From Bacteroidaceae bacterium (GTDB taxonomy: Bacteria > Bacteroidota > Bacteroidia > Bacteroidales > Bacteroidaceae), in NCBI GenBank assembly GCA_017617235.1, contig JAFZWQ010000009.1, positions 1 to 64,000 of the forward strand: a stretch of DNA of 64,000 nt, written 5' to 3'. The position numbers were made by a program, and so were the translations under genes. Positions 1 through 64,000 of the stretch are shown here, one piece after another. Each line of letters begins with the position of its first letter. Positions within the stretch are counted from its first letter, which is position 1. A model generated the notes under the pieces. That model made no database searches. It was not told the DNA's origin and worked only from the letters and a program-made list of their open reading frames with translations.

Positions 1-749
<749 letters not shown>

Positions 750-770
750 TTATTTGTTTATAATTCCTTT

Positions 771-808
771 TAGAGATTTAGAAGTTTAGTGATTTTGTGA
801 TTTAGAGG
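771..808. repeat. TTTAGTGATTTAG low-complexity repeat patch
   Basis: Tandem copies of a degenerate unit close to (A)GATTTAGTG or GAAGTTTAG lie just upstream of dnaK. The same unit recurs at 2044-2072 upstream of recA and at 9161-9223 after aroE. It does not encode anything recognisable and has no hairpin potential. Confidence 0.7.
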
Positions 809-854
809 ACACCTTTACTTCAAAAATCTTCCGACATCTATCATACAAGTCGCG

Positions 855-868
855 TGCCAAAGTTGGCA
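855..868. promoter_or_regulatory. Short dyad upstream of dnaK
   Basis: TGCCAA-AG-TTGGCA is a perfect 6-bp inverted repeat about 120 bp upstream of the dnaK start and just past the recA terminator. It could be an operator for a dimeric regulator. A dyad this short may be chance. It does not match the CIRCE element. Confidence 0.2.
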
Positions 869-877
869 TTTATGAAT

Positions 878-916
878 AAAAAAAGAGGCAAGAACCTGTA
901 AAAAGATTCTCGCCTC
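878..916 (-). terminator. Rho-independent terminator of recA
   Basis: Read on the minus strand, GAGGCGAGAA pairs with TTCTTGCCTC (one G-U pair) around a 12-nt loop, followed directly by seven T. It lies about 50 bp after the recA stop and separates recA from dnaK. Confidence 0.88.
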
Positions 917-963
917 ACGCCATTATGTCAGTCTTGCTGACAAAAGCAGTCATTTATTTCCCA

Positions 964-2022
964 TTATTCGACATCGGGAGTATTGTCGATGGGAGCAGGA
1001 GAGTCTGCCATTGCTGCAGCCAGTTTCTGTGCAATCTCGTCGCAAAGTTCGGGATTGTCCTTGAGCACTGCCTTCACAGCATCGCGTCCCTGCCCCAATT
1101 TGCTTTCTTCGTAGCTGAACCACGAACCACTCTTCCTCAGAATGCCATACTGTACGCCCAAGTCAACTATCTCACCAATGCGGCTGATGCCCTCGCCGAA
1201 AGTGATTTCGAACTCGGCCTTGCGGAATGGAGGAGCCACCTTGTTCTTGATAACCTTCACGCGCACCAAGTTACCAATAACATTGTCACCCTCCTTGATG
1301 GAATTAATCCTACGGATATCGAGGCGCACGCTCGAGTAGAACTTCAGGGCATTACCACCGGTAGTGGTTTCTGGGTTACCAAACATTACGCCAATTTTCT
1401 CGCGCAACTGGTTGATGAAGATACAGGTGGTCTTGGTTTTCGAGACCGTAGAAGTGAGTTTGCGCAGGGCCTGACTCATCAGACGAGCCTGCAATCCCAC
1501 CTTGTTGTCACCCATTTCGCCTTCGATTTCTGCCTTGGGGGTGAGGGCCGCTACAGAGTCAATAACAATGATATCGATGGCGCTGGAACGAATCAGTTGG
1601 TCGGCAATCTCCAGAGCCTGCTCTCCGTTATCGGGCTGCGAAATCCACAGATTGTCAACATCTACACCCAGTTTCTGGGCATAGAAACGGTCGAAGGCGT
1701 GCTCGGCATCGATAAAGGCAGCAATGCCACCTGCCTTCTGTGCTTCGGCAATCGCATGAATGGCGAGTGTGGTTTTACCCGACGACTCAGGACCATAGAT
1801 TTCGATGATACGTCCCTTGGGGTAACCGCCTACGCCCAAAGCGGCATTCAGGGCTATACTTCCTGTTGGAATGACCTCCACATCTTCGATGCGGTCATCG
1901 CCCAACTTCATGATACTTCCCTTGCCATAATCCTTTTCTATCTTTGCCATTGCGGCCTGCAGCGCTTTCAACTTCTCGTTGAGATCATTCTGTCCAGCCA
2001 CTTGTTCAACTTTCTTTGCCAT
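964..2022 (-). CDS. recA: Recombinase A
   Basis: RecA forms ATP-dependent filaments on single-stranded DNA, drives homologous recombination and stimulates LexA/UmuD cleavage where these exist. The product is 352 aa, the usual length. Walker A GPESSGKT is at residues 77-84. Later come the [14 protein letters not shown]-type segment, Walker [11 protein letters not shown] and the DNA-binding loop 2 region around [16 protein letters not shown]. The start ATG gives [10 protein letters not shown]. The acidic C-terminal tail (NTPDVE) is short. It is a single gene with its own terminator downstream. No SOS-type operator was recognised in the 197-bp upstream gap. Confidence 0.98.
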
Positions 2023-2043
2023 TGTTTGTGTGTGTTTGTGGTG

Positions 2044-2072
2044 AGAGATTTAGTGATTTAGTGATTTAGAGG
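2044..2072. repeat. TTTAGTGATTTAG repeat patch upstream of recA
   Basis: Three near-identical tandem GATTTAGTG units lie 22 bp upstream of the recA start. They are the same family as the patches at 771-808 and 9161-9223. The rest of the 2023-2219 gap holds no gene; a small TCTCAC/GTGAGA hairpin lies at 2204-2218 just after the next gene's stop. Confidence 0.7.
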
Positions 2073-2219
2073 AATGTACTTGCCTCACTATCGGCCAATT
2101 CTTACCAAACTCTCACAATGTTAATAATTAATTATTTTTCTATTATTGTTTTTCTCAATGCGACAAGCATTTTAGATATACCAACTATGATTTGTTCTTC
2201 ACCTCTCACTCCGTGAGAA

Positions 2220-3455
2220 TTAATCGAATTCCAGGTCGACGTTGTGAAGTTCGTGCCAGGGGAGTCCATCGGCATTGAGGCGCTCCATGAAGGGATCGGG
2301 ATCGAACTCCTCCACGTTGTGCACACCCGGTTTGTTCCACTTGCCCGTGAGGAACATCATGGCGCCAATCATTGCAGGCACACCTGTGGTGTAGCTGACA
2401 CCCTGCATACCTGTCTCTTCGTAAGCTGCCTGATGCGAGCAGTTATTATAAACGTAATATGTGCGTTCCTCACCGTCCTTCATACCACGAATGCGGCAAC
2501 CGATGCTGGTCTCTCCTTCGTAGTTCTCGCCTAAATCCTGCGGATTGGGCAGCACGGCCTTCAGGAACTGCAGAGGCACAATCTTCACCACCTCATCGCC
2601 CGAACCGTCAGCCTTGGGAGCCTTGTACTCGATTTCGTCGATGCGGGCCATACCGATATTCTGAATTACATCGAGGTAGTTGAGGTACTGCTGTCCGAAG
2701 GTCATCCAGAAGCGTGCCCTACGGATGGTGGGATAGTTGATAACCAGACTTTCCAACTCCTCGTGGTGCAACAGGTAACTTTCCTTGGGACCTATGTTGG
2801 GATAGTACAAAGACTGGTGAATCTCCATCGGCTCCGTCTCAATCCACTTACCGTCTTCCCAATAGAGACCCTTCTGTGTAATCTCGCGGATATTGATTTC
2901 GGGATTGAAGTTGGTGGCGAATGCCTTATGGTGGTTACCGGCATTGCAATCGACGATGTCGAGATACTGAATCTCGTCGAAATAGTGCTTGGCGGCATAT
3001 GCCGTATAGATGCTTGTCACACCCGGGTCGAAACCACAACCCAGGATGGCACAGAGACCAGCCTTCTCGAAGCGCTCACGATAAGCCCACTGCCACGAGT
3101 ATTCGAAATGCGCCTCGTCCTTGGGCTCGTAGTTGGCCGTATCCAGATAGTTGCAACCCGTCTGCAGACAAGCCTCCATGATGGTGAGGTCCTGATACGG
3201 CAGCGCCAAGTTCATGACGATATCGGGCTTATAGCCGGAGAGCAACTTCACCAATTCCTCCACGCTGTCGGCATCCACCTGTGCCGTCTGCACATTCACG
3301 CCATACTTCTCGTTCAGTACCTTCGCCAGTGCATCGCACTTCGACTTTGTGCGGCTGGCAATCATTATTTCGTTAAACACTTCGGGCTTTTGAGCCACTT
3401 TGTGCGCTGCCACCGTTGCTACGCCGCCAGCGCCAATAATCAGAACTTTTCCCAT
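2220..3455 (-). CDS. Saccharopine dehydrogenase-family protein, probable carboxynorspermidine/carboxyspermidine dehydrogenase
   Basis: The family enzyme condenses L-aspartate semialdehyde with a diamine (putrescine or diaminopropane) and reduces the imine with NADPH. It is the first step of the decarboxylase-coupled spermidine/norspermidine pathway found in gut Bacteroidota and Vibrio. The product is 411 aa, near the usual length of about 400. The N-terminus holds a Rossmann fold, VLIIGAGGVATVAAHKVA (residues 4-21). The next strands, IMIASRTKSKC and VDADSVEEL, fit NADP binding. NYLDTANYEP and GCGFDPGVTSIY are typical of this clade. The partner decarboxylase (NspC/CASDC) is not in the window. 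The gene starts 22 bp after the unknown gene upstream and probably shares its promoter at 4072-4103. Confidence 0.88.
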   Translation of the reverse strand: MGKVLIIGAGGVATVAAHKVAQKPEVFNEIMIASRTKSKCDALAKVLNEKYGVNVQTAQVDADSVEELVKLLSGYKPDIVMNLALPYQDLTIMEACLQTGCNYLDTANYEPKDEAHFEYSWQWAYRERFEKAGLCAILGCGFDPGVTSIYTAYAAKHYFDEIQYLDIVDCNAGNHHKAFATNFNPEINIREITQKGLYWEDGKWIETEPMEIHQSLYYPNIGPKESYLLHHEELESLVINYPTIRRARFWMTFGQQYLNYLDVIQNIGMARIDEIEYKAPKADGSGDEVVKIVPLQFLKAVLPNPQDLGENYEGETSIGCRIRGMKDGEERTYYVYNNCSHQAAYEETGMQGVSYTTGVPAMIGAMMFLTGKWNKPGVHNVEEFDPDPFMERLNADGLPWHELHNVDLEFD

Positions 3456-3477
3456 AGTATTATGTCTTATTTGTTGT

Positions 3478-4053
3478 TTAAACTTTCATCAATTCATCGC
3501 TACGAATGCCGAGGGCCTGCATCAGGCTATACCCCAGGATTTCCGATTGGAAACCGCGTCCCGTCTCGGGTTGCATGGAGAGCAACGTGATATCCTTCTT
3601 ACGTTGTCCGGCCAGCAGGTGCTTCAGCTCTACCCCACTGCGTTCCATATCGGGCACCAGAACGACACGTTCCACTTCCTCAGCAGAAAGCAGGGTACGC
3701 AACACCTCGCAAAACATATCCTCGCCCGTCAACTGTTCGTCGCACAGAGCCTTCATCTCGAATTCTCCCAGGTTGGGGTCGCGGAAGGCCTTTCCATCAA
3801 CGTCCTGCAGCAAGTCGCCAGGTTGGAAATTCGATAGTGTGGTCTTGCGATAAATCATCAGCACCTGCACCTCGTTCTCCCCCGCCTGCAGACCTCCGTC
3901 CAGCGACAGACAGACAAGCCAGTGAGCCAAATCGGCCTTGGGAATACGACGCATCAGCATCCGCTCGAAGTTTACCGTCAAGTCGAACGCAACGCCGTCT
4001 GCATAGTCGGCATCCACCAATATAACTGTCTTTCTAAACTTATTTTCCTGCAT
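3478..4053 (-). CDS. Uncharacterised 191-aa protein, upstream partner of the polyamine dehydrogenase gene
   Basis: I do not recognise a named family with certainty; it resembles proteins conserved only in Bacteroidales. It has no signal peptide or membrane segment, so it is probably cytoplasmic. The layout alternates strands and helices: KTVILVDADYAD near the N-terminus, an acidic helical middle (FEMKALCDEQLTGEDMFCE), then VERVVLVPDMERSGVELKHLL and KDITLLSMQPE. This order of an N-terminal strand with acidic residues and a late strand-helix-strand loosely resembles the NYN/PIN-like nuclease fold, but that is inference without alignment. It is the first gene of a two-gene unit with the dehydrogenase and has a near-consensus promoter 18 bp upstream. 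Confidence 0.85.
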   Translation of the reverse strand: MQENKFRKTVILVDADYADGVAFDLTVNFERMLMRRIPKADLAHWLVCLSLDGGLQAGENEVQVLMIYRKTTLSNFQPGDLLQDVDGKAFRDPNLGEFEMKALCDEQLTGEDMFCEVLRTLLSAEEVERVVLVPDMERSGVELKHLLAGQRKKDITLLSMQPETGRGFQSEILGYSLMQALGIRSDELMKV

Positions 4054-4071
4054 ATAGCCGTAATGATTCTA

Positions 4072-4103
4072 CAAAGATACAACTATGCAGGTAAAATGCC
4101 AAA
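4072..4103 (-). promoter_or_regulatory. Bacteroidales-type promoter for the 191-aa gene and polyamine dehydrogenase
   Basis: On the minus strand TTTG (4103-4100), a 20-bp spacer and TATCTTTG (4079-4072) match the Bacteroidales consensus TTTG-N19/21-TAnnTTTG exactly. The start codon lies 18 bp beyond the -7 box. Confidence 0.85.
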
Positions 4104-4125
4104 TAAAAAAACTATTTTTATTCAT

Positions 4126-4154
4126 AAAAAACGCGAGGCGTGAATTGCCTCGCG
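4126..4154 (-). terminator. Rho-independent terminator of the Spy-like gene
   Basis: On the minus strand CGCGAGGC, a 7-nt loop and GCCTCGCG form a perfect 8-bp stem followed by six T. It begins about 30 bp after the stop of the gene at 4186. Confidence 0.92.
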
Positions 4155-4185
4155 TATGCATGTTTTATAATATGGTATCAGGGAT

Positions 4186-4767
4186 TTAGAAATCTCCGCC
4201 CATACCGCCACCGTTGCCACCGAATCCACCACGGTCACCACCCATGCCTCCGAAACCTTCGGGACGCTGACGGTTGCCCTGCTGGAACTGACGGTTACCC
4301 GGCTGGTTCTGACGGTTATTCTGCTGGAATATACGTGCCAACTGCTGTGGGGTCAGGGTCTTGCTGAACTCCTCGTAATAGCGACGGTCAATCTCCAGTT
4401 TCTTCTGCATCTGGGTAATCTGACGCTCCTGACGCTCGAAATACTGCTCCACTGCCTTCTTTGCCTCTTCGTCCGACAGTTTCTTATCACCTTGATTGCC
4501 CTGCTGGTTACCCATGCGAGTACGTCCGTCGCGCTGACTTTCCATCACCTCGCGCTGGTAAGCCTTATACGTTTCCACAAACGCCGTCTTTTCATCACCC
4601 TTCAGGTTCAAGTCCTTAACCAGTCTGTCGGCTTGTCTGTTTATCATCTCCGTACGCATAGCCTCACGATTCTGCTGGTTCTGGCCCTGAGCCATCATCG
4701 AGGTGGTAAACTGCAAATTAAACATTGTAAAGGCCACAAGTGCCAAAGTCTTTGTTTTCATAATCAT
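4186..4767 (-). CDS. Secreted Spy/CpxP-like protein with Gly-rich tail
   Basis: This is a periplasmic or secreted protein of 193 aa. An N-terminal signal peptide runs MIMKTKTLALVAFTMFNL to about AQG. A helical region (about residues 30-140) contains QADRLVKDLNLKGDEKTAF, LSDEEAKKAVEQYFERQ and LTPQQLARIFQ. The last is the LTxxQ motif of the Spy/CpxP family, small periplasmic proteins with chaperone or stress-sensing roles in enterobacteria. The tail is Gln/Asn-rich and then very Gly-rich (GGMGG, GGFGG, GGGMGG). An ATG at 4767 or 4761 is chosen because the signal peptide starts there; an upstream extension adds a hydrophilic stretch unlike a leader. It appears to be transcribed alone, ending at the terminator at 4126-4154. 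Function in Bacteroidota is unknown. Confidence 0.78.
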   Translation of the reverse strand: MIMKTKTLALVAFTMFNLQFTTSMMAQGQNQQNREAMRTEMINRQADRLVKDLNLKGDEKTAFVETYKAYQREVMESQRDGRTRMGNQQGNQGDKKLSDEEAKKAVEQYFERQERQITQMQKKLEIDRRYYEEFSKTLTPQQLARIFQQNNRQNQPGNRQFQQGNRQRPEGFGGMGGDRGGFGGNGGGMGGDF

Positions 4768-4886
4768 TGTTTTTAGTTTATTTTCCAAGTTCGTATTCTC
4801 GTTTTTGTTGTGCACGATTCTATGACCCACCCAATGCTGGATAGGTTTAAATCAGGAAAATTTAAAAAATGTTATAAAAAGGGGAA

Positions 4887-5708
4887 TTACCGGGTGGTGA
4901 TGTGGAAACAGCCTTGCTTCACCTCGTACTTTACATGACAACGCCCATCGGCACGCAGGTCGCGCAACACCTCGCTGAGCACATACTTCAGGCTGTCGTT
5001 ACGCACCTCCCTGCGGAACTCTCCTGGAGGGCACACCGTATTGTATCGGTTGTAGGCAATGTCGAAGGTTGTGCCGAAACGGTGACAGCTCTCAGTACTG
5101 ACGTTGGGATTCGTCCGTTTCAAGCGTTCCACATCTGCCTCGGTACGCAGCACGCTGGTGACGATGATGCGGTGGAAGGGCACATCCTTGACATAGAGCG
5201 AATCCACGAAGTTACGTCCAATGCGTTCCAACAGGTCGGCAGCCCTGGGCACCAGATAGGGAATGCTGTGCGACATCCCCTTGTCGATGACAAAATAGGG
5301 ATTAGAGCCCACGAACACCAGTTCCTGCTTGCGCTGCTCTGCCTGTTCACGGTCGCGCACAGGGCGCACGCCCCACTTCCGGGCAGACACAATCTGCACA
5401 TCCTGAACATCCGGAAAACAAGCATTGAAATCGTGTACGCCACGAATCCTGTGCTTCTTTTCTGCACGCCTTACCCGATTTGCTGTTTCCGCCACGGGTT
5501 TAACCGTCTCTATGGGTTTCTCTGGTTCTTTGGTTTCCTCTTTCGCCACAGGGGTTTCTTCCTTCACTTCAGGGGCTTCCTCCTTCACCACAAGGGTGTC
5601 CTTCGCCTCTTCACCCATCACAGCGGGAAAGGTATGACGCACGGCTGCAAGGGCAATAAAGGTGGTTGCACACAGGCCCAGATATATTTTTTTCTTCAGT
5701 CTTCTCAT
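4887..5708 (-). CDS. DUF5715-type protein with M15-like (D-Ala peptidase) zinc motif
   Basis: Of 273 aa, the N-terminus MRRLKKKIYLGLCATTFIALAA is a signal or membrane anchor. Residues about 34-70 are a Glu/Lys/Pro-rich linker with repeated KEE and EETP units. The C-terminal half has SCHRFGTTFD (His209, Asp216) and GCFHITTR (His269). This fits the SxHxxGxxxD ... H zinc-ligand pattern of M15 D-Ala-D-Ala or endopeptidases such as VanY. The family call DUF5715 is from memory. The inferred role is cleavage of peptidoglycan stem peptides in the periplasm. The start at 5708 is preferred over an upstream ATG at 5729 because MRRLKKK gives a clean leader. A possible TATTTTTG -7 box lies on the minus strand at 5726-5719, back to back with the phoH promoter. 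Confidence 0.82.
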   Translation of the reverse strand: MRRLKKKIYLGLCATTFIALAAVRHTFPAVMGEEAKDTLVVKEEAPEVKEETPVAKEETKEPEKPIETVKPVAETANRVRRAEKKHRIRGVHDFNACFPDVQDVQIVSARKWGVRPVRDREQAEQRKQELVFVGSNPYFVIDKGMSHSIPYLVPRAADLLERIGRNFVDSLYVKDVPFHRIIVTSVLRTEADVERLKRTNPNVSTESCHRFGTTFDIAYNRYNTVCPPGEFRREVRNDSLKYVLSEVLRDLRADGRCHVKYEVKQGCFHITTR

Positions 5709-5748
5709 AATATATGTGCAAAAATACAAAATAATTATGAATTGTGCA

Positions 5749-5779
5749 TTGTGAATTATGAATTAAATCAGTATCTTTG
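5749..5779 (+). promoter_or_regulatory. Promoter of the phoH-purC-ubiE-aroE operon
   Basis: TTG at 5749-5751, a 20-bp spacer and TATCTTTG at 5772-5779 match the Bacteroidales promoter consensus. The phoH start is 16 bp downstream, so the 5' leader would be very short. Confidence 0.85.
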
Positions 5780-5795
5780 TGCTGAAATTACAGAA

Positions 5796-6734
5796 ATGAT
5801 AGAAAAGCATATACTTATAGACGACGTAGACCCCACCATTCTGTATGGCGTAAACAACGTGAACCTGCAGATGGTGAAGGCCCTCTACCCCAAGTTGCGC
5901 ATTGTGGCACGGGGTAATGTGATGCGTGTGATGGGCGACGAACAGCAGACCGAGGAATTTGAACAGGCCATCAGCCGCATGCGCCAACACTGCCTGCAAT
6001 ACAACAGCCTCTCGGAGGAGGACATCCTGCACATCCTGCGCGGCGAGAAGACGAACAAGGATGGTGTACAGGGCGTCATTACCTACAGCACAACAGGACG
6101 TCCCATCACGGCTCGCACCACCAACCAGCAACGACTGGTGGAAGCCTTCGAGAAGAGCGATATGGTGTTTGCCATAGGTCCTGCGGGCAGCGGTAAGACG
6201 TACACCAGCATCGCGTTGGCTGTAAGGGCGCTGAAGCAGAAGGCAGTGAGGAAAATCATCCTCTCGCGCCCTGCTGTGGAGGCTGGCGAGAAACTGGGTT
6301 TCCTGCCTGGCGACATGAAGGACAAGATAGACCCCTATCTGCAACCCCTCTACGATGCGCTGGAGGACATGATTCCCGTATCGAAGCTCAGCGAGATGAT
6401 GGAACAGAAAATCATACAGATTGCTCCGCTGGCCTTCATGCGCGGCCGCACGCTGAACGATGCCGTAGTCATTCTCGACGAGGCCCAGAACACCACCATT
6501 CCCCAGCTGAAGATGTTCCTCACGCGCATGGGCATGAATACAAAGATGGTCATTACGGGCGACACATCGCAAGTGGACCTTCCCCACTCCACCCAGTCGG
6601 GACTCATCCACGCCATGCACATCCTGCAGGGCATCAAGGGCATATCGTTCATCGAAACCGACAAAGGCGACATCCTACGACATAAATTAGTAACCAAAAT
6701 TGTTGAAGCATATGAACGCACTGACAAGAACTGA
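5796..6734 (+). CDS. phoH: PhoH family P-loop ATPase
   Basis: A cytoplasmic P-loop NTPase related to PhoH, an ATPase family linked to RNA metabolism and stress. The 312 aa are normal for the Bacteroidota PhoH-like protein. Walker A GPAGSGKT follows DMVFAI in the middle of the protein, and Walker [12 protein letters not shown] is followed by [13 protein letters not shown]. The start is the ATG at 5796 ([13 protein letters not shown]), just after the promoter at 5749-5779; the frame stays open further upstream but that part is antisense to the DUF5715 gene. The 3' end overlaps purC by 23 bp, which suggests translational coupling. The substrate is unknown. Confidence 0.93.
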
Positions 6735-7662
6735 TTTGAATCTGCCTGGGCAGAAAAGTGTGTACCACGGAAAGGTACGCGACGTGTATAACATCAACGA
6801 CGACCTGATGGTGATGGTGGCAACCGACCGCATATCGGCCTTCGACGTCATCCTGCCCAAGGGCATTCCCTTCAAGGGACAGGTACTGAACCAGATTGCG
6901 GCCTCGTTCCTCGACCTCACGGCCGACATCGTCCCCAACTGGAAACTGGCTACTCCAGACCCCATGGTAACTGTAGGTCTGAAGGCTGAGGGCTTCCGTG
7001 TGGAAATGATTATCCGCGGCTACCTCACAGGCTCTGCCTGGCGCGAGTACAAGAACGGCTGTCGCGAACTCTGTGGCGTGAAGTTGCCTGAAGGCATGCG
7101 CGAGAACGAACGTTTCCCCAAACCCATCATCACACCCACCACAAAGGCTGAGGAAGGACACGACGAGAATATCTCTGCCGAGGAAATCGTCCGTCAGGGT
7201 CTGGTGAGCAAGGAGGACTGGGAGACGATGGTGAAATACACCCGTGCCCTCTTCCAGCGTGGCACCGAGATTGCTGCCAAGAAGGGTCTCATTCTGGTGG
7301 ATACGAAATACGAGTTCGGTAAGCGCGACGGCAAAGTCATCCTCATCGACGAGATTCACACCCCCGACTCGAGCCGTTATTTCTACGCCGAAGGCTACGA
7401 GGAGCGCTTCGCCAAAGGCGAGCCCCAGCGCCAGCTGTCGAAGGAATTCGTACGCCAGTGGCTCATCGAGCACAACTTCATGAACCAACCCGGTCAGGTA
7501 ATGCCCGAAATCACCGACGAATACGCCCAGAGCGTCAGCGAACGCTACATCGAGCTCTACGAGCACATCATCGGCCAGAAATTCGTACCCGCAGACACCG
7601 AGGGCGACCTGGAACAGCGCATCGCTAAGAACGTTACCGAATGGCTTACCAACAGGAGGTAA
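6712..7662 (+). CDS. purC: SAICAR synthase
   Basis: Phosphoribosylaminoimidazole-succinocarboxamide synthase joins aspartate to CAIR using ATP in de novo purine synthesis. The 316 aa are the longer type found in Bacteroidota and yeast. Motifs visible are HGKVRDVY near the N-terminus, [32 protein letters not shown] and [13 protein letters not shown]. The ATG at 6712 ([10 protein letters not shown]) is chosen over a TTG 12 bp earlier. The gene overlaps phoH by 23 bp and ubiE by 22 bp, so the four genes phoH-purC-ubiE-aroE are one transcript. purM is 5.5 kb away. Confidence 0.97.
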
Positions 7663-8393
7663 TCAAGCCCTACAACCAGAACGAAAGCAAAGGCTCGCAG
7701 GTGGAGAAGATGTTCGACAACATCGCTCCCACCTACGACCGTCTGAACCATACCCTCTCGCTGGGCATCGACCGTCTGTGGCGCAACAAAGCCATTGATG
7801 CTCTCGGCAAACACTTTCCCTCTAAAGAGGGACAGGGGGGCCTACTGGACATTGCCACAGGTACGGGCGACTTTGCCATACTGGCAGCAAAGCGACTCAA
7901 ACCCGAGCACGTGACGGGTGCCGACATCAGCCTCGAGATGATGGAAATAGCCGCTCACAAGGTGAACCAACAAGGCCTGGAACGCACCATATCCTTCCAG
8001 CGCCAGGATTGCATGAACCTGACGTTTGCCGACAATTCCTTCGATGCCGTAACCGTTGTCTACGGAGCACGCAACTTCGAGAGCCTCGACCAGGGACTAC
8101 GCGAAATACTGCGCGTCCTGAAGCCCGGCGGACATCTGCTCATGCTGGAACTGGCCTCGCCCAAGTCCTTCCCCATGAAGCAGTTGTTCTGGATATATTC
8201 GCACGTTGTAATTCCCTTCGTCGGTTGGATTTTCAGTCGCGATGTAAAGGCCTACAACTACCTTTCCGACTCCGTGAATGCCTTCCCTCAAGGCGAGGTG
8301 ATGGAAAGAATCCTGAAGAAGAACGGATACAACAAAGTCGTCTGGCGCCGCTTCACCTTCGGCATCTGCACGATGTACCTTGCTGAAAAGTAA
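7641..8393 (+). CDS. ubiE: Demethylmenaquinone methyltransferase (UbiE/MenG), with in-frame repeat insertion
   Basis: An SAM-dependent C-methyltransferase for the last step of menaquinone synthesis. The 250 aa include the N-terminal signature [23 protein letters not shown] motif [14 protein letters not shown] (about residues 70-82), [11 protein letters not shown], and [19 protein letters not shown]. The segment FPSKEGQGG just before motif I is encoded by a GC-rich palindromic element (7816-7842) of the family found around pyrF. By my recollection of the Bacteroides homologues this loop is otherwise shorter and unrelated. The reading frame and all core motifs are intact, so the enzyme is probably active. 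Confidence 0.95.
7816..7842 (+). repeat. GC-rich palindromic element inside ubiE
   Basis: CCCTCT-AA-AGAGGG (7818-7831) is a perfect 6-bp stem followed by a run of six G and then CC, the layout stem plus G-rich tail shared with the four copies between 16354 and 17109. It is translated as part of the loop before SAM motif I. Confidence 0.65.
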
Positions 8394-8398
8394 AAAAG

Positions 8399-9145
8399 AT
8401 GAACAAATACGGACTCATAGGATACCCGCTGGGACATAGCTTCAGCAAACGGTTCTTTACGGAGAAGTTTGCCCGCGAAGGCATCGACGCCTGCTACGAC
8501 AACTACGAAATAGAGGACGCACAGATGCTGCTGGATGTAGTCAGACAGAACCCCGAGCTGCGAGGTCTCAACTGCACCATTCCACACAAGCAAGCCATCA
8601 TGCCTTTGCTGGACAGCATCTCGCAAGAGGCACGAGAGATAGGAGCTGTAAATGTCATTCGCATCCGCAGGAACGAGACTGGCGCGCCCACCTTAGAAGG
8701 CTTCAACTCCGATGTCGTCGGCTTTCGCGAGAGTATTAAACCTTTACTCGAACATAAACATCGTAAAGCACTGGTTCTCGGGACGGGAGGTGCATCAAAA
8801 GCAATATGCTATGCACTGACACAATTGGGGCTTGAATGGAAGTTAGTGAGTCGTTCGAAACGGGGTGACAACTTCACCTACGACGAGCTCACAGCCGACA
8901 TCCTGCGCCAATATACCGTCATCGTCAACTGCTCCCCTGTGGGCATGCATCCGCACACCGACGAGGCGCCCCAGTTGCCCTACGAAGCCATTGGTCCGCA
9001 GCACCTACTCTTCGACCTCATCTACAACCCCACCGAGACCCTCTTTCTGAAACGCGGCAGGGAACGTGGGGCCGTCACCAAGAACGGTCTGGAGATGCTC
9101 GAATTGCAAGCCTTAGAGAGTTGGCGCATATGGAACTCCACCTGA
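8399..9145 (+). CDS. aroE: Shikimate dehydrogenase
   Basis: NADPH-dependent reduction of 3-dehydroshikimate to shikimate in aromatic amino acid synthesis. At 248 aa it is slightly short but complete. Substrate-side motifs YPLGHSFSKRFF (near residue 10) and NCTIPHKQAIMPLLD with the catalytic Lys are present. The nucleotide-binding loop is VLGTGGASKAI, followed by VNCSPVGMHP and DLIYNPTETLFL; the C-terminus holds NGLEMLELQALESWRIW. It starts 5 bp after ubiE and is the last gene of the phoH operon. No hairpin terminator was seen; a repeat-rich gap follows. Confidence 0.96.
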   Translation: MNKYGLIGYPLGHSFSKRFFTEKFAREGIDACYDNYEIEDAQMLLDVVRQNPELRGLNCTIPHKQAIMPLLDSISQEAREIGAVNVIRIRRNETGAPTLEGFNSDVVGFRESIKPLLEHKHRKALVLGTGGASKAICYALTQLGLEWKLVSRSKRGDNFTYDELTADILRQYTVIVNCSPVGMHPHTDEAPQLPYEAIGPQHLLFDLIYNPTETLFLKRGRERGAVTKNGLEMLELQALESWRIWNST

Positions 9146-9160
9146 AAACTTTTTACGTTA

Positions 9161-9279
9161 TTAGTGATTTTGTGATTTAGAGATTTAGTGATTTAGAAGT
9201 TTAGAGGTTTAGTGATTTAGAAGTATAGCCTTTAGCCCTTTGCCTTTAGCCCTTAGCCTTTTGCCTTTTGCCGTTAGCC
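9161..9279. repeat. Low-complexity repeats after aroE
   Basis: 9161-9223 holds six or more degenerate GATTTAGTG or GAAGTTTAG units, and 9226-9279 holds tandem CCTTTAGCC or CCTTTTGCC units. A related CTTAGCC/TTTGCC stretch occurs in the opposite orientation at about 10925-10960, beyond manA. The whole gap 9146-9444 contains no gene. Confidence 0.75.
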
Positions 9280-9290
9280 ATTTTATTTTT

Positions 9291-9437
9291 CAATCTTCTA
9301 ATCGACAAAGTCGCTTGCGTAATGCAATGGAGCAAGAATCTTCAATATTCAATATTCAATATTCAATCTTCAATCTTCTAATCGACAAAGTCGCTCGCTG
9401 TGCGAGAATATTCAATCTTCAATTTTCAATTTTCAAT
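9291..9437. repeat. TTCAAT array with two copies of a 25-bp hairpin-bearing unit
   Basis: A 25-bp exact direct repeat starts at 9291 and 9371. Each copy contains a CGAC-AAA-GTCG hairpin and runs into a second small stem: CTTGC...GCAAG in copy 1 and CTCGC-TGT-GCGAG in copy 2. TTCAATATT or TTCAATCTT tandem units fill the space between and after, up to 8 bp before the manA start. The reverse complement of this array type lies at 14290-14366. Confidence 0.8.
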
Positions 9438-9444
9438 CTAAAAA

Positions 9445-10419
9445 ATGAAACCATATAAATTCAGACCCTACCTCAAAACCGTCATCTGGGGCGGCGACAA
9501 GATTGCACCCTTCAAGGGAATCGAACAGACGCAGGAGAACATCGGAGAAAGCTGGGAAATCAGCGGAGTACCCGGACACGAAAGCGTGTGTGCCGATCGC
9601 GGACTCGAAAACGACGAGGACAAAGGACTCACCCTGTTCCAGCTCATCGAGAAATACAAAGAACGTCTGGTGGGCACAGCCGTTTACGAACGTTTTGGCA
9701 GCAACTTCCCCCTGCTCGTAAAAATCATCGATTCCAAGCAAGACCTGAGCATACAGGTACATCCCAACGACGAATTGGCCAAACAGCGCCACAACTGTGC
9801 GGGAAAGACCGAGATGTGGTACATCATCGAAGCCGAACAGGAGGCCAAGATACATGTGGGACTGAAGAAACACATCACGCCCGAAGACTACGAACAAATG
9901 GCAACGGCCGAGGCCGGCGAGGGACAGAACCCGTTTGCCGAGATTATGGACTGCTACAACAGCCGTCCTGGCGACTGCTTCTTCCTGCCTGCCGGACGTC
10001 TGCACGCCATTGGCGGCGGCAACCTGCTGGCCGAAATCCAGCAAACCAGCGACATCACCTATCGTGTTTACGACTACGGACGCAAGGATGCGCAGGGCCA
10101 TCCTCGTGAACTGCACATCCAGCAGGCAAAAGCAGCCATCGACTACACCGTTTATCCCGAATACCGCACCCAGTACGACCAGTCAAGCCCATCGGCAGAG
10201 CTGGTCAGCTGCCCATATTTCACTGTGCATCGCGAAGTGGTAAGCGGACAGGCCCGCATCGACTACCAGCGCGACTCGTTCGTCATCGTCATGTGCCTCA
10301 GTGGACAAGCCTCCGTCAACGGCATCTCTGCCCGTCGGGGCGAAACACTCCTGGTACCGGCCAGCAATGCGGTGCTCGACATCCAGGGCACCTGCACCCT
10401 CCTCACCGCCACTGTCTGA
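9445..10419 (+). CDS. manA: Mannose-6-phosphate isomerase, class I
   Basis: A zinc-dependent isomerase interconverting mannose-6-P and fructose-6-P, feeding GDP-mannose or using dietary mannose. The 324 aa are the short class I form common in Firmicutes and Bacteroidota. Motifs present are VIWGGDKIAPFKG, GESWEISG, LSIQVHPNDELA (zinc ligands Gln/His), KTEMWYIIEAE, and PAGRLHAIGGGNLLAEIQQTSD. It stands alone with gene-free repeat regions on both sides, so it is probably a monocistronic unit. I did not find a good TAnnTTTG promoter in the array upstream. Confidence 0.96.
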   Translation: MKPYKFRPYLKTVIWGGDKIAPFKGIEQTQENIGESWEISGVPGHESVCADRGLENDEDKGLTLFQLIEKYKERLVGTAVYERFGSNFPLLVKIIDSKQDLSIQVHPNDELAKQRHNCAGKTEMWYIIEAEQEAKIHVGLKKHITPEDYEQMATAEAGEGQNPFAEIMDCYNSRPGDCFFLPAGRLHAIGGGNLLAEIQQTSDITYRVYDYGRKDAQGHPRELHIQQAKAAIDYTVYPEYRTQYDQSSPSAELVSCPYFTVHREVVSGQARIDYQRDSFVIVMCLSGQASVNGISARRGETLLVPASNAVLDIQGTCTLLTATV

Positions 10420-10537
10420 TTTTTCAGTCCAAAATAGATAATAATTTATACCTAAAGGTATAAAAAGTCGCCCCATCGAATGTCAAAATCCTCGATGGAA
10501 TGGCGCTTTTCCACATTCACAACCTTTTCAGCAAAGG

Positions 10538-10651
10538 TGTCAACGATTCCAGTAAAGTGTCAACTTGTTCAGGAAAAAGATTGTCAACCACATCAGGAAA
10601 AAGAACAAAAACTGTCAACCAAAATCAGGAAAAGACAAAAACAATCGACTT
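10538..10651. repeat. TGTCAAC direct repeats with CAGGAAAA spacers
   Basis: TGTCAAC occurs at 10538, 10558, 10582 and 10613. Each is followed a few bases later by CAGTAAA or CAGGAAAA, giving a degenerate unit of about 20-31 bp. All copies have the same orientation. No coding potential. Confidence 0.75.
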
Positions 10652-10661
10652 TCAGGACAAC

Positions 10662-10819
10662 GTGTCATATGTGTCATATGTGTCATGTGTCATTTTTGAT
10701 TTCGGAAATACACATTGGCATTCGAAGCCACAATAGTATATTATATATAATATACTATTGTGAGGACTTTTTATATAATTTTTGAAAATGACACGTATGA
10801 CACATGACACACGTGACAC
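10662..10819. repeat. Nested dyad: GTGTCAT arrays around a 30-bp perfect palindrome
   Basis: The left arm has four GTGTCAT units (10662, 10671, 10680, 10687; mostly 9-bp period). The right arm has three ATGACAC units plus one GTGACAC (10788-10819), that is, the same units inverted. In the centre 10731-10760 is a perfect 30-bp AT-rich palindrome beginning CAATAGTATA. The arms also match beyond the units (GTCATTTTT against AAAATGAC). Confidence 0.85.
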
Positions 10820-10861
10820 TTTTTCTTGTCCCTAGAAAAGTTAATGCTTTTTCCGCGTCTC

Positions 10862-10927
10862 AACGCTACCGCCGGAGCGTTACAACGCTAGGCGGGTAGG
10901 AATAGTATCGCTCCGCGCCTAGCGTTG
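10862..10927. repeat. Two overlapping AACGCT-type hairpins
   Basis: AACGCT (10862-10867) pairs with AGCGTT (10876-10881). The 12-bp arm CAACGCTAGGCG (10883-10894) pairs perfectly with CGCCTAGCGTTG (10916-10927). No T-run follows on either strand, so it is not a standard terminator. Confidence 0.75.
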
Positions 10928-10987
10928 GGCGAAGGGCTAAGGACGAACGGCAAAGGGTAAAATTTTTATAAAAAAGTTGGGGAATTA

Positions 10988-11019
10988 TTTGGTGAAGCGA
11001 GAAAAATTTTATACCTTTG
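10988..11019 (+). promoter_or_regulatory. Promoter of the GH20 gene
   Basis: TTTG (10988-10991), 20-bp spacer, TACCTTTG (11012-11019): a full match to the Bacteroidales consensus, about 70 bp before the start codon. A GTAC-AAA-GTAC mini-dyad overlaps the probable start site. Confidence 0.87.
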
Positions 11020-11090
11020 TACAAAGTACAAAACCGGAAAGAAAGACACAATTATCACCTTAGCACCGCAATACTAAATAATATAGGAAA

Positions 11091-13079
11091 ATGAAAAGGA
11101 ACATCTACACTTTGTTGGCAATCGCCATGATGTGCTTCGCGGCAAACGCAGGAGCAGAGAACACGAAACCGTTTGTAGTGCCCGAGCTGACCAGTTGGAC
11201 GGGCGGTGAAGGACAGACACAGGTGAGCGGACGCATCATTGTCCGCAGCAAACAGTTGCGCCCAGTGGCCGAACAGCTGGCTGCCGACTATGCCCTGATG
11301 TGCCAGCGACAGATGACGTTGGTATCGGGCAAGCCCAAGGCTGGCGACATCGTACTGGAATGCAAGAAGCTGGACACGATGCCGAACGAGGGCTATCGGC
11401 TGAAGATTGGTGACGTTGTGGAGATTTCCGCACCCAGCGAGACAGGTGCTTTCTGGGCCACACGCACCCTGCTGCAACTGATGGAACAGGGACCGCTGCC
11501 CCAGGGCGAAGCGATAGACGAGCCGCAATACAGGATGCGCGGTTTCATGATTGACGTGGGCCGCAAGTTCGTGCCGATGGAATACCTGCGCAACTTGGTG
11601 CGCGTGATGGCGTACTACAAGATGAACACCCTGCAAGTGCACCTCAACGACAAGGGCGAACCCAGATATTTCGAGAGCAACTGGGACAAGACGTCGGCTG
11701 CTTTCCGACTGGAGTGCGACACCTACCCGGGACTGGCGGCAAAGGACGGACACTACACGAAGCAGGAGTTCATAGACCTGCAGAAACTGGCCGAAGGACT
11801 GCATGTGGAAATCATCCCGGAAATAGACGCACCGGCCCACGCGCTGGCCTTCACCCACTACCGTCCGGAACTGGGTTCGAAGGTGTACGGCATGGACCAC
11901 TTCGACCTGTCGAACCCCGATGTCTATACCTTCATGGACAAGCTCTATGACGAATACCTGTCGGGCAAGGAGCCCATCTTCCGAGGCCCCAGGGTGAACA
12001 TAGGAACGGACGAATATTCGAACCGCGACCAGGAGGTGGTAGAGCAGTTCCGCACCTTCACCGACCACTATCTCACATTAGTGAAAAAATACAACAAACA
12101 GCCTGCACTGTGGGGAGCACTGACACATGCCAAGGGTAAGACCCCCGTACAGGTGGAAGGTGTGCTGATGAACTGCTGGTACAACCGCTATGCACAGCCC
12201 GACTCCATGATACAACTCGGCTATCAGGTGGTATCCATACCCGACCGTTGGCTCTACATCGTACCTGCCGCCGGATACTACTACGACTACCTGAATTGCG
12301 AGTTCCTGTACAACAATTGGACACCTGCGAAAATTGCTGACAAAACATTCCCGGAACAGCATCCGCAAATCGAGGGTGGAATGTTCGCCGTGTGGAACGA
12401 CCACTATGGCAACGGCATCGCCACCAAGGATATTCACCACCGCGTGATGCCCGCCATGCAGACGCTGGCCGTGAAATGCTGGACGGGACAGAAGACTACC
12501 CTGCCCTACGCTGACTTCGACAAGCTGCGCCTGAACCTGAGCGAGGCACCCGGCGTGAACGAGCTGGGACGCATCGACAACGAGTTGAAACTGGCCAGCG
12601 TGGAGCCCGGCAAGAAACTGGGGATGGAGATTGACGATGCGGGATTCGGCTATGCGGTATCGTTCGACATCGACTGCCAGGCAGAGGAAAAGGGCACCGT
12701 GCTGACGCAGAGCAACTACGCCATCTTCTACCTGAGCGACCCAAAGCAGGGACAAATGGCCTTCGAGCGCGACGGATACATCAACCGCTTCAACTACCGT
12801 CTGCCCGCATCGGGCCGTGTGAACATACGCATCGAAAGCACGAACCGCGAGACACGACTCTTCGTAAACAACCGTCGCCAGCAGGTGTTGGCACAGCACG
12901 ATGTCTATGTCATCAAGCCCGAAAACAAGCTGCAGCACATGACCGACGACATGATTTTCTGCCCCACGGTTTACGAGCCGGGAATGAAGATGTCCTACGT
13001 CCCCACCCTGTGCTTCCCCCTGCAAAAAGCAGGAAACTTCAAGAGCAAAGTCACAAACATGCGCGTGTATAGCCTGTAA
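11091..13079 (+). CDS. Secreted family 20 glycoside hydrolase (beta-N-acetylhexosaminidase-like)
   Basis: An exo-hexosaminidase-type enzyme acting on GlcNAc/GalNAc-containing glycans by substrate-assisted catalysis. The 662 aa start with a signal peptide (MKRNIYTLLAIAMMCFAANAGA). An N-terminal GH20b-like domain runs to about residue 140, then a TIM barrel: RMRGFMIDVGRKFVPMEYL, MAYYKMNTLQVHLND, IIPEIDAPAHALAF, and NIGTDEYS with the catalytic pair Asp307-Glu308. The C-terminal part after about residue 480 looks like a beta-sandwich (laminin-G/lectin-like). Barrel motifs are clear but somewhat divergent, so exact sugar specificity is open. It has its own promoter and is not next to a SusCD pair. 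Probably periplasmic or surface exposed. Confidence 0.9.
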   Translation: MKRNIYTLLAIAMMCFAANAGAENTKPFVVPELTSWTGGEGQTQVSGRIIVRSKQLRPVAEQLAADYALMCQRQMTLVSGKPKAGDIVLECKKLDTMPNEGYRLKIGDVVEISAPSETGAFWATRTLLQLMEQGPLPQGEAIDEPQYRMRGFMIDVGRKFVPMEYLRNLVRVMAYYKMNTLQVHLNDKGEPRYFESNWDKTSAAFRLECDTYPGLAAKDGHYTKQEFIDLQKLAEGLHVEIIPEIDAPAHALAFTHYRPELGSKVYGMDHFDLSNPDVYTFMDKLYDEYLSGKEPIFRGPRVNIGTDEYSNRDQEVVEQFRTFTDHYLTLVKKYNKQPALWGALTHAKGKTPVQVEGVLMNCWYNRYAQPDSMIQLGYQVVSIPDRWLYIVPAAGYYYDYLNCEFLYNNWTPAKIADKTFPEQHPQIEGGMFAVWNDHYGNGIATKDIHHRVMPAMQTLAVKCWTGQKTTLPYADFDKLRLNLSEAPGVNELGRIDNELKLASVEPGKKLGMEIDDAGFGYAVSFDIDCQAEEKGTVLTQSNYAIFYLSDPKQGQMAFERDGYINRFNYRLPASGRVNIRIESTNRETRLFVNNRRQQVLAQHDVYVIKPENKLQHMTDDMIFCPTVYEPGMKMSYVPTLCFPLQKAGNFKSKVTNMRVYSL

Positions 13080-13131
13080 TTCAAAACTTTTTTGTATCTT
13101 TACGCCCGAAAATAGAAAAAGATACAAAATT

Positions 13132-14298
13132 ATGAGTAACCAAAGGTATATGCAACGCGGCGTGTCCGCAGCAAAGGAAGACGTACACAACGCCATCAAG
13201 AACATAGACAAAGGCCTGTACCCGCAGGCCTTCTGCAAAATCATCCCAGACATACTGGGCGGCGACCCCGAGTATTGCAACATCATGCATGCCGACGGCG
13301 CAGGCACAAAGTCGAGCCTGGCCTATATGTATTGGAAAGAGACGGGCGACCTGAGCGTGTGGAAAGGCATTGCGCAGGACGCCCTCATCATGAATACCGA
13401 CGACCTGATGTGCGTGGGTGCTGTGGACAACATTCTGGTGAGCAGCACCATCGGCAGGAACAAGATGCTCATCCCAGGCGAGGTCATCAGCGCCATCATC
13501 AACGGCACAGACGAACTGCTGCAACAGATGCGCGATATGGGCATCGGCATCTACGCCACAGGAGGCGAGACGGCAGACGTGGGCGACCTGGTGCGCACCA
13601 TCATCGTGGACAGCACCGTCACCTGCCGCATGAAGCGCAGCGATGTGATTAACAATGCCAACATCCGTCCGGGTGACGTCATCGTGGGATTGGCAAGCTT
13701 CGGACAGGCCACCTACGAGACTGAATACAACGGCGGCATGGGCAGCAACGGACTGACCAGCGCCAGACACGATGTCTTCAGCAAATACCTGGCAGAGAAA
13801 TACCCCGAAAGCTACGACAAGGCAGTTCCCGAAGAACTGGTATATAGCGGCTCCTACAAACTGACAGACGAGGTGGAGGGTTCGCCCATCAATGCCGGCA
13901 AGCTCGTACTCTCCCCCACCCGTACCTATGCTCCGGTAGTGAAGAAGCTGCTGGACGAGCTGCGCCCACAGATTCACGGTATGGTACACTGCACAGGCGG
14001 CGCACAAACCAAGGTGCTGCACTTCGTGGGCGAGAACTGCCGCGTAATCAAGGACAACATGTTCCCCGTTCCTCCCCTGTTCAAAACCATCATCAAGGAG
14101 AGCGGCACAGATTACGCAGAAGCCTACAAGGTGTTCAACATGGGACACCGCCTGGAGGTTTACCTTGCACCCGAATATGCCGAGAAGGTGATAGAAATCA
14201 GCCGTTCGTTCAACATCGATGCACAAATCATCGGTCACATCGAGGAGGGCAAGAAGAGCCTGACTATCCAAAGCGAATTTGGCACTTTTGAATATTGA
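13132..14298 (+). CDS. purM: AIR synthase (phosphoribosylformylglycinamidine cyclo-ligase)
   Basis: ATP-dependent ring closure of FGAM to AIR in purine synthesis. At 388 aa it is longer than the enterobacterial enzyme (about 345), as usual in Bacteroidota. Motifs are HADGAGTKSSLAY (family DGxGTK), ALIMNTDDLMCVGA, YATGGETADVGD (family GGETAE) and VGLASFGQ. A TATCTTTA box at 13095-13102 could be a weak promoter for it. The last codons and the stop (GAA TAT TGA) lie inside an ATTGAA tandem array, so the very C-terminus is set by repeat sequence. Confidence 0.92.
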   Translation: MSNQRYMQRGVSAAKEDVHNAIKNIDKGLYPQAFCKIIPDILGGDPEYCNIMHADGAGTKSSLAYMYWKETGDLSVWKGIAQDALIMNTDDLMCVGAVDNILVSSTIGRNKMLIPGEVISAIINGTDELLQQMRDMGIGIYATGGETADVGDLVRTIIVDSTVTCRMKRSDVINNANIRPGDVIVGLASFGQATYETEYNGGMGSNGLTSARHDVFSKYLAEKYPESYDKAVPEELVYSGSYKLTDEVEGSPINAGKLVLSPTRTYAPVVKKLLDELRPQIHGMVHCTGGAQTKVLHFVGENCRVIKDNMFPVPPLFKTIIKESGTDYAEAYKVFNMGHRLEVYLAPEYAEKVIEISRSFNIDAQIIGHIEEGKKSLTIQSEFGTFEY

Positions 14299-14366
14299 AG
14301 ATTGAAGATTGAATATTGAAGATTGAATATTGAAAATTGAAGATTGAAGATTGAAGATTGAAGATT
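14290..14366. repeat. ATTGAAGATTGAATATTGAA tandem array
   Basis: Seven or more tandem units of ATTGAAG or ATTGAAT run from the end of purM to 12 bp before the esterase start. The sequence is the reverse complement type of the TTCAAT array at 9291-9437. The purM stop codon is within it. Confidence 0.85.
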
Positions 14367-14378
14367 AAAAATTATTCG

Positions 14379-15233
14379 ATGAAACATACTTTTCAACGAT
14401 TTGGCATTGCCCTGATAGGGCTAATGCTTACGGTATCGGCACAGGCAGGTGTCATCCGCGACTCCATACAAAGCGAGGTGCTGGGTGTGAAACGTTATTT
14501 TATGGTGTATCTGCCCGCAGGGTTCCAAAGGAACACCGACCGGCACTATCCCGTGCTGTACCTGCTGCACGGATTGACAGACGACGAACGTGCATGGCCC
14601 GAAAAAGGACAGATGGACCGTGTGGCAGACGAGTTGATGGCCAGCGGCGAGGCCCGTCAGATGGTCATCGTGATGCCCTGCGCCGGAGGTCCCGACACCC
14701 GGAACATCTGGAACGGATACTTCAACATGAACGGATGGGCGTTCGAGAACCATTTCTACCAGGAACTGCTGCCCACCGTTGAACAGAGATACAGAGCCGG
14801 AGGCAGTCGCGAGCAGCGTGCCGTAGCCGGATTGTCGATGGGCGGAGGCGGCAGCGTGGGATATGCTATGGGACACCCCGATATGTTCGTGGCCTGCTAT
14901 GCTATGAGTGCCTGGCTGAACGACCAGCCACGAAACGATGCTGCACCCGACGACAAACGGGCACTGCTGTCGAATGCCGTTCACGAGCACAACCCCTTCG
15001 ACAAACTGGACAATGCCAGCGAGGCGGAACTGAACGCCCTGCGACAAGTGAAATGGTTCATAGATTGTGGAGACGACGACTTCCTGTTCGAACAAAACAT
15101 CGATTTGTACAAGAAGATGCGCCAGAAGCGCTTCGACGCCCAACTGCGGGTGCGCGATGGCGGACACACCTGGGAATACTGGCACAATGCGCTGCGTCTG
15201 TGCCTGCCCTTCGTCTCCAGAAACTTCAAATAA
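14379..15233 (+). CDS. Secreted esterase, D/CE1-like alpha/beta hydrolase
   Basis: A putative carbohydrate esterase of 284 aa with signal peptide MKHTFQRFGIALIGLMLTVSAQA. It has the alpha/beta hydrolase layout: YLPAGFQRNTDRHYPVLYLLHG (oxyanion region), nucleophile elbow GLSMGGGGS (family GxSxG) in the middle, Asp in FIDCGDDDFL and His in DGGHTWEYWHNAL. These give a complete Ser-Asp-His triad. The family includes feruloyl/acetyl xylan esterases and S-formylglutathione hydrolase; the signal peptide favours a plant-polysaccharide or glycan esterase. The ATG at 14379 follows the repeat array. prfA begins 6 bp downstream, so the two are co-transcribed even though their functions are unrelated. Confidence 0.9.
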   Translation: MKHTFQRFGIALIGLMLTVSAQAGVIRDSIQSEVLGVKRYFMVYLPAGFQRNTDRHYPVLYLLHGLTDDERAWPEKGQMDRVADELMASGEARQMVIVMPCAGGPDTRNIWNGYFNMNGWAFENHFYQELLPTVEQRYRAGGSREQRAVAGLSMGGGGSVGYAMGHPDMFVACYAMSAWLNDQPRNDAAPDDKRALLSNAVHEHNPFDKLDNASEAELNALRQVKWFIDCGDDDFLFEQNIDLYKKMRQKRFDAQLRVRDGGHTWEYWHNALRLCLPFVSRNFK

Positions 15234-15239
15234 ACAGGA

Positions 15240-16352
15240 ATGGCAGAAAAGAACACACTATTAGATAAACTGGAAGGACTGGTAGCCCGATACGAGGAGG
15301 TTTCCACCCTGATTACCGACCCCAACGTCATAGCCGACCAGAAGCGCTACGTGAAGTTGACCAAGGAATACAAAGACCTGGGCAAAATCATGGAGGCACG
15401 CAAGGAATATATGGGGCACTTGCAGAACGTGCAGGATGCCAAAGAGATGATGGCGCTGGAAGACGACCCCGAGACCAAAGAGATGCTGCGCGAGGAAATG
15501 GCAGCAAGCGAACAGCGGTTGCCCGAACTGGAGGAAGAAATCAAACTCTTGCTCATCCCTGCCGACCCCGAAGACGACAAGAACGTAATCATGGAAATCC
15601 GCGGCGGCACGGGTGGCGACGAAGCTGCCCTGTTTGCAGGCGACCTGTTCCGCATGTACTCGAAATACTGCGAAACGAAAGGTTGGAAGACCTCGGTATC
15701 GAGTTTCAGCGAAGGCGCATCGGGCGGTTACAAGGAAATTGTGTTCAGCGTGACTGGCGAAGGGGCCTACGGCATACTGAAATACGAATCGGGCGTGCAT
15801 CGCGTACAGCGCGTCCCTGCCACCGAAACCCAAGGTCGCGTGCACACTTCGGCTGCCACAGTTGCCGTGTTGCCCGAAGCTGAACCCTTTGATGTGGAAA
15901 TCAACGAGGGTGCCATCAAGTGGGACACCTTCCGCTCGCAAGGTGCCGGCGGACAGAACGTGAACAAGGTGGAATCGGGCGTCCGTGCCCGCTATATGTG
16001 GACGAACCCCAATACGGGCGAGACGGAGGAAATCCTCATCGAGTGTACAGAGACGCGCGACCAGCCTAAGAACAAGGAACGTGCGCTGGCCCGACTGCGT
16101 ACCTTCATCTACGACAAGGAGCATCAGAAATATATCGACGACATCGCCAGCCGACGCAAGACGATGGTCTCGACAGGCGACCGCTCGGCAAAAATCCGCA
16201 CCTACAACTATCCGCAAGGGCGCATTACCGACCACCGCATCGGATACACTATATACAACCTCGCTGCCTTCATGGACGGCGACATACAAGACTGCATCGA
16301 CCACCTCATCGTGGCAGAGAATGCGGAACGAATGAAAGAGGCTGCGCTATAA
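15240..16352 (+). CDS. prfA: Peptide chain release factor 1
   Basis: RF1 reads UAA/UAG and releases the finished peptide on the ribosome. The 370 aa match the Bacteroidota RF1. The catalytic GGQ is at residues 237-239 in SQGAGGQNVNKVES, preceded by ESGVHRVQRVPATETQGRVHTS. The helical N-terminal domain is followed by the decoding region. The C-terminal segment RSAKIRTYNYPQGRITDHRIG is typical of RF1. It starts 6 bp after the esterase gene and is followed by a pair of GC-rich palindromic elements. The class I/RF3 partner prfC is at 53973-55541. Confidence 0.97.
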   Translation: MAEKNTLLDKLEGLVARYEEVSTLITDPNVIADQKRYVKLTKEYKDLGKIMEARKEYMGHLQNVQDAKEMMALEDDPETKEMLREEMAASEQRLPELEEEIKLLLIPADPEDDKNVIMEIRGGTGGDEAALFAGDLFRMYSKYCETKGWKTSVSSFSEGASGGYKEIVFSVTGEGAYGILKYESGVHRVQRVPATETQGRVHTSAATVAVLPEAEPFDVEINEGAIKWDTFRSQGAGGQNVNKVESGVRARYMWTNPNTGETEEILIECTETRDQPKNKERALARLRTFIYDKEHQKYIDDIASRRKTMVSTGDRSAKIRTYNYPQGRITDHRIGYTIYNLAAFMDGDIQDCIDHLIVAENAERMKEAAL

Positions 16353-16353
16353 A

Positions 16354-16391
16354 AGGCCCCCCCCTTACCCCTCCCGAGTGAGGGGAGTGAT
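16354..16391 (-). repeat. GC-rich palindromic element A (after prfA)
   Basis: Stem CCCCTC (16368-16373) with GAGGGG (16380-16385), next to a C-run reading GGGGG on the minus strand. This is the family layout of stem plus G-rich tail, inverted relative to element B at 16461. Confidence 0.7.
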
Positions 16392-16460
16392 TACAAAAAA
16401 GTTAAAACAAAAGATATTAAATAACCATTTTAATAAAAAGCCCGAACCCAAAACTATATA

Positions 16461-16497
16461 CGCCCTCCCCCCCCAGGGAGGGATTGGGGAAGGGGCC
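16461..16497 (+). repeat. GC-rich palindromic element B (before pyrF)
   Basis: CCCTCCC (16463-16469) pairs with GGGAGGG (16476-16482), followed by ATTGGGGAAGGGGCC. It faces element A with about 70 bp of AT-rich DNA between. No gene lies in 16353-16508. Confidence 0.75.
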
Positions 16498-16508
16498 GAT
16501 TAAGAATC

Positions 16509-17381
16509 ATGACACGAAAAGAACTGATTGAGAATATTTGGAGGAAAAAGAGTTTCCTGTGTGTGGGACTGGACACTGACATCAAGAAGATTCCACAGCA
16601 TCTGTTGGCGGAGGAAGACCCCATATTTGCGTTCAACAAGGCCATCATCGATGCCACAGCACCCTACTGCATCGCCTACAAGCCGAACCTGGCATTCTAC
16701 GAGGCACATGGGGTGAAGGGAATCGTAGCTTTCGAGAAAACGGTTAAATACATCAAGGAGAACTATCCCGACCAATTCATCATTGCAGATGCCAAGCGTG
16801 GCGACATCGGCAACACCAGCAAGATGTATGCCCAAACATTCTTCGGCGAATATGATGTGGATGCGCTGACCATAGCCCCCTATATGGGCGAAGACAGCGT
16901 GACACCCTTTATACAAGGATACGATGGCAAGTGGGTCATCCTGTTGGCACTGACCAGCAACAAAGGAAGCCTGGACTTCCAAACAACCCCTCTCCTATCC
17001 TCCCCCGAGGGGGAGGGAACAAAGAGGGAACGCCTCTTTGAGAAAGTGCTACGTAAGAGTCAGGAATGGGTTGAAAAGTCCTCCCTTCGGGGAGGCTCGG
17101 AGGGGGTCCTAATGTATGTCGTTGGTGCCACACGCGGAGAAATGTTTAATGACATTCGCAAGATTGCACCCAACCACTTCCTGTTGGTTCCCGGCATCGG
17201 TGCACAGGGCGGAAGTCTGGAGGAAGTATGTAAGTACGGAATGACCGAAGACTGCGGCCTCATCGTCAACTCCAGTCGCGCCATCATCTACGCCTCCAAC
17301 GGCGAAGACTTTGCCGAAAGGGCTGGCGAGGAAGCGAAGAAGGTGCAAGAACAGATGTCGAAGGAATTGAAAAAATCTTAA
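16509..17381 (+). CDS. pyrF: Orotidine 5'-phosphate decarboxylase with two in-frame repeat insertions
   Basis: Decarboxylates OMP to UMP, the last step of UMP synthesis. At 290 aa this group 2 type is a little longer than I would expect (about 270). Core motifs are intact: [39 protein letters not shown] (catalytic Lys/Asp), [22 protein letters not shown], and [12 protein letters not shown]. Between them [16 protein letters not shown] and SSLRGGSEG are encoded by GC-rich palindromic elements at 16984-17020 and 17078-17109. They flank the conserved ERLFEKVL...SQEWVE helix. Both insertions keep the frame and sit in what should be surface loops, so activity is likely kept. Confidence 0.95.
16984..17020 (-). 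repeat. GC-rich palindromic element C, inside pyrF
   Basis: CCTCCCCC (16999-17006), GA, GGGGGAGG (17009-17016): a perfect 8-bp stem with a C-rich flank at 16987-16998 (G-rich on the minus strand). Same orientation as element A. Translated in frame. Confidence 0.8.
17078..17109 (+). repeat. GC-rich palindromic element D, inside pyrF
   Basis: CCTCCC (17080-17085), TTCG loop region, GGGAGG (17090-17095), then CTCGGAGGGGGTCC. Same orientation as element B, so C and D form an inverted pair 50-60 bp apart like A and B. Translated in frame. Confidence 0.8.
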
Positions 17382-17431
17382 AATCGCATATAAATAGTAA
17401 TTAGTAAATCGTTAAATCGTAAATTACATAG

Positions 17432-18472
17432 ATGGAATTTTCAGCACAACAAATTGCGGGCCTCGTTGGAGGTACCATAGAAGGCAATCCTGAGGTTAAA
17501 GTTAACGACTTTGCCAAAATCGAAGAGGGTCGTCCCGGTTGTATATCGTTCCTGGCGAACATGAAGTATGCCCACTATCTCTACGAAACCAAGAGCAGCG
17601 TAGTACTGGTAAACAAGGACTTCAAGGTGGAGGGCGAAACCAGCGCCACATTGATTCGTGTGGACGATGCCTACGAGACGGTTGCCAAACTGTTAACGAT
17701 GGTGGAAAGCATGAAGCCCAAGAGAAAGGGCATCGACTCGCTGGCCTTCATAGACCCCAGCGCGAAGATTGGCAAGGACTGCTACATCGGTCCTTTCGTA
17801 GCCATTGCTGAAGGCGTGGAGATTGGCGACGGATGTGTCTTGCACCCCCACGTAACGATCGGCAGTAATGCCAAAGTGGGCAGCAACACGGAGATATACA
17901 GCAACGCCGTAATCTATCACGACTGCAAGGTGGGTAACAACTGTATCCTGCACGCAGGATGTGTTATCGGTGCCGACGGATTCGGCTTTGCTCCAACCCC
18001 CAATGGATACGAAAAGATTCCCCAGGTTGGCATCGTAACCATCGAGGACAATGTGGAAATCGGAGCCAACACCTGTGTCGACCGTTCTACGATGGGTTCC
18101 ACCTACATCCGAGAAGGAGTAAAGTTGGACAATCTGGTGCAGATAGCCCACAACGACGACATAGGCCGCCATACGGTGATGAGTGCCCAGGTGGGTGTTG
18201 CCGGCAGCACGAAGATTGGCGAATGGTGCATGTTCGGCGGACAAGTAGGTGTGGCCAACCACCTGACTGTTGCCGACCGCACACAAGCCGGAGCTAAGGC
18301 TGGTATCCCCAACAGAATCAAGAAGGAAGGTACTACGGTACAGGGTATGCCGGCTATAGAATACCGCAACTTCTGGAAGTCGAGTGCCATCTTCAAGAAC
18401 CTTCCCGAACTGGACAAGCAGATATATCAAATGCAAAAAGAGCTGGACGAACTGAAAAGCAAACTGAAATGA
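17432..18472 (+). CDS. lpxD: UDP-3-O-acylglucosamine N-acyltransferase
   Basis: Third step of lipid A synthesis: adds the N-linked hydroxyacyl chain from acyl-ACP. The 346 aa comprise an N-terminal uridine-binding domain ([38 protein letters not shown]). Then a left-handed beta-helix of hexapeptide repeats with the family core GADGFGFAP is followed by C-terminal helices ([21 protein letters not shown]). The catalytic His lies in the IAHNDDIG region. The stop overlaps the start of lpxC/fabZ by 4 bp (ATGA), showing tight coupling of the lipid A genes. Confidence 0.97.
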
Positions 18473-19857
18473 ACGACAAACAACATACATTGGTAAGCAG
18501 CTTTTCCCTCAGCGGAAAAGGTCTGCACACGGGATTGAACCTGACAGTAACCTTCAATCCCGCACCCGAGAATCACGGATACAAGATACAACGCATAGAC
18601 CTGCCCGACCAGCCCGTTCTGGATGTCGTAGCCGAGAATGTGATAGAAACCACCCGCGGTACGGTATTAGGCAAGAAGGACATTAAAATCAGCACCATAG
18701 AACATGGTATGGCAGCGTTGTATGCCCTGGGAGTAGATAACGTATTGATACAAGTCGATGGTCCCGAATTTCCCATTCTGGACGGCAGTGCCGAAATGTA
18801 CGTAAAGGAGATTCGCCGTGTAGGACTGAAGGAACAGGAGGCGCCCAAGGATTACTATATCATTACCCGCAAGATTGAAATCAAGGACGAGAACACTAGT
18901 TCCTGCATTACATTGTTGCCGGATGAGGACTTTTCGATAACGGCAATGATTGATTTCGAATCGAAGTTCATCAGCAGTGAGTTCGCATCGTTGGACAACA
19001 TGGAGAACTTTGAGACAGAAATTGCCGCAGCACGCACCTTTGTCTTTGTACGCGAAATCGAACCCTTGCTGATGGCTGGATTAGTAAAAGGCGGAGACCT
19101 GGATAATGCCATCGTTATCTACGAGCGTCAGACAAGCCAGGAAGCATTGGACCAGTTGTGCGACAAGACGGGTGCCGAACACCACGACGCCAACGTACTG
19201 GGATACATCCAGCACAAGCCGCTGGTTTGGGAAAACGAGCCCGCACGACACAAGTTGCTGGACATCATTGGCGATATGGCACTTATCGGAAAACCCATCA
19301 AGGGACGCATCATCGCCACACGTCCGGGGCACACGATTAACAACAAATTCGCCCGTCTGATGCGCAAGGAGATTCGCAGGTTCGAGGTTCAAGCTCCCGT
19401 TTACGACCCCAACAAACCTGCCGTAGTAGATAATATCCACATCAAGGAGTTGCTGCCCCATCGCTATCCCTTCCAGTTGATAGACAAGGTGATTGAGCTG
19501 AAAGAGAAACACGTGGTGGCCGTGAAGAACATTACCTCCAACGAGCCGTTCTTCCAAGGACATTTCCCAGAGGAACCCGTGATGCCCGGAGTGCTGCAGT
19601 TGGAGGCTATGGCACAAGCCGGTGGGGTGTACATCCTGAGCCTGTTGGACGAGCCCAAACGCTACAGCACCTACTTCCTGCGAATCGACAACGCCCGATT
19701 CCGCCAGAAAGTAGTTCCCGGAGACACCCTCATCATCAAGTGCGAATTGCTGGCTCCACTTTCACATAGCATTGCCACCATGCAGGCCTATGCCTTCGTG
19801 GGTGAGAACTGCGTCTGTGAAGCAACCTTCATGGCACAAGTAATCAAAAACATGTGA
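18469..19857 (+). CDS. lpxC/fabZ: Bifunctional LpxC (UDP-3-O-acyl-GlcNAc deacetylase)/FabZ (hydroxyacyl-ACP dehydratase)
   Basis: A 462-aa fusion typical of Bacteroidota. Residues 1 to about 305 are LpxC, the zinc-dependent committed step of lipid A synthesis: the zinc motif is in [14 protein letters not shown], plus [14 protein letters not shown] and [14 protein letters not shown]. Residues about 315-462 are the hot-dog fold Fab[18 protein letters not shown] with the catalytic His, and [18 protein letters not shown] with the catalytic Glu. The fusion couples use of hydroxyacyl-ACP by lipid A synthesis and by fatty acid elongation. Located between lpxD (4-bp overlap) and lpxA. Confidence 0.97.
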
Positions 19858-19956
19858 AAAGTGAAAAATGAAAAGTGAAAAGTGAAAAATTGATACGTAA
19901 CGCCCATCAAAGGCATAACATACAATTTTTAATTTTTAATTTTTAACTTTTAATTT
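19858..19956. repeat. A-rich and T-rich repeat patches forming a long imperfect dyad
   Basis: 19858-19892 holds tandem GTGAAAAATGAAAA units ending in AATTGATAC, and 19922-19956 holds AATTTTTAATTTTT units. The two can pair around a roughly 30-nt loop. The left patch including AGTGAAAAATTGATAC recurs at 63675-63704 after tkt. No gene. Confidence 0.7.
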
Positions 19957-19962
19957 ACCAAT

Positions 19963-20730
19963 ATGATTAGTCCATTAGCATATATTCATCCGGAAGCGAA
20001 AATTGGCGAGAACTGCGAGATTGGTCCGTTCTGCTATATCGACAAGAACGTTGTCATCGGCGACAACAACACGCTGATGAACAGCGTCACTGTCCTGTAT
20101 GGAGCACGCATCGGCAATGGTAACATTTTCTTCCCTGGAGCCGTAATCAGCGCCATTCCACAGGACCTGAAGTTCGTGGGAGAAGAGACCACCGCCGAAG
20201 TTGGCGACAACAACAAAATCAGAGAGAACGTAACAATTAACCGAGGTACGAAAGCCAAGGGAAAGACCGTAGTAGGTTCGAACAACCTGCTGATGGAGGG
20301 CATGCACGTGGCTCACGACGTCATCATCGGCAACGGCTGCATCATCGGTAACGGAACGAAGTTGGCTGGTGAAGTGGTGATAGACGACAACGCCATCCTG
20401 AGTGCACACGTTCTGGTTCATCAATTCTGCCGCATCGGTGGCTACACGATGGTGGGAGGCGGTTCAAAGGTAAACATGAACATCCTGCCCTACACGATGA
20501 CAGCTCGTGAACCGGCCAGTTACTGCGGATTGAATCTTGTCGGTTTGCGCCGCAGGGGATTTTCGCGTGAGACCATTGACCTGTTGCACCGTGCATTCCA
20601 GATTATCATGGGCGAAGGCTTGCTGGCAGACAAGGTTGAGCGTGTAAAGCAGGAAATCGGTATCACCCCCGAAACAACCTACATCCTCGACTTTATCAAG
20701 GATACCGAGAAACGTGGATTCATAAGATAA
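19963..20730 (+). CDS. lpxA: UDP-N-acetylglucosamine O-acyltransferase
   Basis: First enzyme of lipid A synthesis, transferring a hydroxyacyl chain from ACP to UDP-GlcNAc. The 255 aa form a left-handed beta-helix. Evidence includes SPLAYIHPEAKIGENCEIGPF, IRENVTINRGTK, LLMEGMHVAHDVIIGNGCII (catalytic His in HVAHD) and HVLVHQFCRIGGYTMVGGGS, ending in a helical tail with KQEIGITPETTYILDFI. It is separated from lpxC/fabZ by a 105-bp repeat gap and followed 16 bp later by the pRiA4b-like gene. Confidence 0.97.
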   Translation: MISPLAYIHPEAKIGENCEIGPFCYIDKNVVIGDNNTLMNSVTVLYGARIGNGNIFFPGAVISAIPQDLKFVGEETTAEVGDNNKIRENVTINRGTKAKGKTVVGSNNLLMEGMHVAHDVIIGNGCIIGNGTKLAGEVVIDDNAILSAHVLVHQFCRIGGYTMVGGGSKVNMNILPYTMTAREPASYCGLNLVGLRRRGFSRETIDLLHRAFQIIMGEGLLADKVERVKQEIGITPETTYILDFIKDTEKRGFIR

Positions 20731-20746
20731 CAAATACCATTATACC

Positions 20747-21280
20747 ATGACACTGCGCATTACACTGATAAGTCAGGAAAACGAAGACTTTGTCCTGGAA
20801 TTCAAGATTGATGCCGACGCATCCTTTGCCGACCTACACCATCTGATTCTTCGCAGTTGCGGGTTCGAGGAAGCACACGGCCAGCGTTTCTTTATTTGCG
20901 ACGAGAACTGGCGCCCCATCCAACGCATCTTGCTAAGCGATGAGGAGAACGTGAACATCGACGAAGACGTGTACCTGATGTCGGATACTGATTTGGGAGA
21001 GTTCCTGGAAGACGAGGGACAACGGTTCACATATCGTTTCGACCCAGAGGATCGTAGGATGTTCCTGCTCGAACTTACTGAGACCACCTTTGGCGACAAG
21101 ATTCCCGCCGAGGGCATGCTGACCCGCAAACACGGCAAAGCGCCGTCGCAATATCTGGTGAACGAAGAGGAGGCACCAACCCAAACGGTTTTGGCAGAAG
21201 AATTGGAGGAGGAGTTTTATGGCGAGGACGGATTCGAGGAAGAAGACCTGGATATGGAAGGCTTCGACATATTAGAATAA
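20747..21280 (+). CDS. pRiA4b ORF-3/IS1096 passenger-like protein
   Basis: The 177 aa have the look of the plasmid pRiA4b ORF-3 family, in spite of its mobile-element name here embedded in a stable lpxA-miaA cluster. Evidence: [54 protein letters not shown], then [19 protein letters not shown]. The C-terminal 40 residues are extremely acidic ([20 protein letters not shown]). There is no signal peptide. Function is unknown; the context suggests a link to envelope or tRNA modification genes only by co-transcription (16 bp after lpxA, 4 bp before miaA). Confidence 0.8.
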
Positions 21281-21284
21281 GAGT

Positions 21285-22208
21285 ATGAAAAAAACACTCG
21301 TTGTGATACTGGGTCCGACGGGAGTTGGCAAGACGGAACTTAGCCTCTCTCTGGCAGAGATGCTGGGTTGCCCAATCATCAACTGCGACAGTCGACAGCT
21401 CTTTGCCGGTTTGAAGATTGGCACAGCAGCACCTACACCAGAACAATTGCAACGGGTACAACACTATTTTGTTTCCACGCTCCCACTTGATGCCTATTAC
21501 AGTGCAGCACAATACGAGGCTGACGTGCTACAGTTAACTCAAGAGCTGTTCAAAAGCCACGATGCATTGTTGCTTTCAGGGGGAAGTATGATGTACATAG
21601 ATGCTGTGTGTCAAGGTATCGACGACATACCCACCGTGAGCGAAGCCGTCAGGACAAAAATTAAAGAACGACTGGCAAACGAAGGACTCGAGGCTCTGGT
21701 GGAAGAACTGCAGAAACTGGATCCCGAATATTATGCCATTGTGGACAAGAAGAACACACGACGAGTGGTACATGCACTTGAAATCTGTCACATGAGCGGA
21801 CAAACGTACACATCGTTCCGCACCAGAAACCAAAAGCCACGTCCCTTCCACATCATAAAGATTGGGCTGAACCGTCCACGCGAGGAACTCTTTGCACGCA
21901 TCAACGCTCGTGTGGATCAGATGATGACAGAAGGATTGCTCGACGAGGTTAAGGAATATGCATCGTATCGCGACTGCAACGCGTTGAATACCGTAGGATA
22001 CAAAGAACTCCTGCACGTCATCGATGGAGAATGGGAACTACCAATGGCTGTGGAGCGCATAAAGAAGAATACGCGCGTCTATGCAAAAAAACAACTCACG
22101 TGGTTTCAACGTGACACATCGATTGAATGGTTCCACCCCGATGATGTGGACAAAATCAAACAATACATAAATCATAAACTTCATGAAGAGATATTGGCAA
22201 AAGATTAA
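21285..22208 (+). CDS. miaA: tRNA dimethylallyltransferase
   Basis: Transfers a dimethylallyl group to A37 of tRNAs reading UNN codons. The 307 aa show P-loop GPTGVGKT at residues 10-17, [45 protein letters not shown] and the C-terminal [15 protein letters not shown] and [17 protein letters not shown]. All are standard MiaA segments. It starts 4 bp after the previous gene and overlaps the PBP gene by 26 bp. Confidence 0.97.
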
Positions 22209-24585
22209 GCAATTGCTTCACACACTTTATACAGGTCCCTGGTGGCAAAGAATCATCGTCTGGTTCTTTACTGCATTACTTTTGCTCATTTTGTTTCTGG
22301 GAGCCGTGGACGTCAACTTCCTTTGGTTGTTTGGTCGTTCGCCAGGTTTCAAGGACATCAAACACCCCATAACCAGCGAGGCCAGCATCATTCTGAGTGC
22401 CGATAGTATAGTCATAGGCAAATACTACAACGAAAACCGTACACCCGTCAGTTATCAGGAAATCAGCCCGAAACTGATACGTACGCTCATTTCCACCGAG
22501 GATGTACGTTTCTACCACCATCACGGCATAGACGTCAAAGGACTGTTTGCTGCGTTTAAAGACATGTTTGGTGGACATGCACGAGGTGCCAGCACCATCA
22601 CCCAGCAGTTGGCAAAGAATCTGTTCCGCGTCCGCACCAAAAAGGAATATTCTACGGGACTTCTCGGAAAGATATCCTTCACACGTCTCCTCACTATTAA
22701 AGCTAAGGAATGGATAGTGGCAACAAAGTTGGAGATGCTGTTCTCGAAAGAAGAGATTCTGACGATGTACCTCAATACCGTCGATTTCGGAAACAATGCA
22801 TACGGCATTAAGACGGCTTGCGAAACATATTTCGCCACCACCCCGGACAACCTGACCTACGAACAAGCCGCTACATTAATCGGGCTGTTGAAAGCCACCA
22901 GCACATACAATCCCAAACGTAATCCCAAGAACAGTACAGAGCGACGGAATGTGGTCCTGGCCAATCTGTTCTATAACGGACAGATGATTATCGACGGGAA
23001 ACCTGCGACTCAACATCAGCTGGATAGTTTACAGGCCATCCCCATGATTACTGCCGAACGGCAGACGGGTAAGAACCACCTTGGGCCTGTACCCTATTTC
23101 CGCGATGCGCTGAAAGATTACGTGGATATATTATGTGAACGTGGACTGATTCCCGGTTATGACAGCGAGCATCGTCTCGACCTTTTCACCAATGGTCTGA
23201 AAATATACACTTCGCTCGACACACGAATTCAACAATATGCAGAAGAGGCGGCCCTTAAACAAATGCGTGTAATCCAAAGTCGATTCCGCGAACATTGGGG
23301 TTCTGCCCCACCTTGGCGCGATGCACTTCAACGCGAGATTCCAAACTTCATCGAAGAGATAGCTGAGGGAACGACTGCCTACCAATATTATAATGAGAAA
23401 TACGAAGGGAACACCGATTCTATTTTCCACTATCTCAATCTGCCTCATCCCGTAGAGGTGTTTACCTACAACGGACCGGAAGTGCGTGAAATGAGCACGA
23501 TGGACAGCATTCGATACATGGTTAGCTTTATGCACTGCGGATTTGTGGTTATCGAACCCGACACCCGACAGGTGAAAGCATGGGTGGGCGATGTTGACTA
23601 TAACTCGTGGGAATATGACAAAGTAACGGCAATGCGCCAACCGGGTTCCACCTTTAAGCTATTCGTTTACACCGAAGCCATGAATCAGGGACTCACCCCA
23701 TGCGACCGTCGACTGGACGAGTGGGCATCCTATCCCGATACGGTGAATGGCGAAGTCAAACAATGGACACCGCACAATGCGAATGGTTACTTCACGCATG
23801 CCAACATGCCCCTAAAGAGTGCATTTGCCCAAAGTATCAACAGCATTGCTGTGAAACTGGGATATGAATGCGGCATTCCAAACATCATCCGAACGGCACA
23901 TGCTATGGGTATTCAGTCTCCCCTGAAAAACATCCCCTCACTCAGTCTGGGTTCGGAGGATGTAAACCTTTTGGAGCTGGTCAATGCCTATTGCACCGTC
24001 ATTGACGACGGCATCTACAACATGCCCGTCCTCATCACCAAGATTGAAGACAGGAATGGGAAAACCATCTACGAACCACGTTTGAAAAAAGAACAGGCTA
24101 TACCCTATCGTTCGGCCTACCTCATGCAGCAAATGCTGCGTGCCGGTCTGACAGAACCCGGAGGTACCACAGCCGCCCTGTGGCAATACATACATCCAGT
24201 TCTCGGAAAGACGGAGTTTGGTGGAAAGACAGGAACCAGCAATAACCACTCCGATGCTTGGTTCGTGGGGGTTACGCCCGGTCTGGTGGCAGGTGCATGG
24301 GTTGGTGGAGAATACCGCAGCATCCATTTCCGCACAGGTCAGCTTGGACAAGGCAGTCGTACTGCACTTCCCATCTTCGGATGGTTCATCCAGTCGTTAC
24401 TGAAAGACACGCGCTTCTCGCGTTACTATCGTAAGTTCGACGCACCGAAAGAGGAGATTGACCCACAGTGCTGGAGTTGTTCGGGAGCCTACTATCCACC
24501 ACCTGGCGAAGAGGGAGAGGAGACTGAAGATGCAGACAATCCAGAGGGCAGCAAAGGAAACGAAATCGTAGAAAATCCGGAATAA
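22183..24585 (+). CDS. Class A penicillin-binding protein (PBP1a-like)
   Basis: A bifunctional glycosyltransferase/transpeptidase for peptidoglycan, 800 aa. One membrane segment lies near residues 25-45 ([19 protein letters not shown]). The GT51 domain has [14 protein letters not shown] with the catalytic Glu, [14 protein letters not shown] and [15 protein letters not shown]. The transpeptidase domain has PGSTFK (Ser near residue 489), a SINS-type SxN and [18 protein letters not shown] Cys-containing [18 protein letters not shown] tail ends the protein, acidic as in many Bacteroidota PBPs. The start overlaps miaA by 26 bp; a new promoter follows the gene. Confidence 0.96.
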
Positions 24586-24598
24586 AAGCATCAAATGA

Positions 24599-24629
24599 TT
24601 GTACAACTCGCAAAATATCAGTACATTTG
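24599..24629 (+). promoter_or_regulatory. Promoter of the GH43-GH128 pair
   Basis: TTG (24599-24601), 20-bp spacer, TACATTTG (24622-24629), a full match to the Bacteroidales consensus, 23 bp before the GH43 start codon. Confidence 0.85.
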
Positions 24630-24652
24630 TGGCATAAACATGAATACATAAT

Positions 24653-25804
24653 ATGAAAAACAACATGAAAAGAAATCTTTGTACCTTACTGGTCATCATG
24701 CTGACCGCAGTGGCAGCCAACGCCAAACCCAACTACGTTGCTTACCTGTTTACCTATTTCACAGGTAATGCGCCTGAACAGGAACAGATTTGTTATGCTC
24801 TTAGTCACGACGGCTGGAACTACACACCGATGAACAATGGACAACCAGTCATTGCGAGTGACTCCATTGCACTAACGAAGTGCGTACGCGACCCACACAT
24901 CTTACGTGGTGAAGATGGCTGGTTCTATCAAGTGATTACCGACATGAAGTCGAGCCTGGGATGGAGCAGCAACCGCGGTATGGTCTTGATGCGCAGTCGT
25001 GACCTCATCAAATGGCAGCACCACACCATTCACTTCCCCGAACGCTATAAAGGAACTATGTTCGAGCATGTAACCCGCGTATGGGCTCCCCAAACAATCT
25101 ACGACAAGGAAGCTGGCAAATATCTGGTGTATTTCTCCATCCTGACTGATGATGGCAGCTGTCCCTACGACCGCGTGTACTATGCTTATGCAAATAGTGA
25201 CTTCAGCGATTTCGAAGGCGAACCCAAAGTGATGTTCGACGTACAGAACGCCAGCATCGACACAGATATCGTTCGCGATGACGATGGCCTCTATCACATC
25301 TTCTTTAAGACTGAGGGACAGAAGCAAAAAGGCATCAAGCAATTCATTACTCCCGACCTTCATGATAACTCAAAGTGGGAGCTGCAGCCTGGTTTCTGTC
25401 AAGACACGAACAAAGCTGTTGAGGGCAGTGGCGTATTCCGTCTGTTCGACGGCACATGGGTGTTGATGTATGACTGCTATACCAGCTACCACTACCAGTT
25501 CTGCAAATCAACTGATTTAAAGACTTTCAAACGCGTACAAGACACCAAGACAAGTGGTATGTTTACCCCGCGTCACGGAACTGTCATTGCAATTACTAAA
25601 CAAGAGTATGACCTGCTGACAGCATGGGATGCATTGATGACCGCCACCACAGAGTTGAAGAGCCGTCCCGTTCCCACACTCACGCTGGAACAGTTAGACG
25701 GTCGCAAGGCTATGCTCGATGCATGCCAAAAAGTGCTGAATGGCCCAGTTTCGGCCAAAGCATATAAGGCACAAGCCAACAAAGTAAAGAAATTCCTTAA
25801 ATAA
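24653..25804 (+). CDS. Secreted glycoside hydrolase, GH43-like five-bladed propeller
   Basis: The 383 aa start with a signal peptide (MKNNMKRNLCTLLVIMLTAVAANA). Sequence features fit the GH43 inverting triad: Asp80 in CVRDPHIL as base, Asp203 or 205 in SIDTDIVRDDDG as pKa modulator and Glu257 in AVEGSGVF as acid. GH43 enzymes remove arabinose, xylose or galactose units from plant polysaccharides; here the blades are divergent so the substrate is open. It starts at the ATG 23 bp after the promoter (an in-frame ATG 12 bp later is also possible). The GH128-like gene follows 8 bp downstream. Confidence 0.85.
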   Translation: MKNNMKRNLCTLLVIMLTAVAANAKPNYVAYLFTYFTGNAPEQEQICYALSHDGWNYTPMNNGQPVIASDSIALTKCVRDPHILRGEDGWFYQVITDMKSSLGWSSNRGMVLMRSRDLIKWQHHTIHFPERYKGTMFEHVTRVWAPQTIYDKEAGKYLVYFSILTDDGSCPYDRVYYAYANSDFSDFEGEPKVMFDVQNASIDTDIVRDDDGLYHIFFKTEGQKQKGIKQFITPDLHDNSKWELQPGFCQDTNKAVEGSGVFRLFDGTWVLMYDCYTSYHYQFCKSTDLKTFKRVQDTKTSGMFTPRHGTVIAITKQEYDLLTAWDALMTATTELKSRPVPTLTLEQLDGRKAMLDACQKVLNGPVSAKAYKAQANKVKKFLK

Positions 25805-25812
25805 TTTTTACC

Positions 25813-28668
25813 ATGAAGAGGAAAATCACATACCTTTTGGCAGCATTGTTACTTCCCACTTTCTGCCATGCGGCAGTGAATGATGTCGAAACCGTTACCA
25901 GTGTCACATCGCCTCGTACACTGACAACTCCCGTCGACCTTTTCATCACAGCCGAGACCGACGCACTGACCAGCACCATCGACATTGCCAATGAAGATGC
26001 GGCTGTTGTCTTCGAGAATCTAACGCCCACGACGGTTATCGATAACTACCTGAGTAAAATCAACATTAATGGAGAAGAGGCGAATAACGGTAAAAACTGT
26101 CGTGTAGCCATCTATCGTCATGGAGCAATGGTATTGCCACGTGGAAAGAGTTACCCAGCACTGACGGTATACACCGAGGTAAATTTCGGTGGCGACACCC
26201 GTACCTATACCCAAGGAGGGCGTCAAGCCGCACTTGGTAAGTTTAACAATGCTATACGCTCCTTCAAACTGAAGCGCGGCTACATGGCAACCTTTGCCAA
26301 TCGCACCGATGGAACAGGTTACAGCCACTGTTACATTGCTGACCGCGAAGACCTGGAGTTGAATCTCCCGAAGGAAATGGCCGGACGCGTCAGCATGCTC
26401 CGCGTTTTCGTATGGAACTGGGTAAGCAAAAAAGGATGCAGTGATTCGCGTGATACCAATATGATGAATACAGCCCACGCCACTTGGTACTACGACTGGG
26501 GAGCTGGAACCACCAGCCGCACCAACCACGAATATGTACCACAGCGTCACCACGAAGCCGGCAACAGCAATAAAGGTGATTGGAAGGGAGCATGGGAATC
26601 GTGGACAAGCATCAACAACAGCGACGAGACCTGCACCCATGTACTGGGACAGAACGAGCCCGACAACACCAGTGGACAGGACGAGGTTTATACCTATGTA
26701 ACCACAATCCCCAGTAATCCTCGCGAATATCATGCCTCGAGCACACTTGCCGAACATGCTAAAGAATTTCTCTATAGCGGTAAGCGCATCGGCACCTTTG
26801 CCTGCTGCAATCCCAGCACCGGATGGGTCAGTGAATACGTCAACTACTGTCGTGAAAACAATATCCGCATCGACTTTGTAGCCACCCACTATTATATTGG
26901 TGGTACCGATCCCGCAGGCTGCATCAGCCGTCTGAAGGCGCTCTACGATGCAACGGGACTTCCCGTATGGGCTACAGAATGGAACAACGGTGCAAACTGG
27001 ACCTCAGAAGGCGGTTTCAATACTGACTCTGAAGGTTGGTACAATTGGGGTAGCGGTAACGACCAGTACAAGAACGGTGTTTGGCTTCGCGACGTGCTGA
27101 AACGCGCCGACAGTGCACCTTGGCTAGAACGTCTGGCCGTATATAACGCTGTAGAGTGGAAACGACAGATTACCGATGGAAGCACACTTACCGACGGTGG
27201 TAAAGTTTGGGGAGCATATTTGAGTAAAATGGCATATGACAGCAAGGCAGGAGGCATCAACTACTTCATGCCTTGGACGCATCATGATCCTACCGATTTC
27301 AAGGCCACTTATGACAATAAGAAGAAAAAGGCTACCTTCACTTGGAACAATCCTGATGCCGATATGGCAGACAGCACCACCATCGAATACAAGAATGGAA
27401 GCAAATGGGTTCTTTTAACCACACTGCCTATGTCTGACGACATTGAACGTAGCGTCACCGTGGATGTCAGCGATTTAGCTCCCGCCATGTATACGTTCCG
27501 TCTTATCAATTATGACTACGATGCAAAAAAAAGAGCCGCTGCTGAATCACCCAGCATCACCATTGCCGCAGCCAATGCAGTAGGTTCCCTCCAATATGGT
27601 CAGCTGAAGATTTCAAACACGGAATCCGTTGTTACAGAAATTGAGGAACAGACTCAGGCTCCCTATGTAGTAGTGGGTATGGTATCACTGAAGAACTCAG
27701 GAAACGGAATTACCAATCATCTGATAAAGATGAACCGAACAGGTTTCACCTTCCGTTTCTATCCTTGGCAACTGCCCAGTCCCGTCAACTATAAGAATGC
27801 TGAAATGGCAGATTACATGGTGCTACCGCCTGACACAGTGTTCCATCTGTCCGACAACATGATGCTTATCTCACAAAATGCAGGAAAGGTAAAGGATGAA
27901 GTTCAGGTAACCTTCCCCGAAGCATTTCCAGAAGGCGTTACTCCGGTGGTGGTAGCTCAACAGTACACCTCATCGACCAGTTACGCCCCTGTAACAGTTA
28001 AAGTTTATGATATAACGAACACAGGCTTCAAGGCCGTACTTGTACGACAGGAAGCCGTAACTACAGCCTTTAACAGTCAGAATGTCATCTATTTTGCAGC
28101 CAGTCCCGGACAGATACCCATTGGTAATGGCAAACTGCTCACCGTAGGCCGCGATACTGAGGTTCCCATAGGTGGAAGCACCCGTCATGACGTTACTTTT
28201 AAGAACGAGGCTGGTGAGACCCTATATTTCAAGAATCCTTACATAATTGCTGCCAGCCAGACCAATAATTACGGCAAGGCCAGCATCATGCGCCAATACA
28301 GCACGACCAGCAACGAAGATGGTGTTTACATGACTAGCATCCGTCGTCAGGCCGATGGAACCAACACCACGGTGACCGAAGATGATTTGGCTAAGAACAA
28401 TGGAGACTACATCGGATGGTTCATCATCAGCGACGATCCGAACGGAACGGGCGATGAACAACCCATTATCGTTCCAACTGGTATAGAGAACGCAACGAAG
28501 AACCTAGGGTTCAATGTTCGTGTTGACGGACGTACCATTCACGCCAGCGGCAAGGACATTAGCGTCTTCACGGCAAGCGGTATGAGAGTATCTTTAGGCC
28601 GTCCCCTGCCACCTGGTATTTACATCGTGACCAACGGTCATCGTGCCGTAAAGGTTCAAGTCCGATGA
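25813..28668 (+). CDS. Secreted multidomain glycoside hydrolase (GH128/asl1-like) with beta/gamma-crystallin-like domain
   Basis: 951 aa with signal peptide MKRKITYLLAALLLPTFCHA. Residues about 110-180 (LTVYTEVNFGGDTRTY ... GKFNNAIRSFKLKRGYMATF) resemble a beta/gamma-crystallin module. Next comes a TIM-barrel catalytic region with VLGQNEPDN (Glu282, acid/base candidate), DFVATHYYIGG and VWATEWNNG (Glu389, nucleophile candidate), as in GH128 beta-1,3-glucanases. A fibronectin-like segment follows (about 490-590), then beta-rich repeats. The end (SVFTASGMRVSLG, LPPGIYIVTNGH) looks like a Por/T9SS type A sorting tail. Likely exported to the surface. Glucan as substrate is inference. Confidence 0.83.
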   Translation: MKRKITYLLAALLLPTFCHAAVNDVETVTSVTSPRTLTTPVDLFITAETDALTSTIDIANEDAAVVFENLTPTTVIDNYLSKININGEEANNGKNCRVAIYRHGAMVLPRGKSYPALTVYTEVNFGGDTRTYTQGGRQAALGKFNNAIRSFKLKRGYMATFANRTDGTGYSHCYIADREDLELNLPKEMAGRVSMLRVFVWNWVSKKGCSDSRDTNMMNTAHATWYYDWGAGTTSRTNHEYVPQRHHEAGNSNKGDWKGAWESWTSINNSDETCTHVLGQNEPDNTSGQDEVYTYVTTIPSNPREYHASSTLAEHAKEFLYSGKRIGTFACCNPSTGWVSEYVNYCRENNIRIDFVATHYYIGGTDPAGCISRLKALYDATGLPVWATEWNNGANWTSEGGFNTDSEGWYNWGSGNDQYKNGVWLRDVLKRADSAPWLERLAVYNAVEWKRQITDGSTLTDGGKVWGAYLSKMAYDSKAGGINYFMPWTHHDPTDFKATYDNKKKKATFTWNNPDADMADSTTIEYKNGSKWVLLTTLPMSDDIERSVTVDVSDLAPAMYTFRLINYDYDAKKRAAAESPSITIAAANAVGSLQYGQLKISNTESVVTEIEEQTQAPYVVVGMVSLKNSGNGITNHLIKMNRTGFTFRFYPWQLPSPVNYKNAEMADYMVLPPDTVFHLSDNMMLISQNAGKVKDEVQVTFPEAFPEGVTPVVVAQQYTSSTSYAPVTVKVYDITNTGFKAVLVRQEAVTTAFNSQNVIYFAASPGQIPIGNGKLLTVGRDTEVPIGGSTRHDVTFKNEAGETLYFKNPYIIAASQTNNYGKASIMRQYSTTSNEDGVYMTSIRRQADGTNTTVTEDDLAKNNGDYIGWFIISDDPNGTGDEQPIIVPTGIENATKNLGFNVRVDGRTIHASGKDISVFTASGMRVSLGRPLPPGIYIVTNGHRAVKVQVR

Positions 28669-28693
28669 TCCCACCCAATCCCCCAATTAGACT

Positions 28694-28724
28694 ATCCCCT
28701 TTGGCTCTGTCAAAGGGGATTTTT
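28694..28724 (+). terminator. Rho-independent terminator after the GH128-like gene
   Basis: ATCCCCTTTG (28694-28703), 7-nt loop, CAAAGGGGAT (28711-28720), then TTTT: a perfect 10-bp stem 25 bp after the stop. It separates the hydrolase pair from the SusCD locus. Confidence 0.95.
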
Positions 28725-28814
28725 GTTTACACGCGCGCATGCGCACTATCCTTATTCTTTAATAACATTTTTATCTGGCATTTGAAATGATATGATGTTC
28801 GGTTTAATCTAATA

Positions 28815-28888
28815 TTGTTAAAATTAGTTAACAAAAGGAAAAATATCTCTTAACAAAGTTAAAATCTCCTTAATTAAAGTTATATTTG
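28815..28888 (+). promoter_or_regulatory. Putative operator and promoter of the FAS1-SusCD locus
   Basis: TTGTTAA (28815-28821), 6-bp spacer, TTAACAA (28828-28834) form a perfect dyad. A third TTAACAA copy (28850-28856), part of a TTAAC-AAA-GTTAA dyad, lies 22 bp further on. It is followed by TATATTTG (28881-28888), a good -7 box whose -33 position (GTT at 28858-28860) overlaps that dyad. The start codon is 141 bp downstream. No gene lies in 28669-29029. Confidence 0.55.
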
Positions 28889-29029
28889 TGAGGAAAAAAC
28901 CCTAAAAAGTGGTGTGTATGACGTGGAAAACCCTTCTCCATGTTCATTTATGCCATGTTAAGGGCATGATAAACAAGTGATAACTAACGAGAAAACTAAC
29001 AAAAAAATAACAACTTAAACTCTCAATGT

Positions 29030-32000
29030 ATGAAAAACCGTTTAGGCAAACTGAGTAGGAACGCATGCTACATGATGTTCCTGCTGGCTGTTAGCGGCAT
29101 TTCGACATCGTGTAAGGACGAGTACATGCTGGACGACGAAAAGCCTAGTTGGCTGAGTTCTAGCATTTACGACAAGTTGGAGAAGAAGGGAAATTACACC
29201 AACTATCTCCGGCTGATTGGCGACCCCGATGTCAACCCCACTAACGCACGCCCCCTCACCGAGGTGCTTTCACGAACAGGTTCAAAGACAGTTTTCGCAG
29301 CCGACGACGATGCATGGAAGCAATTCTTTGCAAGCAATGCTTTGTTGCCGGAAAGCAACCCATGGCATAATGCCACGAGTTACGACAAACTGAGTGTTAA
29401 CCAGAAGAAGCTGCTCATACACACGAGCATGCTGAACAATGCCATCGTGATGGAAAACCTCTCGAGTAGCAGTAGCGACATCAGTTCACGAGGCGACTTC
29501 ATGCGCCGCGAAACCGATGTTGAAATCACCGATACCATCGCATTTTTAGATGGAGACTCGTTGCCCATTAACTACAACGAGGATAACGGAGAGGCTGACT
29601 ATTGGTGGCGATTCCGTAAAAATAATGGCGGTAATGGAATCTATTTGGCAGAAGCCTCTGCTCCTATGATGATTCATTTCACCACTGAGCATTTGACCAA
29701 AAACAGCGTAACAGACGATGACTTCGCAAAATTCATGGGCACACCACGTGTCACAAGCGACGTACATATCAACGATGCTCGCCTGATTGAAAAGGACAGT
29801 GTAGCTGAAAACGGCTATCTGAATAAGACCGAGAAGGTATTGATTCCGCTGCCCAGCATGGCTGAGATACTGCGCACGAACGGAAGTACAAAGATTTTCA
29901 GTCACATGCTGGATCGTTGGAGTGCACCTTACTACAACGAAAGCGTGACACGCGCATATAAAAACCTTATGGCTTCGAGAGGTAAGGAATGGACCGACTC
30001 TATCTTTACCAAGCGTTACTTCTCGACCTATAGTCTGAACAACAAAGCGCTGAACACCGATCCGAAAGGCCAGGAGTTGAAAGGCAAGGACTTCGCCATC
30101 CTGAAGTTCGACCCATCGTGGAATACATTCGTTTCCAATGATAACTACTGGGCTAATAGTCAAAAGACGGCTCCCCAGTTCGATATGGCAGCCATGTTCG
30201 TTCCTGACGACGAAACCATGTGGACATACTTCATGGAGAACGGCGGCGGATGGCAGCTCATCAAAACCTACTACATGAAGGAAGGAACCCCCGAAGAAAT
30301 CCCGTACACGGCTCCTAAGAACTTGGATGAATTGTTCTTCCAAATCGACCAGATTCCCCTAGGAACATTGGAGAGCTTGTTCCAGGTAAACATGCAGCGT
30401 TCATTCGTAGGTTCTGTGCCAAGCAAACTGACTAAGCTACGCGATGACGCTCAGGAGCAAATGTTCTATCCCGAAGATATCCAGTACATCCAGAGAACAT
30501 TACTGGCCAACAATGGTATCATATACATCACCAGCAAAGTGTTCGGTCCTACGGACTACAGAGCTATCACAGCTCCTGCATTCATTAGTAAGACCAACGA
30601 GGTTATGAAATATGCCATCTACAACGGCTATATGTACAAAGATGGTAAGGATAAGTTCAAGCATACCGATCAGATGGGTCTGAACTACTATGCTTACCTG
30701 AAGGCCATGCAGAGTGACTTTGCATTCTTCATGCCCAGCGACACGGCCATGTATTATTACTATGACCCCGTGAGCTTCCGCAGCCAGAAGTCCAGAATTC
30801 TGCATCTTTATTACAAGGAAGCATCATTCCCCATCAAGTACAACATCTATGCCTACGACCCACAAAAGGGTGAGATTGGTGAAACCTACGGAGAAGGCCG
30901 CAAGAAAGAGACCATCGACGATTCAGAAATCGTGAACCGTCTGAAGGATATTCTGGAAAGCCACACCGTAGTGCTTGACGATGGCGTCAAGGAAATCAAC
31001 AGTGGTATCGATGAATACTATCTGGCCAAGAACGGTGCTGCTATCAAGGTTATCCGTGGAATTGGCGCCGACGGCAAACCGCACGTTGTTAAGGTACAGG
31101 GCGGTTTCCAGATTGAGAATGAAGAAAAAGGCATTACCGGAACTATTTCCGCTGCCAACAAGAACAAGTATTTAGGCATCTTGGGTATCCAACAAAACAC
31201 AATTACCGACGAACATAACAAGGACAACGGTACAACCTATATTTTGGACAGCCCAATGATTCCAGCTAGTCGAAGCGTATATAATATCTTTACCAACGAG
31301 TATCGCAACGATAGTCCCTTGTACAACGATTTCTACGAGTTGTGTAAAATCAACGAGAAAGTAATTCGTGCATGCGGTCTGGTTGATGAAAGTGGTTCGC
31401 TGTCTGCAAGCCAGCAGCAAACAGAAGTGAAGAAATATAGTATCTTCATTGAAGACAACGGTTTGGATCAGAACATACAGTTCTTCAATAACTACCGCTA
31501 CACCATTTTCGTCCCCACATCAACAGCATTGAACGAAGCTAGAGCAAAAGGTCTGCCTACATGGGAAGAGATTGAAGCCGACTACGAAGATATGAAGCCC
31601 ATTATGGACGAGTCCAAGACTTTGCGCCAGTCCATCAAGGACTATCTGGCAAAGAAAGACACGGTAGAGGCTGAAAGATTACAGCAGCGTTTGAATGCCA
31701 TTCTGCCCATAGCACAGGCTGACAGCCTCATCCTGCAGGCAAAATGTACCTACCTGATTAACTTCGTACGCTACCACTTCGCCGACAACAGTATATTCGT
31801 GGACAAGAGCACGTATCCCGTCAAGGATTTCGTAACTGCCAGTTACGACAACCAGAAGGGTCTGTTCTGTAAAGTTAACGTAAGACGTCCCAGCAGCGAT
31901 GTATTGGAAGTTCAGGACTATTCGGTAACAGATTCCAAAGGTAACTCTCTCAGTCCTTGGGTTCCCATCACAGGCAAATACAACGTAATGGCCCGTGACT

Positions 32001-32188
32001 ACAGTTGTAGTTCAAAACCCACCGACAAGTCAATGAAGGGTATCAGCATCCAAGGTTCCAGCTTTGCTGTCATCCATCAGGTGCCCAGCGTGCTAAATCA
32101 CACCGAGTTGGTTAACGGACGCCACGACAGCCAATGGAGTAGCGCCGCTGCTGCCAAAAAGTATCTGAAACGATTTGCAATCCACTAA
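29030..32188 (+). CDS. Large outer-membrane lipoprotein with about four FAS1 (fasciclin) domains
   Basis: 1052 aa, first gene of the seven-gene locus. The signal peptide ends in lipobox GISTSC, with Cys28 as lipid anchor; the following KDEYMLDD is acidic, as in surface-exported Bacteroidota lipoproteins. FAS1 H1-type motifs recur at about residues 87 (TVFAADDDAW), 390 (AMFVPDDETMW), 565 (FAFFMPSDTAMY) and 823 (YTIFVPTSTALNEAR), each preceded by helical segments. FAS1 domains are adhesion or ligand-binding modules, not enzymes. Position directly before susC suggests a cell-surface binding role in place of a SusE/F-type protein. The ligand is unknown. Confidence 0.88.
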   Translation: MKNRLGKLSRNACYMMFLLAVSGISTSCKDEYMLDDEKPSWLSSSIYDKLEKKGNYTNYLRLIGDPDVNPTNARPLTEVLSRTGSKTVFAADDDAWKQFFASNALLPESNPWHNATSYDKLSVNQKKLLIHTSMLNNAIVMENLSSSSSDISSRGDFMRRETDVEITDTIAFLDGDSLPINYNEDNGEADYWWRFRKNNGGNGIYLAEASAPMMIHFTTEHLTKNSVTDDDFAKFMGTPRVTSDVHINDARLIEKDSVAENGYLNKTEKVLIPLPSMAEILRTNGSTKIFSHMLDRWSAPYYNESVTRAYKNLMASRGKEWTDSIFTKRYFSTYSLNNKALNTDPKGQELKGKDFAILKFDPSWNTFVSNDNYWANSQKTAPQFDMAAMFVPDDETMWTYFMENGGGWQLIKTYYMKEGTPEEIPYTAPKNLDELFFQIDQIPLGTLESLFQVNMQRSFVGSVPSKLTKLRDDAQEQMFYPEDIQYIQRTLLANNGIIYITSKVFGPTDYRAITAPAFISKTNEVMKYAIYNGYMYKDGKDKFKHTDQMGLNYYAYLKAMQSDFAFFMPSDTAMYYYYDPVSFRSQKSRILHLYYKEASFPIKYNIYAYDPQKGEIGETYGEGRKKETIDDSEIVNRLKDILESHTVVLDDGVKEINSGIDEYYLAKNGAAIKVIRGIGADGKPHVVKVQGGFQIENEEKGITGTISAANKNKYLGILGIQQNTITDEHNKDNGTTYILDSPMIPASRSVYNIFTNEYRNDSPLYNDFYELCKINEKVIRACGLVDESGSLSASQQQTEVKKYSIFIEDNGLDQNIQFFNNYRYTIFVPTSTALNEARAKGLPTWEEIEADYEDMKPIMDESKTLRQSIKDYLAKKDTVEAERLQQRLNAILPIAQADSLILQAKCTYLINFVRYHFADNSIFVDKSTYPVKDFVTASYDNQKGLFCKVNVRRPSSDVLEVQDYSVTDSKGNSLSPWVPITGKYNVMARDYSCSSKPTDKSMKGISIQGSSFAVIHQVPSVLNHTELVNGRHDSQWSSAAAAKKYLKRFAIH

Positions 32189-32200
32189 AACCGAACCACC

Positions 32201-35200
32201 ATGAATAAATATTTCAAGATTATCATGCTATGGGCCGTAGTGTTCTTCGCACTGCCCGTAAGCGCACAAATAAGCCGTATCAGCGGTACGGTAAGTGACG
32301 AGTTCGGTGGCATCCCTGGCATTCAAGTCAAGGAGGTGGACTCGAACAACCGTATTGTCAGCAGCGCCATTACCGATGCCAACGGTAACTTCAACATGGT
32401 TATTAAGAACCAGAAGAACAAACTCGTCTTCCACGGTATGGGTTACTCTGACAAGACGCTCCCCATCAACAAGACGACCTATAAAGTAAATATGGCCGAA
32501 GCTGTAAAACAGATGAAGGAGGTACAGATTATCGGTAAGAAGAAGTCACCCACCACGGGTCTTGACATTCCAGCGCGAGAATACGCTGGTGCAGTCTCCT
32601 CCATGAAAATGGATGACCTAGAAGGTTTGGCTTTTGAATCTGTAGACCAAGCTCTGCAAGGTCAGATTGCAGGTCTCGACATCGTGGCTAACTCTGGTAA
32701 CCTGGGTTCCGGTACCACCATGCGACTGCGCGGTACCACCACCATCAATGGTAACCAACAGCCTTTGATTGTTGTGAACGACCACATCTTCGAATTGCCC
32801 GATGATGCACAGACTATCAACTTCGAGGATATGGATAACGAAGAGCAGTTCTCAACCCTGCTGAACGTAAATACCGAAGACATCGAGAGTATCACCGTAT
32901 TGAAAGACGCAGCTTCTGCAGCCAAGTGGGGTGTGCAAGGTTCAAACGGTGTCATAGAAATTAAGCTCCGTCGTGGTAAACAAGGTCCTACACAGGTAAA
33001 CTTCTCCTACAAGTTCAATGGCACATGGCAGCCCAACGGCTATAAGATGCTGAACGGAGACGGATACACCATGATGCAGAAGGAGGCCTTCTTTAATCCC
33101 ACACAACTTTCCAGCAATATTCCCGAGTTTGACTACAACACGGAATTGCCCTACATCTATAATCATTTCAGTCACAACACCGACTGGTTGGATGCTGTGA
33201 AGCAATTCGGTAAGGAGCATCGTTACTATGTAAACCTCACGGGTGGTGGTGAAAAAGCAACATTCCGTATTGGTGCCGGTTACAACAAGAGTACGGGCTC
33301 TATCATCGGTCAGAAGATGGATCAGTTCACAGAATCCACGACACTGGACTATCAAGTCAGCGACCGCATCCAGTTCCGTGCAACGATGAACATGACCTTT
33401 ACCAACAACCATAAGAACTACGGAAACGATATTCTGGACCGTGCCTATAAGGCAATGCCCAATATGAGTATTTACGAGTACGATGCCATGGGTAATGCCA
33501 CGGGTAACTACTTCAACATGTTACCATTGGCTGCCAACTGGAGCAATACGAATACCACCGGACGTACCAACGATGGTACTATGACTTCGTGGGAACTCAG
33601 ACAGATGTACTCTAATGGTAACCCCGTAGCACGTGCCAATCTAGCCTGGTGGGAAATGAAACAGTACAATCTGACCCCACAGTTCGACATCACCTATAAG
33701 TTCTGGGGCAAGGATTCCGAACATCATCAGATTAACTATAAGGGCGACGTACAGCTCAACATCTATAACACCAGTGACGACACCTATTGTCCTAGCGAAC
33801 TGCACACCATGCCATGGAAATACGGAGGCGACAACGCTTCTAACCTGACCAGCAACGAACGCAACCAGTTGTCGAACACAGAGTACAAATCACTGGAGTT
33901 CACAACACGTCACGAGTTGCACTACTACTCACACTTCAAGAACGCAGACCATAGTCTCTCTGGTATGGCACGCTTCGAAATGGCAGTAGGAAACAGTTCT
34001 AGGCAGAATCTGGGTCTATGGAACGTACCTGATGGAATTAGCGACCCCACTGTAGTAGCCTTGCTCAGTGCTGCCAGCTCCACCACGGGTGAATGGCGCC
34101 GCCACAGTTTCTACGAGCAGTTGCACTATTCATATAAGAGTAAGTACTCTATCGACGCCAGCCTGCGTACCGATGGACGTACAGACTTCGGTCGAGGCTA
34201 TAAATACGGTACCTTCCCTGCAATTGGTGGACGTTGGAATATCAGCGACGAGAAATTCATGGACAAGACCAAGAAGATTATCAGCATGCTGGCCTTCCGT
34301 CCCACATGGGGTATCACAGGTAACCCGGGCCGTGCAGGTGGCAACCAGTACAACAAGTATAGTTTCAATAACACTTTCTATAACGGACACACCATCGTAA
34401 CACCTGAAAACCTGTCACTGACAGAGTTACGTTGGGAAAAGACAGCACAATGGAACCTCGGTTTCAACCTGGGTCTGCTCAACGACTTGTTAACCTTCGA
34501 ACTTGAAATTTACAACAAGAAGACAACCGACTTGTTGTTAGAAAACCTGCGTATTCCCAGTGCCAATGGTTTCAATTCCCTGAGTTGGACCAATGGTGGC
34601 ATCCTTCGCAATAAGGGATGGGAGTTGAACGGTTCTACATCGAAGTTTGCCAAGGTGGGTAAGTTTGCCATGAAGTTGCGTGGTAATGTATCTCAGAACT
34701 TCAACGAAGTGGAAGATATGGACGAACTACTGCTGAAAGAAAGAAACGGCGACGAAACATGGAATCCCACAAACCACAATTATAGAACGTTGATTCAAAA
34801 GCACAATGCACTGGGTTCCATCTATGGTCTGAAGTTCAAAGGTATCTACCGCTACGACTATAACCACAACGGATATGATAATTCCAGCTTCAGAGCTTAC
34901 GGATATGCAGAAAGTGTACCCGATGGCATGGGTGGATATCGTGATGCACTAAACGCCGACGAAGCAGCAGCATACGGTGATGGTTATCATTGGAAACAGA
35001 ACAGCAGCGGCCAATGGGTTCGCGGAGATGCTATCAATACTGCTGCCGCTGCCGCTCGCCGAGGCGAGAATAGCACCTGCCCATTGGTATACGACGAATC
35101 TGGAAATATGGTAACGGATGCAAAGGGTAATCCCCTACCTATGTACTATTGCTACAGCGAGGGTAGCCGCTACCAGTTCCAAGGTGGTGATGCCATTTAC

Positions 35201-35764
35201 GAGGATATCGACCACAATGGATCAATCGACCGCTACGATGTTGTTTACCTTGGTAACTCAAACCCCAAACTTTATGGTGGTTTTGGCATCAACCTCTATT
35301 ATGGGCGTTTCGAGCTAAATGCATCGTTCAACTTCCGTATGGGTAACCAGATTCTGAACCTGGCCAAGAGCGAATATGAAAGCATGAGCGCTATTACCAA
35401 CATGAGTTACGCTACCACATGGCGTTGGCGCAAGAATGGTGATATCACAGATATTCCACGTGCCCTGACCAGCGTCAACGGATATTCCAACTACAACTTC
35501 CTGGTATCCGACCGTAACGTTGAAAATGGTGACTACCTACGTCTGCAGTACATTCAGTTGAAGTATAACTTCGACCCAGGATTGCTGAAGAAGATTCACG
35601 TGAAGACTTGTTACCTGTCAGCCACTATCAACAACGTATTCTGCCTGTCCAAGTACACAGGTGTAGATCCTGAGGTTAGTCCTAGCGGCTTTGATATTGC
35701 CGTCGACAGGAGTAAGACACCCAGACCGCGCTCATTTACATGCAGTATTAACTTTGGCTTCTAA
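32201..35764 (+). CDS. SusC/RagA-family TonB-linked outer-membrane transporter (first copy)
   Basis: 1187 aa with signal peptide MNKYFKIIMLWAVVFFALPVSA. A carboxypeptidase-like domain (SRISGTVSDEFGGIPGIQVKE, about 25-100) leads to the plug with LQGQIAGLDIVANSGNLGSG, RLRGTTTINGNQQPLIVVND and DIESITVLKDAASAAKWG. A long beta-barrel ends in CSINFGF with a terminal aromatic. SusC proteins import glycans or peptides too large for porins, with SusD as lid. It begins 12 bp after the FAS1 gene and ends 12 bp before its SusD partner. Its plug LKDAASAAKWGVQGSNGVIEI is canonical. Confidence 0.95.
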   Translation: MNKYFKIIMLWAVVFFALPVSAQISRISGTVSDEFGGIPGIQVKEVDSNNRIVSSAITDANGNFNMVIKNQKNKLVFHGMGYSDKTLPINKTTYKVNMAEAVKQMKEVQIIGKKKSPTTGLDIPAREYAGAVSSMKMDDLEGLAFESVDQALQGQIAGLDIVANSGNLGSGTTMRLRGTTTINGNQQPLIVVNDHIFELPDDAQTINFEDMDNEEQFSTLLNVNTEDIESITVLKDAASAAKWGVQGSNGVIEIKLRRGKQGPTQVNFSYKFNGTWQPNGYKMLNGDGYTMMQKEAFFNPTQLSSNIPEFDYNTELPYIYNHFSHNTDWLDAVKQFGKEHRYYVNLTGGGEKATFRIGAGYNKSTGSIIGQKMDQFTESTTLDYQVSDRIQFRATMNMTFTNNHKNYGNDILDRAYKAMPNMSIYEYDAMGNATGNYFNMLPLAANWSNTNTTGRTNDGTMTSWELRQMYSNGNPVARANLAWWEMKQYNLTPQFDITYKFWGKDSEHHQINYKGDVQLNIYNTSDDTYCPSELHTMPWKYGGDNASNLTSNERNQLSNTEYKSLEFTTRHELHYYSHFKNADHSLSGMARFEMAVGNSSRQNLGLWNVPDGISDPTVVALLSAASSTTGEWRRHSFYEQLHYSYKSKYSIDASLRTDGRTDFGRGYKYGTFPAIGGRWNISDEKFMDKTKKIISMLAFRPTWGITGNPGRAGGNQYNKYSFNNTFYNGHTIVTPENLSLTELRWEKTAQWNLGFNLGLLNDLLTFELEIYNKKTTDLLLENLRIPSANGFNSLSWTNGGILRNKGWELNGSTSKFAKVGKFAMKLRGNVSQNFNEVEDMDELLLKERNGDETWNPTNHNYRTLIQKHNALGSIYGLKFKGIYRYDYNHNGYDNSSFRAYGYAESVPDGMGGYRDALNADEAAAYGDGYHWKQNSSGQWVRGDAINTAAAAARRGENSTCPLVYDESGNMVTDAKGNPLPMYYCYSEGSRYQFQGGDAIYEDIDHNGSIDRYDVVYLGNSNPKLYGGFGINLYYGRFELNASFNFRMGNQILNLAKSEYESMSAITNMSYATTWRWRKNGDITDIPRALTSVNGYSNYNFLVSDRNVENGDYLRLQYIQLKYNFDPGLLKKIHVKTCYLSATINNVFCLSKYTGVDPEVSPSGFDIAVDRSKTPRPRSFTCSINFGF

Positions 35765-35776
35765 ATCTTGACAAAT

Positions 35777-37807
35777 ATGAAAACACATAACAAAACTGTA
35801 AAAATAGCCCTTCTCCTGGGCATTGCAGCATGGACATTGTCCGCATGCCAAGATTGGTTGACCGTATATCCGACCAACCAGGTTGTGGAAGAAAACTTCT
35901 GGGAAGATAAGAATGACTTGGAAGGTGTACGTTACGCAGCATATCAGCAGATGTGCAAGACAATGAGAAGCCTTATCCTCTGGGGTGACCTTCGCTCGGA
36001 TTCTTATTCACTTTACAGTACAAGTGACAATTCGACCAAAAGTTTGTGGACAGAAATCCGCGACGGACGTATCGAACGAGACTCTGCCAATGCCTATTTC
36101 GACTGGAGTGGTGTATATCGCACCATTAACTATTGTAACAAGGTATTGCAACACGGAGCCGAAGTATTGGAGCGTGACAAGCAGTTTACATCGGCCGAAT
36201 GGCAGCAGATGAAGGCTGAAATCACTGGTCTACGCGCACTGAATTATTTCTATCTGATTCGCGCCTTCAAGGATATCCCCTTCTCCACCAAAGTTATCAA
36301 CAAAGACACGGAAGTACAATACTTTTATGCCACAAACCAATTGATTGTACTCGACTCGTTGATTACAGATCTGGAAAGTGTAAAGGGACAAGCTCGCAAC
36401 CGTTTCTCGACAATCAGAGACACTAAGGGTCTTATCACCAACCCCGCAATCTATGCTATGTTGAGTGATATGTACCTTTGGCGCGCTGCGCTACACGAAG
36501 GACGAGGTATGGCAACGGATAGCATTATCATTACCAATGTACCCGCCAAAGTTGGTACGAAAGTTATCCACACGGTGAAAGGCGACTACCAGTTGGCTGC
36601 AGACTATGCAGATTTAGCATTGGCTGCATTGGCTGAACAGAACAACCATAACAACCTTAGCATCAGTTCCTCTAGGACATTGATGATTAACTACGGTTTG
36701 GAAAACTGCTATATGTACAAGAACGACTTCTCGAACTTCGCCAATGGTTCATCGCCCAGGCTGTCAGCTTTCGCCTCCATCTTCGGTGGAAACAGCGAGG
36801 AGAGTATCTTCGAGTTGCAGTTCAGCCAGTCAGAAGGACGCTCACACGATATGAACAAAATCTGGAGTTATGACCGTAGTAGCAACGACAACACCCGATT
36901 GGCTACCAGCGAAGCTACATTGAGTAAAATTTACAACAGCAATGCCAATATGCTTCCACGCGACAGTCGTCTGTGGATTGCAGGATGGAACAAAGGAGTA
37001 GACGATAATGGAGGTGTAGAGAACATGCCTGAGCGTTTCTGCTTCAAGTGGAGCGGTGGCGACTACTCATTGAAACTGCCTGCTTCTAATAAATGCGAAG
37101 ATATTGCTGTTATACCCGAACCCGATCAATATAGCAATTGGATTATCTATCGCCTCAGTGATGTCATGCTCCAAAAGGCAGAAGCATTAGTCGCTTTAGG
37201 TAAAGAGGGGGATGCCATGCGCTATGTCAATGCTATACACCGTCGTTGGTATTGTAACGACAACACGTCGAATACAGAACAGCCAAATGAAGACGTTACC
37301 GGCGCAAGTGGTGCTGTTAATCAGGCTGACGACAACGCGAACAAAGGTAACCTGCCAAAGGCCACCAATTTCGAAATTGCTGTACTCAACGAACGTCAAT
37401 TGGAATTCCTAGGCGAGGGTAAACGCTGGTTCGACCTTGTGCGTTATGCAGAACGCCATTCAGGTGGAACTAAAGGAAAGGGACTGGACGAAAAAGCATG
37501 GAATTCTCCTTATCCCAAAGGAACGACCAACGGTACCACCAGAGCACAATACTTCCCCGAAGCCGCCTGTGAGCCAGCTGGAACCAACAGCGGTATAGAT
37601 GGAATTGAAAAGATGCTCGAAGACCTTATGAGTGGTGAATGGGATGTACAGAAGCGTAAGACTCTCCGCAACCGATTCAAAAACCGCTATGGATTGTATA
37701 ACCTTATTTACTATAAGGAAATCGAGGCCACGAATGGTGAAAACAACAAGAGCGGCAATCATCTGGAACAGAATCCTGTATGGAACAAATCATTGTATGA
37801 CGATTAA
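35777..37807 (+). CDS. SusD/RagB-family surface lipoprotein (first copy)
   Basis: Lid of the SusC barrel, binding the substrate at the cell surface. 676 aa with lipobox TLSAC (Cys24) and QDWLTVYPTNQVVEENFW, the usual SusD opening. TPR-like helices follow (EITGLRALNYFYLIRAFKDIPF), then NERQLEFLGEGKRWFDLVRY, the most conserved SusD signature, near residue 545. The ATG at 35777 is chosen because it gives the lipoprotein leader; a TTG 9 bp earlier is unlikely. It is longer than the usual 500-600 aa. Paired with the upstream SusC. Confidence 0.94.
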   Translation: MKTHNKTVKIALLLGIAAWTLSACQDWLTVYPTNQVVEENFWEDKNDLEGVRYAAYQQMCKTMRSLILWGDLRSDSYSLYSTSDNSTKSLWTEIRDGRIERDSANAYFDWSGVYRTINYCNKVLQHGAEVLERDKQFTSAEWQQMKAEITGLRALNYFYLIRAFKDIPFSTKVINKDTEVQYFYATNQLIVLDSLITDLESVKGQARNRFSTIRDTKGLITNPAIYAMLSDMYLWRAALHEGRGMATDSIIITNVPAKVGTKVIHTVKGDYQLAADYADLALAALAEQNNHNNLSISSSRTLMINYGLENCYMYKNDFSNFANGSSPRLSAFASIFGGNSEESIFELQFSQSEGRSHDMNKIWSYDRSSNDNTRLATSEATLSKIYNSNANMLPRDSRLWIAGWNKGVDDNGGVENMPERFCFKWSGGDYSLKLPASNKCEDIAVIPEPDQYSNWIIYRLSDVMLQKAEALVALGKEGDAMRYVNAIHRRWYCNDNTSNTEQPNEDVTGASGAVNQADDNANKGNLPKATNFEIAVLNERQLEFLGEGKRWFDLVRYAERHSGGTKGKGLDEKAWNSPYPKGTTNGTTRAQYFPEAACEPAGTNSGIDGIEKMLEDLMSGEWDVQKRKTLRNRFKNRYGLYNLIYYKEIEATNGENNKSGNHLEQNPVWNKSLYDD

Positions 37808-37824
37808 GGATGGAGGACTGAACT

Positions 37825-40020
37825 ATGAAATGCAAGATTATATTCAGAAAATGGAGCCTGTTGGCAGCAGCAGCAATTTTGTTTGTTGCTATACAAAGTT
37901 GTACGGAAAATATTAGCCTGGAGAATCGCTATACCCTTCGGGAAAATACGGTCATTACGTATTTGGAGAAACATGATACAACATATAGCGAATATCTCGA
38001 TTTACTTCGTGAAGTAAAGGTTAGTTTCCGATCTGAATCAACGGTATATCAATTGCTTTCGGCTCGCGGAAAATACACTGTATTTGCTCCAACGAACAAA
38101 GCCATCAACGACTATCTGGACACACTTTACACCAAGGGTATTATTACCACTCCCGACTGGGATGGATTCCCAAATGACGTGGTTTTGGACTCTATCCGCA
38201 AAGTGATTGTCTTCAATAGTGTTCTCGACGGTACCAAGGATGACATTGAGCCCCTGCAAAGCAGTTCATTCCCCGACGATACCAAAGAGTTCACCTTAGC
38301 CAACATGTACGACCGCAAACTCACCATCTACCATGGTGGTGTAAATGGTAAAAACGCAGACTCGCTTTATGTAAACGGAGCACGCGACAAGAAGACCGGA
38401 CTTATCACCAAAGGTTCGCTCATCGACTTGAAGAATCGCGATATCTACACCATAAACGGCTACATACATCAAGTACATAGTGTTATTGCCCCCAGCAATG
38501 AAACGCTTTCCGACCTGCTAAGAAGCTACATCGAAGAAAACAAGGGCGACTTCATCGTTGCGGCCAAACTGATGATTGCAACAGGTATGGTAGACACCCT
38601 GAGTAAGGTAAAGGATGAAGTTTACGAAAAACTGCGTCAATCAGGTGATCCTCGTGTGGCTGATTTGGTTAAATTGATGACCGAAAATGGAAGTGGTTGG
38701 CTGCCAGAGCATCGTTATTATGGTTATACCCTATTTGCCGAAACCGACGATTTCTGGCGTACAAAACTAGGCAAGGAGCCCAAAGACATCACCGCAGCCG
38801 ACATTCAGGCATGGGTGGTTGGCGAAGGCTACTATCCTGATGGCAAGGACAATACAGACTACACCAGCGAGGACAATGTACTGAACCTCTTCTTCACCTA
38901 CCATCTGCTGCCCATGCGACTGCCTGTCGATAAGTTGGTTATCCACTATAATGAAAATGGTTACAACTATACAAATACCAGCATGTCGTTCCGCATACCC
39001 ACCTACGAGTTGTATACGACCATGGGTAAACGTCGTCTGTTAAAGTTGTATCAGGCTGGTCCCAGTTACAGCATTGACGGAAACAGCGATGTTTGGATTA
39101 ACCGTTTCCCCGTATTGGATAACGGACGTCATGGTAATTACAAGGAACTTGAGATTACGGATGACACCAAGGGTATCTTAGTTGATTCCTCCGATCCTGT
39201 GAATTTGGTAAACGCATACGTGTATCCCATTAACGAGCCCTTGGTATACACCGAAACGGTACGCCAGAATATGAAGAAACAGCGCCTGCGTTTCGACGTA
39301 GCAAGCATGTTCCCAGAACTGATGAACAACGACCTGCGTGCCAATCGCACCAAGGATCAAATGCCAGCTTTCCCCGTCGACATTAACTATCGTTATTTGG
39401 ACGATGCTTGGATTGAAGACGGCACACGCTTCTACTACCTACTCGGTCTGGGTCGCGGTTGGATGAACTGGCAAGGCGATGAGATGAACATCTCCGGACA
39501 ATACGAATTCACCCTGCGTCTCCCGCCCGTACCCGAAAGCGGCACCTATGAACTTCGCTATGCGATACAATGCAATAGTTCATATCGAAGCATGTGTCAG
39601 GTTTACTTTGGTACAAACAAGGATAACCTGCCCGCCATGGGTATTCCCCTTGACCTTCGACAGGGCGGTCTTTACCGTCACTTGACGGGCGACACACCTC
39701 CATCCACTCTTGTCGGTTGGGAGTTAGATCAGCCCGATGACGATTACAATGCTGAAGTGGACAAAAAAATGCGTAACAACGGATTTATGAAGGGTGCATA
39801 CAACTACACCTTTACACCAGGCGGCAGCAACCATGCCCGCGATGACGAACGTACCATCCGTCGCATCATTGTACGCAGTTATATGAGTCCGGATGAAGTG
39901 TATTATGTTAAGTTCAAGAATGTGTTGGACGACAAGGAGAAACAGCACTACATGGATTATCTCGAATTCTGTGCAAAGGAAGTTTATGACAATCCCATGA
40001 CTCCCGAGGACATATGGTAA
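37825..40020 (+). CDS. FAS1-domain lipoprotein with C-terminal beta-sandwich (second FAS1 gene)
   Basis: 731 aa with leader and lipobox IQSC (Cys26). FAS1 domain 1 spans about residues 45-225 with KYTVFAPTNKAINDYL and GYIHQVHSVIAP. FAS1 domain 2 runs about 225-460 with YGYTLFAETDDFW. Residues about 540-640 (GQYEFTLRLPPVPESGTYELRYAIQ ... VYFGT) look like a jelly-roll, similar in style to carbohydrate-binding modules; the protein ends with a conserved-looking EEVYYVKF-type strand and MDYLEFC. It starts 17 bp after SusD. The combination suggests a surface glycan-binding protein. Confidence 0.87.
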   Translation: MKCKIIFRKWSLLAAAAILFVAIQSCTENISLENRYTLRENTVITYLEKHDTTYSEYLDLLREVKVSFRSESTVYQLLSARGKYTVFAPTNKAINDYLDTLYTKGIITTPDWDGFPNDVVLDSIRKVIVFNSVLDGTKDDIEPLQSSSFPDDTKEFTLANMYDRKLTIYHGGVNGKNADSLYVNGARDKKTGLITKGSLIDLKNRDIYTINGYIHQVHSVIAPSNETLSDLLRSYIEENKGDFIVAAKLMIATGMVDTLSKVKDEVYEKLRQSGDPRVADLVKLMTENGSGWLPEHRYYGYTLFAETDDFWRTKLGKEPKDITAADIQAWVVGEGYYPDGKDNTDYTSEDNVLNLFFTYHLLPMRLPVDKLVIHYNENGYNYTNTSMSFRIPTYELYTTMGKRRLLKLYQAGPSYSIDGNSDVWINRFPVLDNGRHGNYKELEITDDTKGILVDSSDPVNLVNAYVYPINEPLVYTETVRQNMKKQRLRFDVASMFPELMNNDLRANRTKDQMPAFPVDINYRYLDDAWIEDGTRFYYLLGLGRGWMNWQGDEMNISGQYEFTLRLPPVPESGTYELRYAIQCNSSYRSMCQVYFGTNKDNLPAMGIPLDLRQGGLYRHLTGDTPPSTLVGWELDQPDDDYNAEVDKKMRNNGFMKGAYNYTFTPGGSNHARDDERTIRRIIVRSYMSPDEVYYVKFKNVLDDKEKQHYMDYLEFCAKEVYDNPMTPEDIW

Positions 40021-40054
40021 GCATGCAAGAATTGATAACTGACAATTGATAATT

Positions 40055-41986
40055 ATGAATAAGATTAAAACATATATAGGAGCCGCAGTACTGGGTGCAA
40101 CAGTACTGGCTATTCCCAGTTGCTCCGACACATGGGACGACCACTATGGAGTCGGAGACAATAACACAGCGGCAACGGCGTCAACCCTTTGGGATCTGAT
40201 TGAAGATGATCCTAATCTGAGCTATTTCAAGGAAATCGCAGAGGCATCTACCTTCTATCGCGATGAAGAGCATCCCCAGAACAACTATACGTTCAAGGAT
40301 ATGCTACAGGGTTCAATGCTTACCACAGTATGGATTCCTACAAACGATGCCTTTACCCCTGCCGACACGACGAAGTGGATGACATACGCTCGTGAAAAGG
40401 GATACACTGTCCAGCAGCAGCTTTTAGCCAATAGTATTGCACTTTGGCGTCAAGTTGCAATTGGCGGAGGTAGCTTGGTAGACACCGTAACCATGCTGAA
40501 TGGTAAGAAGATGACATTCGACAAGGTGAACCTAACAATGCAGGGTGTTAACATGGATCCGCAGCACAAGAACATTACCGCATCCAATGGTACCCTGCAT
40601 TACGTGGACGCTCCCCTGCCCTTCAAATATAATCTCTACGAATTCCTGAAGGACAATGATAATGCCACTGCCAATAGCATGACAAAGTTCCACGATTACA
40701 TCATCTCCAACGACACCACCTATTTCAGTCAGGATTTGAGTATTGAAGGTACACCCGACATCAATGGTAACCCCACATATGTAGATAGTGTCTATGTTAC
40801 CACTAACAAGTTATTCTTTGGGAACCACAGTTTCCCCACGGATAACAATACCGACCAGTATTTAACCTTCGACGAAAGTTTTGGTGAAAGCATAGAGGAC
40901 GAAGACTCTACCTATATTCTGCTCATGCCGACAGATGCCGCATGGGACAATGCTATTAGCGATTTGAAGTCTCTATACAAATATGCACCGGCTTATGCCG
41001 ACAATCAGAAGATTAATGCAGGTACGAACAATGCTAATCCTCGTCTTATTAATGATGTGGATTCATTCCAATTGAAGAATATCACGATGGACATAACCTC
41101 TCCGCTTTGCTTCAATCTGCACTTCCAACCTGATGCTGTAGGTAAAAGAGGTAAATGGAAATTAGACGATTTCCTGTCGGATCAGGGAGCACGAGCCAAG
41201 TATCTCCTGAATTCCTTTGGAGACACCCTCCGTTCTGATGCAAACTGGAATCAATCCACACTCTTCGATGGAACGCAGTTAAGCGTCAGCAATGGTGTAG
41301 GCATTGTCAAAACTGAATGGAACATTCCCAGCAAATTGTACAAGCCTGATGTATATGTCGAAGCCTCTCGTCACACTATGTACAAGCCTATAGAAAGTCA
41401 GATTGGTACTATGAAGACTTATTCTTACACCTATGACGTAGTTAAACCTTGGCTGTCAAAGACTGGACGTTTGTTCAACGATGATTTTATCTGCCTAAGC
41501 CCAGACCAAGCCACCAGTGCTCCCCGTTTCGAATTCAAGTTGGAAGGCACTAATGGTGAGAATGTCGAGAGCGAAGTCATGAGTGGTAAATACGACATCT
41601 ATGTAGTCATGGTTCCCAATTTCTACATGACCAGCGCTACCTCAGACAAGATTGTCCATAACATTGGTGATGATGGCAGTGCAAAGATTATTGAAAACGA
41701 CACCGTACCTGTTAAACACAAGATTCGTGCAACCATCACTTATTGCAACGGTAATCTTCAAGGACGTGAAGGTACAATGAAAAGCGACCTTGTTGAATAT
41801 ACTGGAGAAAAAGTGGACACACTGCTTCTGTTCAAGGACTTTGAATTCCCCTACAGTTACAAAAACCTTCGTTTCAGCTATCCCAGCATCCAGATTACAA
41901 CGGATCATAAGTCAGCTGATCTTCGAAATGAGTATACCAACTATATCTGTATCGATCGTTTCATCCTGAGAAGTAAAGAAGATTAA
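40055..41986 (+). CDS. FAS1-domain lipoprotein (third FAS1 gene)
   Basis: 643 aa with leader and lipobox AIPSC (Cys23), followed by SDTWDDHYG, the common start of Bacteroidota FAS1 lipoproteins. FAS1 motifs are TTVWIPTNDAFTPADTTKW (about residue 95) and STYILLMPTDAAWDNAI (about 290). The last 200 residues form a beta-rich domain (RFEFKLEGTNGENVESEVMSG, IYVVMVPNFYM). It starts at the ATG at 40055, 34 bp after the previous gene, the widest gap in the locus, and is followed 4 bp later by the second susC. Presumed surface exposed. Confidence 0.87.
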   Translation: MNKIKTYIGAAVLGATVLAIPSCSDTWDDHYGVGDNNTAATASTLWDLIEDDPNLSYFKEIAEASTFYRDEEHPQNNYTFKDMLQGSMLTTVWIPTNDAFTPADTTKWMTYAREKGYTVQQQLLANSIALWRQVAIGGGSLVDTVTMLNGKKMTFDKVNLTMQGVNMDPQHKNITASNGTLHYVDAPLPFKYNLYEFLKDNDNATANSMTKFHDYIISNDTTYFSQDLSIEGTPDINGNPTYVDSVYVTTNKLFFGNHSFPTDNNTDQYLTFDESFGESIEDEDSTYILLMPTDAAWDNAISDLKSLYKYAPAYADNQKINAGTNNANPRLINDVDSFQLKNITMDITSPLCFNLHFQPDAVGKRGKWKLDDFLSDQGARAKYLLNSFGDTLRSDANWNQSTLFDGTQLSVSNGVGIVKTEWNIPSKLYKPDVYVEASRHTMYKPIESQIGTMKTYSYTYDVVKPWLSKTGRLFNDDFICLSPDQATSAPRFEFKLEGTNGENVESEVMSGKYDIYVVMVPNFYMTSATSDKIVHNIGDDGSAKIIENDTVPVKHKIRATITYCNGNLQGREGTMKSDLVEYTGEKVDTLLLFKDFEFPYSYKNLRFSYPSIQITTDHKSADLRNEYTNYICIDRFILRSKED

Positions 41987-41990
41987 GACT

Positions 41991-44900
41991 ATGAAAAAGA
42001 TTAGCAATACAATTATGCACATCAGTCTCCAAAGAGGCTTGTGTCTTGCGATGCTTTCGTGCATATGTTTCTCTACCGCGTTTGCTCAGGCTGAGACCGA
42101 GGTAGACAGCGCAACAGCTGTCAACGTCTACAACAAGCGAAAGGCAGAAAAAGAGAAAATCGCGAAGCAATACGAAATGCAGACCGTCAAGGGAAAGGTT
42201 ACCGACAACGCTACGGGCAAAGCCATAGGTGGTGTACGTATCCAAGCCTTGGGTTACGAGAAATTCTCTGTACTGACCGAAGAGGACGGAACCTATAGTT
42301 TTGAGGTTCCTGTATTCGCCAATGCATTGTACCTCTACGTACCAGGTTATGTTCCTCAGCAAGTACCCATCAAATCTGGAAAAGACGTGAATGCGGCTAT
42401 GCTGAGTGACGTATTCAGAACGTACTACACCGATGGTACTACCATCACGGCAGAAGCTATTGCAAAACTGGATCAGACCAGTAGCATCACGATAGAAACC
42501 GACATCGAGAACCAACTTGCCGGAGCCGTACATAGTACTAGCCGTAATGGTCTGCCTGGACAGGGAGCTTATCTCGCCATTCGAGGTGTAAACTCTTTGA
42601 ATGCCAATGCCCAGCCCCTGATTATTCTGGATGGCAACATCATTGACCCCGAATTCGAACGTACCAGTCTGCACGAAGGATACTATAATAACATCCTTTC
42701 TGGCATTGACCCCGAGAATGTTGAGAGCATCAAAGTGCTGAAGAATGGAACAGCACTTTACGGTGCAAAGGGTGCCAATGGTGTAATCATCATTACCACC
42801 AAACGCGGCCATAGCATGACAACAAAGATTAATGTTCGTATCTATGGCGGAACGGAACTCACCCCCAAGAAGCTCGATATGCTCAATGGATCGCAGTATC
42901 GTACCTATTTGGGTGACTTGACCAGCACCATTAAGGATGTTAACATCATGAATTACAATGGTGGCATCAACAACATTAACTGGGCATTCCTTAATGATAA
43001 TAGTGACAATTACTATTATAAAGTATTCCACAACAACACCGATTGGCAAAAGGACGTATATCGCAACACATTTGTCCAGAACTACAAAATCAATGTAGAA
43101 GGTGGTGATGAAGTGGGTATGTACTCTTTGTCACTGGGTTACACGAAGGCCGATGCTACCCAAAAGGGCACAGACATGAACCGTCTGAATCTTCGATTCA
43201 ATACGGACATCAAGATTACAAATGCACTGACAACAGCTTTGGATATTGCCTATAACCAAACAGCCTATTACCTGTTGGATAATGGTTGGAGCGAGAACTA
43301 CGACATGCAAAACATCGGTAGTACCAATGTATTAGGTCTTATCCAAAGTCCTATGATTAGTCCTTATGCCTACTATCACGACGATGCATTGGGAGGCCTG
43401 AACCTGTCCAGCGAATATGCCGGAAAGTATGCCAACAACAACAATTCCACATGGGTACAGAATCCCTTCAAATATCCCCAATATATGGGTATAAACGAAA
43501 GTTTGCGTAATCCCTATTGGATTCTTCAGAATGGACAGGCAAAAAACAAGAACTATGCTGAACTGACACAGATTAACATCAACGTCAAACCCAAGTACCA
43601 GATTACAAAGCAGCTTTCTGTAAGTGATCGCTTCAACTACCAATTGAACCGTAACAACGAACGCTACTTCCTCCCCATCGCTGGTACTACACAGTACTTC
43701 CTTGAAGACCTGGGTTATATTACGTCGGTATTGAAATCACAATTCACTAAGGAAACCACCATCAACAACGACCTCCAAATCCAGTGGAAGAACTCCTATG
43801 GTGCACACAATGTCGATGTATTTGGCGGATGGCGCTATAATAACTATAGCTACTCCTACAGTTTCATGCGCGGTTATAACAATGAAAACGACAAACTGCC
43901 CAACATCGGTAAGAGTATGCAGTATGTGAACTATGGCGGCACCAAGGATAACTGGATTGATATGACCTACTATCTGAACGGTGCATACAACTATGCAAAC
44001 AAATACTTTGCCGAGTTCACCGTCAGCAGCCAGGCCAGCAGTAAGTTCGGTAACAATACGAAGCAGGGCTTCCAACTTGGTGGTGTCAGCTGGGGTGTCT
44101 TCCCCAGTCTGCAATTGGGTTGGCTTATAACAAACGAGAAGTGGTTCAAACCGACCAAGGGTATTAACTACCTGAAGTTGACAGCAGGTGTTGACCAAAG
44201 CGGTAATGACAACCTCGACTACTATGCAGCTCGTACTTATTGGGAGAGCCAGCAAGTATTGGAAGACATTGTAGGTCTTTATCTGAAGAACATCGAAAAC
44301 AGCACCATCCAGTGGGAAACAGCCACGAAGTGGAATGTTGGCCTCCATGGTTCATTCCTAAACAACCGTCTGCAAGCTGGTATTGATCTCTATCGCCATA
44401 AGATTGACAACCTACTCACCATCAAGGACCTCAAATATATTTCCGGTATGACCAAATATTGGACGAACGAAGGTGCCATGCGCAACAATGGTTTCGAAAT
44501 CAATGCCAATGCCGCCCTCCTCAACAAGAAAGACTGGAAATGGGAAGTTGGTGCAACTGTAGGTCACTACAACAATAAGATTACAAAGTTGCCCACAGAG
44601 AACCAGATTTATTTGAAAAATGCCGATGGAACACCCACTGGTCAACTTAATGGTTACACCACCAGTATCTATGGTCAGGACAACGTGCTCACAGCTGTGG
44701 GTTATGCCGCAGGCAGTTTCTATGGTTGGCAGACTAACGGAGTCTTTATTGACGATGCTACTGCAAGCCAAGCAACGACTGTAACGCGCAATGGCAACAA
44801 CTACTTAAAGTATCCCACAGGTTTGGTACAGGATCCCTACCGCAACTTCCAGGCTGGTGACGTACGTTTCGTCGACCAGAACAACGACGGTGTTATTGAC

Positions 44901-45431
44901 GATGCCGATAAAGTTGTCATTGGTAATCCCAATCCCGACATCTACGGAAATCTCTATACAAGCCTGACTTGGAAGAACTTGCGTCTCGATGTAAACTTCA
45001 AGTACTCGTTGGGTAACGATATTTACAACTACCAGCGTTCCATCCTTGAAAGCATGAACACCACATACAACCAGACAACAGCGACCTTGCGCCGCTGGGC
45101 CTACGAAGGTCAGCAGACCGATATGCCAAAGGCATGCTACATGGAAAGCGACAACTGGCGCAACAACGAGCGCATGAGCGACCGCTGGATTGAGGATGGC
45201 AGTTATCTGAAACTGAAGAACGTTCGCATTACCTACAATCTGCCCTACTCTAACTCTTGGCTACAAGGTTTGAAGATTTGGGCCGAAGGTAACGACCTCT
45301 GGACAATTACCAAATATCTGGGTACTGATCCCGAAATGTCGTGCCGTAACAGTTCGCTGTATCAGGGTATCGACACAGGTATGATTCCTAATGGACGCAG
45401 CTTCAATATCGGTGTATCTATCAACTTGTAA
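41991..45431 (+). CDS. SusC/RagA-family TonB-linked outer-membrane transporter (second copy)
   Basis: 1146 aa. A signal peptide lies near the N-terminus (LCLAMLSCICFSTAFAQA), then an unusual charged stretch (NKRKAEKEKIAKQYE) before the carboxypeptidase-like domain VKGKVTDNATGKAIGGVRI. Plug motifs are YLAIRGVNSLNANAQPLIIL and NVESIKVLKNGTALYGAKGA; the barrel ends in NIGVSINL. The usual plug alanine pair (KDAASAA) is here KNGTALYG. It is clearly diverged from the first SusC, so the two pairs probably take different ligands or different forms of one ligand. SusD follows 13 bp downstream. Confidence 0.95.
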   Translation: MKKISNTIMHISLQRGLCLAMLSCICFSTAFAQAETEVDSATAVNVYNKRKAEKEKIAKQYEMQTVKGKVTDNATGKAIGGVRIQALGYEKFSVLTEEDGTYSFEVPVFANALYLYVPGYVPQQVPIKSGKDVNAAMLSDVFRTYYTDGTTITAEAIAKLDQTSSITIETDIENQLAGAVHSTSRNGLPGQGAYLAIRGVNSLNANAQPLIILDGNIIDPEFERTSLHEGYYNNILSGIDPENVESIKVLKNGTALYGAKGANGVIIITTKRGHSMTTKINVRIYGGTELTPKKLDMLNGSQYRTYLGDLTSTIKDVNIMNYNGGINNINWAFLNDNSDNYYYKVFHNNTDWQKDVYRNTFVQNYKINVEGGDEVGMYSLSLGYTKADATQKGTDMNRLNLRFNTDIKITNALTTALDIAYNQTAYYLLDNGWSENYDMQNIGSTNVLGLIQSPMISPYAYYHDDALGGLNLSSEYAGKYANNNNSTWVQNPFKYPQYMGINESLRNPYWILQNGQAKNKNYAELTQININVKPKYQITKQLSVSDRFNYQLNRNNERYFLPIAGTTQYFLEDLGYITSVLKSQFTKETTINNDLQIQWKNSYGAHNVDVFGGWRYNNYSYSYSFMRGYNNENDKLPNIGKSMQYVNYGGTKDNWIDMTYYLNGAYNYANKYFAEFTVSSQASSKFGNNTKQGFQLGGVSWGVFPSLQLGWLITNEKWFKPTKGINYLKLTAGVDQSGNDNLDYYAARTYWESQQVLEDIVGLYLKNIENSTIQWETATKWNVGLHGSFLNNRLQAGIDLYRHKIDNLLTIKDLKYISGMTKYWTNEGAMRNNGFEINANAALLNKKDWKWEVGATVGHYNNKITKLPTENQIYLKNADGTPTGQLNGYTTSIYGQDNVLTAVGYAAGSFYGWQTNGVFIDDATASQATTVTRNGNNYLKYPTGLVQDPYRNFQAGDVRFVDQNNDGVIDDADKVVIGNPNPDIYGNLYTSLTWKNLRLDVNFKYSLGNDIYNYQRSILESMNTTYNQTTATLRRWAYEGQQTDMPKACYMESDNWRNNERMSDRWIEDGSYLKLKNVRITYNLPYSNSWLQGLKIWAEGNDLWTITKYLGTDPEMSCRNSSLYQGIDTGMIPNGRSFNIGVSINL

Positions 45432-45444
45432 CGAATTGACGATT

Positions 45445-47679
45445 ATGAAAAAGACATCTATTATAAGTTTACTGATTTGTTGCATCACCTTTGGTGGGAT
45501 GACAACATCGTGTGAGGATATGCTTTCCCCCGACAGCGAACGTCATAGCTACGTGGTCGCACAGGATACCCTGTACAGTTACTGGGGCATCGTTAAATCG
45601 TTGCAGAATGTAGCAGAACGATACATTGTACTCGGTGAATGTCGTGGTGATTTAATTTCTGGCACAGGCTATGTCAGCGATTCCATTCAGGCCATTCTTG
45701 ACTTTGATATGAATAACGCGACCGATGGAAGTTGCCGTTTCCTGTGTGCATCCGACTACTATCACATCATTAACTCGTGCAATGCCTATTTGGCTCAGTA
45801 CGATAGTGTGCGTACTACCGGTACGTTGGAACCCTATATGTTAAAAGAGGCCTCTCAGGTACGAGCCATTCGTGCATGGGTATATCTTCAATTGGTACAG
45901 GTTTATGGTGAAGTTCCTTTCTATACCGAACCTCTGCTTACCACTGACAAGATTAACTCATTCATGGATGCCTATGCAAAGAATCCCACAGGCCGACAGG
46001 CTACAGCAGACAATCTGGTTGACTTGCTGACCGATGATTTGCAGGATGCTATGAATATCGAACAATTATGGGGCTGGCCACAATACGACACCTATGGTCT
46101 AGGCAGTAATCCAAAGGTTCATAGTTCCAAGGTTATGCTTCCTGCCAGTCTGGTTTTGGGCGATTTATATCTGACAAAGGGAGATCCTGCCAGTTGTGCC
46201 TATGCTGCTTTGTGCTACTATTACTATCTGAGTAACTACATGGATAATGGTAAGATGGTGGCTGGTGGCACACTGCCCTCAAACTACTGCATTGGTACGA
46301 AAGGAGATGGCATGACCAAAGCCATGTATACCCATAATGGTAGTGTACCTTGGACTGAAACAGGTGCTGTTAGCACCTCTAATGAATCCATTACCTGTAT
46401 CCCCTCCTCTGTTAACAAGCTGTGGGGTACCATCCTGCGTGGTGTGAACAACCTGTATGGATTCGCCAGTGAAATTCGTGTTAGCACCGAGGAAACCAGC
46501 GATACGACCTCTCAGACCAATGCTTCCGTTTATTTATCGGCTCAGTACGATGTTAAGCAATTGTCTGCCAGCAAACGGTATTTCGACCTGTGCAAGGAAC
46601 AAAAGTTTGAGACCTATTATGCCAGCAGTACCACCGAGTTGCAAACCGCAGACATCAAGGTCGAAGATTCCATTGGTGATGCTCGCCAGTATTGGGTTCG
46701 CGATTACTACCAAACATACGAAAACGGGCTTTCGAACACAGAAAAGTTCATTTCAAAGTTGAATCCCAGTGGTTTCAGCATTGTGTCACACATGATTTAT
46801 CGTAAGAGTATGGTATGGTTGCGTTTTGCCGAAGCCCTATGTGGTGCCGGTTATCCCAGTTATGCATTTGCAATTCTGAAGAATGGACTCTGCAACAACG
46901 AAACATGGTATCCCGACGCTACCGATTTTGCCGTTAAGGATAGTACCTGGTACTTCGTTTCAGCAACCAACGACACCATCCCCACACCGGCTTCTGGAGT
47001 AATCTGTGCAACACAAGCCGAACTGGCTGCATGCATGGCAGGCGTTGATACCCTTACTCAGGCAGGTATCGATGACGGACGTAAATATTGGAAGGCTGTA
47101 AGTCGCTATAACTATGCTGATGATAACTGTACCGCCATCCTAAACTATCTGGATGCGCGCGAAGTAAACAGCAAGGCCCAGTTCATAGATTTTGAACACG
47201 AAGTGCTGAATGGTCGGTTTACGACGCAAATCGTTGTATGGCGTACATCGGCTACAGACGACAGTTATAATTTGTCATCGCTAAAGGTTCAGGGTGACGA
47301 TAATATCACCTATGGTATCCACAGTCATGGTTGTGGAATGCTACGATATGACGAGCGTAACAGCCAATACAATTACGTAGATCAGGTCATCAAGAAGGCC
47401 AAAGAGAACTATAATGTAACACTGACCAAGGAAACCATCTATGATGGTTCACAGGATGCAATCGTACAAAAGTGCGTCGAAGACCTCATTGTTGAGGAAG
47501 AGGCCATGGAGCTGGCATTCGAAGGCACCCGTTTCTTCGACTTGATGCGTGTAGCTCATCGCCGCAATGATCCTACTTACCTGGCAAGCCGTGTAGCTAT
47601 GCGCAGTGGTACTAACGACCCTGCTTTATACACCAAGTTGTTGACACCTGCTAACTGGTACTTTAAATTGCCGAAATAA
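45445..47679 (+). CDS. SusD/RagB-family surface lipoprotein (second copy)
   Basis: 744 aa, unusually long for SusD. Lipobox MTTSC (Cys23) followed by EDMLSPDSERHSYV. SusD helices include KEASQVRAIRAWVYLQLVQVYGEVPFY, close to the family consensus, and the C-terminal EEEAMELAFEGTRFFDLMRVAHRR. A long insertion near the middle (about residues 270-420) separates the TPR-like parts. The ATG at 45445 gives the lipoprotein leader. Last gene of the locus; the terminator at 47706-47737 follows. Confidence 0.93.
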   Translation: MKKTSIISLLICCITFGGMTTSCEDMLSPDSERHSYVVAQDTLYSYWGIVKSLQNVAERYIVLGECRGDLISGTGYVSDSIQAILDFDMNNATDGSCRFLCASDYYHIINSCNAYLAQYDSVRTTGTLEPYMLKEASQVRAIRAWVYLQLVQVYGEVPFYTEPLLTTDKINSFMDAYAKNPTGRQATADNLVDLLTDDLQDAMNIEQLWGWPQYDTYGLGSNPKVHSSKVMLPASLVLGDLYLTKGDPASCAYAALCYYYYLSNYMDNGKMVAGGTLPSNYCIGTKGDGMTKAMYTHNGSVPWTETGAVSTSNESITCIPSSVNKLWGTILRGVNNLYGFASEIRVSTEETSDTTSQTNASVYLSAQYDVKQLSASKRYFDLCKEQKFETYYASSTTELQTADIKVEDSIGDARQYWVRDYYQTYENGLSNTEKFISKLNPSGFSIVSHMIYRKSMVWLRFAEALCGAGYPSYAFAILKNGLCNNETWYPDATDFAVKDSTWYFVSATNDTIPTPASGVICATQAELAACMAGVDTLTQAGIDDGRKYWKAVSRYNYADDNCTAILNYLDAREVNSKAQFIDFEHEVLNGRFTTQIVVWRTSATDDSYNLSSLKVQGDDNITYGIHSHGCGMLRYDERNSQYNYVDQVIKKAKENYNVTLTKETIYDGSQDAIVQKCVEDLIVEEEAMELAFEGTRFFDLMRVAHRRNDPTYLASRVAMRSGTNDPALYTKLLTPANWYFKLPK

Positions 47680-47705
47680 AGTATTACATAAACTTTCTAA
47701 TAATC

Positions 47706-47737
47706 AATACGCGATGGCCTTTTGACCATCGCGTATT
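47706..47737. terminator. Bidirectional terminator between SusD and comEC
   Basis: AATACGCGATGG (47706-47717), 8-nt loop, CCATCGCGTATT (47726-47737): a perfect 12-bp stem, T-rich on both sides, 26 bp after the SusD stop and 2 bp after the convergent comEC stop. Confidence 0.93.
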
Positions 47738-47739
47738 AT

Positions 47740-48996
47740 TTATATGATACGTATTGCAAGCAGTAAGAGAATTGTTGCCAACAGATAGGGCCAGCTGCGG
47801 AAGAACAAAGCCCAGCGATATATCGATGGCTGTTCTACGGGTTGCTGCTTTAGGGCATTTATTGGAGGCAAAAGGCATAATATTGCGACATAAAGTAAAA
47901 TCATTTCACCCCATGTAATATAAACTTGCTCTACCCGACTCCATGGAAAACGGACAGAAACAGCCATCAGTGTATGCAACAATACGATGAACCATTCGAG
48001 GCAACGCCCCATCCATAACCCAATTCCGATAAAATGAAGTAGCAGAAACAGAATTGCGAAATAGAGCATACATGTTACCAACAGAATAATAATAGGACTC
48101 GTAATAAAAGAGACAACGGTGAATTGGTGAAACCAATACAAGGAAAGCGGCAGGACGGCAAGTTGTGCAGCAACACTCACCATGGTGATTTGCCAAACGC
48201 CCTTCACTATATTGTTCTGGGGATACCATATATCTCGTAAAGGTGCATAAAACAGCAGTATGCCAGTCACAGCAGCAAAAGATAAATGGAATCCAATATC
48301 AAAAAGAGAAGAAGGAGCAAGCAGTAGCATTAGAAAAGCTGCCAGTCCCAAGGTATGCCAACCATTTGTGCCAACCAGACGCATCTGGCTAATAACCAAC
48401 AGTGTCATCATCAGCGAAGCACGACAAAGCGAAACGGGAAAACCTGTCAATAATGCATAACCCCACATCAAAACAATACCCATAGTTCCAACCGCATATC
48501 GCCAGCGACTTAACAATACTCGTTGTAATGCAAAACTAAAAAGGCCAAACAATATGCCAAGGTGCATGCCCGATAGGGCCAAGACATGAGCTGCACCGGC
48601 CTGACGATAGAGCGTGCGCGTTTCTGCAGGCAAATTGTCACGAACGCCTAACAGCATGGCTTCCAGCAGAGTTGTTGCCACTTTATTCAACCCTAAACCT
48701 TGCAATACGAATAATGCGGATTGTGAGAAAGATGCGCTCCTATGGATGAGGGAGGCTGGCAATAGGGTTATATCTGCCAACTGCGCGCGCAGGAAGCCCA
48801 ATAGCATGAAAAACAACAATAGTAATCCTAGGGCCTTAGCGTCACGTCGCGCCACGATGAAGAAAGCAAAGCTCAGCAGAGAAAGAAACAACACAAAAAT
48901 TGTCGCGCCAAATGGCACGACAATATATTGTGCAATACCTATGCCCACGGCAAGGCATACAGCAAGTAAGGGAAAGAGCAGGCTGTCGCGATTCAC
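47740..48996 (-). CDS. comEC: ComEC/Rec2-like DNA-uptake channel protein, core only
   Basis: An inner-membrane channel for transport of single-stranded DNA in competence. The 418 aa are far shorter than full ComEC (700-800). There are many membrane helices and the Competence-domain core ALSGMHLGILFGL, TGFPVSLCRASLMM and FDIGFHLSFAAVTGILLF. Neither the N-terminal OB-type (DUF4131) domain between the first helices nor the C-terminal metallo-beta-lactamase domain is present. Only about 30 residues link the first helix cluster to VATTLLEAMLLGVRDNLP. No frameshift is visible. Overlaps rpe by 4 bp and probably co-transcribed with it. Confidence 0.88.
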   Translation of the reverse strand: MNRDSLLFPLLAVCLAVGIGIAQYIVVPFGATIFVLFLSLLSFAFFIVARRDAKALGLLLLFFMLLGFLRAQLADITLLPASLIHRSASFSQSALFVLQGLGLNKVATTLLEAMLLGVRDNLPAETRTLYRQAGAAHVLALSGMHLGILFGLFSFALQRVLLSRWRYAVGTMGIVLMWGYALLTGFPVSLCRASLMMTLLVISQMRLVGTNGWHTLGLAAFLMLLLAPSSLFDIGFHLSFAAVTGILLFYAPLRDIWYPQNNIVKGVWQITMVSVAAQLAVLPLSLYWFHQFTVVSFITSPIIILLVTCMLYFAILFLLLHFIGIGLWMGRCLEWFIVLLHTLMAVSVRFPWSRVEQVYITWGEMILLYVAILCLLPPINALKQQPVEQPSIYRWALFFRSWPYLLATILLLLAIRII

Positions 48997-49640
48997 GATA
49001 GCGCCTTCAAAGCCTCAATGCGACCAGCGGGGTCTTCTGCTCCAAAAACATAGGAACCTGCAACAAGTACGTCGGCTCCCACTTCCGCCAATTGACGTCC
49101 TGTTTCCATATTCACACCCCCATCGATTTCAATAAGGGCCTGACTGTTCGCCTCGGATATCAACCTGCGTAAGCGCTCTACTTTACGTAAAGTTTGCGGA
49201 ATGAATTTCTGACCGCCAAAACCTGGATTAACAGACATCAGCAACACCATGTCCACATCACAAATAATGTCGCGTAACACGTCGACAGGCGTAGATGGGC
49301 ACAAGGTTACAGCCGGCTTCATTCCAGCCTCACGAATTTGTTGTAGGACACGATGGTGATGCGTTACCGCCTCGTAGTGAATGTTCATATATCGCGCACC
49401 GAGCTCAGCAACCTCACGAATGAATTTCTGAGGTTCCACAATCATCAGATGCACATCCAATGGTTTCTTGCACAAACGCGCCACATGCTTTAACACGGGG
49501 AATCCAAAGGAAATATTAGGAACAAAAACACCATCCATAACATCGAGGTGGAGCATATCTGCCCCACTCTCATTAAACCATCGCAACTCACGTTCCAAAT
49601 TGCCAAAATCGGCAGCCAGCAAAGATGGAGCTACTAACAT
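48993..49640 (-). CDS. rpe: Ribulose-phosphate 3-epimerase
   Basis: Interconverts ribulose-5-P and xylulose-5-P in the pentose phosphate pathway, feeding transketolase (tkt at 61648). The 215 aa are normal. Motifs are PSLLAADFGNLERE, LHLDVMDGVFVPNISFG (metal and catalytic residues), PLDVHLMIVEP, LLMSVNPGFGGQKFIP and IEIDGGVNMETG. The start overlaps the stop of a 34-codon small ORF by 7 bp and its stop overlaps comEC by 4 bp. Confidence 0.97.
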   Translation of the reverse strand: MLVAPSLLAADFGNLERELRWFNESGADMLHLDVMDGVFVPNISFGFPVLKHVARLCKKPLDVHLMIVEPQKFIREVAELGARYMNIHYEAVTHHHRVLQQIREAGMKPAVTLCPSTPVDVLRDIICDVDMVLLMSVNPGFGGQKFIPQTLRKVERLRRLISEANSQALIEIDGGVNMETGRQLAEVGADVLVAGSYVFGAEDPAGRIEALKALS

Positions 49641-49738
49641 GACGGACGCACAGGTTTATAGGTTCTGGCAAAATTGCGGATAAACTGCAGCACGGCAGGA
49701 TTGGGTTGCAAGTTTTCAGGGTGTAAAGTTTGCGTCAT
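49634..49738 (-). CDS. Small 34-aa ORF upstream of and overlapping rpe
   Basis: Reads MTQTLHPENLQPN then AVLQFIRNFARTYKPVRPSC. It ends TGT TAG, overlapping the rpe start codon by 7 bp, a layout that suggests translational coupling or a leader peptide. The C-terminal half would form an amphipathic basic helix. I do not recognise a family. An 8-codon ORF lies just before it on the same strand. A 9-bp stem (AGTTTGCGT at 49788-49796, minus strand, with ACGCAAACT at 49727-49735) could mask the bases right after its start codon. Confidence 0.5.
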   Translation of the reverse strand: MTQTLHPENLQPNPAVLQFIRNFARTYKPVRPSC

Positions 49739-49794
49739 AGGCAATCAGAATTTTAAGGGTTCGGCATTCATATCCTTTGTCTATATAACGCAAA

Positions 49795-49830
49795 CTCCCG
49801 TCGGATATTGTGTCCGACAGGAGCTTTTTT
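49795..49830. terminator. Strong hairpin between the sigma factor gene and rpe
   Basis: CTCCcGTCGGA pairs with TCCGACaGGAG (one C-A mismatch) around a 7-nt loop, with six T on the plus strand and A-rich DNA beyond. On the minus strand, the direction of the neighbouring genes, it ends TTTGCGTTATAT, a weaker tail. It probably terminates the sigma gene. A second hairpin GTTGCGA/TCGCAAC lies at about 49841-49859. Confidence 0.6.
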
Positions 49831-49873
49831 ATGTTTTTTCGTTGCGATGTCGTCGCAACATTCCATACAAGGG

Positions 49874-50488
49874 TTAGACGGCGAGATAGAGGTCGCGATG
49901 ACTGGCCATACGACGCAGATTAATCATGGCATAGCGCATACGTCCCAACGAGGTATTGATACTAACGCCTGTGGCCTCTGCTATCTCCTTAAATGACATA
50001 TCTCGGAAGTAACGCATATTCACCACTTCACGCTGTGCTTCGGGCAAACGCTCAATCATCATACGTACATCATCGTGTGATTGCTCAACAAGCATTTTGG
50101 ATTCTATATTAGGCTCACACAACGATGAATCGTTGAAAAGGTCGGCAACCAAATCACCCTCACCATCCACCAACTCGTGGGAAATCACATTACGGTTGGG
50201 ATTACGCTGACTACGAAAACGGTCGAGCACCTGGTTACGTGCAATACGCATCAACCACGATGAGAACTGGCCAGACTCGGCGTAATGTCCATTGCGAATA
50301 GCCATAATAACCTTGACGAAAGTGTCCTGAAAGACATCGTTTGCGAGGTCTGTATCAGAAACCATAGACTGAATGTAACCAAAGACTTTGTCTTGGTGAC
50401 GTGCTAAAAGTACATCGAATGCTTGAAAGTCGCCTTCTTCGTACATGCGGACCAGAGTTTCATCGGTCTGCTTTACGTAATTATTCAT
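49874..50488 (-). CDS. RNA polymerase sigma factor, ECF type (sigma-70 family)
   Basis: 204 aa. The region 2 part (residues about 20-90) has DFQAFDVLLARHQDKVFGYI, DLANDVFQDTFVKV and FSSWLMRIARNQVLDRFR. The region 4 part (about 130-190) has LPEAQREVVNMRYFRDMSFKEIAEATGVSINTSLGRMRYA, a clear helix-turn-helix. No anti-sigma gene is adjacent, unlike the FecI/FecR-type ECF factors of SusCD loci, so it is probably a housekeeping-type ECF factor controlled by its own promoter (50561-50590). Its targets cannot be told from the window. Confidence 0.93.
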   Translation of the reverse strand: MNNYVKQTDETLVRMYEEGDFQAFDVLLARHQDKVFGYIQSMVSDTDLANDVFQDTFVKVIMAIRNGHYAESGQFSSWLMRIARNQVLDRFRSQRNPNRNVISHELVDGEGDLVADLFNDSSLCEPNIESKMLVEQSHDDVRMMIERLPEAQREVVNMRYFRDMSFKEIAEATGVSINTSLGRMRYAMINLRRMASHRDLYLAV

Positions 50489-50560
50489 TACCTTTCTATC
50501 TTTGTATTAATCGGGGTAATGTTTTATCGATAGGCGTATGTTTTTTAGGTTTATCGGATG

Positions 50561-50590
50561 CAAATATATGAAATAAATCACAATACACAA
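50561..50590 (-). promoter_or_regulatory. Promoter of the ECF sigma gene
   Basis: On the minus strand TTG (50590-50588), 19-bp spacer, TATATTTG (50568-50561), 73 bp before the start codon. The -33 box lies inside a tandem CACAATTCACAATT patch (50586-50605). Confidence 0.75.
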
Positions 50591-50633
50591 TTCACAATTC
50601 ACAATTTTTTTGCTTCTTGGTATTAAAAAAGTG

Positions 50634-51581
50634 CTATTTTACACACTCTTGCGCAATATGTGCACCCCGAAGGAAGTCTTCTACATTCATTCGTTTCTTT
50701 CCAGCAAGTTGTAACGACAAGACGTCAACCCAACCTTCCCGACAAGCAATGCGAAGATACTTTTTCCCATCGGTTTCAATGGTTCCAGGAGCATGATTGG
50801 AAGAATGCGCAGATAGAGCAACCTTATATATTTTCAACATATTACCATCCAGTGTAGTCCACGCTGCTGGATATGGGGAGAGACCACGCACGAAATTGTA
50901 GACCTCACGAGCAGTCAGCTCTTCCCAACGAATCTGGCACGTTTCCTTGAAGATTTTCGGAGCTGGACGTAACGGACCATCTACCGTCAGCTCACTTTGC
51001 GGAATGGGGCTTACAATACCACGTTCAACATCATCTACCGTTTTAAGAACCAAGTCTGCACCCAACAGCATCAGACGGTCGTGTACAGTTTCCACATCAT
51101 CATCATCGTAGATGGGCACGGACTCACGATAAATCACCTGTCCTGTATCGATGTCATGATCGAGGAAAAAGGTCGTGATACCAGTTTCTTTATCTCCATT
51201 AATGATGGCCCAGTTAATGGGTGCCGCCCCACGATACTGTGGCAATAATGCAGCATGCAGGTTGAATGTACCCAGCCGAGGCATAGCCCATACCACCTCG
51301 GGCAACATACGAAATGCTACCACAACCTGCAAATCGGCCTGATATGAACGCAGTTCTTCCAAGAAAGTTTCGTCCTTGAGACGTTCAGGCTGCAATACGG
51401 GAATACCATGGGCAACTGCAAATTGCTTGACAGGACTCTGTTGCAGCACATCGTGGTGACGGCCAATTGGTTTATCCGGCATGGTAACAACTGCAACAAT
51501 GTTATATCCGCCCTCGACTAGGCGACGCAAAGGCTCCACCGCAAAATCGGGAGTCCCCATATATATAATACGAATACCCAT
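50634..51581 (-). CDS. fmt: Methionyl-tRNA formyltransferase
   Basis: Formylates Met-tRNAi with 10-formyl-THF for translation initiation. 315 aa: IRIIYMGTPDFAVEPLRRL, NLHAALLPQYRGAAPINWAIINGDKETGIT with catalytic Asn/His, FFLDHDIDTGQVI, and the C-terminal domain with FVRGLSPYPAAWTTLDG. It sits 23 bp after the ClC gene in the prfC-tsaC-ClC-fmt run. Confidence 0.97.
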   Translation of the reverse strand: MGIRIIYMGTPDFAVEPLRRLVEGGYNIVAVVTMPDKPIGRHHDVLQQSPVKQFAVAHGIPVLQPERLKDETFLEELRSYQADLQVVVAFRMLPEVVWAMPRLGTFNLHAALLPQYRGAAPINWAIINGDKETGITTFFLDHDIDTGQVIYRESVPIYDDDDVETVHDRLMLLGADLVLKTVDDVERGIVSPIPQSELTVDGPLRPAPKIFKETCQIRWEELTAREVYNFVRGLSPYPAAWTTLDGNMLKIYKVALSAHSSNHAPGTIETDGKKYLRIACREGWVDVLSLQLAGKKRMNVEDFLRGAHIAQECVK

Positions 51582-51604
51582 TTTATGATTTAATGATTTA
51601 TAAC

Positions 51605-53404
51605 CTAATCGTTACTAATGTCAGCCAACATTTGCCTGTACATGGTAAAGACGCGTGACTTGCGGATGAAACCAACGAAACAGCCCTCGGAATCAACAAC
51701 AGGCAATGTCCATGCACCTGTTTGCTCGAATACGCGAACCACTCCTTCCATCTCGTCCTGCGTCGATAAACGAGCTGCCGGCTGCACCATCATCCCACTA
51801 ACCCTAAGTTGGTCGTAAAGTTCTGTTCGGAACATGAAGTGGCGAATATCGTCGATATAAAGTACTGCCACCAGTTGTCGTTGCGCATTCAGCACCGGGA
51901 AAACATTGTGATGCGAGGCTGATATCTGCTTCACGACCTCTCCCAACGTCATCTCCGGCGTTAGGAACTTACTGTAGCGGTCCATCACCGAGTCCATATT
52001 CATCAGAGTCAGTATCGCACGGTCTTTGTTATGGGTAATCAGTTCGCCGCGCTGTGCCAAACGCATGGCATACAGGCTGTGAGGCTCGAAGACAATGATG
52101 GTAAGATAAGCACATACCGATACAATCATCAAGGGCATGAACATCTGGTATCCGCCCGTCAGTTCGGCAATCAGGAAGATACCTGTCAGCGGGGCATGCA
52201 TTACACCACTCATCAATCCACACATACCCAGCAAGGCATACCAGTTCTCCGGCAAATAGACACCAAAAACTTCATTGATGTTCCAAACACGAGAAAAGAC
52301 GAAACCACTGATACAACCCAGGAATAGCGAGGGTGCAAAGATACCGCCACAGCCACCGCCACCATTCGTTGCAGTCGAAGCAAACACCTTGAAGAGAATT
52401 ACCAAAGACAGGTATAAAAGGAGCATGTGGTCGTGTCCATAGAACAAAGAATGGTTCATGGCCGTCAACCAGTCTTGATTCCCTTTACCGTTTAACAGCA
52501 GCTCTATTAATTCATAGCCCTCACCATAAAGTGAAGGGAAGAGATAGATAAGCACAGACAACATGGCACCTCCCACAGCCAACCGGGCATAGGGATGACG
52601 CAATTTACGGAACACGCTCTCCAATCCGTTTGTCATACGGGTAAAGTATAGCGAAACCAGACCACAGACAATGCCAAGTGCGATATCAGCGGGTATTCGT
52701 GTAGCCGAGAAACTATAGTCAATGTTGGCTTCAAATACAGCCCCCCATCCCGACAGGGCAAACGTAATGCTGGCTGCCGTTACACATGATACCAACAGAG
52801 GCACAAGCGACCCCATGGTCAGGTCCATCATCAGCACCTCCAAGACAAAAGCCAATCCAGCTATCGGGGCCTTGAAGATACCTGCAACAGCACCTGCCGC
52901 GCCACATCCCACCAGCAACATCAGTTGCTTGGAATTCATATGGAACATACGTCCCAGATTACTGCCGATAGCCGACCCTGTCAGTACAATAGGAGCTTCG
53001 GCACCCACCGAACCACCAAAGCCGATGGTAATGGCCGATGCTATCACGCTGCTCCAACAGTTGTGTCCCTTGATATGGCTCTGCTTACGGGCTATGGCAA
53101 AGAGAATCTTGGTTACCCCATGTCCGATATCATCACGTACAATACGACGGATAAAAATCGAGGTCAGGAAGATACCGATAACAGGATATAGCAGGTAAAG
53201 CAGGTTGGAAGAAGATACGCTAAACTGGTGCGTCAGCATAAACTGAATCTGACTAATCAGCCACTTCAGGAAAAGTCCAGCAAAGGCCGTCAGCACTCCC
53301 ACCAACAAGGCCAGGAGCAACATAAACTGCCTCTCCTTGATGCCTCGCTTACTCCATATAAAGAGCTTTGCAGACGTTCTTTCTATAAAGGTTCGTTGCT
53401 TCAT
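51605..53404 (-). CDS. ClC-family chloride channel/transporter with CBS pair
   Basis: Anion channel or Cl-/H+ antiporter of the inner membrane. 599 aa with about ten membrane helices. Selectivity motifs are GGSVGAEAPIVLTG (family GSxGxEGP, gate Glu near residue 136), GIFKAPIAG (family GxFxxP) and GGIFAPSLFLG. Residues about 470-599 hold two CBS domains (VMDRYSKFLTPEMTLGEVVKQI and MMVQPAARLSTQDEMEGVVRVF), a probable nucleotide-sensing tail. The start overlaps the tsaC stop by 4 bp. Confidence 0.95.
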   Translation of the reverse strand: MKQRTFIERTSAKLFIWSKRGIKERQFMLLLALLVGVLTAFAGLFLKWLISQIQFMLTHQFSVSSSNLLYLLYPVIGIFLTSIFIRRIVRDDIGHGVTKILFAIARKQSHIKGHNCWSSVIASAITIGFGGSVGAEAPIVLTGSAIGSNLGRMFHMNSKQLMLLVGCGAAGAVAGIFKAPIAGLAFVLEVLMMDLTMGSLVPLLVSCVTAASITFALSGWGAVFEANIDYSFSATRIPADIALGIVCGLVSLYFTRMTNGLESVFRKLRHPYARLAVGGAMLSVLIYLFPSLYGEGYELIELLLNGKGNQDWLTAMNHSLFYGHDHMLLLYLSLVILFKVFASTATNGGGGCGGIFAPSLFLGCISGFVFSRVWNINEVFGVYLPENWYALLGMCGLMSGVMHAPLTGIFLIAELTGGYQMFMPLMIVSVCAYLTIIVFEPHSLYAMRLAQRGELITHNKDRAILTLMNMDSVMDRYSKFLTPEMTLGEVVKQISASHHNVFPVLNAQRQLVAVLYIDDIRHFMFRTELYDQLRVSGMMVQPAARLSTQDEMEGVVRVFEQTGAWTLPVVDSEGCFVGFIRKSRVFTMYRQMLADISND

Positions 53405-53970
53405 TTTCTAATAATGGTAACAGCTCCATCCTCTGCCAGCTTTATGATACTGGAAGGACGACCGTCCGACTTACGTCCACGGGCAAACTGCACAATGTAG
53501 TCCACTTTCGAGGTTATACTCTCCGGAATATCGTAAAAGCTTTTGGGCGAAGGCTCCCCACTGATATTGGCAGAGGTACTAACGATAGCCTTTTGGAAAC
53601 GGTAGCAAAGTTGACGTGAGAACTCTTCCTGCGTAACACGCATTCCCAACGAACCGTCCTCAGCCACCAGATTCGGAGCCACGTTCACAGCACCGTCCAG
53701 TATCAAAGTCAACGGACGGTCGGCATACTCAATCAAATCCCATGCCACCTCTGGCACATTGCGGAAGTAGCGCTGCATGCGATTAGGCGAGTCCACCAAG
53801 CATATCAAGGCTTTCGAATCTTCACGTTGTTTGATTTCATAAACCCTTCGAACGGCATCTTCGTTCGATGCGTCGCATCCAATGCCCCATATCGTATCCG
53901 TCGGATAGAGTATCACCCCACCCTTCCGCAACACCTCAACGGCATTCTTTATATCTATCTCGCAATTCAT
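53401..53970 (-). CDS. tsaC: Threonylcarbamoyl-AMP synthase (Sua5/YrdC-type)
   Basis: Makes threonylcarbamoyl-AMP from Thr, bicarbonate and ATP for the t6A37 tRNA modification. 189 aa, the short YrdC type without the Sua5 C-terminal domain. Motifs are GGVILYPTDTIWGIGCD, VYEIKQREDSKALICLV, LTLILDGAVNVAPNLV, SLGMRVT and IVSTSANISGEPSPKSF. It lies 2 bp after prfC and overlaps the ClC gene by 4 bp. Confidence 0.93.
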   Translation of the reverse strand: MNCEIDIKNAVEVLRKGGVILYPTDTIWGIGCDASNEDAVRRVYEIKQREDSKALICLVDSPNRMQRYFRNVPEVAWDLIEYADRPLTLILDGAVNVAPNLVAEDGSLGMRVTQEEFSRQLCYRFQKAIVSTSANISGEPSPKSFYDIPESITSKVDYIVQFARGRKSDGRPSSIIKLAEDGAVTIIRK

Positions 53971-53972
53971 AA

Positions 53973-55541
53973 TCAGAATTCGCTGGTAAAGTGGAACTTA
54001 ATGTGCTCGAAATCCTGCTGTGCCATCTGCAGCACATAGCCAGAATCGGCCAGGAAGACATCGCGTCCCTCGCGGTCCTTGGCCATATACTGGTATTTGC
54101 GCTTCTTGAAAGCCTCCAGCTGGGCCGCATCATCGCTTTCTATCCAGCAGGCCTTGTACAGGCTCAGGGGTTCCCAGCGGCACTTGGCTCCATATTCGTT
54201 TTCCAGGCGATACTGGATAACCTCGAACTGCAATTGTCCCACGGTACCGATAATCTTGCGATTGTTGAACTGGTTCACAAACAGCTGGGCCACGCCTTCG
54301 TCCATCAACTGCTCGATACCCTTCTGCAACTGTTTTGTCTTCATGGGGTCGGCATTCTCGATGTACTTGAACATCTCTGGCGAGAACGATGGAAGGCCGC
54401 GGAAGTGCATCACCTCGCCTTCGGTCAAAGTATCGCCAATCTTAAATGTACCGTTATCCGGCAAACCGATAATATCACCGGGCCAAGCCTCGTCGATAGT
54501 TGATTTACGCTGAGCCATAAACTGCGTGGGACTGCTGAAACGCAGAATCTTGCCCTGTCGCACATGCAGATAAGGTGCATTTCGCACGAACTTACCGGAA
54601 CAAACCTTACAGAATGCGATACACGAACGGTGATTGGGGTCGATGTTGGCAGTTATCTTGAAGATGAACCCCGTGAACTTGGGTTCCTCGGGCCTTACCT
54701 CACGTTCCTCGGCCTGCGTAGGTCGGGGCGATGGTGCAATTTCCACGAAACAGTTCAGCAGCTCCTCCACACCAAAGTTGTTCAGTGCCGAGCCAAAGAA
54801 AACGGGAGCCACGTGGGCCTCCAAATAATCTTCAACACTAAAGGGGTCATACACTCCATCCACCAATTCCAAGTCCTCACGGAGTTTCTGGGCATCTGCC
54901 TCACCGACATATTCGTCGAGCACTGAGCTGTTGATGTCCACCTCTACTTTCTCCGTCACCTTCTGCTTATCGGGAGTAAACAGGTTAAGACCCTGTTCAT
55001 AGATATTATACACGCCTTTGAACTTCGCGCCCTGATTGATGGGCCACGACAAAGGGCGTACTTTGATTTGCAATTCAGTCTCCAGTTCGTCAAGCAAATC
55101 GAAAGGATCTTTTCCCTCGCGGTCCATCTTGTTAATAAAGATGATGACAGGCGTCTTACGCATACGGCAGACCGTCATCAGCTTGCGTGTCTGCGCCTCA
55201 ACACCCTTGGCTCCGTCCACCACAATGATACACGAATCCACAGCTGTCAGCGTACGGAACGTATCCTCGGCAAAATCCTGGTGACCCGGGGTATCCAGAA
55301 TATTCACCTTATATCCATTATAGTCGAACTCCATCACGGAGGTCGTCACACTGATACCACGCTGTTTCTCTATCTCCATCCAGTCGCTGGTCGCAGTTTT
55401 CTTTATCTTGTTGCTTTTCACAGCACCTGCCACCTGTATCTGACCACCAAAAAGCAACAGCTTTTCGGTCAGGGTCGTCTTACCTGCATCGGGGTGCGAA
55501 ATGATGGCAAAAGTTCTTCTTCTCGTTATTTCTTCGTTCAT
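53973..55541 (-). CDS. prfC: Peptide chain release factor 3
   Basis: A translational GTPase that recycles RF1/RF2 from the ribosome after peptide release. 522 aa. G1 is [19 protein letters not shown], the switch region includes [21 protein letters not shown]3 is [13 protein letters not shown]4 is [12 protein letters not shown], and the C-terminal half has [18 protein letters not shown]. It is first of a run prfC-tsaC-ClC-fmt with gaps of 2, -4 and 23 bp. The other release factor in the window, prfA, is 38 kb away on the opposite strand. Confidence 0.97.
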
Positions 55542-55576
55542 ACTTATTATTTTGGCTAAAGTCTAATGGCAACAGG

Positions 55577-56116
55577 CTAAAGTTCGAGCTCGCCTTGTTT
55601 TTCTTTCTTATAAGCATCGGCCAACAACGCCAGCAGATGCGAGATGGCAACTACGGCCGTCTTCGTTTCCTCGCTGATTTCACGTTTTTGCAGACGCAAC
55701 ATCATCACGCCGTACATGCAATTGAAACAGGTCTCCAGTTCTCCCGCTTCCTTACCGCCACGTGCCCTGAGTTCCACAATAAATGGCAATGCCTTGTAAT
55801 AGGCAGCCGAATAAAAGGGCTGTTTGGGACTTTGTAGCATATACTGATGCAGGTCTACGAGCAACATCAGGGTACTTTGGTTCAGTTGCAGGTGTCCCCG
55901 TTCGGTACATCCCTCCTCGCGCATCATTCGAATGAGGTTCTCGAACCAGTTAACTTCATCCCGTTCCTCGTCTTCAGACAGGCCAAAACCCGGGATATAT
56001 GAGGTACGGATGCGGTCGAGGTCGCACCCCATAGCACGTATCGTATCCTCTACCTGCCACATATACAGCAGATATTCACATACGTTCTGGTCCTTCAGTT
56101 GTTTGGCAATTTTCAA
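55577..56116 (-). CDS. DUF4924-like helical protein
   Basis: 179 aa, Bacteroidota-specific. It is almost all helix with no signal peptide or membrane segment: MKIAKQLKDQNVCEYLLYMWQVEDTIRAMG, FGLSEDEERDEVNWFENLIRMMREEG and YGVMMLRLQKREISEET. The name DUF4924 is from memory of the family; function is unknown. It lies 21 bp after the LysE gene and 35 bp before prfC. Confidence 0.85.
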   Translation of the reverse strand: MKIAKQLKDQNVCEYLLYMWQVEDTIRAMGCDLDRIRTSYIPGFGLSEDEERDEVNWFENLIRMMREEGCTERGHLQLNQSTLMLLVDLHQYMLQSPKQPFYSAAYYKALPFIVELRARGGKEAGELETCFNCMYGVMMLRLQKREISEETKTAVVAISHLLALLADAYKKEKQGELEL

Positions 56117-56137
56117 TGTTTCCTTACCTTAATATTA

Positions 56138-56800
56138 TTAATACAATGATTTTCCACGCAGGGTAAAATAGAATCCGATTATCGAAACCACCATCACCAC
56201 GATTCCTATCGTACGGTTAAGCCATACCACACGACGCAGTTCGAAATGGTTGCGCACCCGGTTAATGGAATAGGTCAACCCATACCACCACAACAGCGCG
56301 CCAACCACAATACCCAGATATCCGATGCTCTGTTCCATAGGATGTCCAGGCACGATAAAAGCGAATCGGGCATACAGTGCAACAAATAGGAAGACAATGA
56401 GCGGGTTACTCAACGTCACCACAAACCCCGTCAGGGCATTCTGCATCAGGTTTCCTTTCTTTATACTGCTGGGACGCAACGATTTCTCGGGATTGGACTT
56501 ATACGTAATCAAACCAAAGAAATACAACATGGCAGCTCCTGCCAATTGCAGGACGTACATATTTCGAGGTTGCTCGATGAAGTCCATCACGAAACTCATA
56601 CCCAGTCCTGTGACCAAGGCATAAAGCAAATCGCTGAGGGCTGCCCCCAGTCCTGTGACAAAGCCAAACCAACGTCCTTTGTTCAGTGTTCGCTTTACCG
56701 TAAGCACGCCAACTGGCCCCATAGGAGCAGAGGCTACTACTCCTATCAGAATACCCTTGAAAGCAAGGTCTATGGCATCGACATGTTGTATCCACATCAT
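56138..56800 (-). CDS. LysE-type transporter/exporter
   Basis: An inner-membrane exporter of amino acids or related metabolites. About 220 aa with six helices: AFKGILIGVVASAPMGPVGVLTV (family N-terminal motif), KGRWFGFVTGLGAALSDLLYAL, LQLAGAAMLYFFGLITY, LMQNALTGFVVTLSNPLIVFLF and GYLGIVVGALLWWYG. The start at 56800 (MMWIQHVD) is chosen because an open upstream extension would overlap the porin promoter and adds a Cys-rich stretch foreign to the family. Substrate unknown. Confidence 0.9.
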   Translation of the reverse strand: MMWIQHVDAIDLAFKGILIGVVASAPMGPVGVLTVKRTLNKGRWFGFVTGLGAALSDLLYALVTGLGMSFVMDFIEQPRNMYVLQLAGAAMLYFFGLITYKSNPEKSLRPSSIKKGNLMQNALTGFVVTLSNPLIVFLFVALYARFAFIVPGHPMEQSIGYLGIVVGALLWWYGLTYSINRVRNHFELRRVVWLNRTIGIVVMVVSIIGFYFTLRGKSLY

Positions 56801-56856
56801 AACTGGGCGCGAAGATAGCATTTTTTCCTCACATGGGCAACTATTCGCACAAGGTA

Positions 56857-56887
56857 TTGCACAAATAACAAAAAAAGTGTATCTTTG
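56857..56887 (+). promoter_or_regulatory. Promoter of the phosphate uptake operon, with GCACAA repeats
   Basis: TTG (56857-56859), 20-bp spacer, TATCTTTG (56880-56887): full match to the Bacteroidales consensus, 42 bp before the porin start. Two GCACAA copies (56847 and 56859, 12 bp apart) overlap the -33 element and could be a Pho-box-like direct repeat. Confidence 0.82.
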
Positions 56888-56928
56888 CACCCGATTATTG
56901 ATAAACTATGTAACTCAAAATCAAAAAA

Positions 56929-57954
56929 ATGAAGGTAAAAAGATCAATAATTGTGCTGGCATTGCTGTCGTTTATGAGCATCCCAGCAATAGGTAAAGTT
57001 AAAGGTAAAGAGAATAGCAAAGAGAAAACGGAGAACTCCGAAAAAGTCTCATTGGTTCCCAAAATTTCCGGTCTTGCAAACATTCGTTATTCTTATGACG
57101 ACGATGCTGCAAGCACACATGGATTCGACGTCCGTCGCGTACGTTTGTCTGTCAAAGGCAACATGCACGAGAAGGTAGACTATTGTGTTCAGGCCGAATA
57201 CGCAGGAACGGTAAGAATCATCGACGCCTATTTCCGTTGGAAGATTATGCCCGAACTGAATGTTCAGGTGGGTGAATTCAAAGTCGAATCATCTTTGGAG
57301 AGCACCTACGGACCTACCAGCTGGATGCTCATCGAGAATCCCACAGCAGTAACCAAACTCAACGGTTACAACGACTTGAGCGGAGTGAACAGTCACAAGA
57401 ACGGTCGCGACATCGGTATGCGTCTTTATGGTTCATTCATCCACAAAGAAAATTTCGATGTACTGCGCTACAGTGTAGGCGTTTACAATGGTAACGGCAT
57501 CAATGTCAAGGACAATAACAACAAGAAGGACGTTGCCGGTTTCCTTTGGATTAAGCCCATGCGCCAACTGTCGTTCACGGGTGGATACTACTCGGGTTCC
57601 TATGGTCCCAAGGGAGCAACCCACGTACGTAACCGCGCCAGTGCCGGTGTAGAATGGAAGGACACGAAACTGACGGTCCGCAGCGAATATCTGTGGGGAC
57701 ACACCAGTTTCGAACGCAGCAATGGTGCCTACCTTCAGGCCGGCTATACGGTTCACCGTATGATACAGCCCGTTGTGAGCTACGATTTCTTCAAACGTCA
57801 CATCGATGCTGCCGGCTACGAGCACAATGCACAAGTGGGCATCAACATCACGCCCATCAAGAACCTCCGTGTCCAGGCAGCCTACACCCACACGTTCCTC
57901 AATGCCGGCGGCCACAAGAACCTTGTGGAAGTACAGGCCGTTGCAAGTTTCTAA
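56929..57954 (+). CDS. Porin O/P-family outer-membrane porin (phosphate-selective type)
   Basis: 341 aa with signal peptide MKVKRSIIVLALLSFMSIPAIG followed by a Lys/Glu-rich linker. A beta-barrel of the OprO/OprP type follows: FDVRRVRLSVKGNMHEKVDYCVQAEY, LNVQVGEFKVESSLE, IGMRLYGSFIHKENF and final strand FLNAGGHKNLVEVQAVASF with terminal Phe. It is the first gene of a five-gene unit with pstSCAB (pstS starts 28 bp downstream), so it likely brings phosphate across the outer membrane. Promoter at 56857-56887. Confidence 0.92.
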   Translation: MKVKRSIIVLALLSFMSIPAIGKVKGKENSKEKTENSEKVSLVPKISGLANIRYSYDDDAASTHGFDVRRVRLSVKGNMHEKVDYCVQAEYAGTVRIIDAYFRWKIMPELNVQVGEFKVESSLESTYGPTSWMLIENPTAVTKLNGYNDLSGVNSHKNGRDIGMRLYGSFIHKENFDVLRYSVGVYNGNGINVKDNNNKKDVAGFLWIKPMRQLSFTGGYYSGSYGPKGATHVRNRASAGVEWKDTKLTVRSEYLWGHTSFERSNGAYLQAGYTVHRMIQPVVSYDFFKRHIDAAGYEHNAQVGINITPIKNLRVQAAYTHTFLNAGGHKNLVEVQAVASF

Positions 57955-57982
57955 TCCCAAACATTCATAAATCCTATAAGAT

Positions 57983-58963
57983 ATGAAAAAGAACATTCTC
58001 AAAGTGTCGGCTCTGGCCGTCATTGCAGCCACAGTACTGGGTATCAGCAGTTGTGGCGACAAGAAGCAGCAGACTGGCGAAGACGGTCTGAGTGGCGAGA
58101 TTTCACTTTCGGGCGCCTTTGCTCTCTATCCCCTGGCCGTTCAGTGGGCCAACGATTTCCAGGCTTTGCATCCCGGTGTTACCATCGACGTATCTGCCGG
58201 TGGCGCTGGCAAGGGCATCACCGATGCTCTGGCTCAAGTTGTTGACTTTGGAATGGTTAGCCGCGAACTGGGCGAAGCCGAGATTGCCAACGGTGCTGTA
58301 GGCTTTGCCGTAGCCAAGGATGCCGTGGTTCCCACCATCAATGCCAACAATCCCGTTTTGGACGACCTGCTTAAGCATGGCGTAACCCGCGATATGCTCA
58401 TCAGCCTCTTCATTACCGGCAAAACAAAGACCTGGGGCGAGGTAGTAGAAACTGGAGACAAGACTCCCGTCAGCGTGTACACCCGCAGCGATGCTTGTGG
58501 TGCTGCCGAAACTTGGGCCCTGTATCTGGGTAAGAAGCAGGAAGACCTGCTGGGCACTGCCGTATTCGGCGACCCCGGTCTGGCCGAAGCCGTACAGAAG
58601 GATGTTAACGCCATCGGTCTGAACAATATCGGCTTTGCCTACGACATCAAGACGGGTAAGACACACCCCGGACTGCTCGTTGCCCCCATCGATGTTAACG
58701 AGAATGGTCAGATAGACCCCGAGGAAGATTTCTATGCCACCAAGCAGGGTGTAGTTGAGGCCATCAAGGACGGCCGCTATCCTTCTCCCCCAGCCCGCGA
58801 CCTTTATTTCGTATCCAAGGGCGTTCCCACGAATCCCGTGGTCGTAGAATTCCTGAAGTACATCCTGACCGAGGGTCAGAAGGCCAACGAGGCTCAGGGC
58901 TATATTGCCATTCCTCAGGAGAAGCTGGATGCCAGCTTGGCTAAACTGGGCGTAAAGAAGTGA
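57983..58963 (+). CDS. pstS: Phosphate ABC transporter substrate-binding lipoprotein
   Basis: Binds phosphate in the periplasm and passes it to PstCA. 326 aa with lipobox GISSC (Cys24). GEISLSGAFALYPLAVQWANDF is the PstS-like phosphate loop region. VSAGGAGKGITDALAQVVDFGMVSRELGEAE and SVYTRSDACGAAETWA follow. The stop overlaps the GTG start of pstC by 4 bp. Confidence 0.95.
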   Translation: MKKNILKVSALAVIAATVLGISSCGDKKQQTGEDGLSGEISLSGAFALYPLAVQWANDFQALHPGVTIDVSAGGAGKGITDALAQVVDFGMVSRELGEAEIANGAVGFAVAKDAVVPTINANNPVLDDLLKHGVTRDMLISLFITGKTKTWGEVVETGDKTPVSVYTRSDACGAAETWALYLGKKQEDLLGTAVFGDPGLAEAVQKDVNAIGLNNIGFAYDIKTGKTHPGLLVAPIDVNENGQIDPEEDFYATKQGVVEAIKDGRYPSPPARDLYFVSKGVPTNPVVVEFLKYILTEGQKANEAQGYIAIPQEKLDASLAKLGVKK

Positions 58964-59838
58964 GGCGATTAGCGAAAGACCGCCTTGCGGGGCATCTGAT
59001 GGCATTGCTCACCATCACCAGCCTGTTGCTGGTGGTAGCGATGGGGATAGGTCTGTATCTGAAGGCCGCCCCCATCCTGCAGGAGCATTCCCTATGGGAA
59101 CTGTTGTCGGCCAGCGAGTGGAAGCCCATGAAGAACCAGTTCGGTTTCTTCCCCTTCCTGATGGGTACGCTGTGGGTATCGGGCCTTGCCCTGCTCATTG
59201 CCATCCCCATCTCGCTGCTCACGGCCATTTTCCTGACGGAATACGCCCACAGCATGGTGCGCCGCTTCGTCTTTCCCTTCCTCGACATTCTGGCCGGTCT
59301 GCCCTCCGTCATCTATGGTGTGTGGGGCATGTTGCTGATTGTGCCCTGGGTGTCGAATGTTGCCGGTCCCTGGGTTCAGCGCAACACGACGGGTTACACC
59401 GTCCTGGCCTGCGGCATTGTGCTGGGTGTCACCATCATCCCCCTGCTCGTAAGCCTGTTTATCGAGATTTTCAGCAACGTTTCCCACGAATTGCGCGAGG
59501 CCACCTTTGCCTTGGGAGCCACGAAATGGCAAACAGCCAAGCATGTGGTTCTGCGCAAGACGGCACCCGGCATTGTGGCAGCCATTGTGCTGGCCGCCAG
59601 CCGTGTCATGGGCGAAACGATAGCCGTCATCATGGTGTGCGGAAACCTGGCCATTGCACCCGGTTCGCTGCTCGATGCCTGCTACCCTATCCCTGCCCTG
59701 ATTGCCAACAACTACGGCGAGATGCTGTCTATGCCGCTCTACGAGAGTGCGCTGATGTTTGCAGCCTTCATCCTGTTCTTCGTGGTACTAGTGTTTAACC
59801 TCTTCTCGCGCCTTGTGCTGAAGAAAATCAAGGAATAG
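58960..59838 (+). CDS. pstC: Phosphate ABC transporter permease PstC
   Basis: One of two inner-membrane permease subunits. 292 aa with six helices and the EAA-type loop LREATFALGATKWQTAKHVVLRKTAPG, then ASRVMGETIAVIMVCGN. The start is a GTG at 58960 whose last bases are the pstS stop (GTGA), so translation is coupled. PstA follows 2 bp downstream. Confidence 0.95.
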   Translation: MRRLAKDRLAGHLMALLTITSLLLVVAMGIGLYLKAAPILQEHSLWELLSASEWKPMKNQFGFFPFLMGTLWVSGLALLIAIPISLLTAIFLTEYAHSMVRRFVFPFLDILAGLPSVIYGVWGMLLIVPWVSNVAGPWVQRNTTGYTVLACGIVLGVTIIPLLVSLFIEIFSNVSHELREATFALGATKWQTAKHVVLRKTAPGIVAAIVLAASRVMGETIAVIMVCGNLAIAPGSLLDACYPIPALIANNYGEMLSMPLYESALMFAAFILFFVVLVFNLFSRLVLKKIKE

Positions 59839-59840
59839 TC

Positions 59841-60692
59841 ATGGTAAAGCGAAGCATAATCGAGGAAAAGTTCATGAAGCTGTTCATGTATGCCTCCATT
59901 GCCCTGGTGGTGTTCTTCGTGGCCAGCGTGGTGCTTTCCGTCTTCAAACGCGGCATTCCCCTGCTTTCGTGGGAGATGGTAAGTTCGCTGCCCGGTGGCG
60001 GATTCTACATGGGTGGTGGCGGCGGTTTCCTGAACGCCATCGTGGGTTCGTTCTACATTGTCGGCGGTGCCACGGTGATGGGCCTTATCATTTCCATCCC
60101 CGTCGTTTTCTTCCTGAATGTGTACCTGAAAGCCAATTCGCGTTTCGGTTCCATCGCCCGACTGGCCTACGACGTGCTGTTCGGCATTCCCTCCATCGTG
60201 TATGGTGCCTTTGGTTTCACCATCATGATATACTTTGGTTTGCGTGCCTCGTTGCTGGGCGGTACCATTGTGGTCACGCTGCTCATCATCCCCATCTTCA
60301 TCCGTTCGATGGACGAGGTGGCGAAGACCATACCCTCGGAACTGCTGGAGGCCAGCTATAGCCTGGGTGCCACGCGTCTGGAGACCATCAGCATCGTGAT
60401 TCGTCAGATAGCTCCGGCTATTGCCACAGCCACCCTGCTCAGTATCGGTCGTGCCATCGGTGATGCTGCAGGTGTGCTGTTCACGGCTGGTTTCTCGGAC
60501 CGCATACCCACGAGCCTGACACAGCAGACAGCCACCCTGCCGCTGAGTGTGTATTTCCAGTTGCAGTCGCCCTCGCTCGAGGTTCAGGACCGTGCCTATG
60601 CCGCAGCTGTTGTGTTGACGCTGATAGTGCTGGTGTTGAGCATCAGTGGACGCATCATCATGAACCGTTTCTCCCGTAACAAGATACAATAA
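59841..60692 (+). CDS. pstA: Phosphate ABC transporter permease PstA
   Basis: Second permease subunit, 283 aa. FLYASIALVVFF-type first helix, a Gly-rich loop (GGGFYMGGGGGFLNAIVGS), VYGAFGFTIMIYFGL and the EAA loop LLEASYSLGATRLETISIVIRQIAPA. C-terminal GRAIGDAAGVLFTAGFSDRIP. It sits between pstC (2 bp) and pstB (3 bp). Confidence 0.95.
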   Translation: MVKRSIIEEKFMKLFMYASIALVVFFVASVVLSVFKRGIPLLSWEMVSSLPGGGFYMGGGGGFLNAIVGSFYIVGGATVMGLIISIPVVFFLNVYLKANSRFGSIARLAYDVLFGIPSIVYGAFGFTIMIYFGLRASLLGGTIVVTLLIIPIFIRSMDEVAKTIPSELLEASYSLGATRLETISIVIRQIAPAIATATLLSIGRAIGDAAGVLFTAGFSDRIPTSLTQQTATLPLSVYFQLQSPSLEVQDRAYAAAVVLTLIVLVLSISGRIIMNRFSRNKIQ

Positions 60693-60695
60693 CGT

Positions 60696-61529
60696 ATGTC
60701 TAAACTCTTTCCACATAGCCTGACGAAGGGCAAGGAGCCTTTCTTCGTCGACCACAAGTTTCCCCACCCCGAGAACCTGCGTCTGAGCACCCATGCCCTG
60801 AGCGTTTACATCGGGGGCAACCAGATTCTGAAGTTCGTGAATGCCGAGATTCCGCAGAACAAGATTACCTGCATCATCGGCCCTTCGGGTTGCGGTAAGA
60901 CCACCTTGCTGCGCACCTTCAACCGTCTGGTAGATACCATCGAAGGGGTGAAACTCGAAGGCGTGGTTATGCTGGGCGAACAGAACATCGTAACGGCCAG
61001 TGCCAGCGAACTGACGGAGATTCGCCGCGTCATCGGCTTGGTACCCCAACGTCCGTGTCCGCTGCCCATGAGCATCTACGACAATATTGCCTACGGTTGC
61101 CGCATCCACGGCATCAGCGGCCGCAAGAAGCTGGATGCTGTAGTCGAGTACTACCTGCGTGCTGTAGGACTGTGGGACGAGGTGAAGGATCGCCTGCACA
61201 GTCCTGCCGGCAAACTATCCGGCGGACAGCAGCAGCGTCTGTGCCTGGCACGAAGCCTGGCCATCGAACCCAGTTACCTGTTGGCCGACGAAAGCACCAG
61301 TGCCCTCGACCCCATCTCGAGCCGCACCATCGAGGAACTGTTCGTGAAGTTGAAGAAGGATTACAGCATCGTTATGGTCACCCACACCCTGCGCCAAGCC
61401 AAGCGAATAGCCGACCACGTCATCTTCATGTACATGGGCGAGGTCATCGAGGAAGGCGATGCCCAGCAGGTGTTCAACAACCCCAAGCACGAACTCACCC
61501 GAAAGTACCTGGAGGGCTCTTTCAGCTGA
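60696..61529 (+). CDS. pstB: Phosphate ABC transporter ATPase PstB
   Basis: Energises phosphate import. 277 aa. Walker A GPSGCGKTTLLRTFNRL, signature LSGGQQQRLCLARSLAI, Walker B LLADESTSALDP and switch His in MVTHTLRQAKRIAD. The Walker B flank reads ADEST where most PstB have MDEPT, a small variation. No phoU or phoBR gene follows; the unit ends at the terminator at 61558-61597. Confidence 0.96.
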   Translation: MSKLFPHSLTKGKEPFFVDHKFPHPENLRLSTHALSVYIGGNQILKFVNAEIPQNKITCIIGPSGCGKTTLLRTFNRLVDTIEGVKLEGVVMLGEQNIVTASASELTEIRRVIGLVPQRPCPLPMSIYDNIAYGCRIHGISGRKKLDAVVEYYLRAVGLWDEVKDRLHSPAGKLSGGQQQRLCLARSLAIEPSYLLADESTSALDPISSRTIEELFVKLKKDYSIVMVTHTLRQAKRIADHVIFMYMGEVIEEGDAQQVFNNPKHELTRKYLEGSFS

Positions 61530-61557
61530 TTTTTTGTCACAGAAGATACTTCATAGA

Positions 61558-61597
61558 GGGAAAAGCCGCAATAAATTTGGCTTTTCCCTTTACTTTT
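61558..61597 (+). terminator. Rho-independent terminator of the porin-pst operon
   Basis: GGGAAAAGCC (61558-61567), 11-nt loop, GGCTTTTCCC (61579-61588), then a T-rich run: a perfect 10-bp stem 28 bp after pstB. Confidence 0.93.
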
Positions 61598-61607
61598 TGT
61601 ATCTTTG
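61576..61607 (+). promoter_or_regulatory. Promoter of tkt, overlapping the pst terminator
   Basis: TTTG (61576-61579), 20-bp spacer, TATCTTTG (61600-61607). The -33 box overlaps the right arm of the terminator hairpin. The tkt start is 40 bp downstream. Confidence 0.87.
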
Positions 61608-61647
61608 CTCGGATTATACACAAACCAAATACATAAACTGTTAAACT

Positions 61648-63675
61648 ATGAATGACATTAAGGTTCTGAATCACGCAGCCGACAACATCCGTATCCTGGC
61701 TGCAAGTGCCGTAGAAAAGGCAAAGAGTGGACATCCCGGTGGTGCCATGGGCGGTGCCGATTTCATCAATGTGCTGTACAGCGAGTATCTGCAGTACGAC
61801 CCCGAGAATCCCGCTTGGGTGGGTCGCGACCGCTTCTATCTCGATCCCGGTCACATGGCTCCCATGCTCTACAGCCAGCTGTGCCTCATTGGCAAGTATA
61901 GCCTCGAGGAACTGGCCAACCTGCGCCAGTGGGGCTCTCCCACAACGGGTCATCCCGAATTCGAAATTGCTCGTGGCGTCGAGAACACCAGCGGTCCCCT
62001 CGGTCAGGGTCATGCCTTTGCCGTAGGTGCTGCCATCGCTGCCAAGTTCCTGGCTGCACACACGGGTAACCCCACCTTCGCCAAGGAGACCATCTACGCT
62101 TACATCTCCGACGGTGGCGTGCAGGAGGAAATCTCTCAGGGTGCTGCCCGCATCGCTGGCACGCTGGGTCTGGATAATCTGGTGATGTTCTACGACTCGA
62201 ACGATATCCAGCTCTCTACCGAGACCAAGGAAGTCATGAACGAGGATACCGCTGCCAAGTATCGTGCTCTGGGTTGGGACGTACAGGAAATCAACGGTAA
62301 CGACGCTGCACAGATTCGCGCTGCCATCGAGAAGGCCAAGGCCGTGAAGGGCAAGCCCGCCCTCATCATCGGTAAGTGCATCATGGGTAAGGGTGCCCTG
62401 AAGGAAGACGGCTCAAGCTACGAGCGCAACTGCAAGACGCATGGTGCTCCCCTTGGCGGCGATGCCTTCAAGAACACCGTGAAGAACCTGGGTGGCGACC
62501 CCGAGAACCCCTTCCAGATTTTCGACGACGTGAAGGAACTGTATGCAAAGCGTGCCGAAGAACTGAAGAAACTGGCTGCCGAACGCTATGCCGAAGAGAA
62601 GGCATGGGCCGCTGCCAATCCCGAAAAGGCTGCTCAGCAGGCCGACTGGTTTGCTGGCAAGGCTCCGAAGATTGACTGGACGAAGTGCGTACAGAAGGAC
62701 AACGACGCCACACGTAACGCCAGCGCCGCTTGCCTCAGTGTACTGGCCGAGCAGGTTCCCAACATGGTTTGCGCCAGCGCCGACCTGTCGAACAGCGACA
62801 AGACCGACGGTTTCCTGAAGAAGACCCACGCCTTCAAGGCTGGCGACTTCTCGGGTGCCTTCTTCCAGGCTGGTGTGGCCGAGCTGACAATGGCTTGCTG
62901 CTGCATCGGTATGGCTCTGCACGGTGGTGTCATCCCCGCTTGCGGTACCTTCTTCGTATTCTCCGACTACATGAAGCCCGCTGTCCGCATGGCTGCCCTG
63001 ATGGAGCTGCCCGTGAAGTTCGTATGGACACACGACGCCTTCCGCGTTGGTGAGGACGGTCCTACCCACGAGCCCGTAGAGCAGGAGGCACAGATTCGTC
63101 TGATGGAGAAGCTGAAGAACCACCACGGCCAGAACTCCTGCCTCGTTCTGCGTCCCGCAGATGCCAAGGAGACCACCACGGCCTGGGCTATGGCAATGGA
63201 AAACATGAAGACCCCCACGGCCCTCATCCTCAGCCGCCAGAACATCACCAACCTGCCCGAGGGCAACGACTACGAGCAGGCTCGCAAGGGCGGTTACATC
63301 GTAGCCGGCAGCGACGCTAATCCCGATGTAGTATTGGTTGCTACGGGTTCCGAGGTTTCTACCCTCGTTGCCGGTGCCGAGCTGCTGCGTAAGGATGGTG
63401 TGAAGGTTCGCATCGTCAGCGTTCCCTCCGAGGGCGTGTTCCGCAACCAGCCCGCTGCCTACCAGCAGAGCGTAGTGCCCGCCGGTGCCAAGGTATTCGG
63501 TATGACTGCCGGTCTGCCCGTGAACCTGCAGGGCTTCCTCATCGGTGCTGCCCCCGAGAGCAAGGTATGGGGTCTGGAGAGCTTCGGTTTCTCTGCTCCC
63601 TACAAGGTGCTCGACGAGAAGCTTGGCTACACCGCCGAGAATGTTTATAATCAAGTCAACGACATGCTTAAGTGA
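61648..63675 (+). CDS. tkt: Transketolase
   Basis: TPP-dependent transfer of two-carbon units in the pentose phosphate pathway, working with rpe. 675 aa, normal length. ILAASAVEKAKSGHPGGAMGGADF opens the protein. The TPP-binding stretch is YISDGGVQEEISQGAARIAG followed by MFYDSNDIQLS; other families have GDGCxxEG here, so this is a variant form. GPTHEPVEQEAQIRLM and SQPAAYQQ-type C-terminal segments are present. It is a monocistronic unit between its own promoter and a repeat patch. Confidence 0.95.
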   Translation: MNDIKVLNHAADNIRILAASAVEKAKSGHPGGAMGGADFINVLYSEYLQYDPENPAWVGRDRFYLDPGHMAPMLYSQLCLIGKYSLEELANLRQWGSPTTGHPEFEIARGVENTSGPLGQGHAFAVGAAIAAKFLAAHTGNPTFAKETIYAYISDGGVQEEISQGAARIAGTLGLDNLVMFYDSNDIQLSTETKEVMNEDTAAKYRALGWDVQEINGNDAAQIRAAIEKAKAVKGKPALIIGKCIMGKGALKEDGSSYERNCKTHGAPLGGDAFKNTVKNLGGDPENPFQIFDDVKELYAKRAEELKKLAAERYAEEKAWAAANPEKAAQQADWFAGKAPKIDWTKCVQKDNDATRNASAACLSVLAEQVPNMVCASADLSNSDKTDGFLKKTHAFKAGDFSGAFFQAGVAELTMACCCIGMALHGGVIPACGTFFVFSDYMKPAVRMAALMELPVKFVWTHDAFRVGEDGPTHEPVEQEAQIRLMEKLKNHHGQNSCLVLRPADAKETTTAWAMAMENMKTPTALILSRQNITNLPEGNDYEQARKGGYIVAGSDANPDVVLVATGSEVSTLVAGAELLRKDGVKVRIVSVPSEGVFRNQPAAYQQSVVPAGAKVFGMTAGLPVNLQGFLIGAAPESKVWGLESFGFSAPYKVLDEKLGYTAENVYNQVNDMLK

Positions 63676-63704
63676 AAAGTGAAAAATTAAAAGTGAAAAA
63701 TTGA
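63675..63704. repeat. GTGAAAAATTGATAC repeat patch
   Basis: Tandem AGTGAAAA units ending in AGTGAAAAATTGATAC directly after the tkt stop. Almost the same sequence is found after lpxC/fabZ at 19858-19892. Confidence 0.75.
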
Positions 63705-63716
63705 TACAGTCTATAG

Positions 63717-64000
63717 ATGAAGGACAACCAGATTGCGCTTAAAGCTCATGCTTTCGCACGTCGAATGGTAAAAACATATCAGTATATCTTAAAAAAGAAG
63801 GAATACAATATGTCAGACCAATTAGTTCGAAGTGGGACATCTGTGGGTGCAATGGTAAAAGAAGCAGAGTTCGCTCAAAGTAAGGCCGACTTCATCAATA
63901 AGATGTCAATAGCTCTAAAAGAAGCTAACGAGACTCGATACTGGTTAGATTTATTGCACTATGGTGATTATCTGGAAGATGATATCTATAATTCTTTAGA
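63717..64000 (+). CDS. Four-helix-bundle protein (S23/IVP type), 5' part
   Basis: The first 94 codons are visible; the gene runs off the window. MKDNQIALKAHAFARRMV opens the first helix, and SDQLVRSGTSVGAMVKEAEFAQSKADF is the strongest family signature (usually LxRSGTSIGAN.xEA). ALKEANETRYWLDLL follows. Such proteins were first noticed in rRNA intervening sequences but are common as lone genes in Bacteroidota; they form pentamers of four-helix bundles and their role is not settled. The codons are more AT-rich than those of tkt, which suggests an acquired accessory gene. Confidence 0.88.
   Translation, partial: MKDNQIALKAHAFARRMVKTYQYILKKKEYNMSDQLVRSGTSVGAMVKEAEFAQSKADFINKMSIALKEANETRYWLDLLHYGDYLEDDIYNSL

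Follow-up and report, generated by a model that had tools for sequence, protein, structure and literature searches.

A recurring row of two SusC/SusD pairs and three FAS1 lipoproteins in Bacteroidales that may form one uptake system

Introduction

SusCD complexes are a main nutrient gateway of gut Bacteroidota. In the Sus starch system and in the levan and dextran utilisomes they are joined by SusE/F or surface glycan-binding protein (SGBP) lipoproteins; to our knowledge, many of the accessory lipoproteins of SusCD loci have no assigned role. The FAS1 (fasciclin) domain is a classical adhesion domain.

The nearest studied system to the locus described here, judged by gene order and DUF5108 and not by sequence comparison, appears to be BT4164-BT4169 (within BT4145-BT4183) of Bacteroides thetaiotaomicron. 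The pairs BT4164/65 and BT4168/69 and the SGBP BT4167 are placed in the RG-I locus of this species by a review (PMC8002723, section 9), which describes BT4167 as an RG-I surface glycan-binding protein, and an excerpt of PMC3243724 also places both pairs within the RG-I locus. In excerpts of two further papers, a DUF5108 protein is reported within BT4164-69 (PMC10434189) and the substrate of BT_4163-BT_4165 is listed as unknown (PMC13088901). A literature search found no paper describing FAS1-SusCD modules; the available part of PMC10199937 reports a contig with two SusCD pairs and also, drawing no link between these observations, a highly transcribed FAS1 gene.

Gene order and surroundings of the module

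Seven genes lie on one strand between positions 29030 and 47679 of the window (the whole stretch of 64,000 nucleotides that was analysed), in the order FAS_A-SusC1-SusD1-FAS_B-FAS_C-SusC2-SusD2, as checked against the open reading frame list and coordinates. With the likely true starts of SusD1 (ATG 35777), FAS_C (ATG 40055) and SusD2 (ATG 45445), the intergenic gaps were 12, 12, 17, 34, 4 and 13 bp, bearing out the order, single strand and 4-34 bp gaps of the preliminary description. The row and its surroundings comprise:

24653..25804, + strand: GH43/GH32-like protein, conserved together with the 951-aa gene in L096
25813..28668, + strand: 951-aa protein with weak GH39 and H_lectin
28694..28720, + strand: terminator-like hairpin separating FAS_A from the GH-like gene before it
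28881..28888, + strand: match to the -7 element pattern TAnnTTTG upstream of FAS_A
29030..32188, + strand: FAS_A, a 1052-aa lipoprotein with FAS1 repeats, first of the row
32201..35764, + strand: SusC1, SusC/RagA TonB-dependent transporter of a separate group
35777..37807, + strand: SusD1 lipoprotein (listed open reading frame begins at TTG 35768)
37825..40020, + strand: FAS_B, lipoprotein, 731 aa, FAS1 domains and C-terminal region
40055..41986, + strand: FAS_C, lipoprotein, FAS1 domain(s) and C-terminal region (listed open reading frame begins at TTG 40046)
41991..45431, + strand: SusC2, SusC/RagA TonB-dependent transporter of the second group
45445..47679, + strand: SusD2 lipoprotein (listed open reading frame begins at ATG 45391)
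47706..47737, + strand: terminator-like hairpin 3′ of SusD2

A Pfam search of the proteins of the seven-gene module detected no hydrolase, protease, sensor or sigma factor. The earlier statement that none occurs inside holds for the module interior and needs qualifying for its surroundings. Two glycoside-hydrolase-like genes, previously overlooked, lie directly upstream on the same strand; no CAZyme is inside the module, the two upstream genes stand behind a terminator-like hairpin, and the flanks of some relatives carry CAZymes. The 951-aa protein is homologous (302-334 bits) to the enzyme that precedes four modules from other families, L153, L154, L155 and L160. No HTCS or ECF/anti-sigma gene was found among the six same-strand genes before the module or the first two genes after it; an ECF sigma gene (49874-50488) lies on the opposite strand, past comEC and rpe, and HTCS adjoins the module in some relatives.

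Of 37 window-type modules, 35 carried the motif TAnnTTTG, which we take to be the pattern of a Bacteroidetes-type -7 element, no more than 350 bases 5′ of FAS_A, against a shuffled mean of 4.2 and maximum of 9. The row had been described as having a terminator only at its end. A hairpin does follow SusD2 and a second precedes FAS_A, but the 17 terminator-like sites of the scan were no excess over the 17.5 found in shuffles.

Protein families

All three lipoproteins passed the Pfam Fasciclin cut-off (PF02469, 22 bits), with 35.7, 24.0 and 27.4 bits for FAS_A, FAS_B and FAS_C, respectively. The FAS1 domains previously claimed are therefore present in each; their number is clear only in relatives and not in the window: two FAS_A proteins have 4 and 5 Fasciclin stretches, four FAS_B proteins have 2, and three FAS_C proteins have 1, 1 and 2. 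The lipoboxes proposed from the sequence were likewise upheld, each protein having an N-terminal signal with an invariant cysteine (C28, C26 and C26 in alignments of 15, 20 and 15 rows). The proposed beta-sandwich tails were not established; those of FAS_B and FAS_C match each other weakly (hhalign, 57%). With E values up to 0.1 admitted, Pfam matched only Fasciclin in the three lipoproteins and no SusE/SusF domain. With best E values of 3e-14 and 3e-12, the profiles of FAS_B and FAS_C matched structures of TGFBIp (5nv6, 7asg) and of periostin.

DUF5108 marks the C-terminal region of FAS_B in some relatives; the Pfam search gave no DUF5108 match in FAS_B of the window. FAS_B of locus L181 barely clears the DUF5108 cut-off (27.5 vs 27.4), and at locus L268 a DUF5108 protein (E 1.6e-17) stands between SusD1 and FAS_C, that is, in the place of FAS_B. 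At 1e-10, DUF5108 was found in only 1 of 295 class genomes.

SusC1 and SusC2 scored 603.7 and 587.1 bits to TIGR04056 (cut-off 368.25), and SusD1 and SusD2 scored 74.5 and 23.4 bits to PF07980 (cut-off 23.1), SusD2 barely passing. Both pairs qualify as a SusCD nutrient uptake locus, TIGR04056 adjoining PF07980, the second only just. Solved SusC homologues matched by both transporters include 8aa4, 5t3r and RagA.

Recurrence and joint inheritance

The host genome carries two further copies of the same order, and 6 of its 7 detected SusC proteins fall in the three modules. The gene order was found across the genus, with a patchy spread in other families of the order and, outside the order but within the class, in 7 of 7 matching genomes. 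By frequency, the module was detected at E 1e-3 in 49 of 393 genomes of the order and at E 1e-10 in 8 of 395 genomes of the phylum, own genome counted. The locus is a recurring module and no peculiarity, and the conserved FAS1-SusCD neighbourhoods that the preliminary description proposed to look for occur in families of Bacteroidales and beyond. Among 83 classified loci, all selected for holding a FAS_A match, the order was repeated apart from some deviations; all seven classes were recognised in 38, many of the others being cut by the ends of contigs or retrieved stretches.

Pairwise distance correlations among the seven proteins were 0.85-0.97 in 38 loci, values that partly reflect species history. 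Since the proteins diverge in step, sequence comparison indicates that the seven genes are inherited together as one unit. The best out-of-genus match varied by gene, the seven genes of each of the genome's own modules pointing to 3 or 4 loci. That the FAS1 genes belong with SusCD, as first suggested, is supported by the order repeated in the 83 loci, the joint divergence and the promoter-like element in 35 of 37 modules. Its presence in distant relatives makes the gene row look like a single ancient uptake machine and not a local oddity. Distant class members retain the order, FAS1 proteins taking the accessory positions, and this offers a testable function for fasciclin-domain and DUF5108 genes.

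We assign a rough probability of 0.65 to the reading that the seven genes form one uptake system, with two SusC/SusD transporters and three FAS1 lipoproteins in the role of SusE/F or SGBPs. Two different SusC/SusD "pedal-bin" TonB-dependent transporters would stand in the outer membrane, and the FAS1 surface lipoproteins would act as ligand-binding or assembly proteins. FAS_C and FAS_B may capture a large glycan and pass fragments to both transporters, and FAS_A, which directly precedes SusC1 in nearly all loci read, is probably a partner of the first pair. Co-transcription, a physical complex and ligand capture would be expected of such a system. The earlier proposal of surface capture by FAS1 modules replacing SusE/F is supported in part: a SusE/F-like role would fit the invariant lipoprotein cysteines and the published role of BT4167 (PMC8002723).

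Flanking genes and ligand

Flanking genes were tallied as raw counts, with no enrichment claimed. Outside the genus (67 ORFs from 34 loci, two of the ORFs standing where FAS_C is expected at L190 and L197), the 25 families listed of 101 included HTCS (5 of 67 ORFs), GH28 (3), GH43 (2), GH95 (2) and FGGY kinases (2). Around 10 window-family modules (75 ORFs), the 25 listed of 119 included GH10 (2), GH43 (2), GH67 (1), GH95 (1) and regulator domains (2-3). CAZymes were few among these listed families, so the neighbours there give no support even for a glycan ligand. RG-I or pectin was rejected as a general ligand: it is suggested by the out-of-genus GH28 and FGGY kinases but not by the flanks of the 10 window-family modules. 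At L181, the neighbours of FAS_B were read by eye as L-rhamnose genes. From the analysis as a whole, the original ligand was probably a complex plant polysaccharide, for which RG-I pectin appears the best candidate.

It is unlikely that the module instead imports peptides or protein fragments in the manner of RagAB, with the FAS1 proteins binding a proteinaceous matrix. The few CAZymes listed around the window-family modules, the presence of RagA among the structures matched by both SusC proteins and that of extracellular-matrix proteins among the solved FAS1 matches would suit such an import, but no peptidase lies within the module and only one, an M19 dipeptidase, is among the families listed across the two tallies; the HTCS, GH28, GH43, GH95 and FGGY kinases listed outside the genus and the RG-I reports for B. 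thetaiotaomicron also speak against it.

Two groups of SusC

In a tree of 52 SusC sequences (25 hand-picked loci and 2 others, quick method), SusC1 and SusC2 each fell to one side of a branch (support 100 and 78), and the two groups held largely identical subgroups. Distinct groups, together with the fact that a shared ligand of SusC1 and SusC2 is an assumption, would suit two SusCD systems that are independent, take different ligands and just happen to be neighbours, each having FAS1 binding proteins of its own. This is also unlikely, and slightly less probable than peptide import, as the SusC1 and SusC2 sides remain joined in the loci read and the SusC1-SusC2 distance correlation is 0.97. 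The module suggests that some SusCD systems operate as pairs of pairs.

FAS_B, the variable part

Only FAS_B varies among the module parts; it is the part that evolution moves and multiplies. It was missing, with the other genes kept, in 16 genus genomes and at locus L165. In one genus clade, FAS_B is gone from the module, and between 3 and 19 genes resembling it are found at other sites. Common occurrence of the FAS1 proteins without SusCD, named earlier as evidence against the proposal, was found in part, for FAS_B-like genes in one clade. Absence of FAS_B from the module was associated with many copies elsewhere (Mann-Whitney p 6e-8), a link that is not independent evidence because the FAS_B-less modules form one clade with G031 (2 changes). 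Left out of this count were G062 and G073 (FAS_B in the module, copies elsewhere uncounted), G011, G065, G066 and G080 (either a cut module or an ambiguous position of FAS_B), and G004, G019, G026, G027, G029, G030 and G033, in which an intact module of the window type was not seen; of these, G004, G019 and G026 have 5-6 FAS_B copies each.

Mean pairwise identity was 0.47 among 46 solo and 0.52 among 23 module copies of FAS_B. A ligand-variable patch was discarded, identity being spread along the whole protein except for the C-terminus, which is strongly conserved (about 0.8) within the genus. The C-terminus as a docking tail fails outside the genus, where tails differ. The first solo contexts had GH78, GH2, a DUF5703/GH95-like protein and CotH as neighbours; the idea of an enzyme partner was dropped because the wider set, judged from protein starts by eye without a family search, shows solo FAS_B mostly alone among housekeeping-like genes.

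Tentatively, FAS_A, SusC1, SusD1, FAS_C, SusC2 and SusD2 might constitute a six-part core with an exchangeable FAS_B, solo copies docking in trans. The solo genes would then be a separately promoted lipoprotein repertoire, with as many as 19 members counted in a single genome, and one double transporter would have many ligand ranges, a combinatorial SusCD receptor. Least probable is a role of the FAS1 proteins as adhesins that attach the cell to plant or host surfaces and share a transcript with SusCD but take no part in uptake, as the classical role of the domain and the solo FAS_B genes without SusCD might suggest. FAS_A and FAS_C remain with SusCD in the loci read, and the protein that holds the position of FAS_C in B. 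thetaiotaomicron, BT4167, has been described as an RG-I surface glycan-binding protein (PMC8002723).

Comparison with known systems

Like the Sus, levan and dextran systems, the module joins SusC/SusD to extra surface lipoproteins; unlike them it has two SusCD pairs, lipoproteins with Fasciclin as their only Pfam domain, and no surface hydrolase inside. FAS_B and FAS_C resemble TGFBIp and periostin in their FAS1 profile matches, whereas the window proteins are bacterial lipoproteins tied to SusCD transporters. The B. thetaiotaomicron genes belong to a large enzyme-rich locus with HTCS, whereas neither an enzyme nor a regulator lies inside the window module. FAS_B, the lipoprotein that follows SusD1, gave no DUF5108 match in the window; in relatives, DUF5108 is present at this position at L181 (barely) and L268. 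Set against the order in PMC8002723 and in the available part of PMC10434189, the window row agrees with the BT4164-BT4169 type in having lipoproteins between two SusCD pairs in the same order. In the portions of these sources available, the B. thetaiotaomicron RG-I PUL is alike in having two SusC/SusD pairs that flank lipoprotein genes, and in encoding a DUF5108 protein and an SGBP; FAS_C shares its place in the order with BT4167, and BT4163 would correspond to FAS_A.

Organization of the seven-gene module

The preliminary description of a FAS1-SusCD gene set in fixed order on one strand was right and understated: seven plus-strand genes are involved, and their order recurs elsewhere.

Features of the module and its borders in the window
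25813-28668, upstream of the module: 951-aa protein, weak GH39 and H_lectin matches
28694-28720, 5′ of the seven genes: second hairpin, same terminator-like-site scan as the 3′ hairpin
29030-32188, +: FAS_A, Pfam Fasciclin above cut-off
32201-35764, +: SusC1, above TIGR04056 cut-off
35777-37807, +: SusD1, above PF07980 cut-off
37825-40020, +: FAS_B, Pfam Fasciclin above cut-off
40055-41986, +: FAS_C, Pfam Fasciclin above cut-off
41991-45431, +: SusC2, above TIGR04056 cut-off
45445-47679, +: SusD2, only just above PF07980 cut-off
47706-47737, 3′ of the seven genes: hairpin with T-run, from a scan whose total was not above shuffles

The lipoprotein cysteine showed no variation in the alignments of FAS_A (15 rows), FAS_B (20 rows) and FAS_C (15 rows). 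Their N-terminal FAS1 regions are mutually homologous (hhalign 99.3-99.7%), and homology between the FAS_B and FAS_C tails is doubtful (57%). In the relatives scanned, the number of Fasciclin stretches given by Pfam was 4 and 5 for FAS_A, 2 for FAS_B and 1-2 for FAS_C, and the FAS_B and FAS_C profiles matched the structures of TGFBIp and periostin.

The terminator-like-site scan gave 17 sites versus 17.5 in shuffles, i.e., no excess. Between the 5′ hairpin and FAS_A lies TATATTTG, matching TAnnTTTG, the Bacteroidetes -7 pattern. The pattern was found within 350 bases upstream of FAS_A in 35 of 37 modules of the window's type (shuffled mean 4.2, maximum 9). An ECF-type sigma factor gene (49874-50488) lies near the module on the minus strand, past comEC and rpe, and its neighbourhood in the window gave no sign of membership in the module.

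Distribution and inheritance of the module

Gene positions were assigned with profiles. The window module and 15 other loci, 16 modules in all, went into these profiles and so match by construction among the 83 classified loci; no out-of-genus locus was included. Within the genus, all 61 genomes gave a FAS_A match at E 1e-3, those in at least G004 and G019 being weak and read as cross-matches to FAS_B. The module was present in all 20 fetched genus regions as far as the contig or fetched stretch extended, four of them without FAS_B. At the start of locus L224 (genome G034), FAS_A appears split over two frames, of 842 and 262 aa; that module otherwise lacks only FAS_B.

At E 1e-15, a broader FAS_A alignment found matches within the window's family in 179 of 251 genomes, covering 18 of 30 genera. 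Family modules outside the genus were read gene by gene in G448 (L150, L151) and G955 (L266); in nine further family genomes with fetched flanks, two SusC genes lay directly downstream on the FAS_A strand, with starts 7-10 kb apart. The G955 module (contig C16, flanks L246 and L247), in a larger genome, has a housekeeping setting, with asparaginase/radA-type genes on one side and homoserine dehydrogenase/threonine synthase genes on the other. Across the order, which we take to be Bacteroidales of the class Bacteroidia, the FAS_A alignment matched 49 of 393 genomes at E 1e-3, and of 26 fetched from the 48 other than the window's, 25 had a FAS_A-like gene followed by SusC1; in the remaining one (L187) the contig runs out. 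At E 1e-10, FAS_A matched 8 genomes out of the 395 sampled from the phylum, the window's own included. The other seven belong to two families (f122, f124) of the same class outside the order, and all carried FAS_A-SusC1-SusD1-FAS_B-FAS_C-SusC2, with SusD2 where the stretch extended far enough. Deviations were an FAS_B preceding FAS_A (L149, L161, L163), absence of FAS_B (L165), SusD1 and SusC2 separated by one FAS1 gene only (L186), a protein unrecognised by the profile in the FAS_C place (L190, L197), and two part-sets clipped at the fetch ends (L147).

Contigs C11 and C13 of the host genome hold two further copies of this order. Wherever a match was found, the best match of a C11 or C13 gene was its own position; the C13 FAS_C had no match in the window's seven-protein set, and FAS_C of other modules (e.g., L076) matched both it and the window FAS_C. 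Corresponding proteins of the three host modules are 21-50% identical, and these are therefore old paralogous modules. The genome is 85.5% complete, and six of its seven detected SusC belong to these modules; next to the remaining one, on C4, the profiles recognised no FAS1 gene. This locus (L267, C4:11000-25500) holds the only SusC/SusD pair detected there outside a module. Three further proteins (412, 463 and 437 aa) come after the pair, none of them recognised by the FAS profiles.

In a tree of 52 SusC proteins, made by a 'quick' method from 25 hand-picked of the 83 loci plus two non-module SusC on long branches, one branch (support 100*) had the 25 SusC1 together on one side and another (support 78) the 25 SusC2, and the subgroups of the two sets were largely the same. 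In the 38 loci where every one of the seven classes was recognised, the pairwise protein distances correlated at 0.85-0.97, a correlation that includes a contribution from species history. Counting against a single unit, the closest out-of-genus locus differs among the seven genes of each host module. The three paralogous subtypes inside one genome keep their gene sets together, and on sequence comparison the seven-gene set appears to be one evolutionary unit. To recognise it as one unit common to members of the class is apparently new, no description of a FAS1-SusCD module having been found in the literature searched.

FAS_B as the variable part

Two FAS_B genes stand in tandem in four modules (L229, L230, L232, L233), and in 16 genomes FAS_C directly follows SusD1. 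These 16 genomes have 3-19 FAS_B-like genes elsewhere (at least, for G005 and G032), some incomplete and one with an internal stop. Where the module keeps its FAS_B (27 genomes), the number is 0-2, except in G031 with 6; G003 has one additional partial copy. For 11 of the 27 (G001, G002, G006, G014, G015, G018, G020, G021, G028, G036, G083) the place of FAS_B was taken from hit coordinates instead of fetched sequence, and G004, G011, G019, G026, G027, G029, G030, G033, G062, G065, G066, G073 and G080 were left out of the comparison. The modules without FAS_B group in one clade (2 changes) and therefore reflect one or few events.

By our reading of their contexts, the solo FAS_B genes, those outside the module, mostly stand alone amid housekeeping-like genes. 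The -7 pattern lies near the start of 33 of 45 (5.8 in shuffles), and they therefore look expressed. Convergent solo FAS_B genes flank an ATPase-operon-like region, same-looking by protein starts, in three genus genomes, so some sites are common to several species. A second shared site, near a gene purD-like by its start, was seen in three genomes.

Shared solo FAS_B sites
ATPase-like region: L198, 1017-3155 and 19104-20000
ATPase-like region: L199, 853-3114 and 17536-19686
ATPase-like region: L200, 4449-6578 and 17227-19383
purD-like gene: L205, 4579-6771; L207, 4714-6966; L217, 4706-6889

The bold and rather doubtful reading is that solo FAS_B proteins might be exchangeable subunits of the same uptake machine. 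As far as the literature searched shows, FAS_B as the mobile part of the module is apparently new.

Neighbouring genes, ligand and known systems

The best 25 of 101 families in the out-of-genus flanks (67 ORFs, 34 loci) included HTCS domains (5), T9SS tails (5), GH28 (3), GH43 (2), GH95 (2) and FGGY kinases (2). Few CAZymes were among the best 25 of 119 families in the flanks of ten modules from other genera of the window's family. The window 951-aa protein, in which Pfam detected no T9SS tail, is homologous (302-334 bits) to an enzyme upstream of four modules of other families (L153, L154, L155, L160). This enzyme is 26-89 bp away from FAS_A in L153, L154 and L160, and 698 bp away in L155; in L153 and L154, the ones scanned, it carries Glyco_hydro_cc, H_lectin and a T9SS tail. 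The 951-aa gene and the window's other upstream gene (24653-25804, GH43/GH32-like) are both kept in L096. From these neighbours, taken as raw counts, the ligand of such modules in general is likely a complex, probably plant-derived glycan.

The C-terminal part of the L181 FAS_B was only just above the DUF5108 cut-off, and L268 has a clear DUF5108 protein between SusD1 and FAS_C, its genome being the only one of 295 in the class sample to match DUF5108 at 1e-10. DUF5108 pointed to BT4164-BT4169 of Bacteroides thetaiotaomicron, which PMC10434189 lists as SusC, DUF5108, hypothetical proteins and TonB receptor. According to a review citing other work, the surface protein BT4167 binds rhamnogalacturonan-I (RG-I), which is imported via BT4164/BT4165 and BT4168/BT4169 (PMC8002723). 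PMC3243724 names rhamnogalacturonan I as the main substrate of BT4145-83, the HTCS mutant being BT4178; PMC13088901 lists the substrate of BT_4163-BT_4165 as unknown. RG-I is a possible ligand.

The preliminary interpretation, a surface capture machine with FAS1 proteins replacing SusE/F, possibly a complex for a large or matrix-bound ligand, was, taken whole, partly right. By gene order, SusC-SusD-x-SGBP-SusC-SusD of BT4164-BT4169 is the same as SusC1-SusD1-FAS_B-FAS_C-SusC2-SusD2 of the window, and by this analogy BT4163 would correspond to FAS_A. The module is a new variant within a known kind of system, SusCD uptake, in which a probable relative has already been studied, and no new category.
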